Part shown: positions 1 through 64,000 of the stretch, piece by piece | Layout of the letters: each line of letters begins with the position of its first letter | Position numbering within the stretch: the stretch's first letter is position 1 | Assembly (NCBI RefSeq): GCF_026151205.1 | Contig: NC_087084.1 | Coordinates: forward strand, 5,449,538 to 5,513,537 | DNA length: 64,000 bases | Direction of reading: 5' to 3' | DNA from: Bolinopsis microptera | Taxonomy: Eukaryota > Ctenophora > Tentaculata > Lobata > Bolinopsidae | Notes under the pieces: generated by a model | Told to the model about the DNA's origin: nothing | What the model saw: only the letters and a program-made list of their open reading frames with translations | Databases searched by the model: none | Position numbers and translations under genes: made by a program

Positions 1-1400
1 CCTGACATTCTCCGAAATAATGGCGAATCGTGATGACAACCTTGTACGGCTTTGTGTGCATCCTCTTCGTCGAAGAGAATGTCCAGTGGGATCTTCTAAT
101 TTCACTAATATTTGTCAAGCCTTTGTAATCGATTATATCATTGATTCTAATTCCTCGAATTGACCACGTACTTGCGGCTGTTCATTAAGTTATGACTTGC
201 TTCAAAATCTCGCTCGGTCTTCTCGACGATTTAGTTGCTTTCAAATTCAGATTGAAAGCTTTCATTATCTAATGACCGTGATTTACCTAATGATTACAAA
301 AAAATTAATAATGTGGTTTTAGTATCGTAATTATTAATCCAAATAAAGTTTCAAAATTTATGCTTCAACTTTTAAAGATGTCATGATTAATCGTTCATGA
401 TACGTTTTTTGTCAACAATAACTAGGAGTAACAAGTGAAATTATAAGTTTCAGCTTAATTACGGTAACATTTCCTGATCCAATTTGTATGCTGAAGATTG
501 TATGCTACACTTTAAATTGGGAAACAGTCTTTAGTTTTACTTGATACCTTTTTACTTGCAAGAATTTAAATAATGGTACGGCGCTTTTATTGGCTTCTAG
601 TCTACTGATAAGGTGGCGCCTTGACCCCGCCTATTAGTATTAACGTATTAACATATCACATATCGTTATAATTATATGCACTGCAGATATATTGGAATAG
701 GGTGTATTAAATTGGATATCGAGGCGCCCATACTTCAATTTGGACGGTATCATAAAATTTCCTTAATTTTTACTCTTATCTTTGTACAATTAGGGTAATT
801 TGATTTCAAATTATCGATCGGCTTTGAAATATCTCAATATCTACTCACATGTTTAAGTTGTCGTTAGTTTTACTTATTATACCTCTTAGAATAAATTTTA
901 CTCTAATTTGTTCATGACGTCTTTATATAAGTTTTACATATTTAATAGCTTAACAGTAACAATAAACATCGAGATACTTTTTTATTTTGTTTTAACCTAA
1001 ATTCACGTAAGAATTGTCACTCATTAGTAATTATTTATTGGTTCAACTTCACTGGATGTAATACAGTTAGACTTTGTCCGATATATGACATCTTGGCGCT
1101 ATCCGTTGGTGTGATCCGCTAAATGAGCACAACAGATTTAACCAAACGTTGACGTTCATATTGTTTACTTTATTGTGTTTAATCATTTAATTTAAACATG
1201 TCCAATGTCCATTCACTGAACATCGAATCGTTGAAATCTAATCGCTTTTTTTGTTCGTACGTGCCAATAAGCATGTGGATTGTGGAATTGTGGTCTACCA
1301 CATACCAGATATAATCGCTTCTCATTGTCGCAAAATTCCCTTCACTGTTCACGGTTGTTTGTTCTTAAATACAAAGACGCACAGCCACAACAACAATACA
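1..1400. other. AT-rich intergenic DNA, no gene seen
   Basis: No reading frame with recognisable protein content or convincing splice signals was found on either strand. The stretch is AT-rich single-copy-looking sequence that may be upstream or intronic DNA of the carbonic anhydrase gene. Confidence 0.5.
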
Positions 1401-1404
1401 AACA

Positions 1405-1502
1405 TTTGATTCATGATGTCATTGTCAATCCTTCGCAGCTCGGTGCTCCGGTGCGGCCCAGTAGTCAGTGACAGTAGTGCTGTAGTGCATTGCGCTACAA
1501 TA
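1405..1502 (+). repeat. Degenerate copy of the GC-rich 'A' repeat
   Basis: The words GATTCATGATGTCA, CAATCCTTCGCAGCTCGGTG and a later CATTGCGCTACAA match, in the same order, the repeat at 40902, 41499, 51908 and 55110. This is the most diverged of the five copies seen. Confidence 0.6.
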
Positions 1503-1593
1503 CAAACATTTATTACTTCCACACAATTTCATCCACAGTTGTTTTGTTCGTATTAATAAGATCCAGCCATACTATTACTATCAGTTAAAAGAC

Positions 1594-1753
1594 AAATTAG
1601 CGATTGCAAAAAAGCTTCTTCGACTGGCAAAACCGCAACATGACATCATCAGTCATACTATGCAGACTGATGAATGATGATGTAATAGTAATAGTAATAA
1701 AACTAATGCTACGGTTTTGCCAGCCGAAGAATCTTTTTTGCAATCTCTAATTT
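1594..1753. mobile_element. 160-bp MITE-like foldback element
   Basis: Two 42-bp arms (1594-1635 and 1712-1753) are inverted repeats differing at about four positions; both begin AAATTAG and contain GATTGCAAAAAAG and GGCAAAACCG. The loop is about 76 bp and codes for nothing. The size and structure are those of a non-autonomous DNA transposon. No clear target duplication is visible. Confidence 0.75.
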
Positions 1754-1759
1754 TTCGAA

Positions 1760-3300
1760 CGTACAAATTTTCCACGAAGAAATGAAGAGCGATTAAGAAA
1801 GAAAATTTAAATACATATAGAGAAAAGGGTTACCATTTAGAGTGTGCTAATTGTACAATAATTAGAACGTCATGCTTCGAATAATCACTTTATGTAAAAA
1901 CAATTTGTTTTCTCTAAATATTCTCTGCCGGTACCACTTATAGTTATAACGACCTTTTCATTAAGATTTCTCAATCTCATTCTCTAGAAAACTTCGTTTG
2001 TCAATCAATATCAATATCATTGAAGCTTGTAATACTAATAAGATCTTTTATTAACATATCAATGAAGACCACCAACGTTTTATTAAACGGAAGTCAAATG
2101 AAGTGGAACTAAGGCTAATTGAAATCCCTAACATCTTTGATGATAGTTTTCAGTTTTGCTCTTTTTTTCATTTTCATGTTTTACTTTTAGTACGCATGCT
2201 GCAGTTTGAAGAGCTGATATTTGACTTATTGTGCAGGAGGAGGGGGCATATCACCACAAATATTTTAGTCAATCTTTTTTTGGATTAAGATTTCAGGTTA
2301 TATAACTAGCTCTTATAGTTAGAGGTATGATGTGTAATTGAGGCCCGTTTTTTCTTTTTTTTTAAATATTCCGATTTTGCAGCAAAATGTACAATACTCT
2401 GCCGTTTTCAGCGTTCGGCCGACGCGAAAAATAAGATATCCGCGGGTTGGCGGTATTAAAGTCTACCCTATAAGGAGGCACCAAAAACTGCAAGGGGGCA
2501 GGAGCTAGGGTGCACCAAAAAGCAGGGCACAGAAAAAAAGGTCAACCAAAAATTTGGGAGGGGTGCCAAAATAATGCCAAGAATCAAGATACGCCAACAT
2601 CACCGATCAGGTGACGCTTACACACCATGAAGGTGACGGTTACACACCACACCCAGTACATCATGTGTACTTCCTGTTTACACCAATATAGCCACCACAC
2701 TTCATGATACGATTAATTTGAGTAAACCCATTAAATAATCAAGTTGTACTGTGTACACACACATGGATGCCACCTCATTTCCACCTATAACTATACCAGT
2801 CATTGACGGCCATCCTGACTGAAATTGCTCACTTTTGAGGTGATATCGGATTCTCACTCCGTTTACCGTTATTAATTTTTATATAGGGTGTATATAGTCA
2901 TTAGTACTACTAATGACTAATAGTAGCCCACGTACCTACCGCAGTGTATAAATACAGTGTGGTATGTGTGCGTGTCACTTTCGACTCCTTATAAGCCGTG
3001 ATGTTGCATGCCATTTCGCGGTTTCGTTGTACGTGACGTGCTCTGAATGGTCTCTCCACTCGTAGCCGTATACACACTCGGATAATGGATATCTAGTGCA
3101 CAATTGTATATAATTGTATACTTGTGTATCTAGATGGGAGAGCTTCTCCTAATTAGATTTTCTATCTGTGTCCTCTGTGTTGCTGTGGTAGGTCTCGTGT
3201 GTTGCTGGAAGTCTCGTGTTATTTTTAAGTGTGGGGGACTGGGGGTGGAATGTGGATGTCCGATGTATGATGACTATGAGTTACACTGTTCTGCTTTAGT
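1760..3300. other. Intergenic or intronic DNA, no gene seen
   Basis: AT-rich sequence with a purine-rich patch near 2460-2570 and short inverted repeats (for example the 21-bp palindrome near 2898). No exon could be supported. Confidence 0.4.
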
Positions 3301-3703
3301 ACGGCTTCAGTTGGGATGTAGGGTCGGTTCGGTAATCGGTTAATTGACCTGTTAAGCGATTAGAGCCGTGCCAAAGAACCGAACCAGCTATAAGGCCAAC
3401 TTTAACCGTGCCGAACCGGTTAAAGTTGATCAGCGTTAATAGTTTGTGTTTTGTAAACCGTTTTGTGACTGAATTCATTTAAGGGATCATTCAAATATTA
3501 CGTGAGCAATTTTTGACCATTTAAGACCCCGGCCGCTGATACCTTATAAATTCAGCATGCTTTATCCAGTAGCGAAACGTACCTATGTGTCGACTGTCGC
3601 CCCCATGCTAAATTGCCTTGCTAAAACCCCTGTTCTTCCTGTTTATAGTGTTCAAATTAAGCACAATTCTGTAGGCTAAAATGGTATCGACAAACACTAG
3701 TTA

Positions 3704-3982
3704 CCACTATCCTTCTGTCGAACAACTTGCCACTTGCTCGGAGACCGGAGTAGCGCTATTAGAGAAGGGGATAATGAGTTTCTACATGTTGAGTCGCTAG
3801 AGCTCTAGCCTTTATTATCACAAAATGTATCCCAATCATAATTGTAAATTTCGTCAGCAAGGTCTTAACTTATATATATGTGTCTTAAGACACATATATA
3901 TAAGTTAAGACCTTGGTCTCCGAGCAAGTGGCAAGTTGTTCGACAGAAGGATAGTGGTCTTAACTTATATATATGTGTCTTT
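3704..3982. repeat. Nested foldback: palindrome inside an inverted repeat
   Basis: A 43-bp arm at 3704-3746 is repeated perfectly in inverted form at 3915-3957. Directly before the second arm lies a perfect 56-bp palindrome (3859-3914, centre TCTTAAGA). Half of that palindrome appears a third time at 3956-3982. The order is A, spacer, B, B', A', B. It is non-coding. Confidence 0.8.
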
Positions 3983-5280
3983 GCATCTGTCGAATGAAAG
4001 GTTGACTATAAAGTCTGCTCAAAGCAAGATCAAATTATGATTTATTTGACCAATACAAGTTCTAGATTCTTATTTCTTTCTCTCACTGTAATAGCTTAAT
4101 AGTAACTGAATGGCGAACTTACACGTCTTTGTTACAGAGGAGAATGGACGACTTGAAGTTGTATTAAACAAATAGGGTATTTTTCAGTCATTCTTTTAGC
4201 CGACTTTTCAATCGACCGATGAAGAAACATTTACGTTATCCGTCATTGCCCTACCCACTGCGGCAGCTTTTCTGCAACTATGAACTATGAAATCTGCTCG
4301 ACAATTTGGGCCTTCCGATGAAACACTCTTTTTTAAAAGTTTGCCGTATTGTTATGAGCAGGTATGCTAATAATTGTTTGTAGGTTGTGTTTTTGGATTA
4401 TTTTGTTTATAAAGGAGCATTTTTGTGTAGAATTGAGACAAAGCCAGAAATTTCTACACTGTTTATACTGTTGGGCTCTGTTTCCGTCAGCTTGGAGGCG
4501 ATGGGGAGATTTTGTTAAGTAAGTAACCCCCTGTCAAATTGTTATGTTTGGTTACCTAGTAAATGTTCATTGGTCGTGTTTTGTCGAAAACATGCATTCG
4601 CTCCTGGGTATCGTCGGAGATAAAGACTTGCTTAGCCGCTCGACACTGTTCTGTCACAACAAACACAGGTATCTATCAATTCTACGGAAGCCTATACTTC
4701 CAAATTTAGTTTACTGCGAAAAAGTACTCGAAGCCTCAAAAGAGAGCAATTTCAGTCAACAAATGTAACATGTTCATAACACTATCAGCTCACCTTTACT
4801 TCAAAATGTCGTTAAAGTCTATTTACATCACTCATTCATGCACATTAAATGCTTTCACCATGCATCTGGATATTTACCCCAGTTTCTATTAATAACTGCG
4901 GCACTAATAGTAATAACTTTAAAATGCACTAATAATTAACGAAGCTATTATATTTCATTTTACAGCACTTAGTTGTGCGTTGACATTTGTTTATATTCTA
5001 AATATCACCTACTATTTTTTCTACTTGATGGTTCTACCAGTACTAGCAGTATTTGCGTCTTGATCTAATATACTGAGAACTTATGAACATACCGTTTAAA
5101 GTTCAAGCCCTTTTACACTGAGTGGAGCGGAGACTCTCACTTGTACCCAACAATCAAATTCAAGCCTTTTTACAAGAACTTGACTAATTCCTAGTATTTT
5201 TCTGCATTGCAATGAAAAACACGAACGATTTATATAAACAAAATTAGCACAAAACTCAAAACTAACTTGAGCTGTAATTT
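3983..5280. other. DNA upstream of the carbonic anhydrase exons
   Basis: This should be the intron before, or the promoter of, the carbonic anhydrase gene. No exon with the expected Trp/Tyr and Gly-Pro signature of an alpha-CA N-terminus could be found. A 74-codon frame at 4544-4768 has no recognisable content. Confidence 0.35.
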
Positions 5281-5284
5281 CCAG

Positions 5285-7182
5285 CAGGAATGGGCGAAAG
5301 ACAGTCCCCTATTGATCTAGTCGGAGCTATAAAAGCTACTTTGCCACCACTTAAGATAACATTTGAGAACGGCCCGGATAGAGCTAACTTAGTAGCCATA
5401 AACACGGGACAGACGTTGCATATCGATTGTGCGGGACAGATATTAGGAAAACTTACTGGCGGACCGGTAAGTTATTAATTATGTTTAATTGAGAATCTGA
5501 TGACGAACATTACATTTACATTCTCCGCTTATAATTATACAACTTGAACTACTGATGAAATTTTGTTAAAATGAATGTAAAGATTTGCGAGATTGGTTAT
5601 ATTCTATTAATGGAATAACCATCTAAGTCTTATGCAAACCACGCAGAGATGCGTGACTGTGAGGGATCACGCAGATGAATTTACAGAATCACACGCGCAC
5701 ACATGCACAGCCAACAGCTTAAACTTCACAATGAAATTATGTAACCTTCAGGTGGGTGACAGCAACTACACTCTACAACAATTCCACTTTCACTGGGGAG
5801 ACAATGCACAGCACGGTTCAGAACATAAAATCGAGGGAGAATTCTCCAGTGCAGAACTCCACTTCGTGTTTAAAAACGAGGTACGGTGGCGGAGATGATA
5901 GATTCCCATCATAACTTCAACGACGGTGGTTTAATCGTCAAATATTTGAGAGGCCGTTAATATTGAAACGTTAACTTTCCTGGAGCTCAAATTCGACTGA
6001 ATTTCATATTTTTTCCAAGTCTAATATGATAATGCAGGAAATATAATCGTCATATCCTACACAACACACCATCATCTCCTACAGAAGTACGGTACAGTAG
6101 GCGAAGCCGCAAGCAATGGAGATGGACTAGCTGTAGCTGGTGTAATGATCAAAGAGTCGAAGGCTGCTAAAGATATTGTGCTGCCTGAACTATTCGAGAT
6201 TGTTCCTCAGTTGAAAAGTTAGTTAATATCAGAATTTGAAATTACAGGCTTTTTGTAACTATTTTTATTATATATTCAGATTTTATTTAATAAGGTTCGG
6301 ATGTCGAATAATAATTTTCAGCCAGACCTGCTTTTTATACTTTGAGGAAAGATTGTTCTCCCAATTTCACACGATTAATCACCAAATACTGGTATTACTA
6401 TATCAATGATCATTCCAGCGAACAAAGGTAGCAGTGGACTAAAAGATACGTTGGATCTAGCTTCTGCCCTGCCAGCCAATAGAGCTTACTTTACTTACCT
6501 CGGTTCACTTACCACACCACGTAAGTGAAATTTAACTCATCATTTGCTAGAAACTATCCTTTACCTCACCCGCGAAAAGCTGACCGCTTAAAGCACGAAA
6601 TTACTTAAAGGAAATACACTATTAAAGCTCATAATTCAGAGGCTAACTTTTTATGCTTGTGGTTTAATGTTATAACGCTTGAACAAGGAACTTTACAAGA
6701 TCCGATTAATGAAATTCAATTTATTCTTTATTTTAGTAATAGATTCATGCCGTGCAAATACGGAAGAGGTCTTTAAAATGACTTTATACATTTATAACTC
6801 CGTCTAGAATACAACGAATGTGTCACGTGGATTGTTTATAAAGATGAAGTAGAAGTCAGCTCATGGCACATGAACCAGCTCAGGTTTGTTTTAAGACTGC
6901 CGGTTTCTTTTGTGTACCATAACAATCGTGCATCCTTAATTATAATTACAGTCGAGTTTCCGATAAGCTTTTTCTGAATCTACTGAATTTGGTGTTCGAA
7001 CACGATATTTTGCCCAACTCAAACTTTTCTTGTAAAATGCATTAATTTGACAATTAGCTCCTTAAAGCTAATTATTAAATCCCCACAGAGGAATGAAGGA
7101 TACGGAGGGTTCAGAGATTCTCAACAACTGGAGAGAAGTGCAAGACATTGCGGGCAGACAGATCAAACTAGTTTCAGAATAG
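5285..7182 (+). CDS. Alpha-class carbonic anhydrase (6 exons, first exon missing)
   Basis: Zinc enzyme interconverting CO2 and bicarbonate. Exons: 5285-5466, 5752-5880, 6085-6217, 6419-6520, 6808-6883, 7089-7182; phases join cleanly (0, 0, 1, 1, 2) at GT/AG borders. The joined product, about 237 residues, shows family landmarks in order: GERQSPIDL, TGGP, QFHFHWG (two zinc His), GSEH (gate Glu), AELHF (third zinc His), YFTYLGSLTTP (substrate-site Thr) and a final VQDIAGRQI. The N-terminus with any signal peptide and the Trp/Gly-Pro segment lies in an exon I did not find, so location is unknown. The usual proton-shuttle His of the NNGHS segment is Gln here (NTGQT), which would slow turnover if the alignment holds. 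The gene runs tail to tail with the minus-strand kinase-like gene. Confidence 0.9.
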
Positions 7183-7763
7183 TTGTGTTTCAGTTATTTA
7201 TTTTATCCAGCCGTGTATTTACAACTCTTTATTAGGTGAAATATTTTAGTTTTTATCTAAACTGTTAGTGATTGTAGAAACTGATACTCATTATTTTTTA
7301 TCAGCTGTCCAGTGTCCACGAACTATCATAAAAACTAGAGGATTATTTGATTGACCGTTTCGAATTGGGAATAATTTTATGAATTTGTTTGTCTTGAATT
7401 GATTATGACTTTCTTGTTTGACAATTTATTTCAACCGGATAGATTTTCTAGATTATAATCTCGAATTATTTACAAATGCGTTATTTACATTTTAATATCA
7501 AAGATGGATTATATCGCTGAAAACAATTTGTTTCATTCTCTGAGTATAGAAAACTGATAAATTTCTTTAGAAAAAGAGCTACAAATATTTCTCTGAAAAG
7601 TCCGTCTAGGACTAACAAAAAGACTGATCAGCATCACAAAATGGCGCCGGTAAATAAAAACAGTCGGTTGATGTCCGAAAACAGTCCAGTTTCCCAGAGT
7701 TCCTGGTATAAATCGTGAGTGAAGAATAGTCCACGCTGGAGACTTGAGAATGTCGTGATATTT

Positions 7764-10700
7764 TCAGCTCATATCGTTGGTTGACATATTCAGGGCTTTC
7801 GCTAATGCTTCTGGGTCACTGTAACAAAAGGTGTTACTATTATTATGATTTTATGGATTTTTAAATCGGATTCTCCTTTTTAATACACCTCGGTAAATGA
7901 AGGTTTGCGGTACACGATACTTTTGGTGAAGCTTCAACGTGGTCGATGTATGCATCAATCATCAATACTCCACAGTAGCGATAACGAACAGCGTAAGAAT
8001 AACTAAAACATTGGGACCTTAATCTAAATGAAATTAGTAGTCGCCTTGAACCAGTAATTATCAACTAATTAATTAATCATTATTAACCTGAAATCTATTT
8101 CATCCGTGGTGATTTCTTTCTCGACCTCTTCGGGATGATCGAATTTGGTCTCCACTTCTTCTAAAGGAGTTTTAGTGTCGTATCTCGCCAGAACGCGTCC
8201 AATCTGCAGACTGCCCTTTTGTGCTAGCTGATTAAAATGTGTTATTGGAGAGGTTTGAGGATTCCTCCAACTGGCAGAAAAAGATATTTTTGAAAAACTG
8301 TACATTTTATAACTTAAATATTTAAAAAATGAAAAATATGCAAAGTTGCGAACCGTTTCTCTCTTCTTGAGTAGCATATCAGACAAACGTTTTCCCACGC
8401 CCACCATTGGTTCCATTTTAGCAGCGTCCCCCTAGACAGCATCAAGATTATCAGAAAGTCACTAAAACGTGAAGAAGATATGAACTCTTGCGATGGACTT
8501 TGTCGAGTGGAGACTTTCTGATTATGCAATCAACTTAAATTGGACTTACCTTACACCAAGGGTGTTCTAGGGCCTCTGCAACTGTCAGTCTTTCCCCGGG
8601 AACTAGTGTTACGAGCTTGCTGATAAAGTCCTGAGAATAATTGTATATGAAATGGTTGGTTTAAACGTATTATTAATATGTTATTCGGCACCTATGTCGA
8701 AATATGCATATGGTTCAACCGCCGTGTTTTGGTTTAGCCTAAATAGATCTTACCAATATTTGACATACATTTTTCTCACTCCAGCTGCAGTCTGGTAGTG
8801 TTGAGTTACATTCATATTTTCCTAATCTTCATAAATCATATTGTTGCCTCTAACTTACGTACAGGAGGAACGATCTCTAATAACACGCAGAAATAACTTA
8901 GTAGAATGCAAACTTACTTGAGCGTTTTTAGAAACTTTGTTGAAGAAAGGTTTGATGAACTCGAAGTCGCAACGTACAACGTTGGAATATGTTCCAGCGT
9001 CTCCTTGATTTGGTGATGGGAACGGCTCCAATCCTGACAATCTGAAGAGGTTTAGGTGGTTGTTTTTATTTTGATGAGTAATATTATATATTATATAAAT
9101 GAATTCAGTAAATTCGCTCCATTACCCAAATATATATCTCGTGTTTGCGCGGCGCATATTGCCATAGAAACCATGCTAATTTTATGTTCGCGACTGCGTT
9201 TTACCAGAATAAAATGTTTTCGCGCGTCACGCAAACCAAAGATATTTGGTGGACCGAAACACTAGAATAAACAACAAGCATAGATTTGAATACACGAAGG
9301 ATATTGATTAAAAACTTACAGTACGTATGTTAGGACACCTATACTCCACACGTCAGATTCTCTTGAAGGAGGAAATCCTCTCAAAATTTCGGGCGCTGAA
9401 AAATAATGTTTGTGAAAATAATCCTCATTTGGAGTAAAACCTACTCCCAGGTTTATCAAACCCATCTACAGAAACAAAAATCAGATACGAAGTTTAGTTT
9501 CACCAACAAGTACTTACCAACATAAGAAGGGTTCCCGCAAACTCCGTTCATTAGTACACCATGTGACATGAGACTGGACATGTAGAAATCTGCGAGAACT
9601 GTTGGAGCATATTCCTTGCTATTCCCACTGAGCACATTCTCCGGCTGAGGGAAGTGGAAAACTTGTAAAAATGGGCATAATTAGGTGAAACACGTGACGG
9701 TAATTGCTGTATTTTGATGGATGATGTTTTCAAATAATGAGCTGGCTTGCAAGAAAACTCTAGCTCTTTTACTTCAACTCCGTAACCACATTTTTACCGT
9801 GGCAACTGTAACTTTACAAAGGTCGAAAAGAAAGACAGTAATAAAACCCCGCCTATATCTGATATCAACCACACTGAATGACTGCATACTCGCTCCGACT
9901 AACGTTCAAGATTAGAGTAAACCAATTAGATGCTTGAAGAACCGTAGTCACGTGTCAAATTGGTCCTCCGCCCTCGTGTCCTACGTCCTCGTGACTACTA
10001 CTGCATAGAGTCCTATATATTGGATGTGTCAAACGGAAGACCTTAGTCTTCCAGCATTTCTTCAAGTGTGATATAAGGTGGTTGCCATTATGTTACGCAC
10101 AATTTATAATTTTATCATTTTATTCATTGCATCGTGGTTTGTGGTGGTTTAATTGGCTGTTCATTGATTTAGTGAGACTTTGTATCAGAGGAAACACGTA
10201 AGTGCGGTAATATTTTGCAAATAGTGCGATTCCGCACCTCCCTAAACATTAAAACATTTTTATGTGCGGAAAATGTGGAGACAAATAACAAAGCAATTCT
10301 ATAGAATTACCCTCATAGAAGGTTTTACAATAAGATGGACAGGATGACTGGGGCTAGTTGAGCTGGTAATGAACATAATTTATTCAATATTATAACTTTA
10401 CAATATAATATTTCAGCACATTGTGTGTAATGTGTTTACGATAAAGCGATAACATGTGTATAAACTAAAGTGACTCAATTTCAATCTGCTGAGGGATTGA
10501 GATCCAACATGACCAGTTATTGATTTACTATTGCTAAGATTCACCCTCTTTTGTTTTTTAATCAAATATCAATAGTTTTAAATGTCAATACACTATCAAG
10601 TATCAACTTGCTGCCTGTTAATAAGTTAATAATGATAATGAACTTTCTGCATATATTTTTCCTGATACGGTATGGTTAACTTTTAAGGAGACTTTTTATC

Positions 10701-13700
10701 CTACGTAATGCTTCATGATGTCGCTTGTTTCTTTTATATTATTGCTGTATTGTTTGTATACTATTTGCGAAAGTTTCAAATCAAATTAAAAAAACTCGAC
10801 TTACAATCAAACCCAAAATTTCTACACGATCTCTTTATGTAAAACGGATTTGGTGGTTTTTAAATTACCTTCAAATCTTTTGCTTCGTCTTTCAAACACG
10901 GTTTTTGATATTTTGTTTAAAGTTTTTGTTCTTCACATTTGTAAGGGTCCATTTATCGAATAAAGGTTCACTTATTTATACGCCGAATATTGTACTTTCC
11001 TCGATGATAATTAGCGGAAAAGTGTTGGCATCTCGATAATAAATACCGGCTAATGAAAAAGTAATAACCACCATTAGCTAAAGTTCCATCATTAACTATT
11101 TCCCATCGATTATATTCCAGGAAGACTCAAGATCCAGCCATTATAAGATTATAGACCCACAGGTTTATTTTCGTTTCCATAACTACTGACAGTTGCTGAC
11201 CCTTGGCTATATAATTCATGTCCCTTCTGATTGATTGTAGACCGCATTGTCGTGCAAATTCAAATGTAGTTGATAATGATATAGATTTGACGTTCGGTTT
11301 TTCCGAAGCTTATGATCTGTCGGCGAATGCTATAGACCAGTTTATGTGATTTTATTTTTGTAAGAGTCAAAGCAGTTACCCAAACTGATGACAAAAATAT
11401 GCTTTGCTCATGAGCATTGCAAGCGGGGGGCCAGTGTTCTTGCTTTATTTTTACAAGCAAACTCGTTACTAACTCTTCTTATACCAAGGATTATAACAAA
11501 GATCCATTAGTAAATGGACTCGGTTATGTCAACGCCACGAATATGTGAGAGCTGGGTTTATGGTTTTATTTCTATAACAATCTCTATATTTGTGCTACGC
11601 AAGGCGCGGTGAAGAGTGAAAGCAGTTACCCAGACCGATGACAAAAATATGCTTTGCTCATGAGCATTGCAAGCGGAGGCCGAGGGCCAGGGTTTCTGCT
11701 TTATTTTGGCAAGGAAACCCGTTACTAACTCCTCTTATATACCAAGGATTATAACAAAGACCATTACCCATTAGAAAATGGACTCGGTTATGTCGACGCC
11801 ACTAATATGTGAGAGCTGGGTTTTTGGCTTTATTTCTAGAATAATCTCTATTATATTTGTGCTACGCAAGGCGCGGTGAATTCTTGAAATATCATTTTTG
11901 ATTTTACTCCAACTCGATTCTAGCTCTGCTCATACAGCAACCGGTCGGTTCCTACTCTCGTAATCTATCCTAGAATTTCCTAACTAACGACCGCTAATAA
12001 ACGCGGTAATCAATTAATTGATTTATTCGGATCGAAGTTAATTAATAACTGCCATGTGCCACACCAGAAGCAAGGCGGGAGCAGATGGTTAGAATATCAT
12101 TAGCTTTACATTAAATCACACGAGAAGGAGTTGCTGTCTCTTAAGGGGGACAGGGGGGGGGGTCTTAATCAAAATTCTCTCGAAAGATCCCCCCCCCCCC
12201 CTCGACCCCGGCCCCCTTAAGTCCGAACACTGGAAACTGGGGTGGTAGCAGATGGCTTAGAGATCATCAGCTATATAATCAGCTATATTTAGCTATATAA
12301 AGTAATTCTGTGACGTGTGCACAACGCCAGTTCCTTTAAGTCAGAACAAGAACAGGCAGTCCTGATGGAATTAGCTGAGGATCTTTGTACTTTTAAAATG
12401 TAATCTGATAACTTGTGTTTATGAAGGAGCAATGGTTAGAGTTCTGCCTTTAGTTCTTTTTCTTTCATTGTCTGGGCATTTCTCACTGTCTAGACTCTTT
12501 TTCGTGCACAATTACGGTAAAGCTATTCATTCTAGTACGTAGAAATAAGATATTTACTCTTCAATTTCAGTACAATACTTTTTTATTTATAGAACTTCGT
12601 TTCGTTATTTTCTAATGTAGGTGAACATTGAACAATTTAACGATAGACTATTTTTAAGGCTAAGCTCGTAATAGAAATATTTGTTTACACAGGATAAGCG
12701 TCCTATTTTAATGATATCGTTTTAATTCTGAGCTAGGACATAATCTAATCACGAGAGAAACAAGCAAACCTCACTTTGGGCATATTGCCAAAGAATACTC
12801 CTAAAAAATGCTCAGCTATCATCGAATTAGACATTAAAATCGAATCAGACATTAAAATGAAAGCAGATTAGTAACTATTATTGTAAAATACCATTAAAAT
12901 GTGCTACCTTTATATTGGCGTGGATAATATCCTCCATATGAAGATACTGCACAGCGCTCAGCACGTCTCTTATTATCGCGGCTGCGTGGTACTCCGAGTA
13001 GCTCTCCACGTTCGCTAACCTGCGCAAAGTTATTTTGATTCCTAAATTTAATAGTATATAGCTGACTTTGGCAAGGTAGTGTTGGTTATGTGCCTAACCT
13101 GGTGAACACAGTGGATATCCTTGCTGTACGGCTAGTTAAACAAGGAATTGAAATTGTGGGGCTCCGTGCAGACCAACCTAGCTGTGGCTAAAGCTGTAAT
13201 ATACAAAATCAATACATTGCTTATTTTTACTTTTTACTTTTTAGTAATATCATGACGTAGTGATTTATGATCACCACAATGGTTCGCTGTGTTAGCTGGT
13301 TAAAGTTGACTTACAGTTGAGCTTAATATTTATTTTAAAAGCCACTTTAACAGTTTAACTACGATTTTATGTGTGATGCGCTGTGATTCCATACCATGCC
13401 AAAAATTGCCAAGACCTGATTACTTGGCTACGACTAGAATTAATTCTCTCTCGGCCCAATCTTAACCTTCAATTTACTTAGGGGAGAGATAAAAACTGTT
13501 GAATATAGATATCCTACTACAGCTGTGCAACTGTGAACTATATCACCTAGGTGTCATATTTAGTGCACAGTTGTGACTTGATCTTATCAGTTTTCGATGG
13601 TGGCTACGTTCTCCAGAAAAATATTTTCTGCAATTCTCAAAATATAGTTTTAATCTTCGGTACTATGCCAAGAAAATTTAGACTCTGCTATAATTATAGT

Positions 13701-16700
13701 AGGTAAATCTCTTGAATGGTCTGAGGTCGCCAATGACAATAAACTATCACGTAGTACAATACATGTATAACAATTAACACAGGTTATCTATATTATATCG
13801 TATCACATAACTCAAGTTTACACTGAGTAGCTAATGGTAGCTGGTGTTGAAGGTTAAGCTCGAGGTATGTAGGTATGTAATATCATGCCAAACATATTTG
13901 TACAATTTATTTAAACTTGCATTACTATATTATATAATGAGTCATTGTTGTTTAGTTGAATGGTGCAAAAGGTTCTTAGGACTACGACTGCTAATGTTGG
14001 TAGAAACGTTATCACTTATTTGTCCGTTTTACTAATTTCTTAAATTGCTATCAAATTATAACCTAAACCAGACTAGAACGATCAGGGTCCGTTTGTTAGC
14101 GTTTAATTCACTTATTGTATAGTCACTTAGTCAGATTGAGTTTAGGTTCCGTCGCGGTATGGCAAAAATGTTCCGAACATTGTTTCCTTTAGTTACCGTT
14201 TACTTATCGTTTAGTAGTTCCGTTTAGTGTCAATTGAAATGTTCCCATGCCCATCGCTAGCCCATTCTGTACGAAGCACGTGCTTACTTTACTTTACAGT
14301 TAAGTTTTACCGGCATATAAGGTAAGCATATTTTTCTAACCTTTCTTATATATTTCCTTACTAAATTATGTATAAACGTTTAAAACTAAGTTGTGAACGT
14401 TTAAAGTTTTAAAGTTTTGTTTAACTAAGTTTAAAACTAAGATATTCACATGATGCTGCCCATCAAATTAAGATAAAAAACCAACCTAGCTTGATCACAT
14501 GATCAAATACAGATTGAGATAAGAAACCAACCTAGTGAAGAGTTCACCACCAGGAATACTCTCCATAATAACATAAACATTCTCCCTGTCCTCGTATATA
14601 TCGGTTACTGGACACTGCGGGTGCCGAGTGTTAGTTATATGGTGGTTTAAAATATTTCCTTGTTTAAGAAATAAGTGTTAAAATAAGAATTAGAATTAGA
14701 ATTAGGACCAAATTTAAAATCAAATTTAGAATAAAATTTAGCATCGAATTTAGAAAGTTAGAATCGAATTAGACATTTGAAATGGAAATCATTTAGAAAT
14801 AGTTGGTCGCAGATAAAACTACCATTATTACCAACTTCCAACCATTATTTGGTTGCTTTACATCTTGTATTACAACTTGTAGTTGTATTATATGTGTATG
14901 ACAACTTGACATTTGTATTTAATTCAAGTTCCCTTGCTGTATAATTCTGTATTATTTGATGAAAGTCTCAAATCAAATCATGGCCCTCTTATTCACGTGA
15001 CTTACAATATTAGGATGTCTCACTCTGGATATCGTTCTTGCCATCTCCTCTGCGCTGGACAAGTCGTTTCCTTGTAGATAACTCTGAAATATTTTATTGA
15101 AGTTTTAACAATATGCTTACATTTTACCTATCATCCGGATGGTTTACTGAAACATTTAATGAATTGCCGTTTAAGTAATTTTACCTGCTTGCACGATTAG
15201 GGATGTTTATCATATATATTTTACATACAATTTATTGGCGTTATATAAGTATATAGTAGCACTTTACCCCTCACTATTAGTCGCTTGGCTGTGGCGGAGT
15301 CTAACAAGTGACTAGGTGAGCGGGCGGGCCGCAGCACTCTTGTTGTCGGAACCTATCTACAGTAACAACTATCTGTTTGGTCTACTGAGAAACCTATTTT
15401 GGTAGATCCATTGACACTCAAAAACTATGATGACATAGTATCTTGCTGTCCTGCATTGTCAAATTTTAAGTTATGTAGTAGCATATTATAATTATATCAT
15501 TCATACTACATTATTACATATTTATTATTCGTTTTTGCTAATGTTGACGGGAACAAAGCTAGCTGGCTTGATCTTTGAGCGACAAAATTATCCCGATAAT
15601 GCTAAAATATTCTTTATACATTTAATATAATATGTTTGTAGTTACAATTCCACCGTGACGGACACCACGATTATGCCATTTTTTAAAGTTCAAACGAATG
15701 TTGTGCTCAGGATGTTGCTTCTTTATCAGCTTAAACTATTTATTAGTCCACATTTAACCTTTCTATAGGTTGTGTGAAAATTTCAGACCCCTACCATTAT
15801 TACTTTCTGAGATAGCACCCCTGTGACGGACGCGACTTAAATATGACACTTTTTTTGGGTGTCTACTCAGAAGGTACCCAAATCTATCTCAAAACGTTAT
15901 CTATTATCTCTAATTTGGACATGCAGTGATAGAAAAAGGTTTAGGGATTTCTGAGATACCATTTTTTTGGAGATTGCTCAGTTTTTGTTCGCGTGGCGCC
16001 ATTTTCAAATTGTGACGGACGTGACTGTGACGGACACACGTTTTTTTCAATTTCTCCAAATCTTCTATTTGACACTTTTATCTTGTTCAGTGACCTTCAT
16101 TCTATATTTATGCCAATTTTTAGGCCGCTAGTACTTCCACGAGGTCTGCAATAGCCAAAATCGTCCATTTTGGGCATACGCGAGGGTATCAATCTAGGGG
16201 CAGCAATTATTTCTCTACTTGAACAAATTTATAACTCTGGTAAAACATTCATCTCTGTTCAACACATCAGACTGTTGAGACCATCTCCCAAAAGTTTCAT
16301 TACTTTAGTGTTTAAAATGTGGAAGATATTGAATTTTTACTTCAAAAATATGCGAAAATAGGGTAAAGTCCATTTTTTGTGCCTTTTACCCCTGAAAAAG
16401 GTTAAGGCAAATAAAATGGCAAAACTCAGTAAATTTAATTATTGAATTGCATATGATGTTATTTGATAGTCTAGTCAACATAGTCAAACCTTATTTGACT
16501 TCAATTTGTCTTGGTTTTAGTCAAAATAATGGAAATATGGATAAAAATGGCTAAAAGTGAGCCGTACGCCCATATCTCCATATATGGGCATATACAAAAT
16601 TATACATAACTCAGTCATTTTCTGTCCAATTTTCGATTTGACAACATCGTTTTGTTAAGAACGGTCTCAGCTTTAACAAAAATGCATTTAAAGTCTGTTA

Positions 16701-19700
16701 AAAGATTTTTTGGAGCATTTTCAAAAAAATGTGACGGACGCGACAAGTTGGGACCCCCCTTCCAAACATTTTTTCTTAAAAGATACAAGCCTGATAATTT
16801 CTACGGTACTCCCTTACCTTCAGAAGAGATAGGTTATAGTGGTTTTTTGAATATAAATAGCACTATGTGGCTCTGAAAAAACTTTTTTGCTTAATTTTGT
16901 GACGGACGCGACACCATCTTTGTGGAAATTTTTTAGAAAAATTATTTGAGTAACGGTTTTGAAACTTTGCATGGCTCTCATTCTTATGCCTATGCTTAAG
17001 TGTATGAATTTTCATAGAGAAATATTCCTGCATACCCAAACTATGGCCCTTTGAAAATTTGAATGATTTTTTTCATTTCCGAGTAGTGTTCCTTTGAATG
17101 AGAAAAATCAAAAGTTAATGCAATATGAAACAAAAAACTTTTGTTGACCTGTAAGGTTAAGAGTCTAATGAAAATATTTTAACCAAAATTAGGTGCCTAT
17201 CTTAACATTTTTCATTTTCACCAAGTGGAACCTTACCGTGGACCTTCCGTATATTAAAATAATTTAATTTTAATGGTGGTAAACCACCATTAAAATTAAA
17301 TTATTTTACGGAATATAATAAACCGTACTAATCGTTCGAACATCCTGAGGCTTTTCTCAGGATCGCAGGTCACGTGGTCGCCATGGTCACGTGATTGCCA
17401 TGGTCACGTGGTCACCATGTGACAGCTGTTTTCAAGGTCACATGACACACGACGCAATGCTCCCCTTACACAGAACAAATGCTCAATGCGAGTGTTCCTA
17501 TGGTATCGATCGTACGTTTTAATAATAATATTGGGAGGGAACTCCACTGCTATAATCACGTTTACTTTTCCTCACTACAACATTTTATCACTGACGGTCC
17601 AGATTTGCAGCAAAACTTTAAAGTCGGCTCGAAATACTTATTGCTCTGTAACCAAGCAAATGATAAACGTGACTAATTAGAACATTTAGGGCAGTGGGAA
17701 CGTGACATGAAACCGCTATAGTCTAGAGGCAGGAAGTGTTTAATTTTCCTGTCGACAAGTCTTGAAAATTACATTGAATATGTATTACTAATTATTACTT
17801 CAACATATTTCCTCGACATTTCGTGCTACACTCCGTTTGGGTACATTTGACTTATACTAGGTGGGGAATACTGTTTAAATGTTCGATTTTTCAACCCTGT
17901 CTTATTTTCAGCTTGATACTGATAGAATTTGTGAATTTGGATGGATCATCTAGAGTTCGTGATTTGATTGTCTATTTAAAGTCGTCGTATTAACCTTATA
18001 AACTGAACAATTACTACTGTGTCACTTGATTTTGAAGGACGATGCTATCTTGAGAATGTATCAGGGGCGTGCCCCTGGAATGTATCATCATATAATTCGT
18101 CATCTAGGAACGTAATCAGGGACTAGAAACCGAGATTTATACACTATACATGTACATTATACATTATACATTATACATTATACAGGCGACACAGTTTCAG
18201 TATCACTCGTGTAATTAACCATTACAGTGCTTGAAACAGCGACGGAAACAGTTGTTTTCCAGTTACTTGCCTTGTTTCATTTTGTCTACGTGTGATAAGT
18301 CTGTCTTGTCTAAGTCTACAAAGCTGCCATATAGCCTGACTGACAATTTTCTCGACTGACTGACAATGTTTCTTCTTTTCCCCATTTAGAATACAAAGAT
18401 TAGTACATTTTAGCTTATGATTAATATTATATTTTTACCTATAGTTTACCTAGATTGTATATCCATTATATATCACAATGTTACCAACTCACAATGTTAC
18501 CAACTCACAATGCTACCAACTCACAATGTTACCAACTCACAATGTTACCAACTCACAATGCTACCAACTCACAATGTTACCAACTCACAATGTTACCAAC
18601 TCACAATGCTACCAACTCACGTGGTGACGCTAACATTCACCCAGAAACCACTGATACCATCGCTGCCATACTATCTTACTATATAGTACTACCCTACTAT
18701 CATAGAATAACAAAGAACATCCTATATGGGCCTCCCCCAGCCTCGGATCTTAGGATTGGATTTGCAAAAATTCATAAGACAAACTGCTTAAGAAAAGCTA
18801 AGACTGCAAAAAAAGCTGAGACAAAATTTAAGCGAACCTGAGATGTCAAAATAACCTAAGACAGCGAAAAAACCTGAGACAAAATTTAAGAAATCCCGAG
18901 ACAGCGAAAAAACCTGAGACAAAATTTAAGAAATCCCAAGACAGCGAAAAAACCTGAGACAAAATTTAAGAAATCCTGAGACGCGCGAAAAAACCTAAGA
19001 CAAAATTTAAGAAATCCCGAGACAGCGAAAAATCCTGAGACAAAATATAAGAAAACCTGAGACAGCGACAAATCCTGAGACAAAATTTAAGAAAACCTGA
19101 GACAGCGAAAAATATTTAGATAGAATTTATACAATAACCACAAGAATATACAATATGGATATTACATCTTTTTATTTCTTTCAAAGAATATAATAAATAC
19201 AATATTACTAGGTATAGTAGGAATGTCAATAAGTCAATAGAATTTGTCTAAAATCTCTATGTGCCTGCTAATGAAGTGAGTATCCTAGATCATATCTTTA
19301 CAGGTAGGACTGTATAATGGGGGCCCCGATGTTATAGCGGACATCATCCCCCTCCCTCCTTATGCCCCTTCTGAAAAGCTACGAAGTTAACTTTCTAATA
19401 AGTTACAACGACAACTAGTCTCTCGTTTTACTCCCTACTGTACTGGATTACTCGTCAATCCAGGTATATGAGTTTGAATCCCAGTGTCACCTAGTCTAGG
19501 GAGTAACTAAGGATCCATTGGATCTATGCGATCTCCTCGGTCGACTCAGCCGAATGATAGGAAACTTAATTGAGGGTTAAATGAGGATGGGTACCTGTTA
19601 AAAGTTCAAGAAACTTCCTAGGATACCCCTTCAGTGCATACTGTAAACATAGTGCTATTAACTATTAACTATGAGTATATGTGAGAATGATCCTGAAACT

Positions 19701-22700
19701 CTTAAGATATATTATAGTCTAGTTGGGTTTTCCATATAAGCACAGTAGTGTACACAATCTTTGTATTTGGGCATATTTCAAAACTGGTTCCACTTGGAGG
19801 AAATTTCAGAAATGCTTTTATCAATCCAATTTTGGAAATTTTAGAATGTTTGAACTTTATACTTTGAAAATCTGCAATATTGGAGACATCAATCTACTCT
19901 ATCATGCAAAAATAGCTCATTCTATCATCGACACTAAAACAATCCTCAAAAGTGTGCTCTACTTCATAACGTCTCTAGATTAGGCCTTTACTTGAACTAA
20001 ACCCAAATTTTGTGTGTTAGTATATGAGATTTCATTTTTACAGACTGATATAAAGCCCAATCAAGGAGAAAGAGCTAACATGGGGAAAATGTGGTTTAAA
20101 AAATTTTGTCACTCCGTAACAAAAAAGTGTCAAAAAGTTATCTATTCTCTTAACTACACGCCTATTGCATTCCATATTTTCTGAAGTATCTCAGTGACCT
20201 TACACTAAGATTTTCCAACATTTTCGATTGATAACATTATTATTTAAGAGGAGATATGATGAGCCAAACTTTGGTCACTCCGTAACGCTGTGTTACGGAG
20301 TGACAAATTCAAGGGACATTGTCACTCCGTAACGAATTTTTTTATTGACATTTCAAGATTTACAGTTGTTATTGACCTTGTAATTATGTAATCACATAAT
20401 TACGCTCTACCTGGAGCATGGTGCCTGGGGCTATTGGGATATGAGCCGAAACACAAGGAAAGATCACGTATTTTTGGATAAGTTGCAGCATGACCTGATC
20501 ACATCTTTATGCTATTTCAAGTGTACTATTAACTATAGTACACCATCTTAGTATATATCAAACACACACACATTGAAGTCTATTAACTATAGACTGGGCT
20601 ATTAACTATAGCCTGTACTATTAACTATAGTACACCATCTTAGTTGCTAAATCATGATTTAGCAATTCAGAAATTAGCAACTGATTAATCAGTTGCTAAT
20701 TTCTGATTTACCTTACGACATGGCTTTGATGGGGAAAGGGAGGGCTCGTATATGTAGAGAGAAAAAGAAGATGGATCCTGTTAAGTGGGCAGACTACAAG
20801 AGGAAAGATGCTTTGAGAAAGTCAAACTATAGGAGGACAGCTGAAAAAAATGATCCAGTCCTGTTTGAAAGCATCAAACTTAATGATCAGGTATGGAAGA
20901 GGAGTGCAGAAGGAAAGCAAGACCAGTTCCAGGAACCTTGAAAGTGCACCACATTGTCCGTTCTTTCACAGATAACAGCTGCATCCTCACCTTTAGGGAC
21001 ACGTCAGTTGATGGATCTTTGATAAAGAAGATAGAGTATGCCGATGAATCATCTGCTCAGACGACTTCAACAACAGTTATTGGAGAGGAGGAAACACCAT
21101 CATCTTCTAACAGCTGTGAAACTTACAACATTGATCAATTCGTGATTGTTAACTGGGAGGGTGAACTTTACCCAGGAAAAGTTATTGGCAAGCCAGACAG
21201 CAGTAACCTTACCGTTAAGTGCCTTGTACCAGCTGGAAAACCTGGATCAATCTGGAAATGGCCTGACAAAGAGGACGTCCATGATTACGAACTTAGTGAC
21301 GTGAAAGGAGCTATTGGTATGCCGAAGCTTTTGCCGGGAACAGGGAGAAGAATAGAGTTTGAAGTACCTGAACTTGCTTATAAGTGGGGTGTAAAGGTTT
21401 GAATTTTCGTTAATCTGTGTACATTGTACAGTTTATAACTTTAAACAAATAAGCCCAGATTTTTAAACATTTCATTATGAAATGTCACTCTGTAACAGAT
21501 TCTTAACCGAGTAATATTTGTAGAAAGTTAAACCAATGAGACTGATTTTTATGCAATTGTTTATATTTTTCAAACAGTGATTTAAATGTGCTGTATTTTA
21601 AGGGAAATTTACAGAGTTGTAAGCTCCAGGGTTGATTTTTTATCACATGATCGTATTTTTATTCATAATTGTGATCAAGACTAATGAATTGTACCAGATT
21701 TGATTTATTTCACATCAATAAATTTGTGTGTCTACCTTGTTTAAGTGTTATCTATCTAATTTTGAAAAGAATTCTACTATTTAGAGCCAGGAACAGGATG
21801 AAAAATGATGAAAAATTCGAGTGGAATGAGAGACTGTTTGATGCGTCACTCCGTAACAGTCACTCCGTAACAATCCCCAAAATTTTTGAAGCCTCAAATT
21901 TTTTATTCCTTAGGCAATACACACTTTTTCTTGATTAATTATTGAAGGAAAATGTCTGAAAAGTGCCTGGAAGCCGTCAAAATGCAACTTTCAAGAATAT
22001 CTGAGATAAAAATAAGGTCAGAATAAGGGTGTACCAAAATCTGAAAATTTATCTAGTCACTCCGTAACGAAATTTCGACTTTTAATTACTCAAAAACGGA
22101 TTGATTTCTCACTATTATCTTTGGCAGATATGTAAATCGTAGGTTTGAAAAGCCTTAGAAACATAATTTAACCAATAATGAACCTGTTTTCTTGGACATT
22201 TTTCGGAAAAAATGGGTAAAATTGTCACACCGTAACATTCTATAGTTTTGAAATAAGCCCATTTATCTTATGTGTTTTATCGTGTACACAGTACAGACAG
22301 TTCCAATTAGATGCAGAAGAGTTGTTTATGTTCCCACTTCCCGATTACAATTATGACAAACTCAAAATAGAGGATTGTATGCGATAAATATGTACATCGA
22401 AAATTTTAATGGAGTATCACCCGAGTAGCTCAGCAGCTACCTTACAAGACATTTTTATAACGTACGAAATGCGACGGTTTTCCCGAAATTTCGCCATATT
22501 TTCGGACCGCCAAAATTTCGGTCGTCGTAATAGAATCCGTCGCATTATTTTTAGCTTATTCCAATAATTGTGGCTTCATCGATTCATTTTGTTCTTGAAA
22601 AGTTAGTGATATGATGGTGGGACAAATAAACACAATATTCCATGATGAATTTAATGTCAAGTAATACGTTTTAAATTTACAATAAATTACATTTATGTGC

Positions 22701-25490
22701 TAACATAAACGTCTTATAAGAGACTAAGTCAAGATAAACAATTTAATACCAAACTCAATAAGTGAAACTGAAAGAGTCGAGCCGGACCCCTTAGAGGAAG
22801 ATGAAGAAATCGATTTATAAGTTTCATTTTGTTTCAACATGATTTTACCGATTTTTAGAAAAGTTTGAATTTCCTTTAGCTTTGTGTCAGAAAACAAAAT
22901 GATGAAAAATACCCTTATTTTCTGTGACGTCCGAAATGTGACGGTTTTTGTTCAATTTCGCCATATTTTCGGACCGCCAAAATTTCGGTCGTCGCAAATT
23001 GGTCCGCCACAAAAATGTCTTGTAAGGTAGGCGATTGACTAGCTCTGCACGAGGTCGGGAGTTCAAACCTGCGTGAACGCCAAGTAAACTTTAGCCCAGC
23101 ACACAAATTTTTTCATGATAAATAGGAAATAAACCTTTGTACCTAGCGAGCCAGTGGCAGTAGCTTGAGCAAATAATTCAGATAGTAGCAAAAACTTAAA
23201 TAGTCCCAGTGCTCAGGATTGAGGACATAATGAAGAATAATCTGAAAATACACGACTATTTGAAAATTGAATCCGGAAAAGCACTTGCCAGTTACAAAAA
23301 AGCTAGGCTTTGACTCTACTTTGTAGATAACCGACTCCAGTACTCAAAACTGAAATGGGCCTGGCTAGGTAACTCGAGCAGCGGTAATTTGCCGATGAAT
23401 TTTAGCAAGCCTAGCTAGTCAATAAGTAGATAGTGTATTAAAGATACAAAGATAGTACTAGTAAAAATTCTTGGTTTCTTATTCGTACATTAAGAAAGGA
23501 ATCTTTCAATCAGACATTAGGGAGGGGAAGGTGATGTCCGCTTTAACATCAGGGTTCTATTATACAGGCCTACCTGTAAAGCTATGATCTGGGATATTCA
23601 CCTCATTAGCAGGTACAATCTAGGGCTTAGTACGAAAATTAACCCCCCGACACTTGACCCCCCGACAATTAACCCCCAAATTATTATACTGAGATCAATT
23701 GACTCAGTGTAATTGCATGGGGGTCAATTGTAAGCCGGGGGCTTACAATAGGGGGGGGGGGTTCATTTGTCGCCCACCCGCTTCAATCTCCCCGTCCCCA
23801 AAACTGCTTCCCTCTTTTCAGAGTTTCAAGACCATTCTCATAGTCATATACCTGGATTGACGAGTAAACTAGTACAGTAGGGAGTAAAACGAAAGATTAG
23901 TTGTCGTTGTAGCAGCTACAACGTAGCTTATTAGAAAGTTAACTTTGTAGCTTTTTAGAAAGTTCGGAGTAATCACTCAGGTATAGTATCTTACACATTT
24001 ACTGATATATTATAATAATTATAATTAGTTACGAAGCACACTGTACATCCAAAATAAATGAAGTAATAAGCGATAAATAGGCATTTATTGCTCAATTGAG
24101 GTGAAGTTAAGTGTGTTAATTTCTCCACGGGCAGGTTCATCAGAGCTTTCCAAAGGTAGGTTTTAACCAGCCATCTCATTTCTGGAAGTTTTTGTAGCTT
24201 TTAATCAGATTAAGGAGGGGTAAGGGGGGGGGGGGTCCTACCTGTAAAGATATGATCTAGGATACTCACTTCATTAGCAGGCACATAGAGATTTCAGACA
24301 AATTCTATTGACTTATTGACATTCCTACTATACCTAGTAATATTGTATTTATTATATTCTTTGAAAGAAATAAAAAGATGTAATATCCATGTATATTCTT
24401 GTGGTTATTGTATAAATTCTATCTAAAGATTTTTCGCTGTCTCAGGTTTTCTTAAATTTTGTCTCAGGATTTGTCGCTGTCTCAGGTTTTCTTAAATTTT
24501 GTCTCAGGATTTTTTGCTGTCTCGGGATTTCTTAAATTTTGTCTCAGGTTTTTTCGCGCGTCTCAGGTTTCTTAAATTTTGTCTCAGGTTTTTTCGCTGT
24601 CTTGGGATTTCTTAAATTTTGTCTCAGGTTTTTTCGCTGTCTCGGGATTTCTTAAATTTTGTCTCAGGTTTTTTCGCTGTCTCGGGATTTCTTAAATTTT
24701 GTCTCAGGATTTTTCGCTGTCTCAGAATTGCTTAAATTTTGTCTTAGGATTATTCTGCTGTTTTAGGATTATTCTGCTGTCTTAACTTTTGCACCTGTGT
24801 CTCAGGAATTTTTGCAAATCTAATCCTAAGATACGAGGCTGGGGGAGGCTCTATATATCTGATCGCGAGAGTCAACATGTCCTTCACGTACTGTGCTTAG
24901 AACTTTAGTAAGTAAATGTGGTTATTGCTGATCTTTAGCAGGCAGAATCGTGACTTTCATTGCGAATTGAAAAAGTTTCCGTACTATGTTTTTAGGACTT
25001 GAAATCGATTTGTGAGCAAGGTACGAATACTTGGCATTCCTCCAATTAATCAAATACGGGCGGACTATTTATGGCTAGATATTTCTAGCAAATAAAAACA
25101 GACACATAATGACATGATTTATAACAATATTTTATATTGAAACTTGAATTATTTACATGCAATTCTGAAAGGTCCGGCAGTCCCCATCAAACTTTGAAAA
25201 AAACGTGCCGAAGAAAAAACTTACATTTTTAGCAATCTTCTTTACAACGTAGGAACTCTTGGTATGCTTGTTCTCCGCACCGTGCACCACTGAAAGTGGA
25301 CCACTGAAATGATTTGTCTGTCAACAATCTCTAGGTGATTTACCGTGCCTTAAAACAGTAAATACAACAAGGTTTTCAACAAGGTTGTTGTAGCTTTAAG
25401 GAATATTTCATACCTAGAGCAAGGTTCACCGACATTGTAGGTATCTTCAAGAGATGTCTTGAGAGAACTGGCGAAGAAATAGTCAACCAT
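7764..25490 (-). CDS. CaMK-family pseudokinase, CaMKV-like (11 exons)
   Basis: Exons from the 5' end: 25414-25490, 25225-25303, 15006-15083, 14532-14614, 12908-13019, 9518-9644, 9320-9395, 8918-9041, 8550-8630, 8088-8431, 7764-7818. Every junction is GT/AG and in phase, giving 411 codons. A CaMK-type kinase fold covers residues 18-277: degraded Gly loop (CSSGPLSVV), beta-3 Lys (VVKKI, residue 47), HPNI, GGELF, APEIL, SDVWSIGVL, LLSGLEPF and EALEHPW. The catalytic loop reads HANIKPENVL (139-148) instead of HRDLKPEN, and the metal-binding DFG reads DFY (162-164), so both key acidic or glycine positions are changed. The helix-C Glu may also be displaced. Vertebrate CaMKV, a known pseudokinase, has HRN and DFH. 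A signalling scaffold is the likely role. The start ATG lies 7 bases after a possible splice acceptor, so upstream exons are possible. Exon 8088-8431 could hide a small in-frame intron. Confidence 0.85.
11363..11880. repeat. Tandem duplication of about 250 bp
   Basis: Units at 11363-11612 and 11613-11880 share long blocks, including AAAGCAGTTACCCA, ATGCTTTGCTCATGAGCA and GTGCTACGCAAGGCGCGGTG, with scattered substitutions and small indels. It lies in an intron of the pseudokinase gene. Confidence 0.85.
12141..12220. mobile_element. 80-bp TTAA-flanked G-rich hairpin element
   Basis: The ends TTAAGGGGGACAGGGG and its inverse CGGCCCCCTTAA flank a short core containing TCTTAATCAAAATTCTCTCG. The same end and core are found in the large foldback at 37428-38161, so this looks like a minimal member of that family with a TTAA target duplication. 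Confidence 0.7.
15640..17250. mobile_element. Iterated-word element, GTGACGGACGCGAC type
   Basis: An AT-rich stretch without coding capacity, punctuated by the word GTGACGGAC(G/A)C at 15655, 15823, 16012, 16027, 16731 and 16899, all in the same orientation. Pairs near each end are exactly 168 bp apart. Limits are approximate, because no inverted ends or target duplications were recognised. It lies in the intron between 15083 and 25225. Confidence 0.5.
17256..17307. repeat. 52-bp near-perfect palindrome
   Basis: Two 25-bp arms (AAAATAATTTAATTTTAATG... and its inverse) surround a 2-bp centre. It lies at the right edge of the iterated-word element and may mark its boundary. Confidence 0.8.
17369..17419. 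promoter_or_regulatory. Three 17-bp tandem repeats, each with a CACGTG E-box
   Basis: The unit GGTCACGTGGTCGCCAT occurs three times in a row (starts 17369, 17386, 17403) with few changes, placing three canonical E-boxes 17 bp apart. Binding by bHLH factors is inference; it may simply be a short satellite. Confidence 0.5.
18475..18618. repeat. 16-bp satellite with 48-bp higher-order period
   Basis: Nine units of ACAATGTTACCAACTC. Every third unit has GCT in place of GTT, so the true period is 48 bp (three units), repeated three times. Because 48 is a multiple of three, spurious open frames run through it. Confidence 0.9.
18750..19112 (+). repeat. 40-bp tandem array, left arm of foldback
   Basis: About eight units around CCTGAGACAAAATTTAAGAA and CCCGAGACAGCGAAAAAA. 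The outer units are more degenerate than the central ones. An inverted array with matching units occurs at 24418-24800. Confidence 0.9.
20518..20706. repeat. Array of six hairpins, four sharing one loop
   Basis: Four hairpins share the loop TTAACTA but have different stems (GTACTA, GTCTA, GGCTA, GTACTA). They are followed by a perfect 22-bp palindrome (TTGCTAAATCATGATTTAGC plus AA) and a perfect 40-bp palindrome centred on GATTAATC. The array ends directly upstream of the element's ORF. Confidence 0.8.
20720..21402 (+). CDS. Orphan element protein: basic N-terminus plus WKWP domain
   Basis: Two overlapping frames. The first (ATG GGG near 20729 to 20941) encodes a Lys/Arg-rich segment with MDPVKWADYKRKDALRKSNY, resembling basic N-termini of uncharacterised proteins encoded by invertebrate elements. 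The second, one frame away (20893-21402), encodes about 169 residues ending in a compact domain with the pattern YNIDQFVIVNWEGELYPGKV, then SIWKWPDKEDVHDYEL. This resembles, from memory, an SH3/Tudor-like module common in uncharacterised invertebrate proteins. A frameshift, a short unseen intron or programmed slippage could join the frames. It lies between two clusters of a 13-bp word, so a role in binding or moving the element is a reasonable guess. No catalytic motif was seen. Confidence 0.45.
22417..23085 (+). mobile_element. tRNA-derived SINE head split by a TA-flanked element
   Basis: Left of the insertion stands an A-box-like CCGAGTAGCTCAGCAGC. Right of it are GGCGATTGACTAGCTC and a B-box-like GGGAGTTCAAACCTG. 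Removing the insert and one TA gives a tRNA-like order of D arm, anticodon arm and T arm. The acceptor stem does not pair well and no CCA-type end is seen, so this is a SINE head or tRNA pseudogene. The 3' tail of the SINE is not clear. Confidence 0.55.
22440..23027. mobile_element. 588-bp inverted-repeat element inside the SINE
   Basis: The ends CCTTACAAGACATTTTT and its perfect inverse are flanked by TA at 22438-22439 and 23028-23029, as expected of a Tc1/mariner-like target. Inside, an 85-bp segment (GACGGTTTTCC..., CGCCATATTTTCGGACCG) is present as direct repeats near 22460-22545 and 22927-23010. It is non-coding. Confidence 0.75.
23630..23775. repeat. C/G-rich minisatellite hairpin
   Basis: Repeats of ATTAACCCCC and TTGACCCCCCGAC on the left face GGGGGTCAATTG and a poly-G run on the right, with an AT-rich middle. 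It could fold into a hairpin. No coding content. Confidence 0.5.
24418..24800 (-). repeat. 40-bp tandem array, right arm of foldback
   Basis: Reverse-orientation partner of the array at 18750-19112, with eight or nine units around CTTAAATTTTGTCTCAGG and TTTTTCGCTGTCTC. Confidence 0.9.
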
Positions 25491-26055
25491 CGCTTTACTT
25501 TGAAAAGAGAGAGTTAGGTTTATTTACATAATTAGGTTAAATATAACAACTCACTTACTTAATTGACGGGAAAATATTTTCCAAAAGGCACCGTCAAAGT
25601 GTTCACAGAATTTATATGGAGATGAATATGAAAGGTTTCAATTTTTTAATAAGATGACTGAGCAGGTCATTTGATTAGTTTGGCGGATTTTTATTTGACA
25701 ATTCCGTCGTCTATATTAATTAGTTTCCACTAGTCAAATAAGCTTTTCTGTACTTTTAGTTATTAATTTTACTTTTAACAAATTGACTCTGTCAACAAGC
25801 AATAAAAGATGTTTTTATTCTACAAATTGCAATACATGTTGATGCTGCAAGGTGCATGGTACTGGTGCATCAGCATCAGTGATCAGTATCATAACAGTTT
25901 CTCCTGTACTGTGTAGTAAATATTGTTGGCATTTCAGAGCCGACACGATTTATTATAAAGTACGGCCAATTTGTCATTCCGTTGTTATGTTCAGGCTGAA
26001 AATTATCTCTGTCGAAAGTTTATTCATTGTTATCTAACCCCAATATTCTCTAGGT

Positions 26056-27057
26056 ATGGGTGAACCCTCTCCTTCATTCAGCGAGATCCTCGAGAAAGGT
26101 TACCCCCCAGAATGGCTCCCCTTCATCATAATCGCAACAGCCATGACCCTCGCAATGATAGTCCTGGACATTTGGGCATTTATCCAACACAAGAAGTACT
26201 CCACCAAGTTCCCCATTCAGTTCATGTGCACTATTGGTATCCTCCAAGTTTACCCTTTCTTCTGCTTTATGCAGCTCATTGGTATGATAGTACCTAAATC
26301 TCATGAAGTAACTGTGTTCTTGTCGGAAGGGTTGGAGGCTCTGACGTTTCTCTTCTTCCTACGACTTCTCTTCACTTATATGGGAGGGAAGAAAGCTACC
26401 AAGTCTACCTTGAAAGGTGCTCACATGCATATTAACGTTCCTCCTCTGTGCTGTTTGGTTTGCTTACCCCAGGTGAAATTCACTCGGAAGTTCTTCATTT
26501 TCTGTGAATTTCTGATCGGCCTGTATGCAGTGTACTGTCTGGGAGTTGGGTTTCTAGAGTTGATTATGATGCTTGATGCTGGTGATGGGTACCCAAACCC
26601 AGATAAGGGTGCTCACGTGATATCGGGTACATTCGGAGCAATCTATCACGTTCTCTTGATAGTTTTACTCTTCTTTGCCATATATGGTCTGTCCGGAATT
26701 TACCACAGCGCAGAGGAGCTACTCGGCCACAGAGGTATAGTCAAGAAATTCCTCGTTTACAAGATCTTTACTCTGCTGGCAAAATTCCAAGACCTGCTCT
26801 TCGGCACTCTGGTTCATCATGACGTTATCACGGATGAAGACTTCAAATACAACGAAATATGGCCCGCTGGTCTCAGAGTTCGCAATTGTGTTGCGTTTGC
26901 CATTTGTGTTGAAGCAATGATTTCGTTTCCGTTAGCACTGAAATTCTACAACATTGCTGACTATGTTGTCATTGAAGACAATGGGACTGAATTAAAACGG
27001 AGCAGTAAAGAAGATAATCCAGATGTAGTGGAAAATGACGCAGTTGAAGCTTGTTGA
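26056..27057 (+). CDS. SLC51A: Organic solute transporter alpha-like protein
   Basis: A single-exon frame of 333 codons, close to the roughly 340 residues of vertebrate OST-alpha. OST-alpha pairs with a small beta subunit to export bile acids, steroids and conjugates across the basolateral membrane. Visible landmarks are seven hydrophobic segments (the first near residues 17-40), a central GGKKAT motif, a cysteine cluster PPLCCLVCLP at about residue 125 followed by FTRKFF, and a hydrophilic acidic tail after residue 305. The Cys cluster favours OST-alpha over the related TMEM184 group. The ATG follows CTCTAG, a possible splice acceptor, so a 5' non-coding exon may exist. The gene starts 566 bp from the 5' end of the minus-strand pseudokinase (divergent) and ends 675 bp from the LRRC61-like gene (convergent). 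No beta-subunit gene was seen nearby. Confidence 0.88.
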   Translation: MGEPSPSFSEILEKGYPPEWLPFIIIATAMTLAMIVLDIWAFIQHKKYSTKFPIQFMCTIGILQVYPFFCFMQLIGMIVPKSHEVTVFLSEGLEALTFLFFLRLLFTYMGGKKATKSTLKGAHMHINVPPLCCLVCLPQVKFTRKFFIFCEFLIGLYAVYCLGVGFLELIMMLDAGDGYPNPDKGAHVISGTFGAIYHVLLIVLLFFAIYGLSGIYHSAEELLGHRGIVKKFLVYKIFTLLAKFQDLLFGTLVHHDVITDEDFKYNEIWPAGLRVRNCVAFAICVEAMISFPLALKFYNIADYVVIEDNGTELKRSSKEDNPDVVENDAVEAC

Positions 27058-27685
27058 AAACACTGAGAAAGTGTGATTCGATAATATTAAATTAGATTTG
27101 AGTTTTAATTCATGGTAACTTAAAATTTAACTTTTCACGATTTATGTCTAAGTTCAAGGAGTAGTTTCATTTTGTTCAATGTGACTCCGCCGTGGTTATT
27201 CAAATCGAAAAATTACTTAGTGAAAATTCAGCAGCTTGATACAAATTTTATTTTTCCTCAATATTTTCCTAGATCAAACTGATTTTAAAGTGAATATAAT
27301 TATGGTCAGAAGTTTCCTACAATTGAAACATAAAAGGAGCAGAAGTATAGTCTGACACTGACAAAACACTATTTAACATTTCTTAATAATCAATTATGAA
27401 TTATGGCTGATAATATTAGAACTCAGTCATGCAAAGAGATTGCGCTTGATTTTACAGATAATATATCTTTTACTGTCAAGTTTGCTGTTATGAAAATATT
27501 ACCAAGATTGAACAAATATTACACATAATATTTATGAGATTGACTGCACCTTTAAATCTGAGTAACCATTTTCACAATAATAATTTAAGAAACTGTTTGT
27601 CGGTCAAACCTTGTGCAACACTAAACTGATTTGACTGTACATGGTCATTGGTCAAGAAAATTTGTTGGTCAACCACAGTTAAGAT

Positions 27686-27763
27686 CCGACGAGCTAAGAT
27701 GAGGGGGGTTGTCCTGTTCAGTACTAGACGAGCTAAGATGAGGGGGGTTTGTCCTGTTCAGGC
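27686..27763. repeat. 38-bp tandem duplication spanning a stop codon
   Basis: GACGAGCTAAGATGAGGGGG and the following GTTTGTCCTGTTCAG occur twice. The second copy contains the last codons and stop of the LRRC61-like gene (minus strand); the first copy lies just beyond the stop. Confidence 0.9.
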
Positions 27764-28545
27764 GAACACTTAAGTTGAGAAGCTAACCGCTGCAAAGTCT
27801 GCTTATCCTCTTCCTCCAGCACCGCCATCGTCTCCTCCATCCTATACTTCTCCACGTACACCGTGTTCAGAGTTTCTTTCAGATATCTGATTTTCATGTT
27901 CAGGTCCAGGTCATCAAAGAAATCCTCCTCCCAAAAAGAAGGGGAGACAACCGGTCTACTGGGTGGGATATCTTGTATCGAAACTTTATCTTCTCTCAGA
28001 GATGAGTCTATTTCGTCAAGACTCCTAAAGGTGCTTGAAAGCTCCCCCTTCAAGTATCTGAAATCCAGCATGGTAAGGTCAGGTAACAATGCTTTCAGTT
28101 TATTAGGATAAGAGTTCAGATGGCAGACAGGGTTACTTATGTTACCATCTCTCAGAATCAGCTTCCTTAAATTGGGAATTGTCTCCAACAGCTTTAGTGA
28201 TTCCAGACTTGAAAGTTCATTTCCGCTGATGTTCAGGGAAGATAGAGTTGGCATGTACTCTAGACCCTTCAAAGAGGTTAATTTGTTGTTACTTAGATCC
28301 AATAGTTGTAGACTTTGCAGTTTGAAAAGCGGTGATAGGTCCTTGACCCGGTTGTAACCGACGTCTAGAGATACCAGATTCTCGCACATGTAAACACAAC
28401 CCAGGTTCTCTATTCCTGTGTTTTTAGCATGAATGTGAATGACGCAAGTAAGATCAAAGTCCCCCGTCAACCTTTTCACGAATTGTTCGCTAAGATAACC
28501 GTCTTCAACCATTTGGTAATCTTCAGCTTGATCATCCCTCGACAT
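27733..28545 (-). CDS. LRRC61: Leucine-rich repeat protein, LRRC61-like
   Basis: A single-exon frame of 270 codons (human LRRC61 is about 259). After a short acidic N-terminus, residues 28-60 read LTGDFDLTCVIHIHAKNTGI then LGCVYMCENL, matching the family start. Three or four leucine-rich repeats follow (LDVGYNRVKDLSPL, LDLSNNKLTSLKGL, LNISGNELSSLESL). The family cap comes next: RKLILRDGNISNPVCHLNSY, LLPDLTMLDF, then DEIDSSLRED. The C-terminal third is charged and probably helical. The LRR solenoid implies protein binding; the family's molecular role is poorly known. No introns are visible. The stop codon lies inside a 38-bp tandem duplication, which may have altered the last few residues. Confidence 0.87.
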   Translation of the reverse strand: MSRDDQAEDYQMVEDGYLSEQFVKRLTGDFDLTCVIHIHAKNTGIENLGCVYMCENLVSLDVGYNRVKDLSPLFKLQSLQLLDLSNNKLTSLKGLEYMPTLSSLNISGNELSSLESLKLLETIPNLRKLILRDGNISNPVCHLNSYPNKLKALLPDLTMLDFRYLKGELSSTFRSLDEIDSSLREDKVSIQDIPPSRPVVSPSFWEEDFFDDLDLNMKIRYLKETLNTVYVEKYRMEETMAVLEEEDKQTLQRLASQLKCSPEQDKPPSS

Positions 28546-28619
28546 TTCCTGGATTCCTCAATACATGTATTAAGTTGTAGTTGTGAAAATAGTTTAAAAT
28601 CTTCAGCTCATTCGTAAAT

Positions 28620-29090
28620 CAAATTAGTCATGGTCAGAACTTTAATTATGAGCAAATATAAGGTGGCAAATACAGGTCATTGAAAAAATAGTCGTAGAAA
28701 TAATAAGTCTGAACATGAATCAGACCAGAGTATGATCGGGCTCCAGTTGAAACTGCAACTGTGAACATAAGTGCTCTGACCGCAATTCAAGGGAACGAGA
28801 TACTTGATTAATAACTTATAAGTTGTCAAATCAAATCAGAAATTACGTAGAAAAGCGATTTTAATGGTAATTTTTGCATACCAGCCACACTGCAGATAAC
28901 CTGACAGAAAAGGCCCCAATCGTTTAACAATATGAAGTTAACATGGAGCGTTGTTATCAATCCAAAAAAACATCTAAGAAGCTTGTACAATGCACATATA
29001 ATATAGATAAAAGATTGTATGTGAGTTTCTGTAACTGTCTTTTATCAATAATTTATCGGTATTCGGTATCATATTCTATTGTATACAACA
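28620..29090. other. Upstream DNA of the LRRC61-like gene, nothing recognised
   Basis: AT-rich, non-coding. It should contain the promoter of the minus-strand LRRC61-like gene, but no specific sites stand out. Confidence 0.4.
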
Positions 29091-29342
29091 AATAATTCAG
29101 AAATTCTAAGTTCACGAGATATGAAATGGGTAATGCCTCATGGAATTTCTCAAGGAATTATTCGGATATTTATGTCTATCGTGTGCACAACAGTGGATTG
29201 TTATTTATCTAGTATACAGCTCCCTGGAAAGTTTGTGATTATTGAAGTAATTACACTGCTAGATGATCACTGGATACGTATAATAATGTTCATGGAATAT
29301 GGATAGTCCATAAACTGTAAATGAAGGGGTTTTTGAAACATA

Positions 29343-30196
29343 CCGTAGAATGGGGGAACTTCGCCATGTTTTACAGCTATTTCATGTTATTTAGAAAATA
29401 CGACACGAGTACTTGAAAAAGTTTATAGCTCATATGAACAGGATTAGTAAAGCAAATGTTTTCGTATGAACCACATCAGCCAGGCATAAATAGTCAGCTA
29501 GATTGGTGCCACTGAAATCAGGGCGAAGTTACCCTGCAATATGGGGTAACTTCGCCATTCTGAAACTATACCATATTCGGTGCTAAGCACCATACCACTC
29601 GAAACTCAATTATATTTCCTTGATATACCTGCCAATTTTACTTATCTATCTCTAGCCTGCGTGTTACAATGGGCAATTTGGTCGCCGGGGTAACATCGCC
29701 ATGCTGCGGGTAACATCGCCGGGATGAAGTAGAAATGTAGTCGAACTTCGCCAATACACGTGCGTGACTTTGCCAGCCGCGCGCGAATTTCGCGCCAAAC
29801 TTCGCCGAACAGATGGGATCAGAAGAGGGTAACTTCGCCACACACAAATTTGAAAACTTCATAATATCAGTTGTGTGCATCATGGCTAACTAAATTTGCC
29901 CTTAAATGAACAGGACATATGCTAATGATGTCACACAGAATTAATTAAGGATATAATTGTAAAATATGGGAAATATGCAAGCAGGAAATTTTAGCCACTT
30001 TATAGCAATATTTCATGTTGCCTGAGTTTAATTAACATAGTAAACGTTTATTTTTGAATAGGAATACCTTTATAACCATTTGTTCAACACAATACTATAC
30101 AAAAACTCGATCTCCTAACAATTCAAAACAGTAAAATGATTATTTGAAAAATAGTGGCGAAGTTCCCCGACACGGCGATTTTACCCCAATCTACGG
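29343..30196. mobile_element. 854-bp inverted-repeat element, AACTTCGCC type
   Basis: The ends CCGTAGAATGGGGGAAC and, inverted, CCGTAGATTGGGGTAAA agree at 19 of 23 positions and are bordered by TA on both sides. The paralogous locus at 37329-37345 reads straight through without it, which fixes the borders. The word (G)TAAC(T/A)TCGCC recurs in both orientations at 29357, 29522, 29548, 29691, 29711, 29743, 29798, 29830 and 30157. It has no credible coding region. Confidence 0.8.
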
Positions 30197-30737
30197 TAAA
30201 TGATACGATAGTTTTAATAAGAAATGCTTTTCAAAATGCGTCGTAGCTTTTCAGGGGTTATTCAGCTTTTTGCTCCTGTCTAATTCCTTCCGGGTACTTG
30301 GTCAATGCCCCACCAATCTTGTCTAAGTGTTTGCAACTTTAGAATCAAAAGTTGCTACTTTCGCATTCTCAGTGGGATAAAATAACAAATTTTGATATTT
30401 TAATATGTATGAACTCGGATATAAGGCGTTGAATGAATGTTTAGTTATTTTATAATAAGCTTAACTCTTTGCCAGATGGGGAGCACCGCGATCTGCAAAC
30501 GATCTGTAAGCGATCTGTCATATTTATAGCGTTTGCATCATTTATTGTGCATTCTATAAAAGCTACCTCGAGTACCCCGAAGTTGTAAGCTCACTGTTCA
30601 GTTGTTCAATTACTTAATTAAACCGCTTCATTCTGCCTGATCAATTATGCTTCTCATCAACTAATTTACGTTGCCTAATAATTACTTTTTACGCTATTAC
30701 TCAAAGAACCTGGTTCACATTTTCCTATTTCTAGTTT

Positions 30738-30779
30738 AGCACAATTCCAAAGGACTGGCACAATTCCAAAGGACTGGCC
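30738..30779. repeat. 21-bp tandem duplication
   Basis: GCACAATTCCAAAGGACTG occurs twice in direct succession. It lies in the DNA upstream of the TRPC-like gene. No further features were recognised between 30800 and 31160. Confidence 0.8.
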
Positions 30780-31760
30780 GATTTGGTTTAGTGAAAATAG
30801 GTTTCTTTAACATTTTGGCGACAGAATTGCGTACCATGGATTAGCATATGATTAGGATACAGTGAATCTATAATCAGGGTATGATGAATGGGGACTTGCC
30901 ACCCCATGGTAACATTAAAATATATCAACTCTGTTACATCGTTTCCTCGATAAATGTAATACATTTGCTTCGTTGTTTAATTTACTGTGAGCTTACCTCG
31001 GTTAAAATCTTCTATTTACGATGAAACAGATTTTGAGATTTCGTAGGCTGTCAATCTGTCAAGGGTCGAAGTTTGTCCTTGTCTAAGTTTTTAAATCGCG
31101 ACAACTATTATAGGGGGTTATTCCTGTCGATATTTGTTCCTTGTGTGTGGTTTGGAACAGATATTAGGTTTTCAAGAAAATTAAAAGGTTTCTCAAGCTC
31201 AGCATCGCACAGTCTTCAATTAAGGACATACCGATAGCATAAAAATGAGCGACATTTTGTCAAAAACTTCACACTCACATTGAACTAGAGTCTGAAAATA
31301 TTCCCGGATGCCATAAACCGATCTTGAGCTATCAACACTGATCACGTGGTTGACTTGTTTGTGACACCCTGTACTAGGTCGGCTTATACAGCAATGATAA
31401 TTGCAAAGAGATAAGGTATCACATCTTACCTCCTATTTTCTCAAGATGATCTGGTTTTCTTGTCTGAGCATTAAGCATTAGTCTAGTAAAATTCCCATTT
31501 TAAATTCAACTTCGACCCCAAAGTTTGATACCTGGAACTTATCAGTATCAAGGGAACATCCGGAACTAATTTGCCTGCAGTAGATTTTCTGGGTATCGCC
31601 ACCAAAATCTTGGATATTTACTCTTGTTAAATATTTTCCTTTGTTACCGCAAAAATTATTCTGTTGTTTTAATAATTTGAGTGGCCATTACATTCATACC
31701 ATAAATTTATTTGTAATTAAATTTACGTCCGAGGAAGGAGGATAAGGCAAAGTAATTAAA

Positions 31761-34700
31761 ATGCAAAAAGGAGACGTAGGAGAGACATCCCTAAATCTTA
31801 CAGCATTGGAAAGCATAGATGATCTGCATGAAAGACATGATTTAAAGAAGATATTCACCTTGATAGAAGAAGGGGACCATACAGGGGTGGAGAAGGTTCT
31901 GGCAGAAATGGGTCACAAAGTTGAAATCACACCAAAGATAGGTTGCTCTCCTATACACTATTCTAAGTTGAATTTTGTCAACTGGGAGGATGAAAATGAA
32001 GATAGTCCACTGATCAAGGCAGCTAAGGTCGATTGCAAGATGGTCCGAATTATAATCATGTACGGAGGTAATCCTAACCATGCCAATAAGGATGGAGACA
32101 CACCATTAAGCATAGCAGCATATCGAAGAGACAGAGATACCATTGATGCACTCTTCTTGGCTGGTGGAGATCTCATGCCTGCTGTTCAAATTTTGACTTC
32201 CCCGTTGAGGTGCGAGTCAGAAAAGCATCTGAAAGAGTATTCCCGTAATGGCCAATTCAGTATAAGGCCATTGAAATTTCTATTGGCAGGAGATGTCTAT
32301 CTTAAGTGTAAAGATCCCATCAAAACAGCTTTCGACGTCTGTAAGGACATCACAAGCATAAAGAATGAAAGGATGGAATTCGAAATTGAATTTGAGTCAA
32401 TCATTGAAGATGCAGACTCTTTTGCGTACAAGTTTCTGAGCCATTGTGATAACATGCTTGAAGCTAGGGAGATATTGACATCGTCCGATAAACTGCTTTC
32501 AACTGCAATAGGACAAAGTAAGAAAAAGTTTGTCTCTCACCCATTCAACTTGCAGATCATTAATGAACAGTGGTACGGTAAATTTCATAGCACATTTTTC
32601 CGTGGTAAGGCTGTTCTGATACTCAAGTACGTGACAAGTCCAATAGTGCTTCCATTACTCTTTCTTAAGTTCTTCTTTTATGAAGAGTGCTGCGGTGTTC
32701 CTTTCATGAAGTCATCTGTTTCTAATCTATTGAGGTTTATATCCGTTCCTTGTGTGTGCTTCGCAACAGATCTAATAAATTACATAATTTTTGCGGTTGT
32801 CATGATTGCTGCCTGCCTAACCCCGTTCAATGGGGAAGATTTAGCAGGAGGACTAGGAGGTGAATCATACAAGGTGACCTATGTCGAATACATACTTTAC
32901 TTCACAGTATTTGCTAGGATTCTCATGGAAGCTGACCAACTTATTCAAAAAGGCTTCATGAAACATTACAACAATTTCTGGAACATGGTAGACGCAACCG
33001 TCCTGGGACTCATAGTGACAGCTGCTATTTACAAGGGCTACATAAATGTTGTAAACACCAGTGACAACGATACGTTTTCGTGCGAAAATGTCAAACAGAA
33101 ACTTCGACATGAAGATTCTATGAACGTGAACTATATCTATGCTGTTGCAGAATTCGTCTTGGTACTTCGGCTTCTCGGTCTTCTAGAAATTCACCAGTCA
33201 CTAGGCACTATGTTGATAGCATTGAAGCATCTGATTGCCGATGCCGCGAGGTTTGGTTTGATACTCGTTATTGTGATGTTGGGAACAACTGTAGCTATTT
33301 ACTCGATGACTATTGCTCTGAATGAATGGAATAAGGAGTTGTCTACGTTGTCTTTAACGTGCGACAAAGTAGAAGTCCCAGATGCTTTTGTCGACTTCCT
33401 TGAAACCTTTAGAAACGTCTTTTGGGCAACTTTCGGACTTTTTGATGTTGTGGTATGTTATGATTAATAGGTTCGCTTATCTTTATAAGTTTATACCAAT
33501 ATGAAACGTTTTGCTCTTTCTGCAGGCCATGGAAGTACTATGCAACGTGACATTCTTATTTATCATAGTAACTTGGACATTACTGGAATAATTTGGAACA
33601 TGAAGTGGATCCCACAAAATAGCTAAGGTAACAATAAGGCTGATATAATATGATGCAATATTTTCAGGAATTGAAGATAACAGGGGATCAACCGACTACA
33701 TACTTGATAACTTTAATTATGATTCTGTACGTTCTTCTTTCATGCATACTCTTGCTGAACATGCTAATTGCCATTCTGGGCAACACGTTCAGCAGGGTGA
33801 TTGATAACTGTGATATCGAGTGGAAATATGCACAAAGTAAACTGCTCAAGGTAATTATTTTCAGTTAATTACATCTTAGTTTTAAATACAGGGTGGCCCA
33901 AAAGTCAGTGTGCAAACGTTGGGTCTTATACCTCCGCCGTGTTTTATATTTGAGGGTTGTTGCTTTGCAGATGGTTTACTGTACCTACTGGTTCGAGGAT
34001 TCCGTCACCAAAATTTGAAAATTCGAATATTTTAGACCACGCCCATTCAATATTAAAACACTTATATTGTTCTCCCCGAACATGCTAGATGTCTTTTTTT
34101 TCAGAGACGGTAGATTATTAACTGTTGCATATGATCTGAAAATATGAGGCGAAACGGATCAGAAATGACGAAGTTATCAAGCATTTTCTGTATCTAATTA
34201 ACAAAATTGACTGGGTGATAAATGTGACACCGCGACACGACACCTTAATTGGGCAGCCTTCACGATTCCCATAATGTTTAACGGGGTGGTTAACGGGGTC
34301 ACCTAATCACGTGATTAGGTAAACCAATCACCTGATCACACGTAATGAATAACCTCGTTAAGGGTTATATCTCGGTCATCTGAGAAGCTAGAACTCTCAT
34401 TGTTTCAGGGCAAACGTAATTTAAATGGCCAAACACAATTCAATAAAATTTGGCTCGATCCGATTATCCAAACTATCAAATAAATGCGAAAATGAACCTT
34501 CTTTTGAAAAAAAAATGAACACAAATATGTTTCGATTTGACAAATGTCTCGAACCAGTGGTGGTAGTAAGTCATACTAGAACAAATTATTTCAATTGGGC
34601 ACTCAGTGACTGAGCTATTAAGGCCAACGTTTGCACACTGACTTTTGGCCCACCCTGTATATTAATTTGAGATTAAATATATTAATTTGAGATTAATAAG

Positions 34701-35088
34701 AACTGATTGACACAGATAGAGTACAATTTGTATAGTTGTATAGTCTAGATTACAAATATTTTTGAGAAATTGACGATGAATATTTCAGGAGTACAGCAGA
34801 GCACAACCTTTGCTATTTCCATTTGTTCCCATCGCCTTCCCTTTCATGATCTGGTTTCGAGCAAAGTTGAAGCAAGAACACACAATGAAAGATACCAGAA
34901 ACCAAGCAAAACATGACAAGTTGATTGCTGCTGTATGTGACAGAATTATGTTCGGAGACCTAATGAGTGGATCTAAAACTGATGGGGATACGATAAATAA
35001 AGCTCTGGACAAAAGAGTGTCGTTGAAGAGGCAAGAATCGGTGTTGGCGGTGATAGCAGAAAAAGTAAAAGAAAGGGGGAATGTCTAA
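31761..35088 (+). CDS. TRPC-like cation channel (3 exons)
   Basis: Exons 31761-33452, 33668-33850 and 34789-35088, all joined in phase 0, encode 724 residues. TRPC channels are plasma-membrane calcium-permeable channels gated downstream of phospholipase C. The N-terminus has ankyrin-type repeats (for example NKDGDTPLSIAAYRRD near residue 110). A TRPC-specific linker follows, with FVSHPFNLQIINEQWY, the equivalent of the family's AHP..QQ..IWY. Hydrophobic segments run from about 295, then a pore region TFRNVFWATFGLFD just before the first intron, ELKITGDQPTTY, S6 with LLNMLIAILGNTF, and a TRP-box region EWKYAQSKLL (615-624). It has no obvious C-terminal calmodulin/IP3-receptor site and is shorter than vertebrate TRPCs, so it is divergent. 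The second intron holds a mariner-type element. An AATAAA overlaps the end of the stop context at 35089. Confidence 0.87.
33889..34657. mobile_element. Mariner-type non-autonomous element in a TRPC intron
   Basis: The inverted ends begin CAGGGTGGCCCAAAAGTC and match over 34 bp with one difference. TA dinucleotides flank both sides (33887-33888, 34658-34659). The 769-bp interior has no transposase frame. The ends have the usual form for mariner-like elements. Confidence 0.85.
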
Positions 35089-35229
35089 ATAAAAGATCCA
35101 TGACGCGAGGAGTAGATTTCTATGACTTGATTATAATATCCAGAAAACGAGACTTTGACGTGAGTAGGATTGAAGCCTGGATCTGTTGGCCAATTGGACA
35201 TTTTAAAGTATATTTTTAGATGAATAATA

Positions 35230-35790
35230 CAGTGGTGCAGTTTCCAAAAGTCAGTAGACACGTTGTCTTATAACAGTCTTATAAAATAGCCATGTTTCAT
35301 ATTGGTTCTACCTGTAACTTTGCAGATGATATGCTGTAACTAAGTTCATACCAGGATCCCGTTGCCAAAATTCAAATATTTGATTTTTAGAGGTCGCACC
35401 TATATCTCGTTAACAAAATTGATTGGGTTATCAATTATCTTGTAACAGCATGCACAGACACCGTAATCGGTCATTCTGCATGATTCCCATAGCACAGATC
35501 TAGTGCCAACCCAATCACCTGACACCTGATCGCAAGTAATGAATAGACTATTTTTGCTTGATATATTGGTCATCTGAATAGCTAGCTGCTAGAGCTCCCA
35601 TTTTTCAAGACAAGTGTATTTTAAAGGCCTGAACACAATCCATTACAATCCAATCATTCAAAAATATCTAAAAAACCTCAAACATGTTCATTCTGAAAAA
35701 ATGAACATTCTTAATCTTATATTATATTATTTGATATATGATAGCAAGCCATGCCATGATAGAAAGAATTATTAGACTTTTGGCCCCCTA
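35230..35790. mobile_element. Older, decayed relative of the mariner-type element
   Basis: The left end CAGTGGTGCAGTTTCCAAAAGTCAG and internal segments such as GCAGATGATATGCTGTA, GATCCCGTTGCCAAAATTC and CACCTGATCGCAAGTAATG follow the same order as in 33889-34657, with many changes. The right end is near TTTTGGCCCCCTA. Confidence 0.7.
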
Positions 35791-35799
35791 TACTTGTAG

Positions 35800-37040
35800 T
35801 AAAACAAAGATTTTAGTAAAACAAAATCATAAGAGTTGTGCATGATTACATTCAATAGTAGAATGATTGAAGCTCATTGGTGAATGAAAGAAGTTTCTAA
35901 ATGGTGTTTTTACCTTGAAATAAAAGTTCAGTTAATTTACATATTTCTTATTTTCAAGAAATTGTAAACAGCATGATACATTAGTATAGTGTAGAGTAGA
36001 TACATTATAATATAATGTAGTGTGTAGTGTATAATGTGTATTGTGTAATGTGTAATGTAGTGTATTATCCGTTAAAGCTTGTTCATAAGAGATCAAATGT
36101 TTCATTTGTGTGGCACTATGAAGGAAAAAATGTTTTCCAAATTATTTATAAATAGAATATACTGGGGGGGGGGGATATCCCGTTGGTGGGTGGGTCATTT
36201 TTCTCCCAAAAAACAGTGAGTATGATGGTACTAACTCGTGGGTCTACTGCTCATATCCCAGAAAACAGTTAGCACATGGTACATAACTAATAAAACAAAT
36301 ATTTTAATAAAACAAATATTTATTTTTACGGCACAATCAAACAATATAAATAATAAATAAATCAGGGGAGGTTTGAAGAGGTTTCAAGTGCCGAAGGCCA
36401 CTGCTTATCTTTAGGATTTGAGAGTTACCTGTGCTTGAAACCCCCTCAACCATCCACTACGTCAATATACTTATTATACAAATATAGAAAAATATAATAA
36501 TCTAAAATTACTTATTGGTTTAGTTTGGTGACACAGGAGAGCCCAGTTGAGTTTTACTTTAGGTTTAGTTTTTAAATCATAGTTTAAAAGGTTAGCCATG
36601 TTTCATGGCAGAGAGAGATATCATGTGTGCAGAGCCGTACCGGATGTAGAATTTGAGATATAATATAGATTAGTTACCAATTACCATGTATTAGGGTCAT
36701 CTCGATGTTGGAGGGATAGTGCTTTTTAAGGTTAGATTTAATAACACCTGACGAGGCTGATAAGTCTGAATTTTTGGAAGAACCCGGGATTATTATCCCA
36801 TCTTCATTAGCATCACATATTTCGAATACATAGGGGCTGAGATCATTTCAAATTTTCGTAGAGGTGTACAAAAAGTTCTGTTTGGAGATATTTGTGACTT
36901 ATTGTGGACAGCACCAGCGTGCTCTTTTTGCTACGGCGGGCATGCGCAGTCGCTATCAAAAGGGCCCAGAATTTTTCAACCTGTGAAGGGGATGGGTTAA
37001 AAATTGGCCAAAAAGTGATTATGTAATATGTGAACAGTTA
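35800..37040. other. Intergenic DNA with simple repeats
   Basis: Contains a GTGTAATGTGTA microsatellite (about 36000-36070), a poly-G run at 36165 and otherwise AT-rich sequence. The part 36620-36870 may be an old retroelement piece, but no protein match could be made. Confidence 0.4.
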
Positions 37041-37041
37041 G

Positions 37042-38230
37042 GTTCACGAGGTATGTAATGTGCAATGACTCATGGAGTTTCTCAAGGAATTATTCAGATA
37101 TGCATGTCTATTGTGTACACGATAAACTGATCAGTTCAAGCTGCACAACAGTGGAGTAATGTACAGATCGCCTGTAAACTGGTAGGCACCGAAAGTTTGT
37201 GATTAATGAAGTAATTGCACTGTTACTAACATGATAATGGACACATATAATAATGTTCATGGAATATGGATGGTCCATAAAAATAGCAATCATTCAGCAA
37301 CTGAAGCCTTCAGTTGAAGGGGGTTCTTGAAACATATAAATGATACGATAGTCTGTTTCAAAGAAAATGTGCTAATCGTCTTAGGTATTCAGAAGTTATT
37401 AGGTTTTCAAGAAAATGAAAAGGTTGCTTAAGGGGGCAGGGGGGGGTCTTTATGAAATTTCTCTCGAAATTGATTTTATAGTTGTTTCTGATAGAGGGGA
37501 GTAATATCTACCAGATGTTTTTGGTCCCATGGAAAAATATTGTTCCTAGCCGAAATTATTGCCGGTCAAAGGTCAGCGCTTATGTGTAATTGTATTGCGC
37601 GAGCGATTTTCAATCGCGCGCCCTGAAAATCGAGTCTAAAAATCTATCTTCTCCTACATTTTTTGAGCAATCACCTTAAAACTTTCAGGATATGTTCTAA
37701 GGACCATTTAGAAACTTCTGGTCTCTCAGAATTTTAAAATAGGCCTTAGAAAAGTTTTTATTCGATTTTGAAAATCTTGGACCTCGTTTTTTGACGATTT
37801 TTTCAGGTCCAAGATTTTCAAAATCGAATAAAAACGTTTCCAAGGCCTATCTTAAAATTCTGAGAGACCAGAAGTTTCTAAATGGTCCTTAGAACATATC
37901 CTGAAAGTTTCAAGGTGATTGCTAAAAAAATGTATGAGAAGATAGATTTTTAGACTCGATTTTCAGGGCGCGCGATTGAAAATTGCTCGCGCAATACAAT
38001 TACACATAAGCGCTGACCTTTGACCGGCAATAATTTCGGCTAGGAACAAAATTTTTCCATGGGACCAAAAACATCTGGTAGATATCACTCCCCTCTATCA
38101 GAAACAACTATAAAATCAATTTCGAGAGAAATTTCATAAAGACCCCCCCCTGCCCCCTTAAGCTCAGCATCGCATAGTGTTCACTTTAGGACATGCTGAT
38201 AGCATAATTCATAAAAATGAGTTAGATTGT
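37042..38230. repeat. Dispersed repeat, copy 2 (carries TTAA foldback)
   Basis: Partner of 29110-31250. It lacks the CCGTAG element (continuous at 37329-37345) and carries instead the foldback at 37428-38161, directly next to AGGTTTTCAAGAAAATGAAA on one side and GCTCAGCATCGCA on the other. Confidence 0.75.
37428..38161. mobile_element. 734-bp foldback element with TTAA target site
   Basis: Almost the whole element is one inverted repeat: arms of about 355 bp (37432-37790 and 37803-38157) separated by roughly 15 bp (TTTTTTGACGATTTTTTC). The ends are TTAAGGGGGCAGGGGGG and its inverse. The empty paralogous site at 31191-31200 has CTCAAGCTC where this copy has TTAA on each side, consistent with TTAA duplication as made by piggyBac-type transposases. 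It is non-coding. Confidence 0.85.
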
Positions 38231-38990
38231 AAAATCTAATTATAATTGGATTGTAAAATCGCAAAAATGGTATTATTATTATACATTTACAAATAAATCT
38301 AAATTTAAATTCAGCTATATACACAATACACAGCCCGCCGCGCAGACAGCCACACATTGCTGAGAGATTCTCAGGTGCAGATGTAAGCGCCGCGCGCGCG
38401 AGGTTTGTTATTTTACAATTACATGTCACGATATATTATTAATTATCAGAGAATTTTAGAAGCAAAATAATAATTGCATATTGGGAAAATTTCGGTCGTT
38501 AACGCAGTACAGGGCGTGGACACTGCAATGCTAATAACGGAAAATTTTGAGGCACGAGTTTCATTCAGCTACCCAATTTATATGTGACATGTACTTGTAT
38601 TAAATTCAGATAAATGTTAGTAACAATCGACGTCAACATTGTGCAACTGTAAACTGCAAAATGTTAACGTCGATTATCATTAAATCACATCTCGCAAGTT
38701 ACTAATTCTTTGCACTATATATGTTACGTCACTATAGCATATGTCATTCATATTGTACGTTATATAAGATAAGAATAAACATTTTATAATTGTTTCAATG
38801 TTCAACACTGCTAAAAAACAAATACCTACTTGCCCATCGATTAAGCAGTCGCCAAAACAAGGCTCAAAGTTAATTTACCTTCACACCTCGTTTTGGAGAC
38901 TGAAGGATGTCAATAAATAAATAATGGATAACATTAATACTGAATATGATGGATAATCAGTAATATCAATAAAATCCACAATCACTAATC

Positions 38991-39142
38991 ATGTTTTCGA
39001 TGGGCAAGCACTCGCAACTGGATGCTGAAACAAACGGCGCAAGTCTTGCACCGTTCATGCAGCATACGTCGCGAGATATCATGAGCTCCGCTAACTCTGC
39101 GATTCTAACGGATGAACTAGGCTACCCCGACAGAAACACAGG
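38991..39142 (+). CDS. Possible 5' coding exon, unidentified
   Basis: A frame of about 50 codons starting ATGTTTTCGATGGGCAAGCA ends at a GT donor (ACACAG/GTAACA). It is hydrophilic, with SQLDAETNGASL and TDELGYPDRNT, and more balanced in composition than its surroundings. No partner exon or homologue was recognised. It may be chance. Confidence 0.2.
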
Positions 39143-39182
39143 TAACAGGGGGTTGTGGAAGGACACGAACACTGTTCGTTAA

Positions 39183-39735
39183 CTCGTACCCCGGGTACCC
39201 CCTATATAGATCTATGTCCCGCCGGAGAGAGCCCACCACCAGTCATATCGAAAGCAGCTTTTAATTCTGCATTATAAATATCGCGTCGTCATAATAAATA
39301 ATATACATTACCACTACACACTTGTCACTACACACTTTTATGCACAGTTCAACTAAAATATTAACAAGAGACAGAAGAGTTTTACATCGGCTCAGCACCG
39401 CAAGGACGTTGGCTATACACGTGGTTCATAAATTAGTTTGATTTGGGTACTGTTCGACCGGGAAAGTGGTCGGAATTAGTTCTCATAATGAGTGATCACT
39501 GTCGTCAGATATATTAGAGCGGGAACTCCCCCAGGTTCCGGACGAAACGCGCACAGTATTTAGAGTATCAGCGCGCAATGCTGTGCGCGTTCATTCCCAT
39601 ATTGTTTTATCATTCGGCGATCGCGTTCAACGTGACTGGTGAGGAAGTACTATGTTGTTTACCTAAATTCAAGCATGGTATCCATAGATAAGATTATCAG
39701 TCAGTAAGTGGGAATAACAGGCAAGTATCACTTCT
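39183..39735. other. Non-coding, mixed CpG-rich patches
   Basis: Short GC-rich patches (for example ACGAAACGCGCACAG) stand in otherwise AT-rich DNA. No gene was recognised. Confidence 0.35.
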
Positions 39736-39738
39736 CAC

Positions 39739-40140
39739 TCAGAATTCAGTGAAATTTTTGTCACACCAATCAGTTCCATACCTGTTTTGAGCTCTTAGAA
39801 GTGACTGTTTAAGCAAATTCTTGACAGAGCTGCAAGGGGAGGTGAAATTCATCGGCCCAACTTTACGAAATTCGTTCCACAGCCATGCAGATTTGTACAT
39901 AAATTGATTAGTTGGAGAGGGCGTGATTAACAAATTATCTTTCCTATTTGATAAGCCGAATAGGTAGTATAACGAAATTGGTACTCGTGACTTAATGATC
40001 TTAAACAATTCCATTAAACAACGGTATCTGTATAGGTTCTCTATAGCAAGTAGTTCGTGTTTTGTGAATAGAGGTTTGGTGGACTCTTTAACATAGAATT
40101 CAGATCCTAGACGTTGAGAATTAATTGGTCTTGCTCTTAC
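39739..40140 (-). pseudogene. LINE fragment, C-terminus of reverse transcriptase ORF
   Basis: The minus-strand frame reads, in pieces, PLFTKHELLAIENLYRYRC, LMELFKIIKSRVPISLYYLF, then SAWLWNEFRKVGP and CSSVKNLLKQSL. The order 'leaf-length KHELL, Y+Y, FKIIKS+.P, LWN' is the well-known tail of CR1/L2/jockey-like reverse transcriptase proteins. Only the last 130 residues or so are present, so the copy is strongly 5' truncated or broken. Confidence 0.7.
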
Positions 40141-40439
40141 TTATGGTAGGGTCCTAACTTCGAAAATAAAAGAGATTGAAACGTCTGGTTTTCAACAAAA
40201 TGTTTGCTTTGTAAAAATAACGTTTCCCCAGGGAAAATTTAAAAACACCGTACAACGTAAATTTTGAATTATCGCAAAAAGTATTATTTTGGGCTTTATA
40301 AAAGTGCGCAGCTTTAACTTTGCGGATTTTTGTTCTTTGATTGGCTGAATAGTATTACGTGGTACAATTGCATTCTTGGAATGTTTGAAGCGTGCAAATG
40401 TAATGAACTTAATTACAACTTACGAGCGCGCGCGGAGTT

Positions 40440-42260
40440 CAACAAGCTGTGAAGACGTCATCACCTGTTGACCATTATTAATGATCTGGCCTGTGGCCCG
40501 GCGCGCGCTACTTCGTAGAACTTGCCATCGAGAAAAAAGCGGCGCGCGCTACTTCGAAGAAATTTAGACGAGTAACATCCGTCAACATCACCTGTCGTAA
40601 TATTTTAAGCCAGTAACAAGTAAGGTCTGTTGGGTAAAATTAATATACTTTTCGTTTTATTAATACAATTATATTCCCATTACTGCTTAACGGGTGTCGG
40701 ATTGATAATCGTGAAATATTTGTTCCAAATATCAGGACCGTCGACGAGTCCAACTCGGCGCGCGTCCTGGTAGGTTATAAACCTACAATATACAAATTAC
40801 TGCGAGCTGTTGATTCGTGACGTCACATGCGTGATGCGCGTCTATGCCCTATGGTCTACAAAACATTCTTGCACAGTCAACAGTACATTGCATTTTCTAC
40901 TTGATTCACGATGTCAATCCTTCCTAGCTCGGTGAGGCCCAGCATGGCCATGCATCTCGCCGATTTACGGAAGGTTGTGGTTGCGAGAATATGCGCGGCG
41001 TGGCCTAGTTTTGCATCGCACTACAAATTTTTGACAAAAATCTATTCCCTCTGTTTGTCAAAATTTGGGGCGCGCTATATACAATACGTATTGTCATACG
41101 TTGTATGACCCGCCGCGCACGAGTGCGCGGCTCCTCCTAGCTGTATCGTCGAAACTCTATAGTGAAGCGACCGTGGGGTTCACCACGTAATACAACAATA
41201 CGTATAGTTTAATTTTTGCTTACAATTTCTTAAATTACAGATACAAATTAAGTTCTACGGCAATTGGATTCAATCACAAGTGTTTTTGACCATTGTTAAT
41301 GGTCTGGCCCGGCGCGCGCGCTACTTCGCAGCACTTGCCATCTTTTAGTTCCAAATTTATAATAGTTAAAGAATAAAGACACAAAATTTGTAAAAAAATG
41401 TGTACAATTTGTACAACATTTATACAAGGAGGGACCCTTGTTGTTTGTGTTCGAGCTGGAAAATTATTTAAAACAATTTGTCTTCTAACATCACCTTTGA
41501 TTCACGATGTCAATTCTTCGCAGCTCGGTGAGGCACAGTGGTGCATTTCGCCGATCTACCGAAGAATTGCGAGAAGAATTATTTGATGCGCGGCGCGACC
41601 CAGTAGTCATGGTAGTGCATCGCGCTACAAACATTACCTATTTGGTACTAAAAGATTCGTTTTCTCAAGCTGATTACGATTCTGTAAAAATTATTTCCAA
41701 AAAAAACTGACACTTTTTGAGTTATAGGCATTTTAAGCCTTAAATCTTCCATGTTTGGCCCTTTTTTACGATAAATTTTACTAAGTTGTTTGAGGCCACA
41801 TTTTATACCTTAAAACTCAAAACTGAGAGAAATCCTGTTCCAAAAAGTTTGCTGTTTGATATGATCATCAGCTACACTCACAAAAATTTTTGAAGCGATA
41901 TCTGATGACCTGGGCGAGTAAGTGGTTTATATAAAATGTACAACTTTGGTGGTAGGCAAAAATTCCAATTTTTTCTCACCTAATTGTTCGGTCTGTAATT
42001 AACTTGGTCATTGATTGTTCAATTATATAATCCTTTAAAGGGTTGTCTTGTACGGAGTGTTCGTAATGTTCAGTAAAAAAATCAGCCAAAAAACTTTTAA
42101 AATGGTTGACGGATGTTACTCGTCTAAATTTCTTCGAAGTAGCGCGCGCCGCTTTCTTCTCGAAATGGCCCGATGGCAAGTGCTCGAAATGGCCCGATGG
42201 CAAGTGCTACGAAGTAGCGCGCGCCGGGCCAGATCATTAAGAATGGTCAATTAAAATGGC
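40440..42260. repeat. Cluster of CpG-rich composite repeats (A and B modules)
   Basis: Module B (CCCGGCGCGCGCTACTTC, GCACTTGCCAT, then AGAAATTTAGACGAGTAAC) appears at 40440-40620 and 41290-41345, and inverted at 42105-42255. Module A (GATTCACGATGTCAATCCTT, CGCAGCTCGGTGAGG, GCATCGCGCTACAA) appears at 40902-41030 and 41499-41632. The inverted B modules flank the cluster, so the whole may be one element of about 1.8 kb or a nest. Other copies lie near 1405, 50760-51000, 51900-52270 and 55100-55470. Confidence 0.65.
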
Positions 42261-42840
42261 CGAACTATCAGTATTAGTATTACCAATTTGAATTATGAAT
42301 TACAGTGACAGACTTCTCCAAATTTTAAAAATTTTCGAAAAAGAAAAAAATATTTTTTCTCGATGAGGGACTATTTTTAGAAAATTTTGTAGGTGTGCAA
42401 TCTTATTCTTTTTGTCTATTTAACCATAATATAAAATAAAACCGATGTTCGGAGCAAAAACGTTTTTTGTGTATCTCCCCTTAATAGTGAATAGGAGGTC
42501 CATTTCGACAGTACCGGTAGTATTTTTTTAATGACAAAACTTTTCGGAGGAAACGTATCTTGAAGTTGAAAATATTAATTCTTCGAAGTTGTTTGCACTT
42601 ATTGAGAATTAAATTATAAAAACAGTGGCGGGTCTGACTTCTGACCCATGAAATTCCAATTCTATACCAAAATCCAAATTGATTTAATATTGGGTTTTTC
42701 CCGAATTAATTTTGAAACAGTGGCGGGTCTGAGACCGACACCATAAAATTGTATAATATTTTACACGAGCTGACAGTATCATTAACTGTCTGATAAAGTA
42801 GAAAGTAGACTTTTACTGTCTGATAAAGTAGATAGTTTCA
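41640..42840. other. AT-rich repeat-like DNA, no gene
   Basis: Holds two copies of the word ACAGTGGCGGGTCTGA at about 42622 and 42717. Otherwise it is AT-rich with T/A runs, and could be another element of the iterated-word kind. Confidence 0.35.
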
Positions 42841-42843
42841 ATA

Positions 42844-45371
42844 TTAGTCCGTTAAATTGTCCTGCAACAAATGTCTCTTCTCGCTGTTATTTCTTATTCT
42901 CATTCGGGCAGTCATTGTCCTCATAACGACACATATCATTAAAGACAGTACACACAAACTCGACAAAATCAGGGAGGAATCTGAAAATAACATTATATAA
43001 GTGTTATTTATAGTGCACTAGTAGCAGGAGGGTAGGTGGTAGATTATATCGTAGTCATGTAGAATGTAGATTGTAGTCATGTAGAATTTAGAATTAGATT
43101 GTATATGGTAATTTACAGGAAAGTGTAATTCGCTAGTGTACGGAGGGCGCTGGCATGTTTTCGTGCAAATTAGTAACAACAAACAATAACAATTATTTTT
43201 GACGGTTTACATACTGTTGATACTTTGATACTGACCAAGTTTACAAATTTACAAAAAATCTTAAATATTAAAAGATATTCGTAAGTCGACCTTGTCCTTT
43301 TTAATGTTGAATGGTCATACCCGAGAATGAAAGATAGTCTGTGAGAAATCCAGCAATGAAAGGTCCACCGAAATAGAAAGCACAATAACCCATCAGCCAG
43401 ATACTAGTTATTTTTGTCACTACCTCTGGTGTAAGCGGCCCCATTCTCAATTCCTGCAACAGAGAGAACAGTTCAGTTTAATATATATCCATTATATATA
43501 TTTCAGAGCATTGCTCACAAGAAATATAATGTATAAACATGATTATATTTACAATCTCATATCAAGATCTGTCATACTCATATAGTGTGAACTGTGAGAG
43601 CTACAGGAGCAAATATTACACTTGTATATAGATTTCAGTAACCATGTTCTCCTACCTGCAAGTCATAGAGTGCTGTAAGGGTAGTTATACTGACTAAAGG
43701 ATCTCCTAATCCAGCTAGGAAAACACCAGGAAATGCAGTTTTTGGAGCTACTTTGTAGAGGGATGGTATGAAGGTCGGAGGAAACGTTAGGTTCAATCCC
43801 ACAAAGAGACAACCTGTTCCGATTGCCATGACCGTGTAATGGCTGAGTTTCTTAGATTGAAGAAGCACTCCCGTAAGTAAACCACCTGATGCCATTCCTA
43901 CTGCAAGGAACGTTAGACACCGCCCTGCATACGATATAGACACACCAAAGTTCTCGTGAAGAAACGGTGTAACGGAAACCTGCAAAATGTGCAATTAAGT
44001 AAATTGTTAGAAATAGATTTGTTATCCTGGTCCTGATTCTTGAAATCTTGGTTCTCATGATAAAATATATGATATTGGCTTAGCTGTTTAATGTAAAATC
44101 CGGATTGGAGTATTGTTTATGAGTCGCATGGTTGTAATGTATTCTGTGTAACATTATATTTATCCCGGTTACTGCGACAAGTAAAAATGCTCTTATTAGG
44201 GAAAAGGAGTTTACGCTGTTTAATGTTAACACTATAAAAGGTTTACCTGTAGAACTCCATGATTTGCGTTGATCAACATGATCACCATCAAAGGAAGGAT
44301 CAGAGCCTTTGTTAATGGAAGGTTGGATTTTTCAGAAGAATCGAGGACTGCGTTATCAGACCTATCAGTATCTTGTGAGGCGAGGTAGGTTTCTGTGTCA
44401 GGGAATGTGAGGAGGAGAAGAATAGCGGCCAAAAAGGTCAGGGAAGCTGCGAATATAAAAGGAACAACGTATCCAAATCTGTCATATAATAAGCAGCCAA
44501 TACTCTCAGAGATTCCGTGTCCACAAAAGCATCCCATCAGTGCGACACTGTTCACAAAATCGAATTGTTCAGGAAAATGAACATGAATGAAGTCTACTGG
44601 AAGAAGATTAGAAGCGAAGGTAGCTGCTCCCTGTAAGATTCTCAAAATGAAAGAGAGGACCAGCATCAGCAAGTTGTTGTCTATAAGATAAACGACTCCA
44701 GTTGATAAGGAAATTGCCGTGAATGCAATTAATATTGCTGCAAAAATAAACCTATGTCGTTTTCTTTTCATAATTAATTCTGTACCTTTAGAAAGGTACA
44801 TGAGCACGAAACCTAAGATTATGCTGCTTTCAAGTAGACCAAACACTTTTCCTGGGAGGTGACGCCGTTCAAAGGCGTCAGCAAGAAAGCCGTACCGTAT
44901 TGAATTGCACATGCTGTAGGTCATACCGAAGAGAGCCATCACTACGACAAGAATTACTCTCCTGATCGAACTACCGTGTTTTTCTTTGGAATAAATCTCT
45001 TCTTCTGAAAACAAATCTCCTTGTATTAAAATAAAAATTTGATTGATTGACCTACCTTACTCTTAGCTTACAATTTGTACATGGACATGGTACAAATACA
45101 GTCAACAATGTAAAATCCGGATTGGAATATTGTTTATGAGTCGCATGCAGTTGCAATGTATTCTTGTGTAAATTTGTATTGATCCCGTTTGATGCGACAA
45201 GGAAAAATGCACTTATCAGGAAAGGAATTACTCAACGTTTCAATGATATTGATACAACATCATATTCATGATCTAAATATTATACAAATTTACACAAGAA
45301 TACAATCAACAATGCAAGATAAGCAGAATAAGAAAGCGTTGTAATGTATTGTACTCACGTGAAAGGTTCAT
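42844..45371 (-). CDS. SLC18B1-like major facilitator transporter (5 exons)
   Basis: Exons from the 5' end: 45359-45371, 44247-45004, 43656-43979, 43321-43453, 42844-42980. Phases fit throughout (1, 0, 0, 1), giving 454 residues; human SLC18B1, the vesicular polyamine transporter, has 456. About twelve hydrophobic segments are split by a hydrophilic central loop near residue 220. The stretch LLYDRFGYVVPFIF, ending the first half, corresponds to FLYQSFGYEVPFIV of SLC18B1, and GGPFIAGFLTDYL matches the late GPTLGGFLYEKIG. The protein should exchange protons for polyamines or amines at vesicle membranes. Substrate is inferred from the family only, and identity is modest, so another SLC18-related carrier is possible. 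The first coding exon is just 13 bases (MNLS). Introns 1 and 2 contain copies of the same 135-bp sequence. Confidence 0.8.
44091..45243. repeat. Related 135-bp sequences in two introns of one gene
   Basis: Segments 44091-44222 and 45107-45243 share TGTAAAATCCGGATTGGA, ATTGTTTATGAGTCGCATG and the later GCGACAAG(T/G)AAAAATGC, in the same order. They flank the large second exon of the transporter gene. Confidence 0.8.
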
Positions 45372-45533
45372 CTCGCAACTTTATGAAATGATGTCTACGT
45401 AAAATAAATTATGGTTAGCAAGACACATGAAATCAAGCCGCAATATATTTAATTGGGCCCTTCAGGCTATTAATTGATCGGTTTTACGGGGAGCACTAGG
45501 GGTGCAATTTAGATGAGGATATACAAGGATATA

Positions 45534-45570
45534 CATTTGCATGCCACATAGAAAATGTGGCATGCAAATG
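45534..45570. repeat. 37-bp hairpin
   Basis: Arms CATTTGCATGCCACAT and its inverse are perfect and separated by five bases. The motif ATTTGCAT occurs in both arms, so an octamer-type site is possible. Confidence 0.7.
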
Positions 45571-45840
45571 GAAAAAGAAAAAGGTTTCTCTTAAATAAGG
45601 TAAACTCAGCAAGCTCAGCTACCTTCCAGCTATATACCTTATCGGACCTTATTTGGACGGACATTAATTGAACGCTGGAGGCCCTAACTTTCATTTTAAT
45701 GTCCGTTCAAATAAAGTCCGTTCATTTAAGGTCCATCCAAGTTAAAGTCTGTTGAATCTTTTTCAAACATTTTTCTACTTCGAACTTTTTGTCAAGAATA
45801 TGACAACTATGAGAACTTTAACGACGGAAAGGTTCTCCTT

Positions 45841-46010
45841 GGTCTGCCGGAGGCACAGAAAACTTTACTAGTATATGATGTTTTCAAGGGTCACTTGGCG
45901 AAAAATGTCAACGAAATTATGACAACACCATAGTTCATGAGCTAGTCCCCTCCAACATGACAAACTTGTTCCAGCCTCTAGATATTACGGTAAATCGTGT
46001 TGCCTAGGAC
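45841..46010 (+). pseudogene. Pogo/Tigger-type DDE transposase remnant
   Basis: A frame with LLVYDVFKGHLAKNVNEI runs to a stop, then after a frame change VHELVPSNMTNLFQPLDITV follows. The pair 'LLV.D.FKGHL ... VP.N.T.LFQPLD..VN' is the C-terminal part of pogo-like DDE transposases, including the metal-binding Asp of LLVYD. The copy is short, carries an internal stop and a frameshift, and is inactive. Confidence 0.65.
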
Positions 46011-46927
46011 ATTGTCCGACGTTGTTATAGTTCATATAACTCAAGGGGAGGTAATGAAACAGTGCTAGGAAAGCTCCACCTGATGTTAAGGTTAACCTAA
46101 AGATAAAACCACTTCACGCCGAATGGCTTTTACAACGTGATTATATTATCAGTGCAGTGTGTACAACACCAACTACACCGATCAATTGCCAATCTAATCT
46201 GTGACACATTTTATTTATTATTATCACTTCGAGATGGCAGGGCCTACTCTCATGCTGTCTATAGGTGATGATTAACTCTGAAAAACTGGGGACAGCTGGG
46301 GAATGATCCCAGAACCTCGACATATCGCGTGCCTTGCTAGTCAAGCTCTAGTCACGTAGCACGAACGGCAGGGCGTACCGTATAGTAGAAAGGAAACGAG
46401 TAACTAAAAAGGAGAAATATTTAAATGCAAAAGTAATACAAAGTGAACGTCAACAGACAAAAAACTTCTAAGTTGTCGCTCCAAACGATTGCCGTGAATA
46501 TAAATCACACTGCGTGTCTATCACAGAGAATAGTACTCAGTTAAACTGGCTATTGAAAATCGGATCCCTTACAACGATTAAGGGGCAACATAGAAGTGAG
46601 CTCTCCACTTCCGGGTATACTCTCAAAACTCGTCACGCCACACTGCGTGACGGCACAACGCATCTGCTTGCACCACGTGACACGCCGTCTCGCCAATGAG
46701 CACTCCACGATCGTTGATGCGCGGTTTGTCCATTGTTAATGGAGTGATGGACAAGGTTCTGAACAAAAATTATTATTTAAATGTTGTTAATTGTTGTCCT
46801 TCTTAAGCATCCAAAATGGGGGCATGTACAATGTACATCTTTTAAGAATTTGGGAGGGGTGGGTCCAGCAGAACACTCATTGCCAGTAATTAGCGATCAA
46901 TGGAAAACAATAGAAACTTTATTGTGA

Positions 46928-47114
46928 GACCTTCAGACACATTTTCATGTTGAAGATTAAACTAACATAAACAAAAGGTGGAAAGAAACTGGGGATGTAC
47001 ATTAAAATAAGTAACCTTGTAGCTAACTAAAATTGCTACATTGGATAAGCACAGCCGTACATCCTTCCACCTGTTTATTGCCTAATCTTCAACATGAAAA
47101 CGTGTCTGGTCTAA
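46928..47114. mobile_element. Small inverted-repeat element
   Basis: GACCTTCAGACAC and TTTTCATGTTGAAGATTA on the left face TAATCTTCAACATGAAAA and GTGTCTGGTC on the right, with AGGTGGAAAG and CTTCCACCT further inside. The total is about 187 bp, without coding content. Confidence 0.65.
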
Positions 47115-47199
47115 TTTTTAGTGTTTCCCGATCACTAACTATTAAAAAGTGTTCTGTTGCAGGGTTGGGAAACCTTTTTTTGCGTTTTTAAAGAACCGG

Positions 47200-48000
47200 C
47201 GTTTTTTTTGCGTTTTTTAAGGGGGGGGGGGGGGGGGGGCAATGGATATTTTTTTGTGAAACTTGATTTCGAGATAGCAGTTGACCAACAAACTAGGACC
47301 AGTGACCAAACTTTTGAGGGGTCCAGGACCCCAACCGCCAAACGGTGCCCGCGGGGCAGCCACGCCCATATTTGGTCCAAACTAGGCCCAATTTAGCCAA
47401 ATACTCTGAACATGCCCAAATCCAAGGTTTATGGTGCTCTACTTGTAGCTAGTGTTCTCCTGAACTCGTATATGAAATTTGATCAAGATTGGACAAAAAA
47501 TGATTGAGTTATGAGCCAAAAACCATATGCCCATATTTGGGCATACGCACCAAATTTGGTAGATTTCGTCCCATAAATTGGTCAAATATCAATATTTTTG
47601 AATGAAATTTACTTTATACGAAAGATAAGCCTAAACTACATATTCTCTGTAAGTTATAGCTTTATATCTGTTTAAATGTGGATACTAAGGCGAAAATACC
47701 ACAAAAAATGAAATAAATTGCCCGTATCTTGGTTCGCGATATTCGTGGAATTGATTTCATTAAAATTGTAACAACTCAATCAGTTTTCAAAATTTTCGCA
47801 TGAAATTTTTGGAATCGGCTCGCAATCGCATTTCGACCTTATTTTGAGAACGGATTTTTGATTTAGGCCTCCAAAAAAATTTGGCGGCCAAATTCCAAAA
47901 TTATCTCACAAAAATTCAGAATTTCGCCGCCAAATGCTAGCTTGGGAAATGCAATCAGCTCCGATAACTACTGGTAAGAGCCAATCATTACATTTACATA
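47200..48000. mobile_element. Iterated-word element, GCCCATATTTGG type
   Basis: Starts beside a 17- to 20-base poly-G run. The word GCCCATATTTGG(GC) occurs at 47364 and 47529 (165 bp apart), with related GGCCCAATTTAG and GCCCAAATCC between. The right part (GGATTTTTGATTTAGGCCTC and AATTTGGCGGCCAAAT) resembles 63200-63270 in the element at the window's end. Borders are uncertain. Confidence 0.4.
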
Positions 48001-48286
48001 TCCCCGACAACTAAGAACCTCTGGAGATACTTTAAACATTCCATGTGCTGTGCAAATCCGGACAGAAATGTTTCATTGCTCGAGAGGATTAAGTTGAGTA
48101 AACAAATTTGAATCGCCAAGTCGAAGTAATTACTAATTTATAGCTAAGAAAACGTTGAGATGAGTTTTCTTTCTAGGCGGGGATTCAGCCGTTTTTGAGT
48201 CTATACGTAACAGCTGCATAACAATAGTCCTCGTTCATTTGCCCTGAATGTCACAATCCTTTAGATTCAAATCTCAACTACATTGT

Positions 48287-48496
48287 TTAATTATCTAGAA
48301 GTTTCATCATCATCGGTCTTGCACCGAGGGCTAAATTCGAGGAGCTAACCAATTGTTTAATCTTCCAGCTCTCAAACTTTTGAAGTTTAGACTGTCCCTC
48401 ATTACATCGGAACCAATATAATGGATATATTTCTTTGGTGCACAATAGTGGTGGTATGACAACAAACTCCGATGCAGCGATGAGCTTAAGTCGAGA
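48287..48496 (-). CDS. Possible terminal exon, unidentified
   Basis: After a good acceptor (TTTGTCTTTTCAG) a frame of 69 codons begins SRLKLIAASEFVVIPPLLC and ends ARPMMMKLLDN before a stop. Composition is protein-like, but no family was recognised and no upstream exon could be linked. It may also be a relic of a repeat. Confidence 0.25.
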   Translation of the reverse strand, partial: SRLKLIAASEFVVIPPLLCTKEIYPLYWFRCNEGQSKLQKFESWKIKQLVSSSNLALGARPMMMKLLDN

Positions 48497-48782
48497 CTGA
48501 AAAGACAAAGACGTGAAACTTATTAAGAGACTACCGGTGCCAAACTTTGAAATTGTTGTTTTCTTGAAAACCGTTTCAAAGCTAAGTTTGAGCTAGATTA
48601 TGAAACAATTGCACTGCCACACGTTAAATGTTTATCTGATGAGGGCGGTAGTAAACTGACCACAGCTATCTGCTATAACAAACCATGTATGATTATAATT
48701 AAACCATATCATTAACAATTGTAGGGGGCCGCGACATCGTATTCTAACTAGCTAACCCAACTATAACCGTCCAAAATATGGT

Positions 48783-48826
48783 ATCGCAGTGGCTGATCGC
48801 AGTGGCTGATCGCAGTGGCTGATACG
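48783..48826. repeat. 16-bp tandem repeat, three units
   Basis: ATCGCAGTGGCTGATC-type units in direct succession. Confidence 0.85.
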
Positions 48827-48872
48827 AGAACCAGCCCCTTTCGGACCTGGCTCACGTCCGTTATGTGAACAC

Positions 48873-48943
48873 ATGCCGAGAGCTGAGCTCTCGGCATTTG
48901 TTAAGAAGTGTTCGAGCTCTCGGAGAGCTCGAACACTTCTTAA
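48873..48943. repeat. Two adjacent perfect hairpins
   Basis: 48873-48897 (ATGCCGAGAGCT, centre G, inverse) and 48901-48943 (TTAAGAAGTGTTCGAGCTCT arm with its inverse) are perfect palindromes apart from one central base each. They share the core GAGAGCT/AGCTCTC. Confidence 0.85.
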
Positions 48944-48988
48944 TATTATACTTCATAATACACAGCTACTTACTAAACTGTCATGTGA

Positions 48989-49410
48989 GTGAACCCTACC
49001 CACTCGGAAACATCACGTCATAGTAACATCAAGAAAAGGTGTGTGGTTCCATCTGCAAGGACGGATGATACCAGTATGAAGGTGGCGGGACAAAGCCTAA
49101 GGGACCCCCGCGCCCAGATGAGTGTTGGGAGAACACGTCATTGTAGCAGATTTATTTCTCCACAGATCACCCATGTGGACTCCGACTCTAATAAGAAAAA
49201 GCCAGCGAATTATTCTAAAACAGGTTTTACATTTGGGACATGGAATGTATTATCTCTGACCAGTAGTTCAATTCAGTTTTTCTAGCTATCAGAGAATATC
49301 TCTGAGTATAAGTTGGACTTGCTGGGTATAACTGAGACCCATATGCCTGGTACAGGATCAGAGCTACTGGATAATGGCTCTTTACTTATTTATTCAGGGA
49401 AGACGGACGG
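48989..49410 (+). pseudogene. LINE fragment, endonuclease domain (RTE-like)
   Basis: The frame runs through GFTFGTWNVLSLTSSS, meets a TAG at 49283-49285, and continues in the same frame with EYKLDLLGITETHMPGTGSE and LLDNGSLLIYSGKTD. 'GTWNV..L ... LDLLGITETH ... G...LIYSG' is the start of the apurinic-like endonuclease of RTE and related LINEs. The homology stops near 49410, so the copy is 3' truncated and carries one internal stop. Confidence 0.7.
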
Positions 49411-49474
49411 TATATGAAGGCGAGGTGTCGGTCTTACCCTTTCAAAGCGGATTAAAAAATACCGACTCTCTCGA

Positions 49475-49815
49475 AACGTACCTCCTGTATCAAGAGCTCC
49501 CGCTTCTGAGCTCGTGTTGCAAAGGGGAGGCCTGCCTTCCGAGAGGAAGCCTCGAGTCCAAAATTTGGTATCGAACTCGAAGGGTATGTGCGCCGTGCGG
49601 ACTTCAAAAACCGAAAAATATTTTCGGCTCATAATGATCAGGGTAGCATGAAACGTGGACAAAAGTGGTTTTCAGATAAACTTTTTTTAAATGTTGACTT
49701 AGAAAATGTTCGGTCCGAGTCATTTTCGGTACGTACCTCCTGTATCGAGAGATCCCGCTTCCGAGCTCGTATTGCGAAGGGGAGCCCTGGCCTGTAGTCC
49801 AAAATCGTATATCGA
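49475..49815. repeat. Pair of roughly 90-bp direct repeats
   Basis: CGTACCTCCTGTATC, GAG(C/A)TCCCGCTTC and AAGGGGAG occur at 49478-49575 and again at 49731-49815, both followed by AGTCCAAAAT and a TATCGAA. The 150 bases between are unrelated. Confidence 0.75.
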
Positions 49816-49817
49816 AG

Positions 49818-49920
49818 TTGACCAGTAGTCGACATATGAAACTTGACCAGACGACATAAAGTTGACCAGTAGACATATACAACTTGACCAGATGACATAA
49901 AGTTGACCAGTAGACATACG
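49818..49920. repeat. Minisatellite of GTTGACCAG units
   Basis: GTTGACCAGTAGACATA and ACTTGACCAGATGACATA alternate, giving a period of about 39 bp over 2.5 units. Confidence 0.85.
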
Positions 49921-50759
49921 ATGGATTAAGAAATCAAACAGTAGGTGAAATCAGGGTTGCTGTTGATCGTCGTTTGTCAAATACTATTGATCGTTATTGA
50001 TTTGTGATTTGTGATTCGCTTCACGATTGTTATTGTACTTGATGGACCGCTTTGTTAAACTGACTGCAGACAAACCGGCTGGACCTTCGTGTAGTAAACG
50101 GTCGGCCGTTTAAAAACAGGACAATATAACTGCTCCCGTTAGAGTGGCTGAATTGGGTAAAGCAACGTTTTACGCTGACATTTGGGAAGTTATTCTGTAG
50201 AGCCTGTAACATCGTCATAGATCACATATTCCTGGTGAAGGTTACATCTGTAACTAAAAGTTGTTTTTCTGTTCAGATCGCTGCTGAAATAAGTTTTCTT
50301 TGTGTACAATCATGGGTTTTCCCCGGGAGGTGCTTAGGACTTCTAAAAGGTTCGTAGCGCTACCACTTTCTGCGCAGGGGGCCGGGGAAAGAATGTCGTC
50401 CAGGTTGAGGTAAGCTTCAAGGGGTGTGCAGAGTAGAGGTGACATATTACAAATTAGATGGGGATAAAGGTGGCATACTAGGTAGTATAGGGATATGGGA
50501 ATTGGGTTAAGGAGATCGTAGAATTCCATTTCAGATCATGTCAAAAGTTATGCCAGCTCTTATTGTTATGGACCCCCATCAGCCTGTGGCTGTATCAGAT
50601 CATATGATGAGATCACATCCTCAAGCCCAATGCCCATGGGACATGAGCCAATCGAATAGAATAGTCAAGGAATATATGAACTCTAACTAAGCACTGTAAA
50701 TACATTATTTTTTGCCGAGAATTTGCGGCGATTTTTCGAATATTTGCCGCGAATATGTT

Positions 50760-51005
50760 CAATGTTGATCATTGTTAATGATCAGGCCCGGCGCGCGCTA
50801 TACTTCGTAGCACTTGTCATTTCGAGAATTGTAGCGCGATGCGTTACTGTGCCGCGCCGCGCACTCAATGAGGCTTCTCACAGCTAGATCGGCGAAATGC
50901 GCTACTGTGCCGCGCCGAGCTGCAATGAATTGACATCGTCAATTAATTCGAGAAGAAAGCGGCGAGCGCTACTTCGAAGAAATTTAGACATCCGTCAACG
51001 AATAT
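50760..51005. repeat. CpG-rich composite repeat copy
   Basis: Contains the B-type words CCCGGCGCGCGCTA and TCGTAGCACTTG, an inverted A-type segment (CTAGATCGGCGAAATGCG, GACATCGTCAATTA) and a second B-type end (GCGCTACTTCGAAGAAATTT). Confidence 0.65.
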
Positions 51006-51153
51006 GCCGTGATTAAGAAATTCCCTGCACCGCGAATTAGCCGCAATTTAGCCTAGTTTGGCTTGTCGCGGCGCCGCGATTTTTTGCCAAAATAATCGCG
51101 GAATCCTTTTGTCCCTGGGATGGCCTGAGGTACGTGCTTATCTCCTTTTCGTT

Positions 51154-54100
51154 AACCCTAACTCTAAGCCACTCTGTGCCAAGGCACTATTATATATATA
51201 CTAGTTATAGTATACTAGCTGTAGAGAGGGTTAGTCCTACGAGCCAGGTAGTGTGTATCACCAGCTAGTTTTATTGTTTAGTTACAATACTTATGATTCT
51301 GAAATGCCACCTAAGCATGTAGCGTTATATCGTATCAATATTTGATATTGTAAACTTTCGGTTTTTCATATTGATCCAATTACCGCAAAATTTGGAATAG
51401 TTATGAAATAATAATAAGACCATATTACAGTTCATGTCAAACACAAGGAAATACTTCAGCGAGATATATGTAGAGAAGTGTGTTCTACACCTACCGGTGA
51501 TTTCACTCGTAGGTGGGAAACCACTACAAAATATATTTGTAAGCCGCCTTTATGAGCGGCTACCCCCAACGGCCAACATTTACGACTCTGTTCAGATGAT
51601 CATCGGGCATCCAGATTGCATATTCTAATCATGATATTCTGTATCGTATCTGGCGCACCCAAGGATCCAAAACAAGCTTGTTCTAAAAATGTAATATTTT
51701 CGACCAAAATTATACAAATACAATACAATGCATCGTCCTAGCTTATTGGTATTTTGTTATATTTTTGGTTCCTTGAATGAGATCATTCTGAAAATTGATG
51801 AAAACCTTCCAATATAATACATATCAACAATGCAATGCCAAGGTACAACCGTTGTCCATAGCATACGTTGTTAACTGGTAAAATATTTCATATTTGTTTC
51901 AAATTTGATTCACGATGTCAATCCTTCGCAGCTCGGTGAGGCACAGTGGTGCATTTCGCCGATCTACCGAAGGTTGCGAGAAGCATTATTTGATGCGCGC
52001 GCGACCCAGTAGTGCATCGCGCTACAAGTTTCAAATATAAAGAAAAATAAAAAACCGCTGTAAAATAAAAAACCGCCGGGGCCGTCCGCGACGATCGCGA
52101 GTCGAAATTGGCGCGCGTCTTAATAGGTTATTGACGGATGTTACTCGTCTAAATTTCTTCGAGCGAAGTAGCGCGCGCCGCTTTTTTCCCGAAATGGCCC
52201 GAGACAAGTGCTACGAGGTCAAAGGTAGCGCGCAGCAGGCTAGTCCGGCCATAAACAATTTACTGGGCCGCGCTCAGCCTGTCATTCCGCCAAATCTATA
52301 TGTTAATGAACATAATAGCCTGGGGTCCTCAGGTAATAAACAATGGACAAGGTGGGTCATAAATCTACACTACGTTGTATAGTCATAGACTTGATACATG
52401 TTTCGCCTTCGGTGGCGCGCGCTTCGCGCGCGAAAAGTGGCATGCAACGTATGTCAATCGTAGACCTAGTATAGGCCGGGCAGCGCACGAGTCATGTGGG
52501 GCTGTATATCGTAGCCATTTTTATAATGAAACGACAATGGGGATTGGGGGTCACGACGTGATACAAGTCAAGGGTCAGTCGAGTGATAAATCAGCATCCA
52601 GAGGTGATCGCGTCTTCCAGAGCCCTTGCGGTGGCGCGAAAGCACATGACACGTGACGCAATTCAGCAAATCAGAGAACAGGAATCTGCAAAGTTGTGCA
52701 CTTTTATTCGGCCCGAAATAAAACATTTTGGAATAAATCAAAATCTACAGTGTACATGGTCCCCAATTTTGCTCCTGGGGAGCAAGGGGCTGTTTTATTT
52801 TAAGAGACGAACATTGAACATTTTGCTAAAACCGGATACCGCGATAGCTCTTTTACTTTTGGAGATATCCCCTAGCCGGTACGGTTTTCTGGGGACGAGT
52901 ATCATCCGTCAAGATCGATTATACAGATAAATATAATTTACTGCAAAATACGATTTTCAATTTATTTATCTTAAGAATCAAAAGGGATAGACAAATAAAA
53001 CAAATTCCTTTAAAATTCTAAATTGAAGAGAATTGTATTATTCAAAGATATTTGCTGTTCGGAAACAAACCATTGGGACCAAACAACGAATAACATTATT
53101 TACAAAGAATTGTTAACGAATCAGCCTAATATCCACCCAAATTTTGCAAACTGAAATGTCCAACCTCAAACACAAGTTAACATTTTAGTGGACTGGATCG
53201 TGGATATCAGGCTGAACATAATTCCAATAAAAACTCGCTTATAAAAATATACAATGTTGAATGCAAGTTTGTCTAAAATAACAATAATTATCTACTTTCA
53301 CCAATATTTATACTCGAAAAACATTGAGCTGCTTCATCAGTCAATCAATCGACCTCTCGTACGATAAACTAACTTATTTGAAGATTAAGTTAAATCAACG
53401 ATAGCTTCAAACTAAAAAGGGTCGAAATATGCAGCATCAAGATTTTTCGATTCTGCTTAGAATTTGAAACTAAATATGATCATAAATTCATCATAATTAT
53501 ACTCATATATATATAACTCTAACATCTACTGTATAACCTCGATTATTTTAAAATTTGAACCGTACTTGAACTCGTAATTAAGCATCCCTAATAATGTTAA
53601 TCTTAGTGTGTTATCAAAAGAAATTATTACTGTATATAAAACCGTCACTAACTAATTAACTGATCAATCAATTAATCAATTAATTTAAGCTCACGGTTTA
53701 CCCGCATCTCATCAGGACCTCAAATTTTAATTGATAACTTTAATGTAACGAATCTCATCAATAATTACTATAATTACAATTATTTCCATAAATACTCTCT
53801 TTAAAACATGTCTAACAAACAATCTGTATTCATGAATAAAATTTTTAAATTTAAAGTGAACCACCTTTATCTATGTTGTAAAGCTGTAAAGAGGTGAGCT
53901 GCGGAAATAGCGCTTCAAATCGAATTTATAAATGACAACTTATTTGACAAAGAAATGTAAACAATGCCGTGTGACTAACCCCTGGGGTATCTGGGAAAAT
54001 TATTAATTAAAATTAATTTAAGCATGAATTTTTCACTTGAGGAATGAGATTTGATAGAGAATGTTGGCGAGTTGCCAATTTCTTCGGGAGGTGTCGGGAA

Positions 54101-54355
54101 TTAATTGGGATCGTTAAGAACTGATAATCATGACATGCTATTCGTTGATTGTGTAGATTTTACCGGAGACCTGGTTTCCTTCCAAGACACCAGTACTATC
54201 AGTATTCAATAATACTATTTCAATGGAACTGGTACAAGCAGTCACAAGTTAACTTACAGTAATCTGACAGTGAACACGGTGGAATGTGACCAGCCAAATC
54301 CTTTGTGTTCTGGAGGATTGCTGGTTGTCAAACACCAAGGTGACTGATTGTCCCC
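51154..54355. repeat. 3.2-kb tandem duplication, copy 1
   Basis: Starts AACCCTAACTCTAAGCC and is followed directly by copy 2 at 54356. The unit contains A and B CpG-rich modules (51900-52270), long AT-rich sequence and no convincing gene. Short frames in it (for example 115 codons at 52583) have no recognisable content. Confidence 0.95.
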
Positions 54356-57300
54356 AACCCTAACTCTAAGCCACTCTGTGCCAAGGCACTATTATATATA
54401 TACTAGTTATAGTATACTAGCTGTAGAGAGGGTTAGTCCTACGAGCCAGGTAGTGTGTATCACCAGCTAGTTTTATTGTTTAGTTACAATACTTATGATT
54501 CTGAAATGCCACCTAAGCATGTAGCGTTATATCGTATCAATATTTGATATTGTAAACTTTCGGTTTTTCATATTGATCCAATTACCGCAAAATTTGGAAT
54601 AGTTATGAAATAATAATAAGACCATATTACAGTTCATGTCAAACACAAGGAAATACTTCAGCGAGATATATGTAGAGAAGTGTGTTCTACACCTACCGGT
54701 GATTTCACTCGTAGGTGGGAAACCACTACAAAATATATTTGTAAGCCGCCTTTATGAGCGGCTACCCCCAACGGCCAACATTTACGACTCTGTTCAGATG
54801 ATCATCGGGCATCCAGATTGCATATTCTAATCATGATATTCTGTATCGTATCTGGCGCACCCAAGGATCCAAAACAAGCTTGTTCTAAAAATGTAATATT
54901 TTCGACCAAAATTATACAAATACAATACAATGCATCGTCCTAGCTTATTGGTATTTTGTTATATTTTTGGTTCCTTGAATGAGATCATTCTGAAAATTGA
55001 TGAAAACCTTCCAATATAATACATATCAACAATGCAATGCCAAGGTACAACCGTTGTCCATAGCATACGTTGTTAACTGGTAAAATATTTCATATTTGTT
55101 TCAAATTTGATTCACGATGTCAATCCTTCGCAGCTCGGTGAGGCACAGTGGTGCATTTCGCCGATCTACCGAAGGTTGCGAGAAGCGTTATTTGATGCGC
55201 GCGCGACCCAGTAGTGCATCGCGCTACAAGTTTCAAATATAAAGAAAAATAAAAAACCGCTGTAAAATAAAAAACCGCCGGGGCCGTCCGCGACGATCGC
55301 GAGTCGAAATTGGCGCGCGTCTTAATAGGTTATTGACGGATGTTACTCGTCTAAATTTCTTCGAGCGAAGTAGCGCGCGCCGCTTTTTTCCCGAAATGGC
55401 CCGAGACAAGTGCTACGAGGTCAAAGGTAGCGCGCAGCAGGCTAGTCCGGCCATAAACAATTTACTGGGCCGCGCTCAGCCTGTCATTCCGCCAAATCTA
55501 TATGTTAATGAACATAATAGCCTGGGGTCCTCAGGTAATAAACAATGGACAAGGTGGGTCATAAATCTACACTACGTTGTATAGTCGTAGACTTGATACA
55601 TGTTTCGCCTTCGGCGGCGCGCGCTTCGCGCGCGAAAAGTGGCATGCAATGCAACGTATGTCAATCGTAGACCTAGTATAGGCCGGGCAGCGCACGAGTC
55701 ATGTGGGGCTGTATATCGTAGCCATTTTTATAATGAAACGACAATGGGGATTGGGGGTCACGACGTGATACAAGTCAAGGGTCAGTCGAGTGATAAATCA
55801 GCATCCAGAGGTGATCGCGTCTTCCAGAGCCCTTGCGGTGGCGCGAAAGCACATGACACGTGACGCAATTCAGCAAATCAGAGAACAGGAATCTGCAAAG
55901 TTGTGCACTTTTATTCGGCCCGAAATAAAACATTTTGGAATAAATCAAAATCTACAGTGTACATGGTCCCCAATTTTGCTCCTGGGGAGCAAGGGGCTGT
56001 TTTATTTTAAGAGACGAACATTGAACATTTTGCTAAAACCGGATACCGCGATAGCTCTTTTACTTTTGGAGATATCCCCTAGCCGGTACGGTTTTCTGGG
56101 GACGAGTATCATCCGTCAAGATCGATTATACAGATAAATATAATTTACTGCAAAATACGATTTTCAATTTATTTATCTTAAGAATCAAAAGGGATAGACA
56201 AATAAAACAAATTCCTTTAAAATTCTAAATTGAAGAGAATTGTATTATTCAAAGATATTTGCTGTTCGGAAACAAACCATTGGGACCAAACAACGAATAA
56301 CATTATTTACAAAGAATTGTTAACGAATCAGCCTAATATCCACCCAAATTTTGCAAACTGAAATGTCCAACCTCAAACACAAGTTAACATTTTAGTGGAC
56401 TGGATCGTGGATATCAGGCTGAACATAATTCCAATAAAAACTCGCTTATAAAAATATACAATGTTGAATGCAAGTTTGTCTAAAATAACAATAATTATCT
56501 ACTTTCACCAATATTTATACTCGAAAAACATTGAGCTGCTTCATCAGTCAATCAATCGACCTCTCGTACGATAAACTAACTTATTTGAAGATTAAGTTAA
56601 ATCAACGATAGCTTCAAACTAAAAAGGGTCGAAATATGCAGCATCAAGATTTTTCGATTCTGCTTAGAATTTGAAACTAAATATGATCATAAATTCATCA
56701 TAATTATACTCATATATATATAACTCTAACATCTACTGTATAACCTCGATTATTTTAAAATTTGAACCGTACTTGAACTCGTAATTAAGCATCCCTAATA
56801 ATGTTAATCTTAGTGTGTTATCAAAAGAAATTATTACTGTATATAAAACCGTCACTAACTAATTAACTGATCAATCAATTAATCAATTAATTTAAGCTCA
56901 CGGTTTACCCGCATCTCATCAGGACCTCAAATTTTAATTGATAACTTTAATGTAACGAATCTCATCAATAATTACTATAATTACAATTATTTCCATAAAT
57001 ACTCTCTTTAAAACATGTCTAACAAACAATCTGTATTCATGAATAAAATTTTTAAATTTAAAGTGAACCACCTTTATCTATGTTGTAAAGCTGTAAAGAG
57101 GTGAGCTGCGGAAATAGCGCTTCAAATCGAATTTATAAATGACAACTTATTTGACAAAGAAATGTAAACAATGCCGTGTGACTAACCCCTGGGGTATCTG
57201 GGAAAATTATTAATTAAAATTAATTTAAGCATGAATTTTTCACTTGAGGAATGAGATTTGATAGAGAATGTTGGCGAGTTGCCAATTTCTTCGGGAGGTG

Positions 57301-57559
57301 TCGGGAATTAATTGGGATCGTTAAGAACTGATAATCATGACATGCTATTCGTTGATTGTGTAGATTTTACCGGAGACCTGGTTTCCTTCCAAGACACCAG
57401 TACTATCAGTATTCAATAATACTATTTCAATGGAACTGGTACAAGCAGTCACAAGTTAACTTACAGTAATCTGACAGTGAACACGGTGGAATGTGACCAG
57501 CCAAATCCTTTGTGTTCTGGAGGATTGCTGGTTGTCAAACACCAAGGTGACTGATTGTC
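54356..57559. repeat. 3.2-kb tandem duplication, copy 2
   Basis: Matches copy 1 with only about three substitutions and one 5-base insertion (near 55650) found by eye, which is well above 99 percent identity. It runs at its right end into a 23-bp minisatellite of which copy 1 has only the first unit. Confidence 0.95.
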
Positions 57560-57805
57560 AAACACCAAGGTGACTGATTATCAAACACCAAGGTGACTGA
57601 TTATCAAACACCAAGGTGACTGATTGTCAAACACCAAGGTGACTGATTATCAAACACCAAGGTGACTGATTATCAAACACCAGGTGACTGATTGTCAAAC
57701 ACCAAGGTGACTGGTTGTCAATCACCAAGGTGACTGATTGTCAAACACCAAGGTGACTGATTATCAAACACCAAGGTGACTGATTATCAAACATCAATGT
57801 GACTG
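57530..57805. repeat. 23-bp minisatellite, about 12 units
   Basis: The unit GTCAAACACCAAGGTGACTG plus ATT, with GTC/ATC and occasional base changes. Uninterrupted, no spacers. It begins inside the 3.2-kb duplication unit. Confidence 0.9.
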
Positions 57806-57839
57806 GTTTCCAATCATCGAAGTAATCATGTAAGTACCT

Positions 57840-59440
57840 AGAACATCAGCAACGATCAACATTCATGCGCATAAAAATGTGCTATAAATCTCATTCCAAT
57901 AGAGCAGTGAACCGGGCAAGTGTCCGAACATATTGGCTCGAATTACCGAACCTATACGATCGTCCAGTTCCGGCTCTCCCCTCTGCTTGATAGTGATATT
58001 TCTCAGCTCAACAAAAAATGTGCTTATATCGAACTATTTAACAAGCTTATAATTAATAATCAGTCACAGATTATGTTTTAAAAGCTCTTAAAATTCAAAA
58101 TAATGAAAAGACTACTGGTGAAAATACCAATTGTTAAAGTTGAGCATGCGACGTCTTTAAAACACAAGGAAACAGTGTCATTACCTTTGAGCAAAGCGGA
58201 CAGCATATCTTTCATCAATAGTTTTTGGCAAGAATTTAATCGCATATATAATTGTACGTACACAGGTCTTCATCAGAATTAGTATCATGCTCAACAACCG
58301 ATTCTAAAATCGATAAAAGATTAGATCCTTACGAGTCAATAAACTGCGCACAATCATGCATAATTAATACATAATTATGAGCGCGCTTGACTGCTGTAAG
58401 ATATGATTGGAAGATGATATCACATTCATAACATGTAAGAGCGAGGCGGGAGACGTGTTATATTCATGCAGCATGCCAGTCAACTTGGTCATCGTCTGAA
58501 ACAAGGAGAGGGATTAGTCGAACACAAGGAAATGTTTTGATAAGGTCTGGTGACACAAACACACAGGGTAATAGTTCACTCTGTGATTAGTGCGGTGAAG
58601 TGTTGGACAGGGGTTAGCAAACACAAGGATACATTTTGTAAGGGAAGTTTCTACACACTGGTGTAAGGAAGATTTGCAACAATTTGGTTTGAAAATCTAG
58701 CAGTTAATCTTTATGGAATTTGTGAAACTAAAAGCGGAACACTTTAACTAAAGAATTTCTGATCTTTTGAGGTGTCACATGATTGTTACGTCATGATCAT
58801 TAGTGATGATGATTACAGGATTACTATTTACTATGTACAATTAATCAGAGTATTTACGTATCTGGTAAGCTTTGTACGCAGCTAACAAATTATAACTTCT
58901 TGAACACATCAATGTACTTAAAGTAGGTCCATTTCAATATAAAAACTACGCAAAAGTCGGATAAAATGTACGAAACGCGGGCCGTAATATGCCCGTCTTA
59001 ACATTTACAAACAAAAAGTGGTCCGCAAAAATTAAGGTAAAAATATCGTAACTCAACACATATCTATACGGCGTGCATAGCAAAGGGTTAAAAATTCCGC
59101 ACAATATAATTCTTTTAATGACATCCAATACAAAAGCCCGCAAGTAAATTACAACATTTCAAACATTTACTTAAACTGTCAAAGGTAGGTCACCTATATA
59201 TGTGACACGTTTAAGTCATATTTAAAGAATACTAAACAGAATTTTGGATAAAAATTTGGATTTTAAAGAAGGTACGGCTGAACATGCACATTTTTGTAAC
59301 CAATGGGGAACATGAGCGTGTTTTCAATAACTCAACTATATTTACAAGCGTTAAAAATCTGATCCTTGAAATCAATATTCGATAATATCTATGATATTCA
59401 TAATAACGTTTGTAATTGTTCACATTCTCGCAGCACGTTC
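57840..59440. other. Non-coding DNA, no gene recognised
   Basis: AT-rich sequence without supported exons. It may be 3' flanking DNA of the Gln/Ala-rich gene on the minus strand. Confidence 0.4.
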
Positions 59441-59450
59441 TAGCGGATTG

Positions 59451-59531
59451 GTTGCTAGGGAAGCGCGTCATGGTTGCTATGGTGGCGCTACGAGACGAGG
59501 CGTGACGTAACGCAAGGTGTTGGTGACGTCA
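59451..59531. promoter_or_regulatory. Two X-box-like sites and a CRE
   Basis: GTTGCTAGGGAAGC (59451-59464) and GTTGCTATGGTGGC (59473-59486) resemble RFX X-boxes, and TGACGTCA stands at 59524-59531. Sites were judged by eye against consensus words. Confidence 0.35.
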
Positions 59532-61308
59532 TATTGTAGCTGTTACCTGGTCAGATGAGATTCCTTTTAACGGGGCGGTTATTAGCTGTTCATGCGTACA
59601 TCATGCAATATTATAGTTTACAGACCGTTTAGTGTTGAAAGGGCACAGGGCCAAAAGCAACATTTTTTAGGTTAAAATATTTTCTACATCCATGAACGAT
59701 TCCAAATGCAATGCCGCTCCTTTTCATTCAGCAGTAAAAGCACGTTTCATTCTCAGACAAAACTTGAATTGTGAGCGGTTCGACCATTATATATTTTCCA
59801 ACTGTAAACTTTGATCCCAACTTATCTTTCAGAGTCACCTCCTATACGATGATTAATTGGGATCTTAATAGATATTTTCTTTCAACAACACTAGTATAAA
59901 CGCTGAGTAATTTAATAAAAAATGTACTATAATAATGTCAGCCCATGAACATGTATTTTGTGATTCTACCCATGCAATAAACTTGGCTACAAGCGGAAGG
60001 TGGCGACAAACCGTTTTTATGTTACAGCACGAAAAATTCCTTGGGACTCTGCCAATTACCATATAAGGTAAAACCAGGATTTTTATCTCGCAGATAAAGA
60101 ATCTGATTGTTCCATATAAGATAGTTAGCAGTGAACAAAGTCACGTGACGTCACAGCAACATAAAACAACTAAGCACAACCCCTCACTTGTAGTCTAGAT
60201 CATCCCTAGCTCTTTCTCATGCGCTTCAACGAATTTCTCAATCGCAGATGCCCGAATAATATCAGTTTGGAGAAAAACGACAAATCATAAATCGAATATC
60301 AAGCCTGATAAAATCGGACGAGTAAGGTAGCCCCAAATACCAGCCAAACGAAAAATAATTCTCATTTCATTCTCAAGTAGCAATATGGATGGGAACCCTG
60401 CACCTTCACTTACCAGCCACGGGAAATAACTCACAATTTTAGCATCCTTTTTTTGCGAGCAAAAATTATTTAAGGAGGAAGATCATGAAGTTTCGTTTGA
60501 TGTAAGCAAAAAATCGGGCAATTTCCTCCATAGGTCGTACTAATATTACACCTTGGGGTCGTTGCCAGATTTTCTACTTGACGGATTTTTCTTGAAAAAC
60601 AAAAGTGAGTCTTTTGTCGACACTCGCCAAACTTCAAATATCTGATTTGGCTTGGTTTTCACATTGGTATCATGCAGAAGTCTGCATATGCATGTGCCAA
60701 AATTCACACAATTTTACAAATAGTTTCCCGGGGCTGAACAGTGAAATGCGACTGATGTATGCTGCTTCAAGCTTAAATATACAGAAAATATGGATGAGAT
60801 AATATGCTGGTACATTCAAATATACATGTTTTTGTAGAAATCTCTCATCGCTCGAATAGATTTACGGCACACTTAGAGAAAATGTGGGGTTTGTGAAGGA
60901 GTAAATTTAATTCAAACAGCGACAAGCTCGGCAGATCTCCATGAGGATAAAGTGACGTCATCAGATTGACGATATAATGATATAAAGTACACTAATCAGG
61001 CATGTTCCAGTAATTGTTTACTGATTATGACGAGGGATATATGGTTACCATAGCAGCAGGGACACAATGCACGAGATGTGGTTTTTTTCAGAGGGAGGGG
61101 GAGGTGTCGGAACTAGGACATCAATCAGCCGATAATCAACATGCATGTTATTGGGGTCTCAATAATACCATAGCCTAACACATGAACAAGCCAAAGGTTG
61201 CTGGGTGTTTTCGGGCCGCTGCTGCCGGGGAGACGACAACGACGACCACGCACACGCATACTATTATGTGGCAAACCAAGTACTCTCGTGCCAGCTCACC
61301 TAAACCGG

Positions 61309-61356
61309 TGACGTCATCAAATTTCAGTGACGTCACCTCAACAGAAAGTGACGTCA
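61309..61356. promoter_or_regulatory. Three CRE sites in 48 bp
   Basis: Perfect TGACGTCA at 61309, 61328 and 61349, spaced 19 and 21 bp, or about two helical turns. Four further perfect copies lie at 59524, 60146, 60953 and 61945. This palindrome is the full CREB/ATF site. Confidence 0.55.
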
Positions 61357-61792
61357 TCGAGTGAGTGTTTATACTCGGGTGTGGGCCGATATCTACAATT
61401 TGAGTTGAGTTACACTCTCTCACGGGTTTTCGGATATATGTAACGAATGGGGCGCCCGACTTTTTACCTCCTGAAATTAATCTCACGGTATTCTCCCCGC
61501 ATCAGAAGTTAAAACAAAGAACCCAACCCGAAGGACACAAACGCACCAAACCCTTAACCGGAACCTCATCCCCAAAATATAAACCCAATTTTAACCACTT
61601 AAGGGTAAAACACGGTGAGAATTTCGAGGGGTAAAAAGTGCGTCCCCCAACCAATGTAACTATGTAATGAAGCCTCAAGAAGTTACCAATACATTCATTT
61701 CAAAATTACGATTTCTGAGATATAAATAAAATTAACAGTTTCAACATGGAGGAAAAAAACAAGTATTTGGTTATATTGCTCGGGTGGCGGAG

Positions 61793-61828
61793 GTTGCCAT
61801 GGTAACGCAAGACAGTAACCATGGTAAC
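61793..61828. promoter_or_regulatory. Two perfect RFX X-boxes
   Basis: GTTGCCATGGTAAC (61793-61806) and GTAACCATGGTAAC (61815-61828) both fit the X-box consensus of RFX factors. Near matches follow at 62425 (GTTGCTATGGCAAC) and 62448 (GTTGTCACGGTAAC), with another at 61044. Confidence 0.55.
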
Positions 61829-61855
61829 CACATGCAGACAGTGCTGCTCACCTGA

Positions 61856-62396
61856 TTAGTAGGGGTAATATCTGTAACTCGCTGCTACTCCAAGCGCTCT
61901 GCTAACCTGAAATTAGAGGACACGTGATGATCAGGGTGATTTGATGACGTCATCGGGTGATTATTGACGATACAAACAGCAGTACATCAATAGCGTGCTT
62001 TATATTATATCACAGTGCTCCAAACAGCACAGCACTAACACGAATCAGAAAGTTGGGAAATGAGAATACCCCACAACTTGGGCGGTCAGTCAGTCAGCTA
62101 GTGATGGGCTAGTGTCTGTCACGTGTCAGTCAACTGTAAGTCATAGCAGTGGGGTTGTTTTAGTAACTTACTGGGTTGACGATGCTCTGGTGCTGTGCAA
62201 GTTCTAAGTGTTGCCGCATCACGGCGGCTGCCTGCTGCTGGGGTATCAGGGTGGTCCAGATGTAGTCTTGATCGTTCTGCATACCGGGCATTCCTGCCGC
62301 AGCCTGCTGTTCTTGTCCAGCCTGAGCCGCGGCCTGCCATGGGTCACCCATTAGTCCCGGCTGTGCGCGTTGGTCTTGTGCTGGTTGTAATGCCGT
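61856..62396 (-). CDS. Gln/Ala-rich protein, last two exons (partial)
   Basis: Exon 62172-62396 (75 codons, phase 0 at both ends) and terminal exon 61856-61906 (16 codons and stop) fit together at AG and GT borders (CATCTCCAG acceptor, CCCA/GTAAGT donor, ATTTCAG acceptor). The product reads, in parts, TALQPAQDQRAQPG, GDPWQAAAQAGQEQQAAAG, QDYIWTTLIPQQQAAAVMRQ and HLELAQHQSIVNP, ending ASYRYYPY. It is rich in Gln and Ala, as in transcription-factor and co-activator tails, but no family was recognised. Earlier exons are not seen and are probably beyond the window's right edge. RFX and CRE-type sites surround these exons. Confidence 0.5.
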
Positions 62397-62749
62397 CTGG
62401 AGATGGGGGTGTAATGCGGAGACAGTTGCTATGGCAACAACGCACCAGTTGTCACGGTAACGTGTCAGTTATTATGCCATTATGTGCCACCCAATATGTG
62501 CCACCTATTATGTGCCACCCATTATGGGCCGTACTGAGAGATGATGCGGGAGGCCATGTCGGCTGGCTGGTGGCCATTTTAAAACTTGAACACTCCGTGT
62601 TGAGAATGTTAGTCAGATCATTAGGGTCGTGTATGAAGTGCTACACAAGTACAAATCTCAGTGCTGAACAACTAGCTGCAACATAGATGCAAAAGCAAAC
62701 CGAATTAAAAACCAGCTGTAATCAGGCGTCTATAATTAGCACGGGCCAT

Positions 62750-63901
62750 ACTGCCGTTTTCTCAGAAAAGGCAGTATGTCCAAATTTTCAAAATATGACA
62801 ATATTGGTATCAAAATTTTCAGTAGAAAATTCTCTACAACATGAGCTACATATTAATGTATAGAAACATTGTTGCATGCAAATCCTAAGGAAGTAAGTCC
62901 CAGTTGAGAAACATTATGTTCGGTTTTGGCCAATTATTTTCTGAGAGAAGGACGTAAGTCCGGACTTACTGCCTTTTCTGAGAAAATCTTGAAAATTTTC
63001 TGAGATAAGGAAGTAATTCCGTGGACTTACTGCCTTTTCTGAGATAAATTATCTGTGATAGGAAGAAGTAGCTGGACTTACTTCCTATAAAAGCATGTTA
63101 AAAACGGAATTTTAGAAAGCGATTTCCCAAAAAGAACATAACTTTACTGCCGATTGGTATTTTCGATTGAAATTTTCAGAATCGATGTATAATTACATTT
63201 CAACCTTACGTAAGTGATCAAAATTTTCATTTAGGCCTCAAAAAAAATTAGTGGCCGATTTTCAAAAACGCCGGATGTATTTTAGTCGCAAAACATAAAC
63301 ATTGGAGCAGTTATTGAGCTGTTATAATCGCAGAGAATGTTTAGTTTAGGTATATCTTTTAGATCAAGTTCATTTTCATCAAAATATCGATAAGATATCA
63401 TTTAATGCACTGAAATCGTTCAAAATTGGCGAGTTTGCCTAAATAAGGGCATACTATTATTCAAAAACATTTATTATATGATATGGAGCAATTTAGATTT
63501 ACCTAATTGTTTATATTTTACAATATAATCCAAAATACATAGATCCCAACCTCAAAAATTTAGTAAAAAGCTTGGACTTACTTCCTTCTCAGAAAAATAT
63601 TGAACAGAGATTTTTCTCAGAAAAGGAAGTAAGTCCACGTTTTTTCAGAAAAGGCAATAAGTCCATCCAGTATGAAAAATAATTTCGATTATTTGGCATA
63701 AAAATGGTTATATCTAAGCTTATGGACGGCTCAAAGCTTTAATTTTTTTGACAAATTAAAATTTGACTAATTATTGATAACTCAACGTGTTTACTTTCGA
63801 TCTTACGCAAAAAGTAAGCGGAGAAAAAACCATAAACGCAAAAGTCGAAATATCTCAAAATGGCAAATATGGACTTACTGCCTTTTCTGAGAAAACGGCA
63901 G
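62750..63901. mobile_element. 1.15-kb iterated-word element with 31-bp inverted ends
   Basis: The left end CTGCCGTTTTCTCAGAAAAG, continuing GGCAGTATGTCC (62751-62781), is repeated inverted at 63871-63901 with one difference. Each end is itself a hairpin. The word GAAAAGG(C/A)AGTAAGTCC recurs inside in both orientations, near 62950, 62962, 63005, 63032, 63073, 63571, 63615 and 63645. The interior is AT-rich and non-coding, and partly resembles the element at 47.2-48.0 kb. Confidence 0.75.
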
Positions 63902-64000
63902 CATGATAGCACACATTTCACAAATGCCATTACCCGTAAATCATTGCATTCTGACATAAATATGATACCACGATAATCTGCGTTAAATTACAATCGCAGG

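Follow-up and report, generated by a model that had tools for sequence, protein, structure and literature searches.

Can several AT-rich stretches of one locus, each carrying its own repeated short word, belong to a single superfamily of mobile elements? This question is raised by a window of the genome of the ctenophore Bolinopsis microptera, by which we mean the whole stretch of 64,000 nucleotides analysed here (contig NC_087084.1, positions 5,449,538 to 5,513,537). The original prediction proposed one plan for five such stretches, here called A to E: a private word that sits at both ends and recurs inside, and membership of a single superfamily with a fast-diverging binding word. We find several transposon families of a known general kind in which private words are conspicuously iterated; one family is pogo-like.

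Results

The five AT-rich stretches are recently mobile DNA transposons (Table 1). Searches of the assembly (264,652,675 bases in 232 contigs) yielded 115 matches for A, 40 for B, 67 for C, 1927 for D and 584 for E, all of them candidates rather than verified copies, and up to 40 per region were scored. Scored full-length copies were 97-99% identical to the window copy for A, with a second group at 93%, 97-99% for the best B copies, 98-99% for most C, 96-98% for most E and about 95% for D. Such high identity among the scored copies points to recent activity. All five regions proved to be interspersed repeats with copies elsewhere and with sharp borders, which Table 1 gives in corrected form.

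Target sites were read from fetched copies, and the left and right ends of different copies were paired as a control. Duplications of 4 bp were found in 6 of 7 copies of A (control 0/42), in 5 of 7 copies of E (control 0/42) and in 15 of the 18 B copies with both ends (20 fetched, window copy included; control 5/306). TA was present on both sides of C in 6 of 9 copies, for which the control pairing is weak (42/72). All three full copies of D (L077 among them) had TTAA at both ends. TTAA targets are known from piggyBac, Kolobok and Sola3, which D resembles in its insertion site; its tips are a run of G. Beside the truncated right end of A we noted a palindrome (17250-17310), and tandem arrays at 18855-19112 and 24413-24770 apparently consist of one 40-bp unit in opposite orientation.

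Table 1. Elements, words and transposase remnants in the window.
Feature	Position	Strand	Remarks
Element A, non-autonomous	15645..17242		this copy without both outer tips
A tips in other copies			GGGCAATTCCAC, with 4-bp target duplications
A word 1	15655..15668	+	GTGACGGACACCAC
A word 2	15823..15836	+	exact
A word 3	16012..16025	+	GTGACGGACGTGAC
A word 4	16731..16744	+	exact
A word 5	16899..16912	+	exact
Left target-site copy of B	19765..19768		ATTT
Element B	19769..22260	+	derived by internal deletion from an element with a transposase; tips GGGCATATTTCAAAACT / AGTTTTGAAATAAGCCC
B left words	20108..20333		20108+, 20274+, 20292-, 20321+
Transposase N-terminus remnant in B	20720..20938	+	73 codons, basic, then stop; placed by likeness to P0132 and P0138 N-termini
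Transposase C-terminus remnant in B	20887..21399	+	171 aa, another frame; contains the shared C-terminal domain
B right words	21484..22236	+	21484, 21845, 21859, 22056, 22224
Right target-site copy of B	22261..22264		ATTT
Element C, pogo-like, non-autonomous	29343..30196		tips CCGTAGAATGGGG / CCCCAATCTACGG; TA on both sides
C words	29354..29839		29354+, 29522-, 29545+, 29689+, 29709+, 29828+
C words	30156..30185	-	30156 and 30174
Element F	40468..42250		sixth element, absent from the original prediction; inverted ends TTGACCATTNTTAATGATCTGGCC; borders by eye, from the window copy alone
F word GCGCGCTACTTCG	40503, 40544, 41316, 42135, 42210		5 exact copies; 40503+, 40544+, 41316+, 42135-, 42210-
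Element D	47230..47935		one arm of a palindromic family of ~1.36 kb; TTAA insertion
Element E	62751..63901		tip CTGCCGTTTTCTCAGAAAAGGCAGTA at both ends; flanks here CATA/CATG
E left words	62770..63085		62770+, 62889+, 62950+, 62962-, 63009+, 63023-, 63074-
E right words	63574..63882		63574-, 63625+, 63653+, 63871-

Words were counted on either strand, with up to two mismatches, and the counts were compared with those in 100 dinucleotide shuffles of each element. Element A contained 5 copies of its word GTGACGGACGCGAC (shuffle mean 0), B 9 of GTCACTCCGTAAC (0.04), C 8 of GGTAACTTCGCC (0.01) and E 11 of GGCAGTAAGTCC, also given as GGAAGTAAGTCC (0.03). The D word GCCCATATTTGG gave 3 matches at two places in D (shuffle mean 0.19, largest 2) and 9 more elsewhere in the window, and D therefore lacks the word iteration claimed for it. 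The common plan was recovered in four of the five regions, each with a private word of 12-14 bases. Placement at both ends was borne out fully for C and E, where the outermost words lie 11 bp and about 19 bp from either tip, respectively. In A the outermost words lie about 10 bp from the left tip but 330 bp from the right one; in B the corresponding distances are 339 bp on the left and 24 bp on the right.

When the window was scanned for iterated 10-mers with at least four G/C outside tandem repeats, A, B, C and E were among the strongest clusters, and the scan added the sixth element, F. Further exact copies of the F word are located at 52164 and 55366. Identical 122-aa open frames at 52562-52930 and 55769-56137, 3.2 kb apart, point to a recent duplication. 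A cluster of GATGACGTCA-like palindromes at 59522-61954 (9 matches with at most one mismatch, at 6 sites) resembles CRE/ATF sites; this cluster at 59.5-62 kb looks regulatory rather than mobile and is perhaps a promoter. An Rfam search of the window gave no match at gathering score.

Genome-wide, the A word has 134 exact copies (reversed control 0), the B word 164 (control 4) and the C word, as a 14-mer, 85 (control 1). As far as these were examined, the words are confined to element copies. All of the first 100 B words listed fell inside B copies, with intervals joined from search pieces. Among the first 100 listed for A, 70 lay in scored A copies, 18 more within 2.5 kb of another A word, and 12 were isolated. 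For C, 70 of 85 lay in scored copies and 7 of the other 15 in three fetched loci, all further C copies, one of them rearranged.

When copies were compared with that in the window, divergence was lower at word positions than elsewhere in 5 of 7 copies of A, 11 of 15 of B, 9 of 10 of C and 1 of 7 of E. The two most diverged C copies differed at 3/96 word positions versus 53/757 elsewhere, and at 2/96 versus 59/757. Since the copies are related to each other, this conservation neither proves nor refutes constraint. The supposed rapid pace of divergence is not borne out: copies within a family mostly keep their word.

C has no transposase, and its tips and word are like those of an element elsewhere in the genome (L059), in which a pogo-type transposase frame sits between arrays of a word cognate to that of C. 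The L059 transposase matched PF03184 (DDE_1, E 2.4e-19) and PF05225 (HTH_psq, E 2.6e-11) above cut-off, DD35D spacing was read from the protein, and proteins of this type have a mariner-type fold. By its tips, word and TA flanks, C thus resembles pogo. The transposases of a further family, pogo-2, share 32% identity with that of L059 across residues 2-459 (E 3.9e-60 and 1.0e-59). Its own word occurs 23 times genome-wide, all within four loci, with copies 17-21 bp apart, and TA stands on both sides of its inverted tips (one copy, L093). Pogo words are located inside the inverted repeat, and those of the three families have GGGTAA in common (as GGGGTAA or GGGTAA) and differ after it. The expectation that the word differs between related families was therefore correct here: one lineage can hold diverged private words, while the plan itself is met with in more than one lineage.

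The combination of HTH_psq and DDE_1, DD35D spacing and TA on both sides is that of the pogo group of IS630-Tc1-mariner elements, whose catalytic spacing is given as 33-40 (PMC7325037); for the terminal repeats of pogo, a transposase site of 12 bp has already been published. In contrast to that group, the elements here have 8-12 word copies, many of them far inside, and a C-terminal domain shared with another transposase type. The terms 'subterminal' and 'C-terminal' are absent from the available portion of PMC7325037. A literature survey of titles and abstract openings, with most subscription journals outside its coverage, returned neither iterated private words in pogo elements nor a reader domain on such transposases.

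The remnants in B derive from an RNase-H-fold transposase without a Pfam family. The structural model of the B-type (mean pLDDT 69.1) has an RNase-H-fold core with conserved acids, namely the D in HVDYSENY and the D in SDG, with a candidate third D in VDGIGG. Pfam searches of the B-type fragments and eight relatives gave nothing above cut-off; below it, a PHD(-finger) appeared at the C-terminus of the relatives P0159 and P0163, and DUF7869 in P0176. Two 8-kb B copies (L039 and L040) were discarded as candidate autonomous elements; by eye, their long frames are reverse transcriptase of a non-LTR retrotransposon. A long frame adjoining another B copy (L057:1-891, minus strand) looks integrase-like by eye.

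A 4-bp target duplication, as made by the B-type, is also a trait of Sola. In Repbase, Sola1-3 are subgroups of one superfamily, and superfamily membership calls for the same duplication length and a terminal match over 11 positions (PMC4455052). Over these positions, A and B agree in GGGCA and differ in the next. Their words (GTGACGGACGCGAC in A, GTTACGGAGTGAC in B) seem cognate on inspection by eye. The right of A and the left of B also have in common a subterminal stretch, CCAAGTGGAACC, for which BLAST gives an E of only 0.11. Judged by its tips, A probably belongs to the B-type group.

Least expected was that B-type and pogo transposases carry homologous C-terminal domains (hhalign E 2e-27), whereas no homology was detected between their catalytic cores (hhalign probability 0.5%). 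In 5 of 120 pogo proteins we found a second, divergent form of the domain. Its matches to B-type proteins are only weak, with E values from 1e-5 to 5e-3 among a set of 59 and a best reversed control of 0.39; the pogo-2 end itself reached only E 0.004. Modelling hints weakly that the shared domain may have a chromatin-reader fold (Tudor/Agenet/PWWP, Royal-family-like); no Agenet row was among the 50 listed by VIA-align for the B-type model. The best match of the domain among PDB sequences, an amidophosphoribosyltransferase at E 0.0084, was not credible.

Discussion

We consider it likely that these elements are young, mostly non-autonomous cut-and-paste families of at least two transposase lineages, in which the word is the site of the family's own transposase and its repetition aids transposition. 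One lineage would be pogo, with C and the two families that have transposase frames elsewhere in the genome; the other would be an RNase-H-fold transposase with 4-bp duplications, with B and, by its tips, probably A. Each family would have its own word of 12-16 bp, placed within or close to at least one terminal repeat and found again in the interior. We infer that the transposase binds this word through its N-terminal DNA-binding domain, and that a larger number of words favours both occupancy by transposase and pairing of the ends. Internal deletions that keep the words would then produce short, high-copy elements. Repeated subterminal transposase sites are known from Ac/Ds, En/Spm, P and Tol2, which are other superfamilies and would resemble the present elements in this trait.

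Alternatively, the words could bind host factors of transcription, silencing or replication, and their repetition could regulate the element. Many words do lie well inside, such as the left words of B and the last word of A, more than 300 bp from the respective tip. But host factors common to the elements would hardly account for the four or more unlike types of word (A/B, pogo, E and F), and pogo words, inside their inverted repeat, track the transposase family. We regard this explanation as unlikely. We also think it unlikely that the words became repeated neutrally, through slippage, conversion or nested ends. The close direct pair at 21845/21859 in B and the short pogo-2 arrays would fit such an origin, as would E, in which 6 of 7 copies showed no lower divergence at the words than elsewhere. 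However, the same plan is found in several unlike word types and in both orientations, and B copies with different internal deletions keep their words.

A single superfamily with a rapidly diverging binding word, as first proposed, is the least probable of these alternatives, although A and B have GGGCA tips, 4-bp duplications and cognate-looking words in common, two diverged interior stretches of 124 and 110 bp link D to E (~72% identity, E 7e-13 and 3e-11), 29 bp link A to D (E 1.7e-5), and the target of A, B, D and E is in each case 4 bp long (always TTAA for D). We reject it for the five elements as a whole on the grounds of their target classes (4 bp in A, B and E, TA in the pogo-like C, TTAA in D) and of the unrelated pogo and B-type cores; moreover, D lacks word iteration, D and E are unlike in tips and target choice, and the tips of E differ from those of A and B despite the common duplication length. 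D and E look as though they had swapped ends, their interiors perhaps having acquired new ones.

Within the preferred reading of several lineages whose words serve their own transposases, we can only speculate that pogo and B-type elements acquired or exchanged the same reader domain and convergently reached the many-word plan, a two-key system to which we assign a low probability. If this were true, the words would gather many transposases on the element, and the reader domains would hold them to marked chromatin.

The three pogo words with GGGTAA and the two GGGCA-type words form a natural series within one genome, along which the word seems to have changed in step with the transposase. How a transposon changes its address can therefore be tested by exchanging words and DNA-binding domains. 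The analysis also brings to light a C-terminal domain, outside any Pfam family, that is common to transposases with unrelated catalytic cores.
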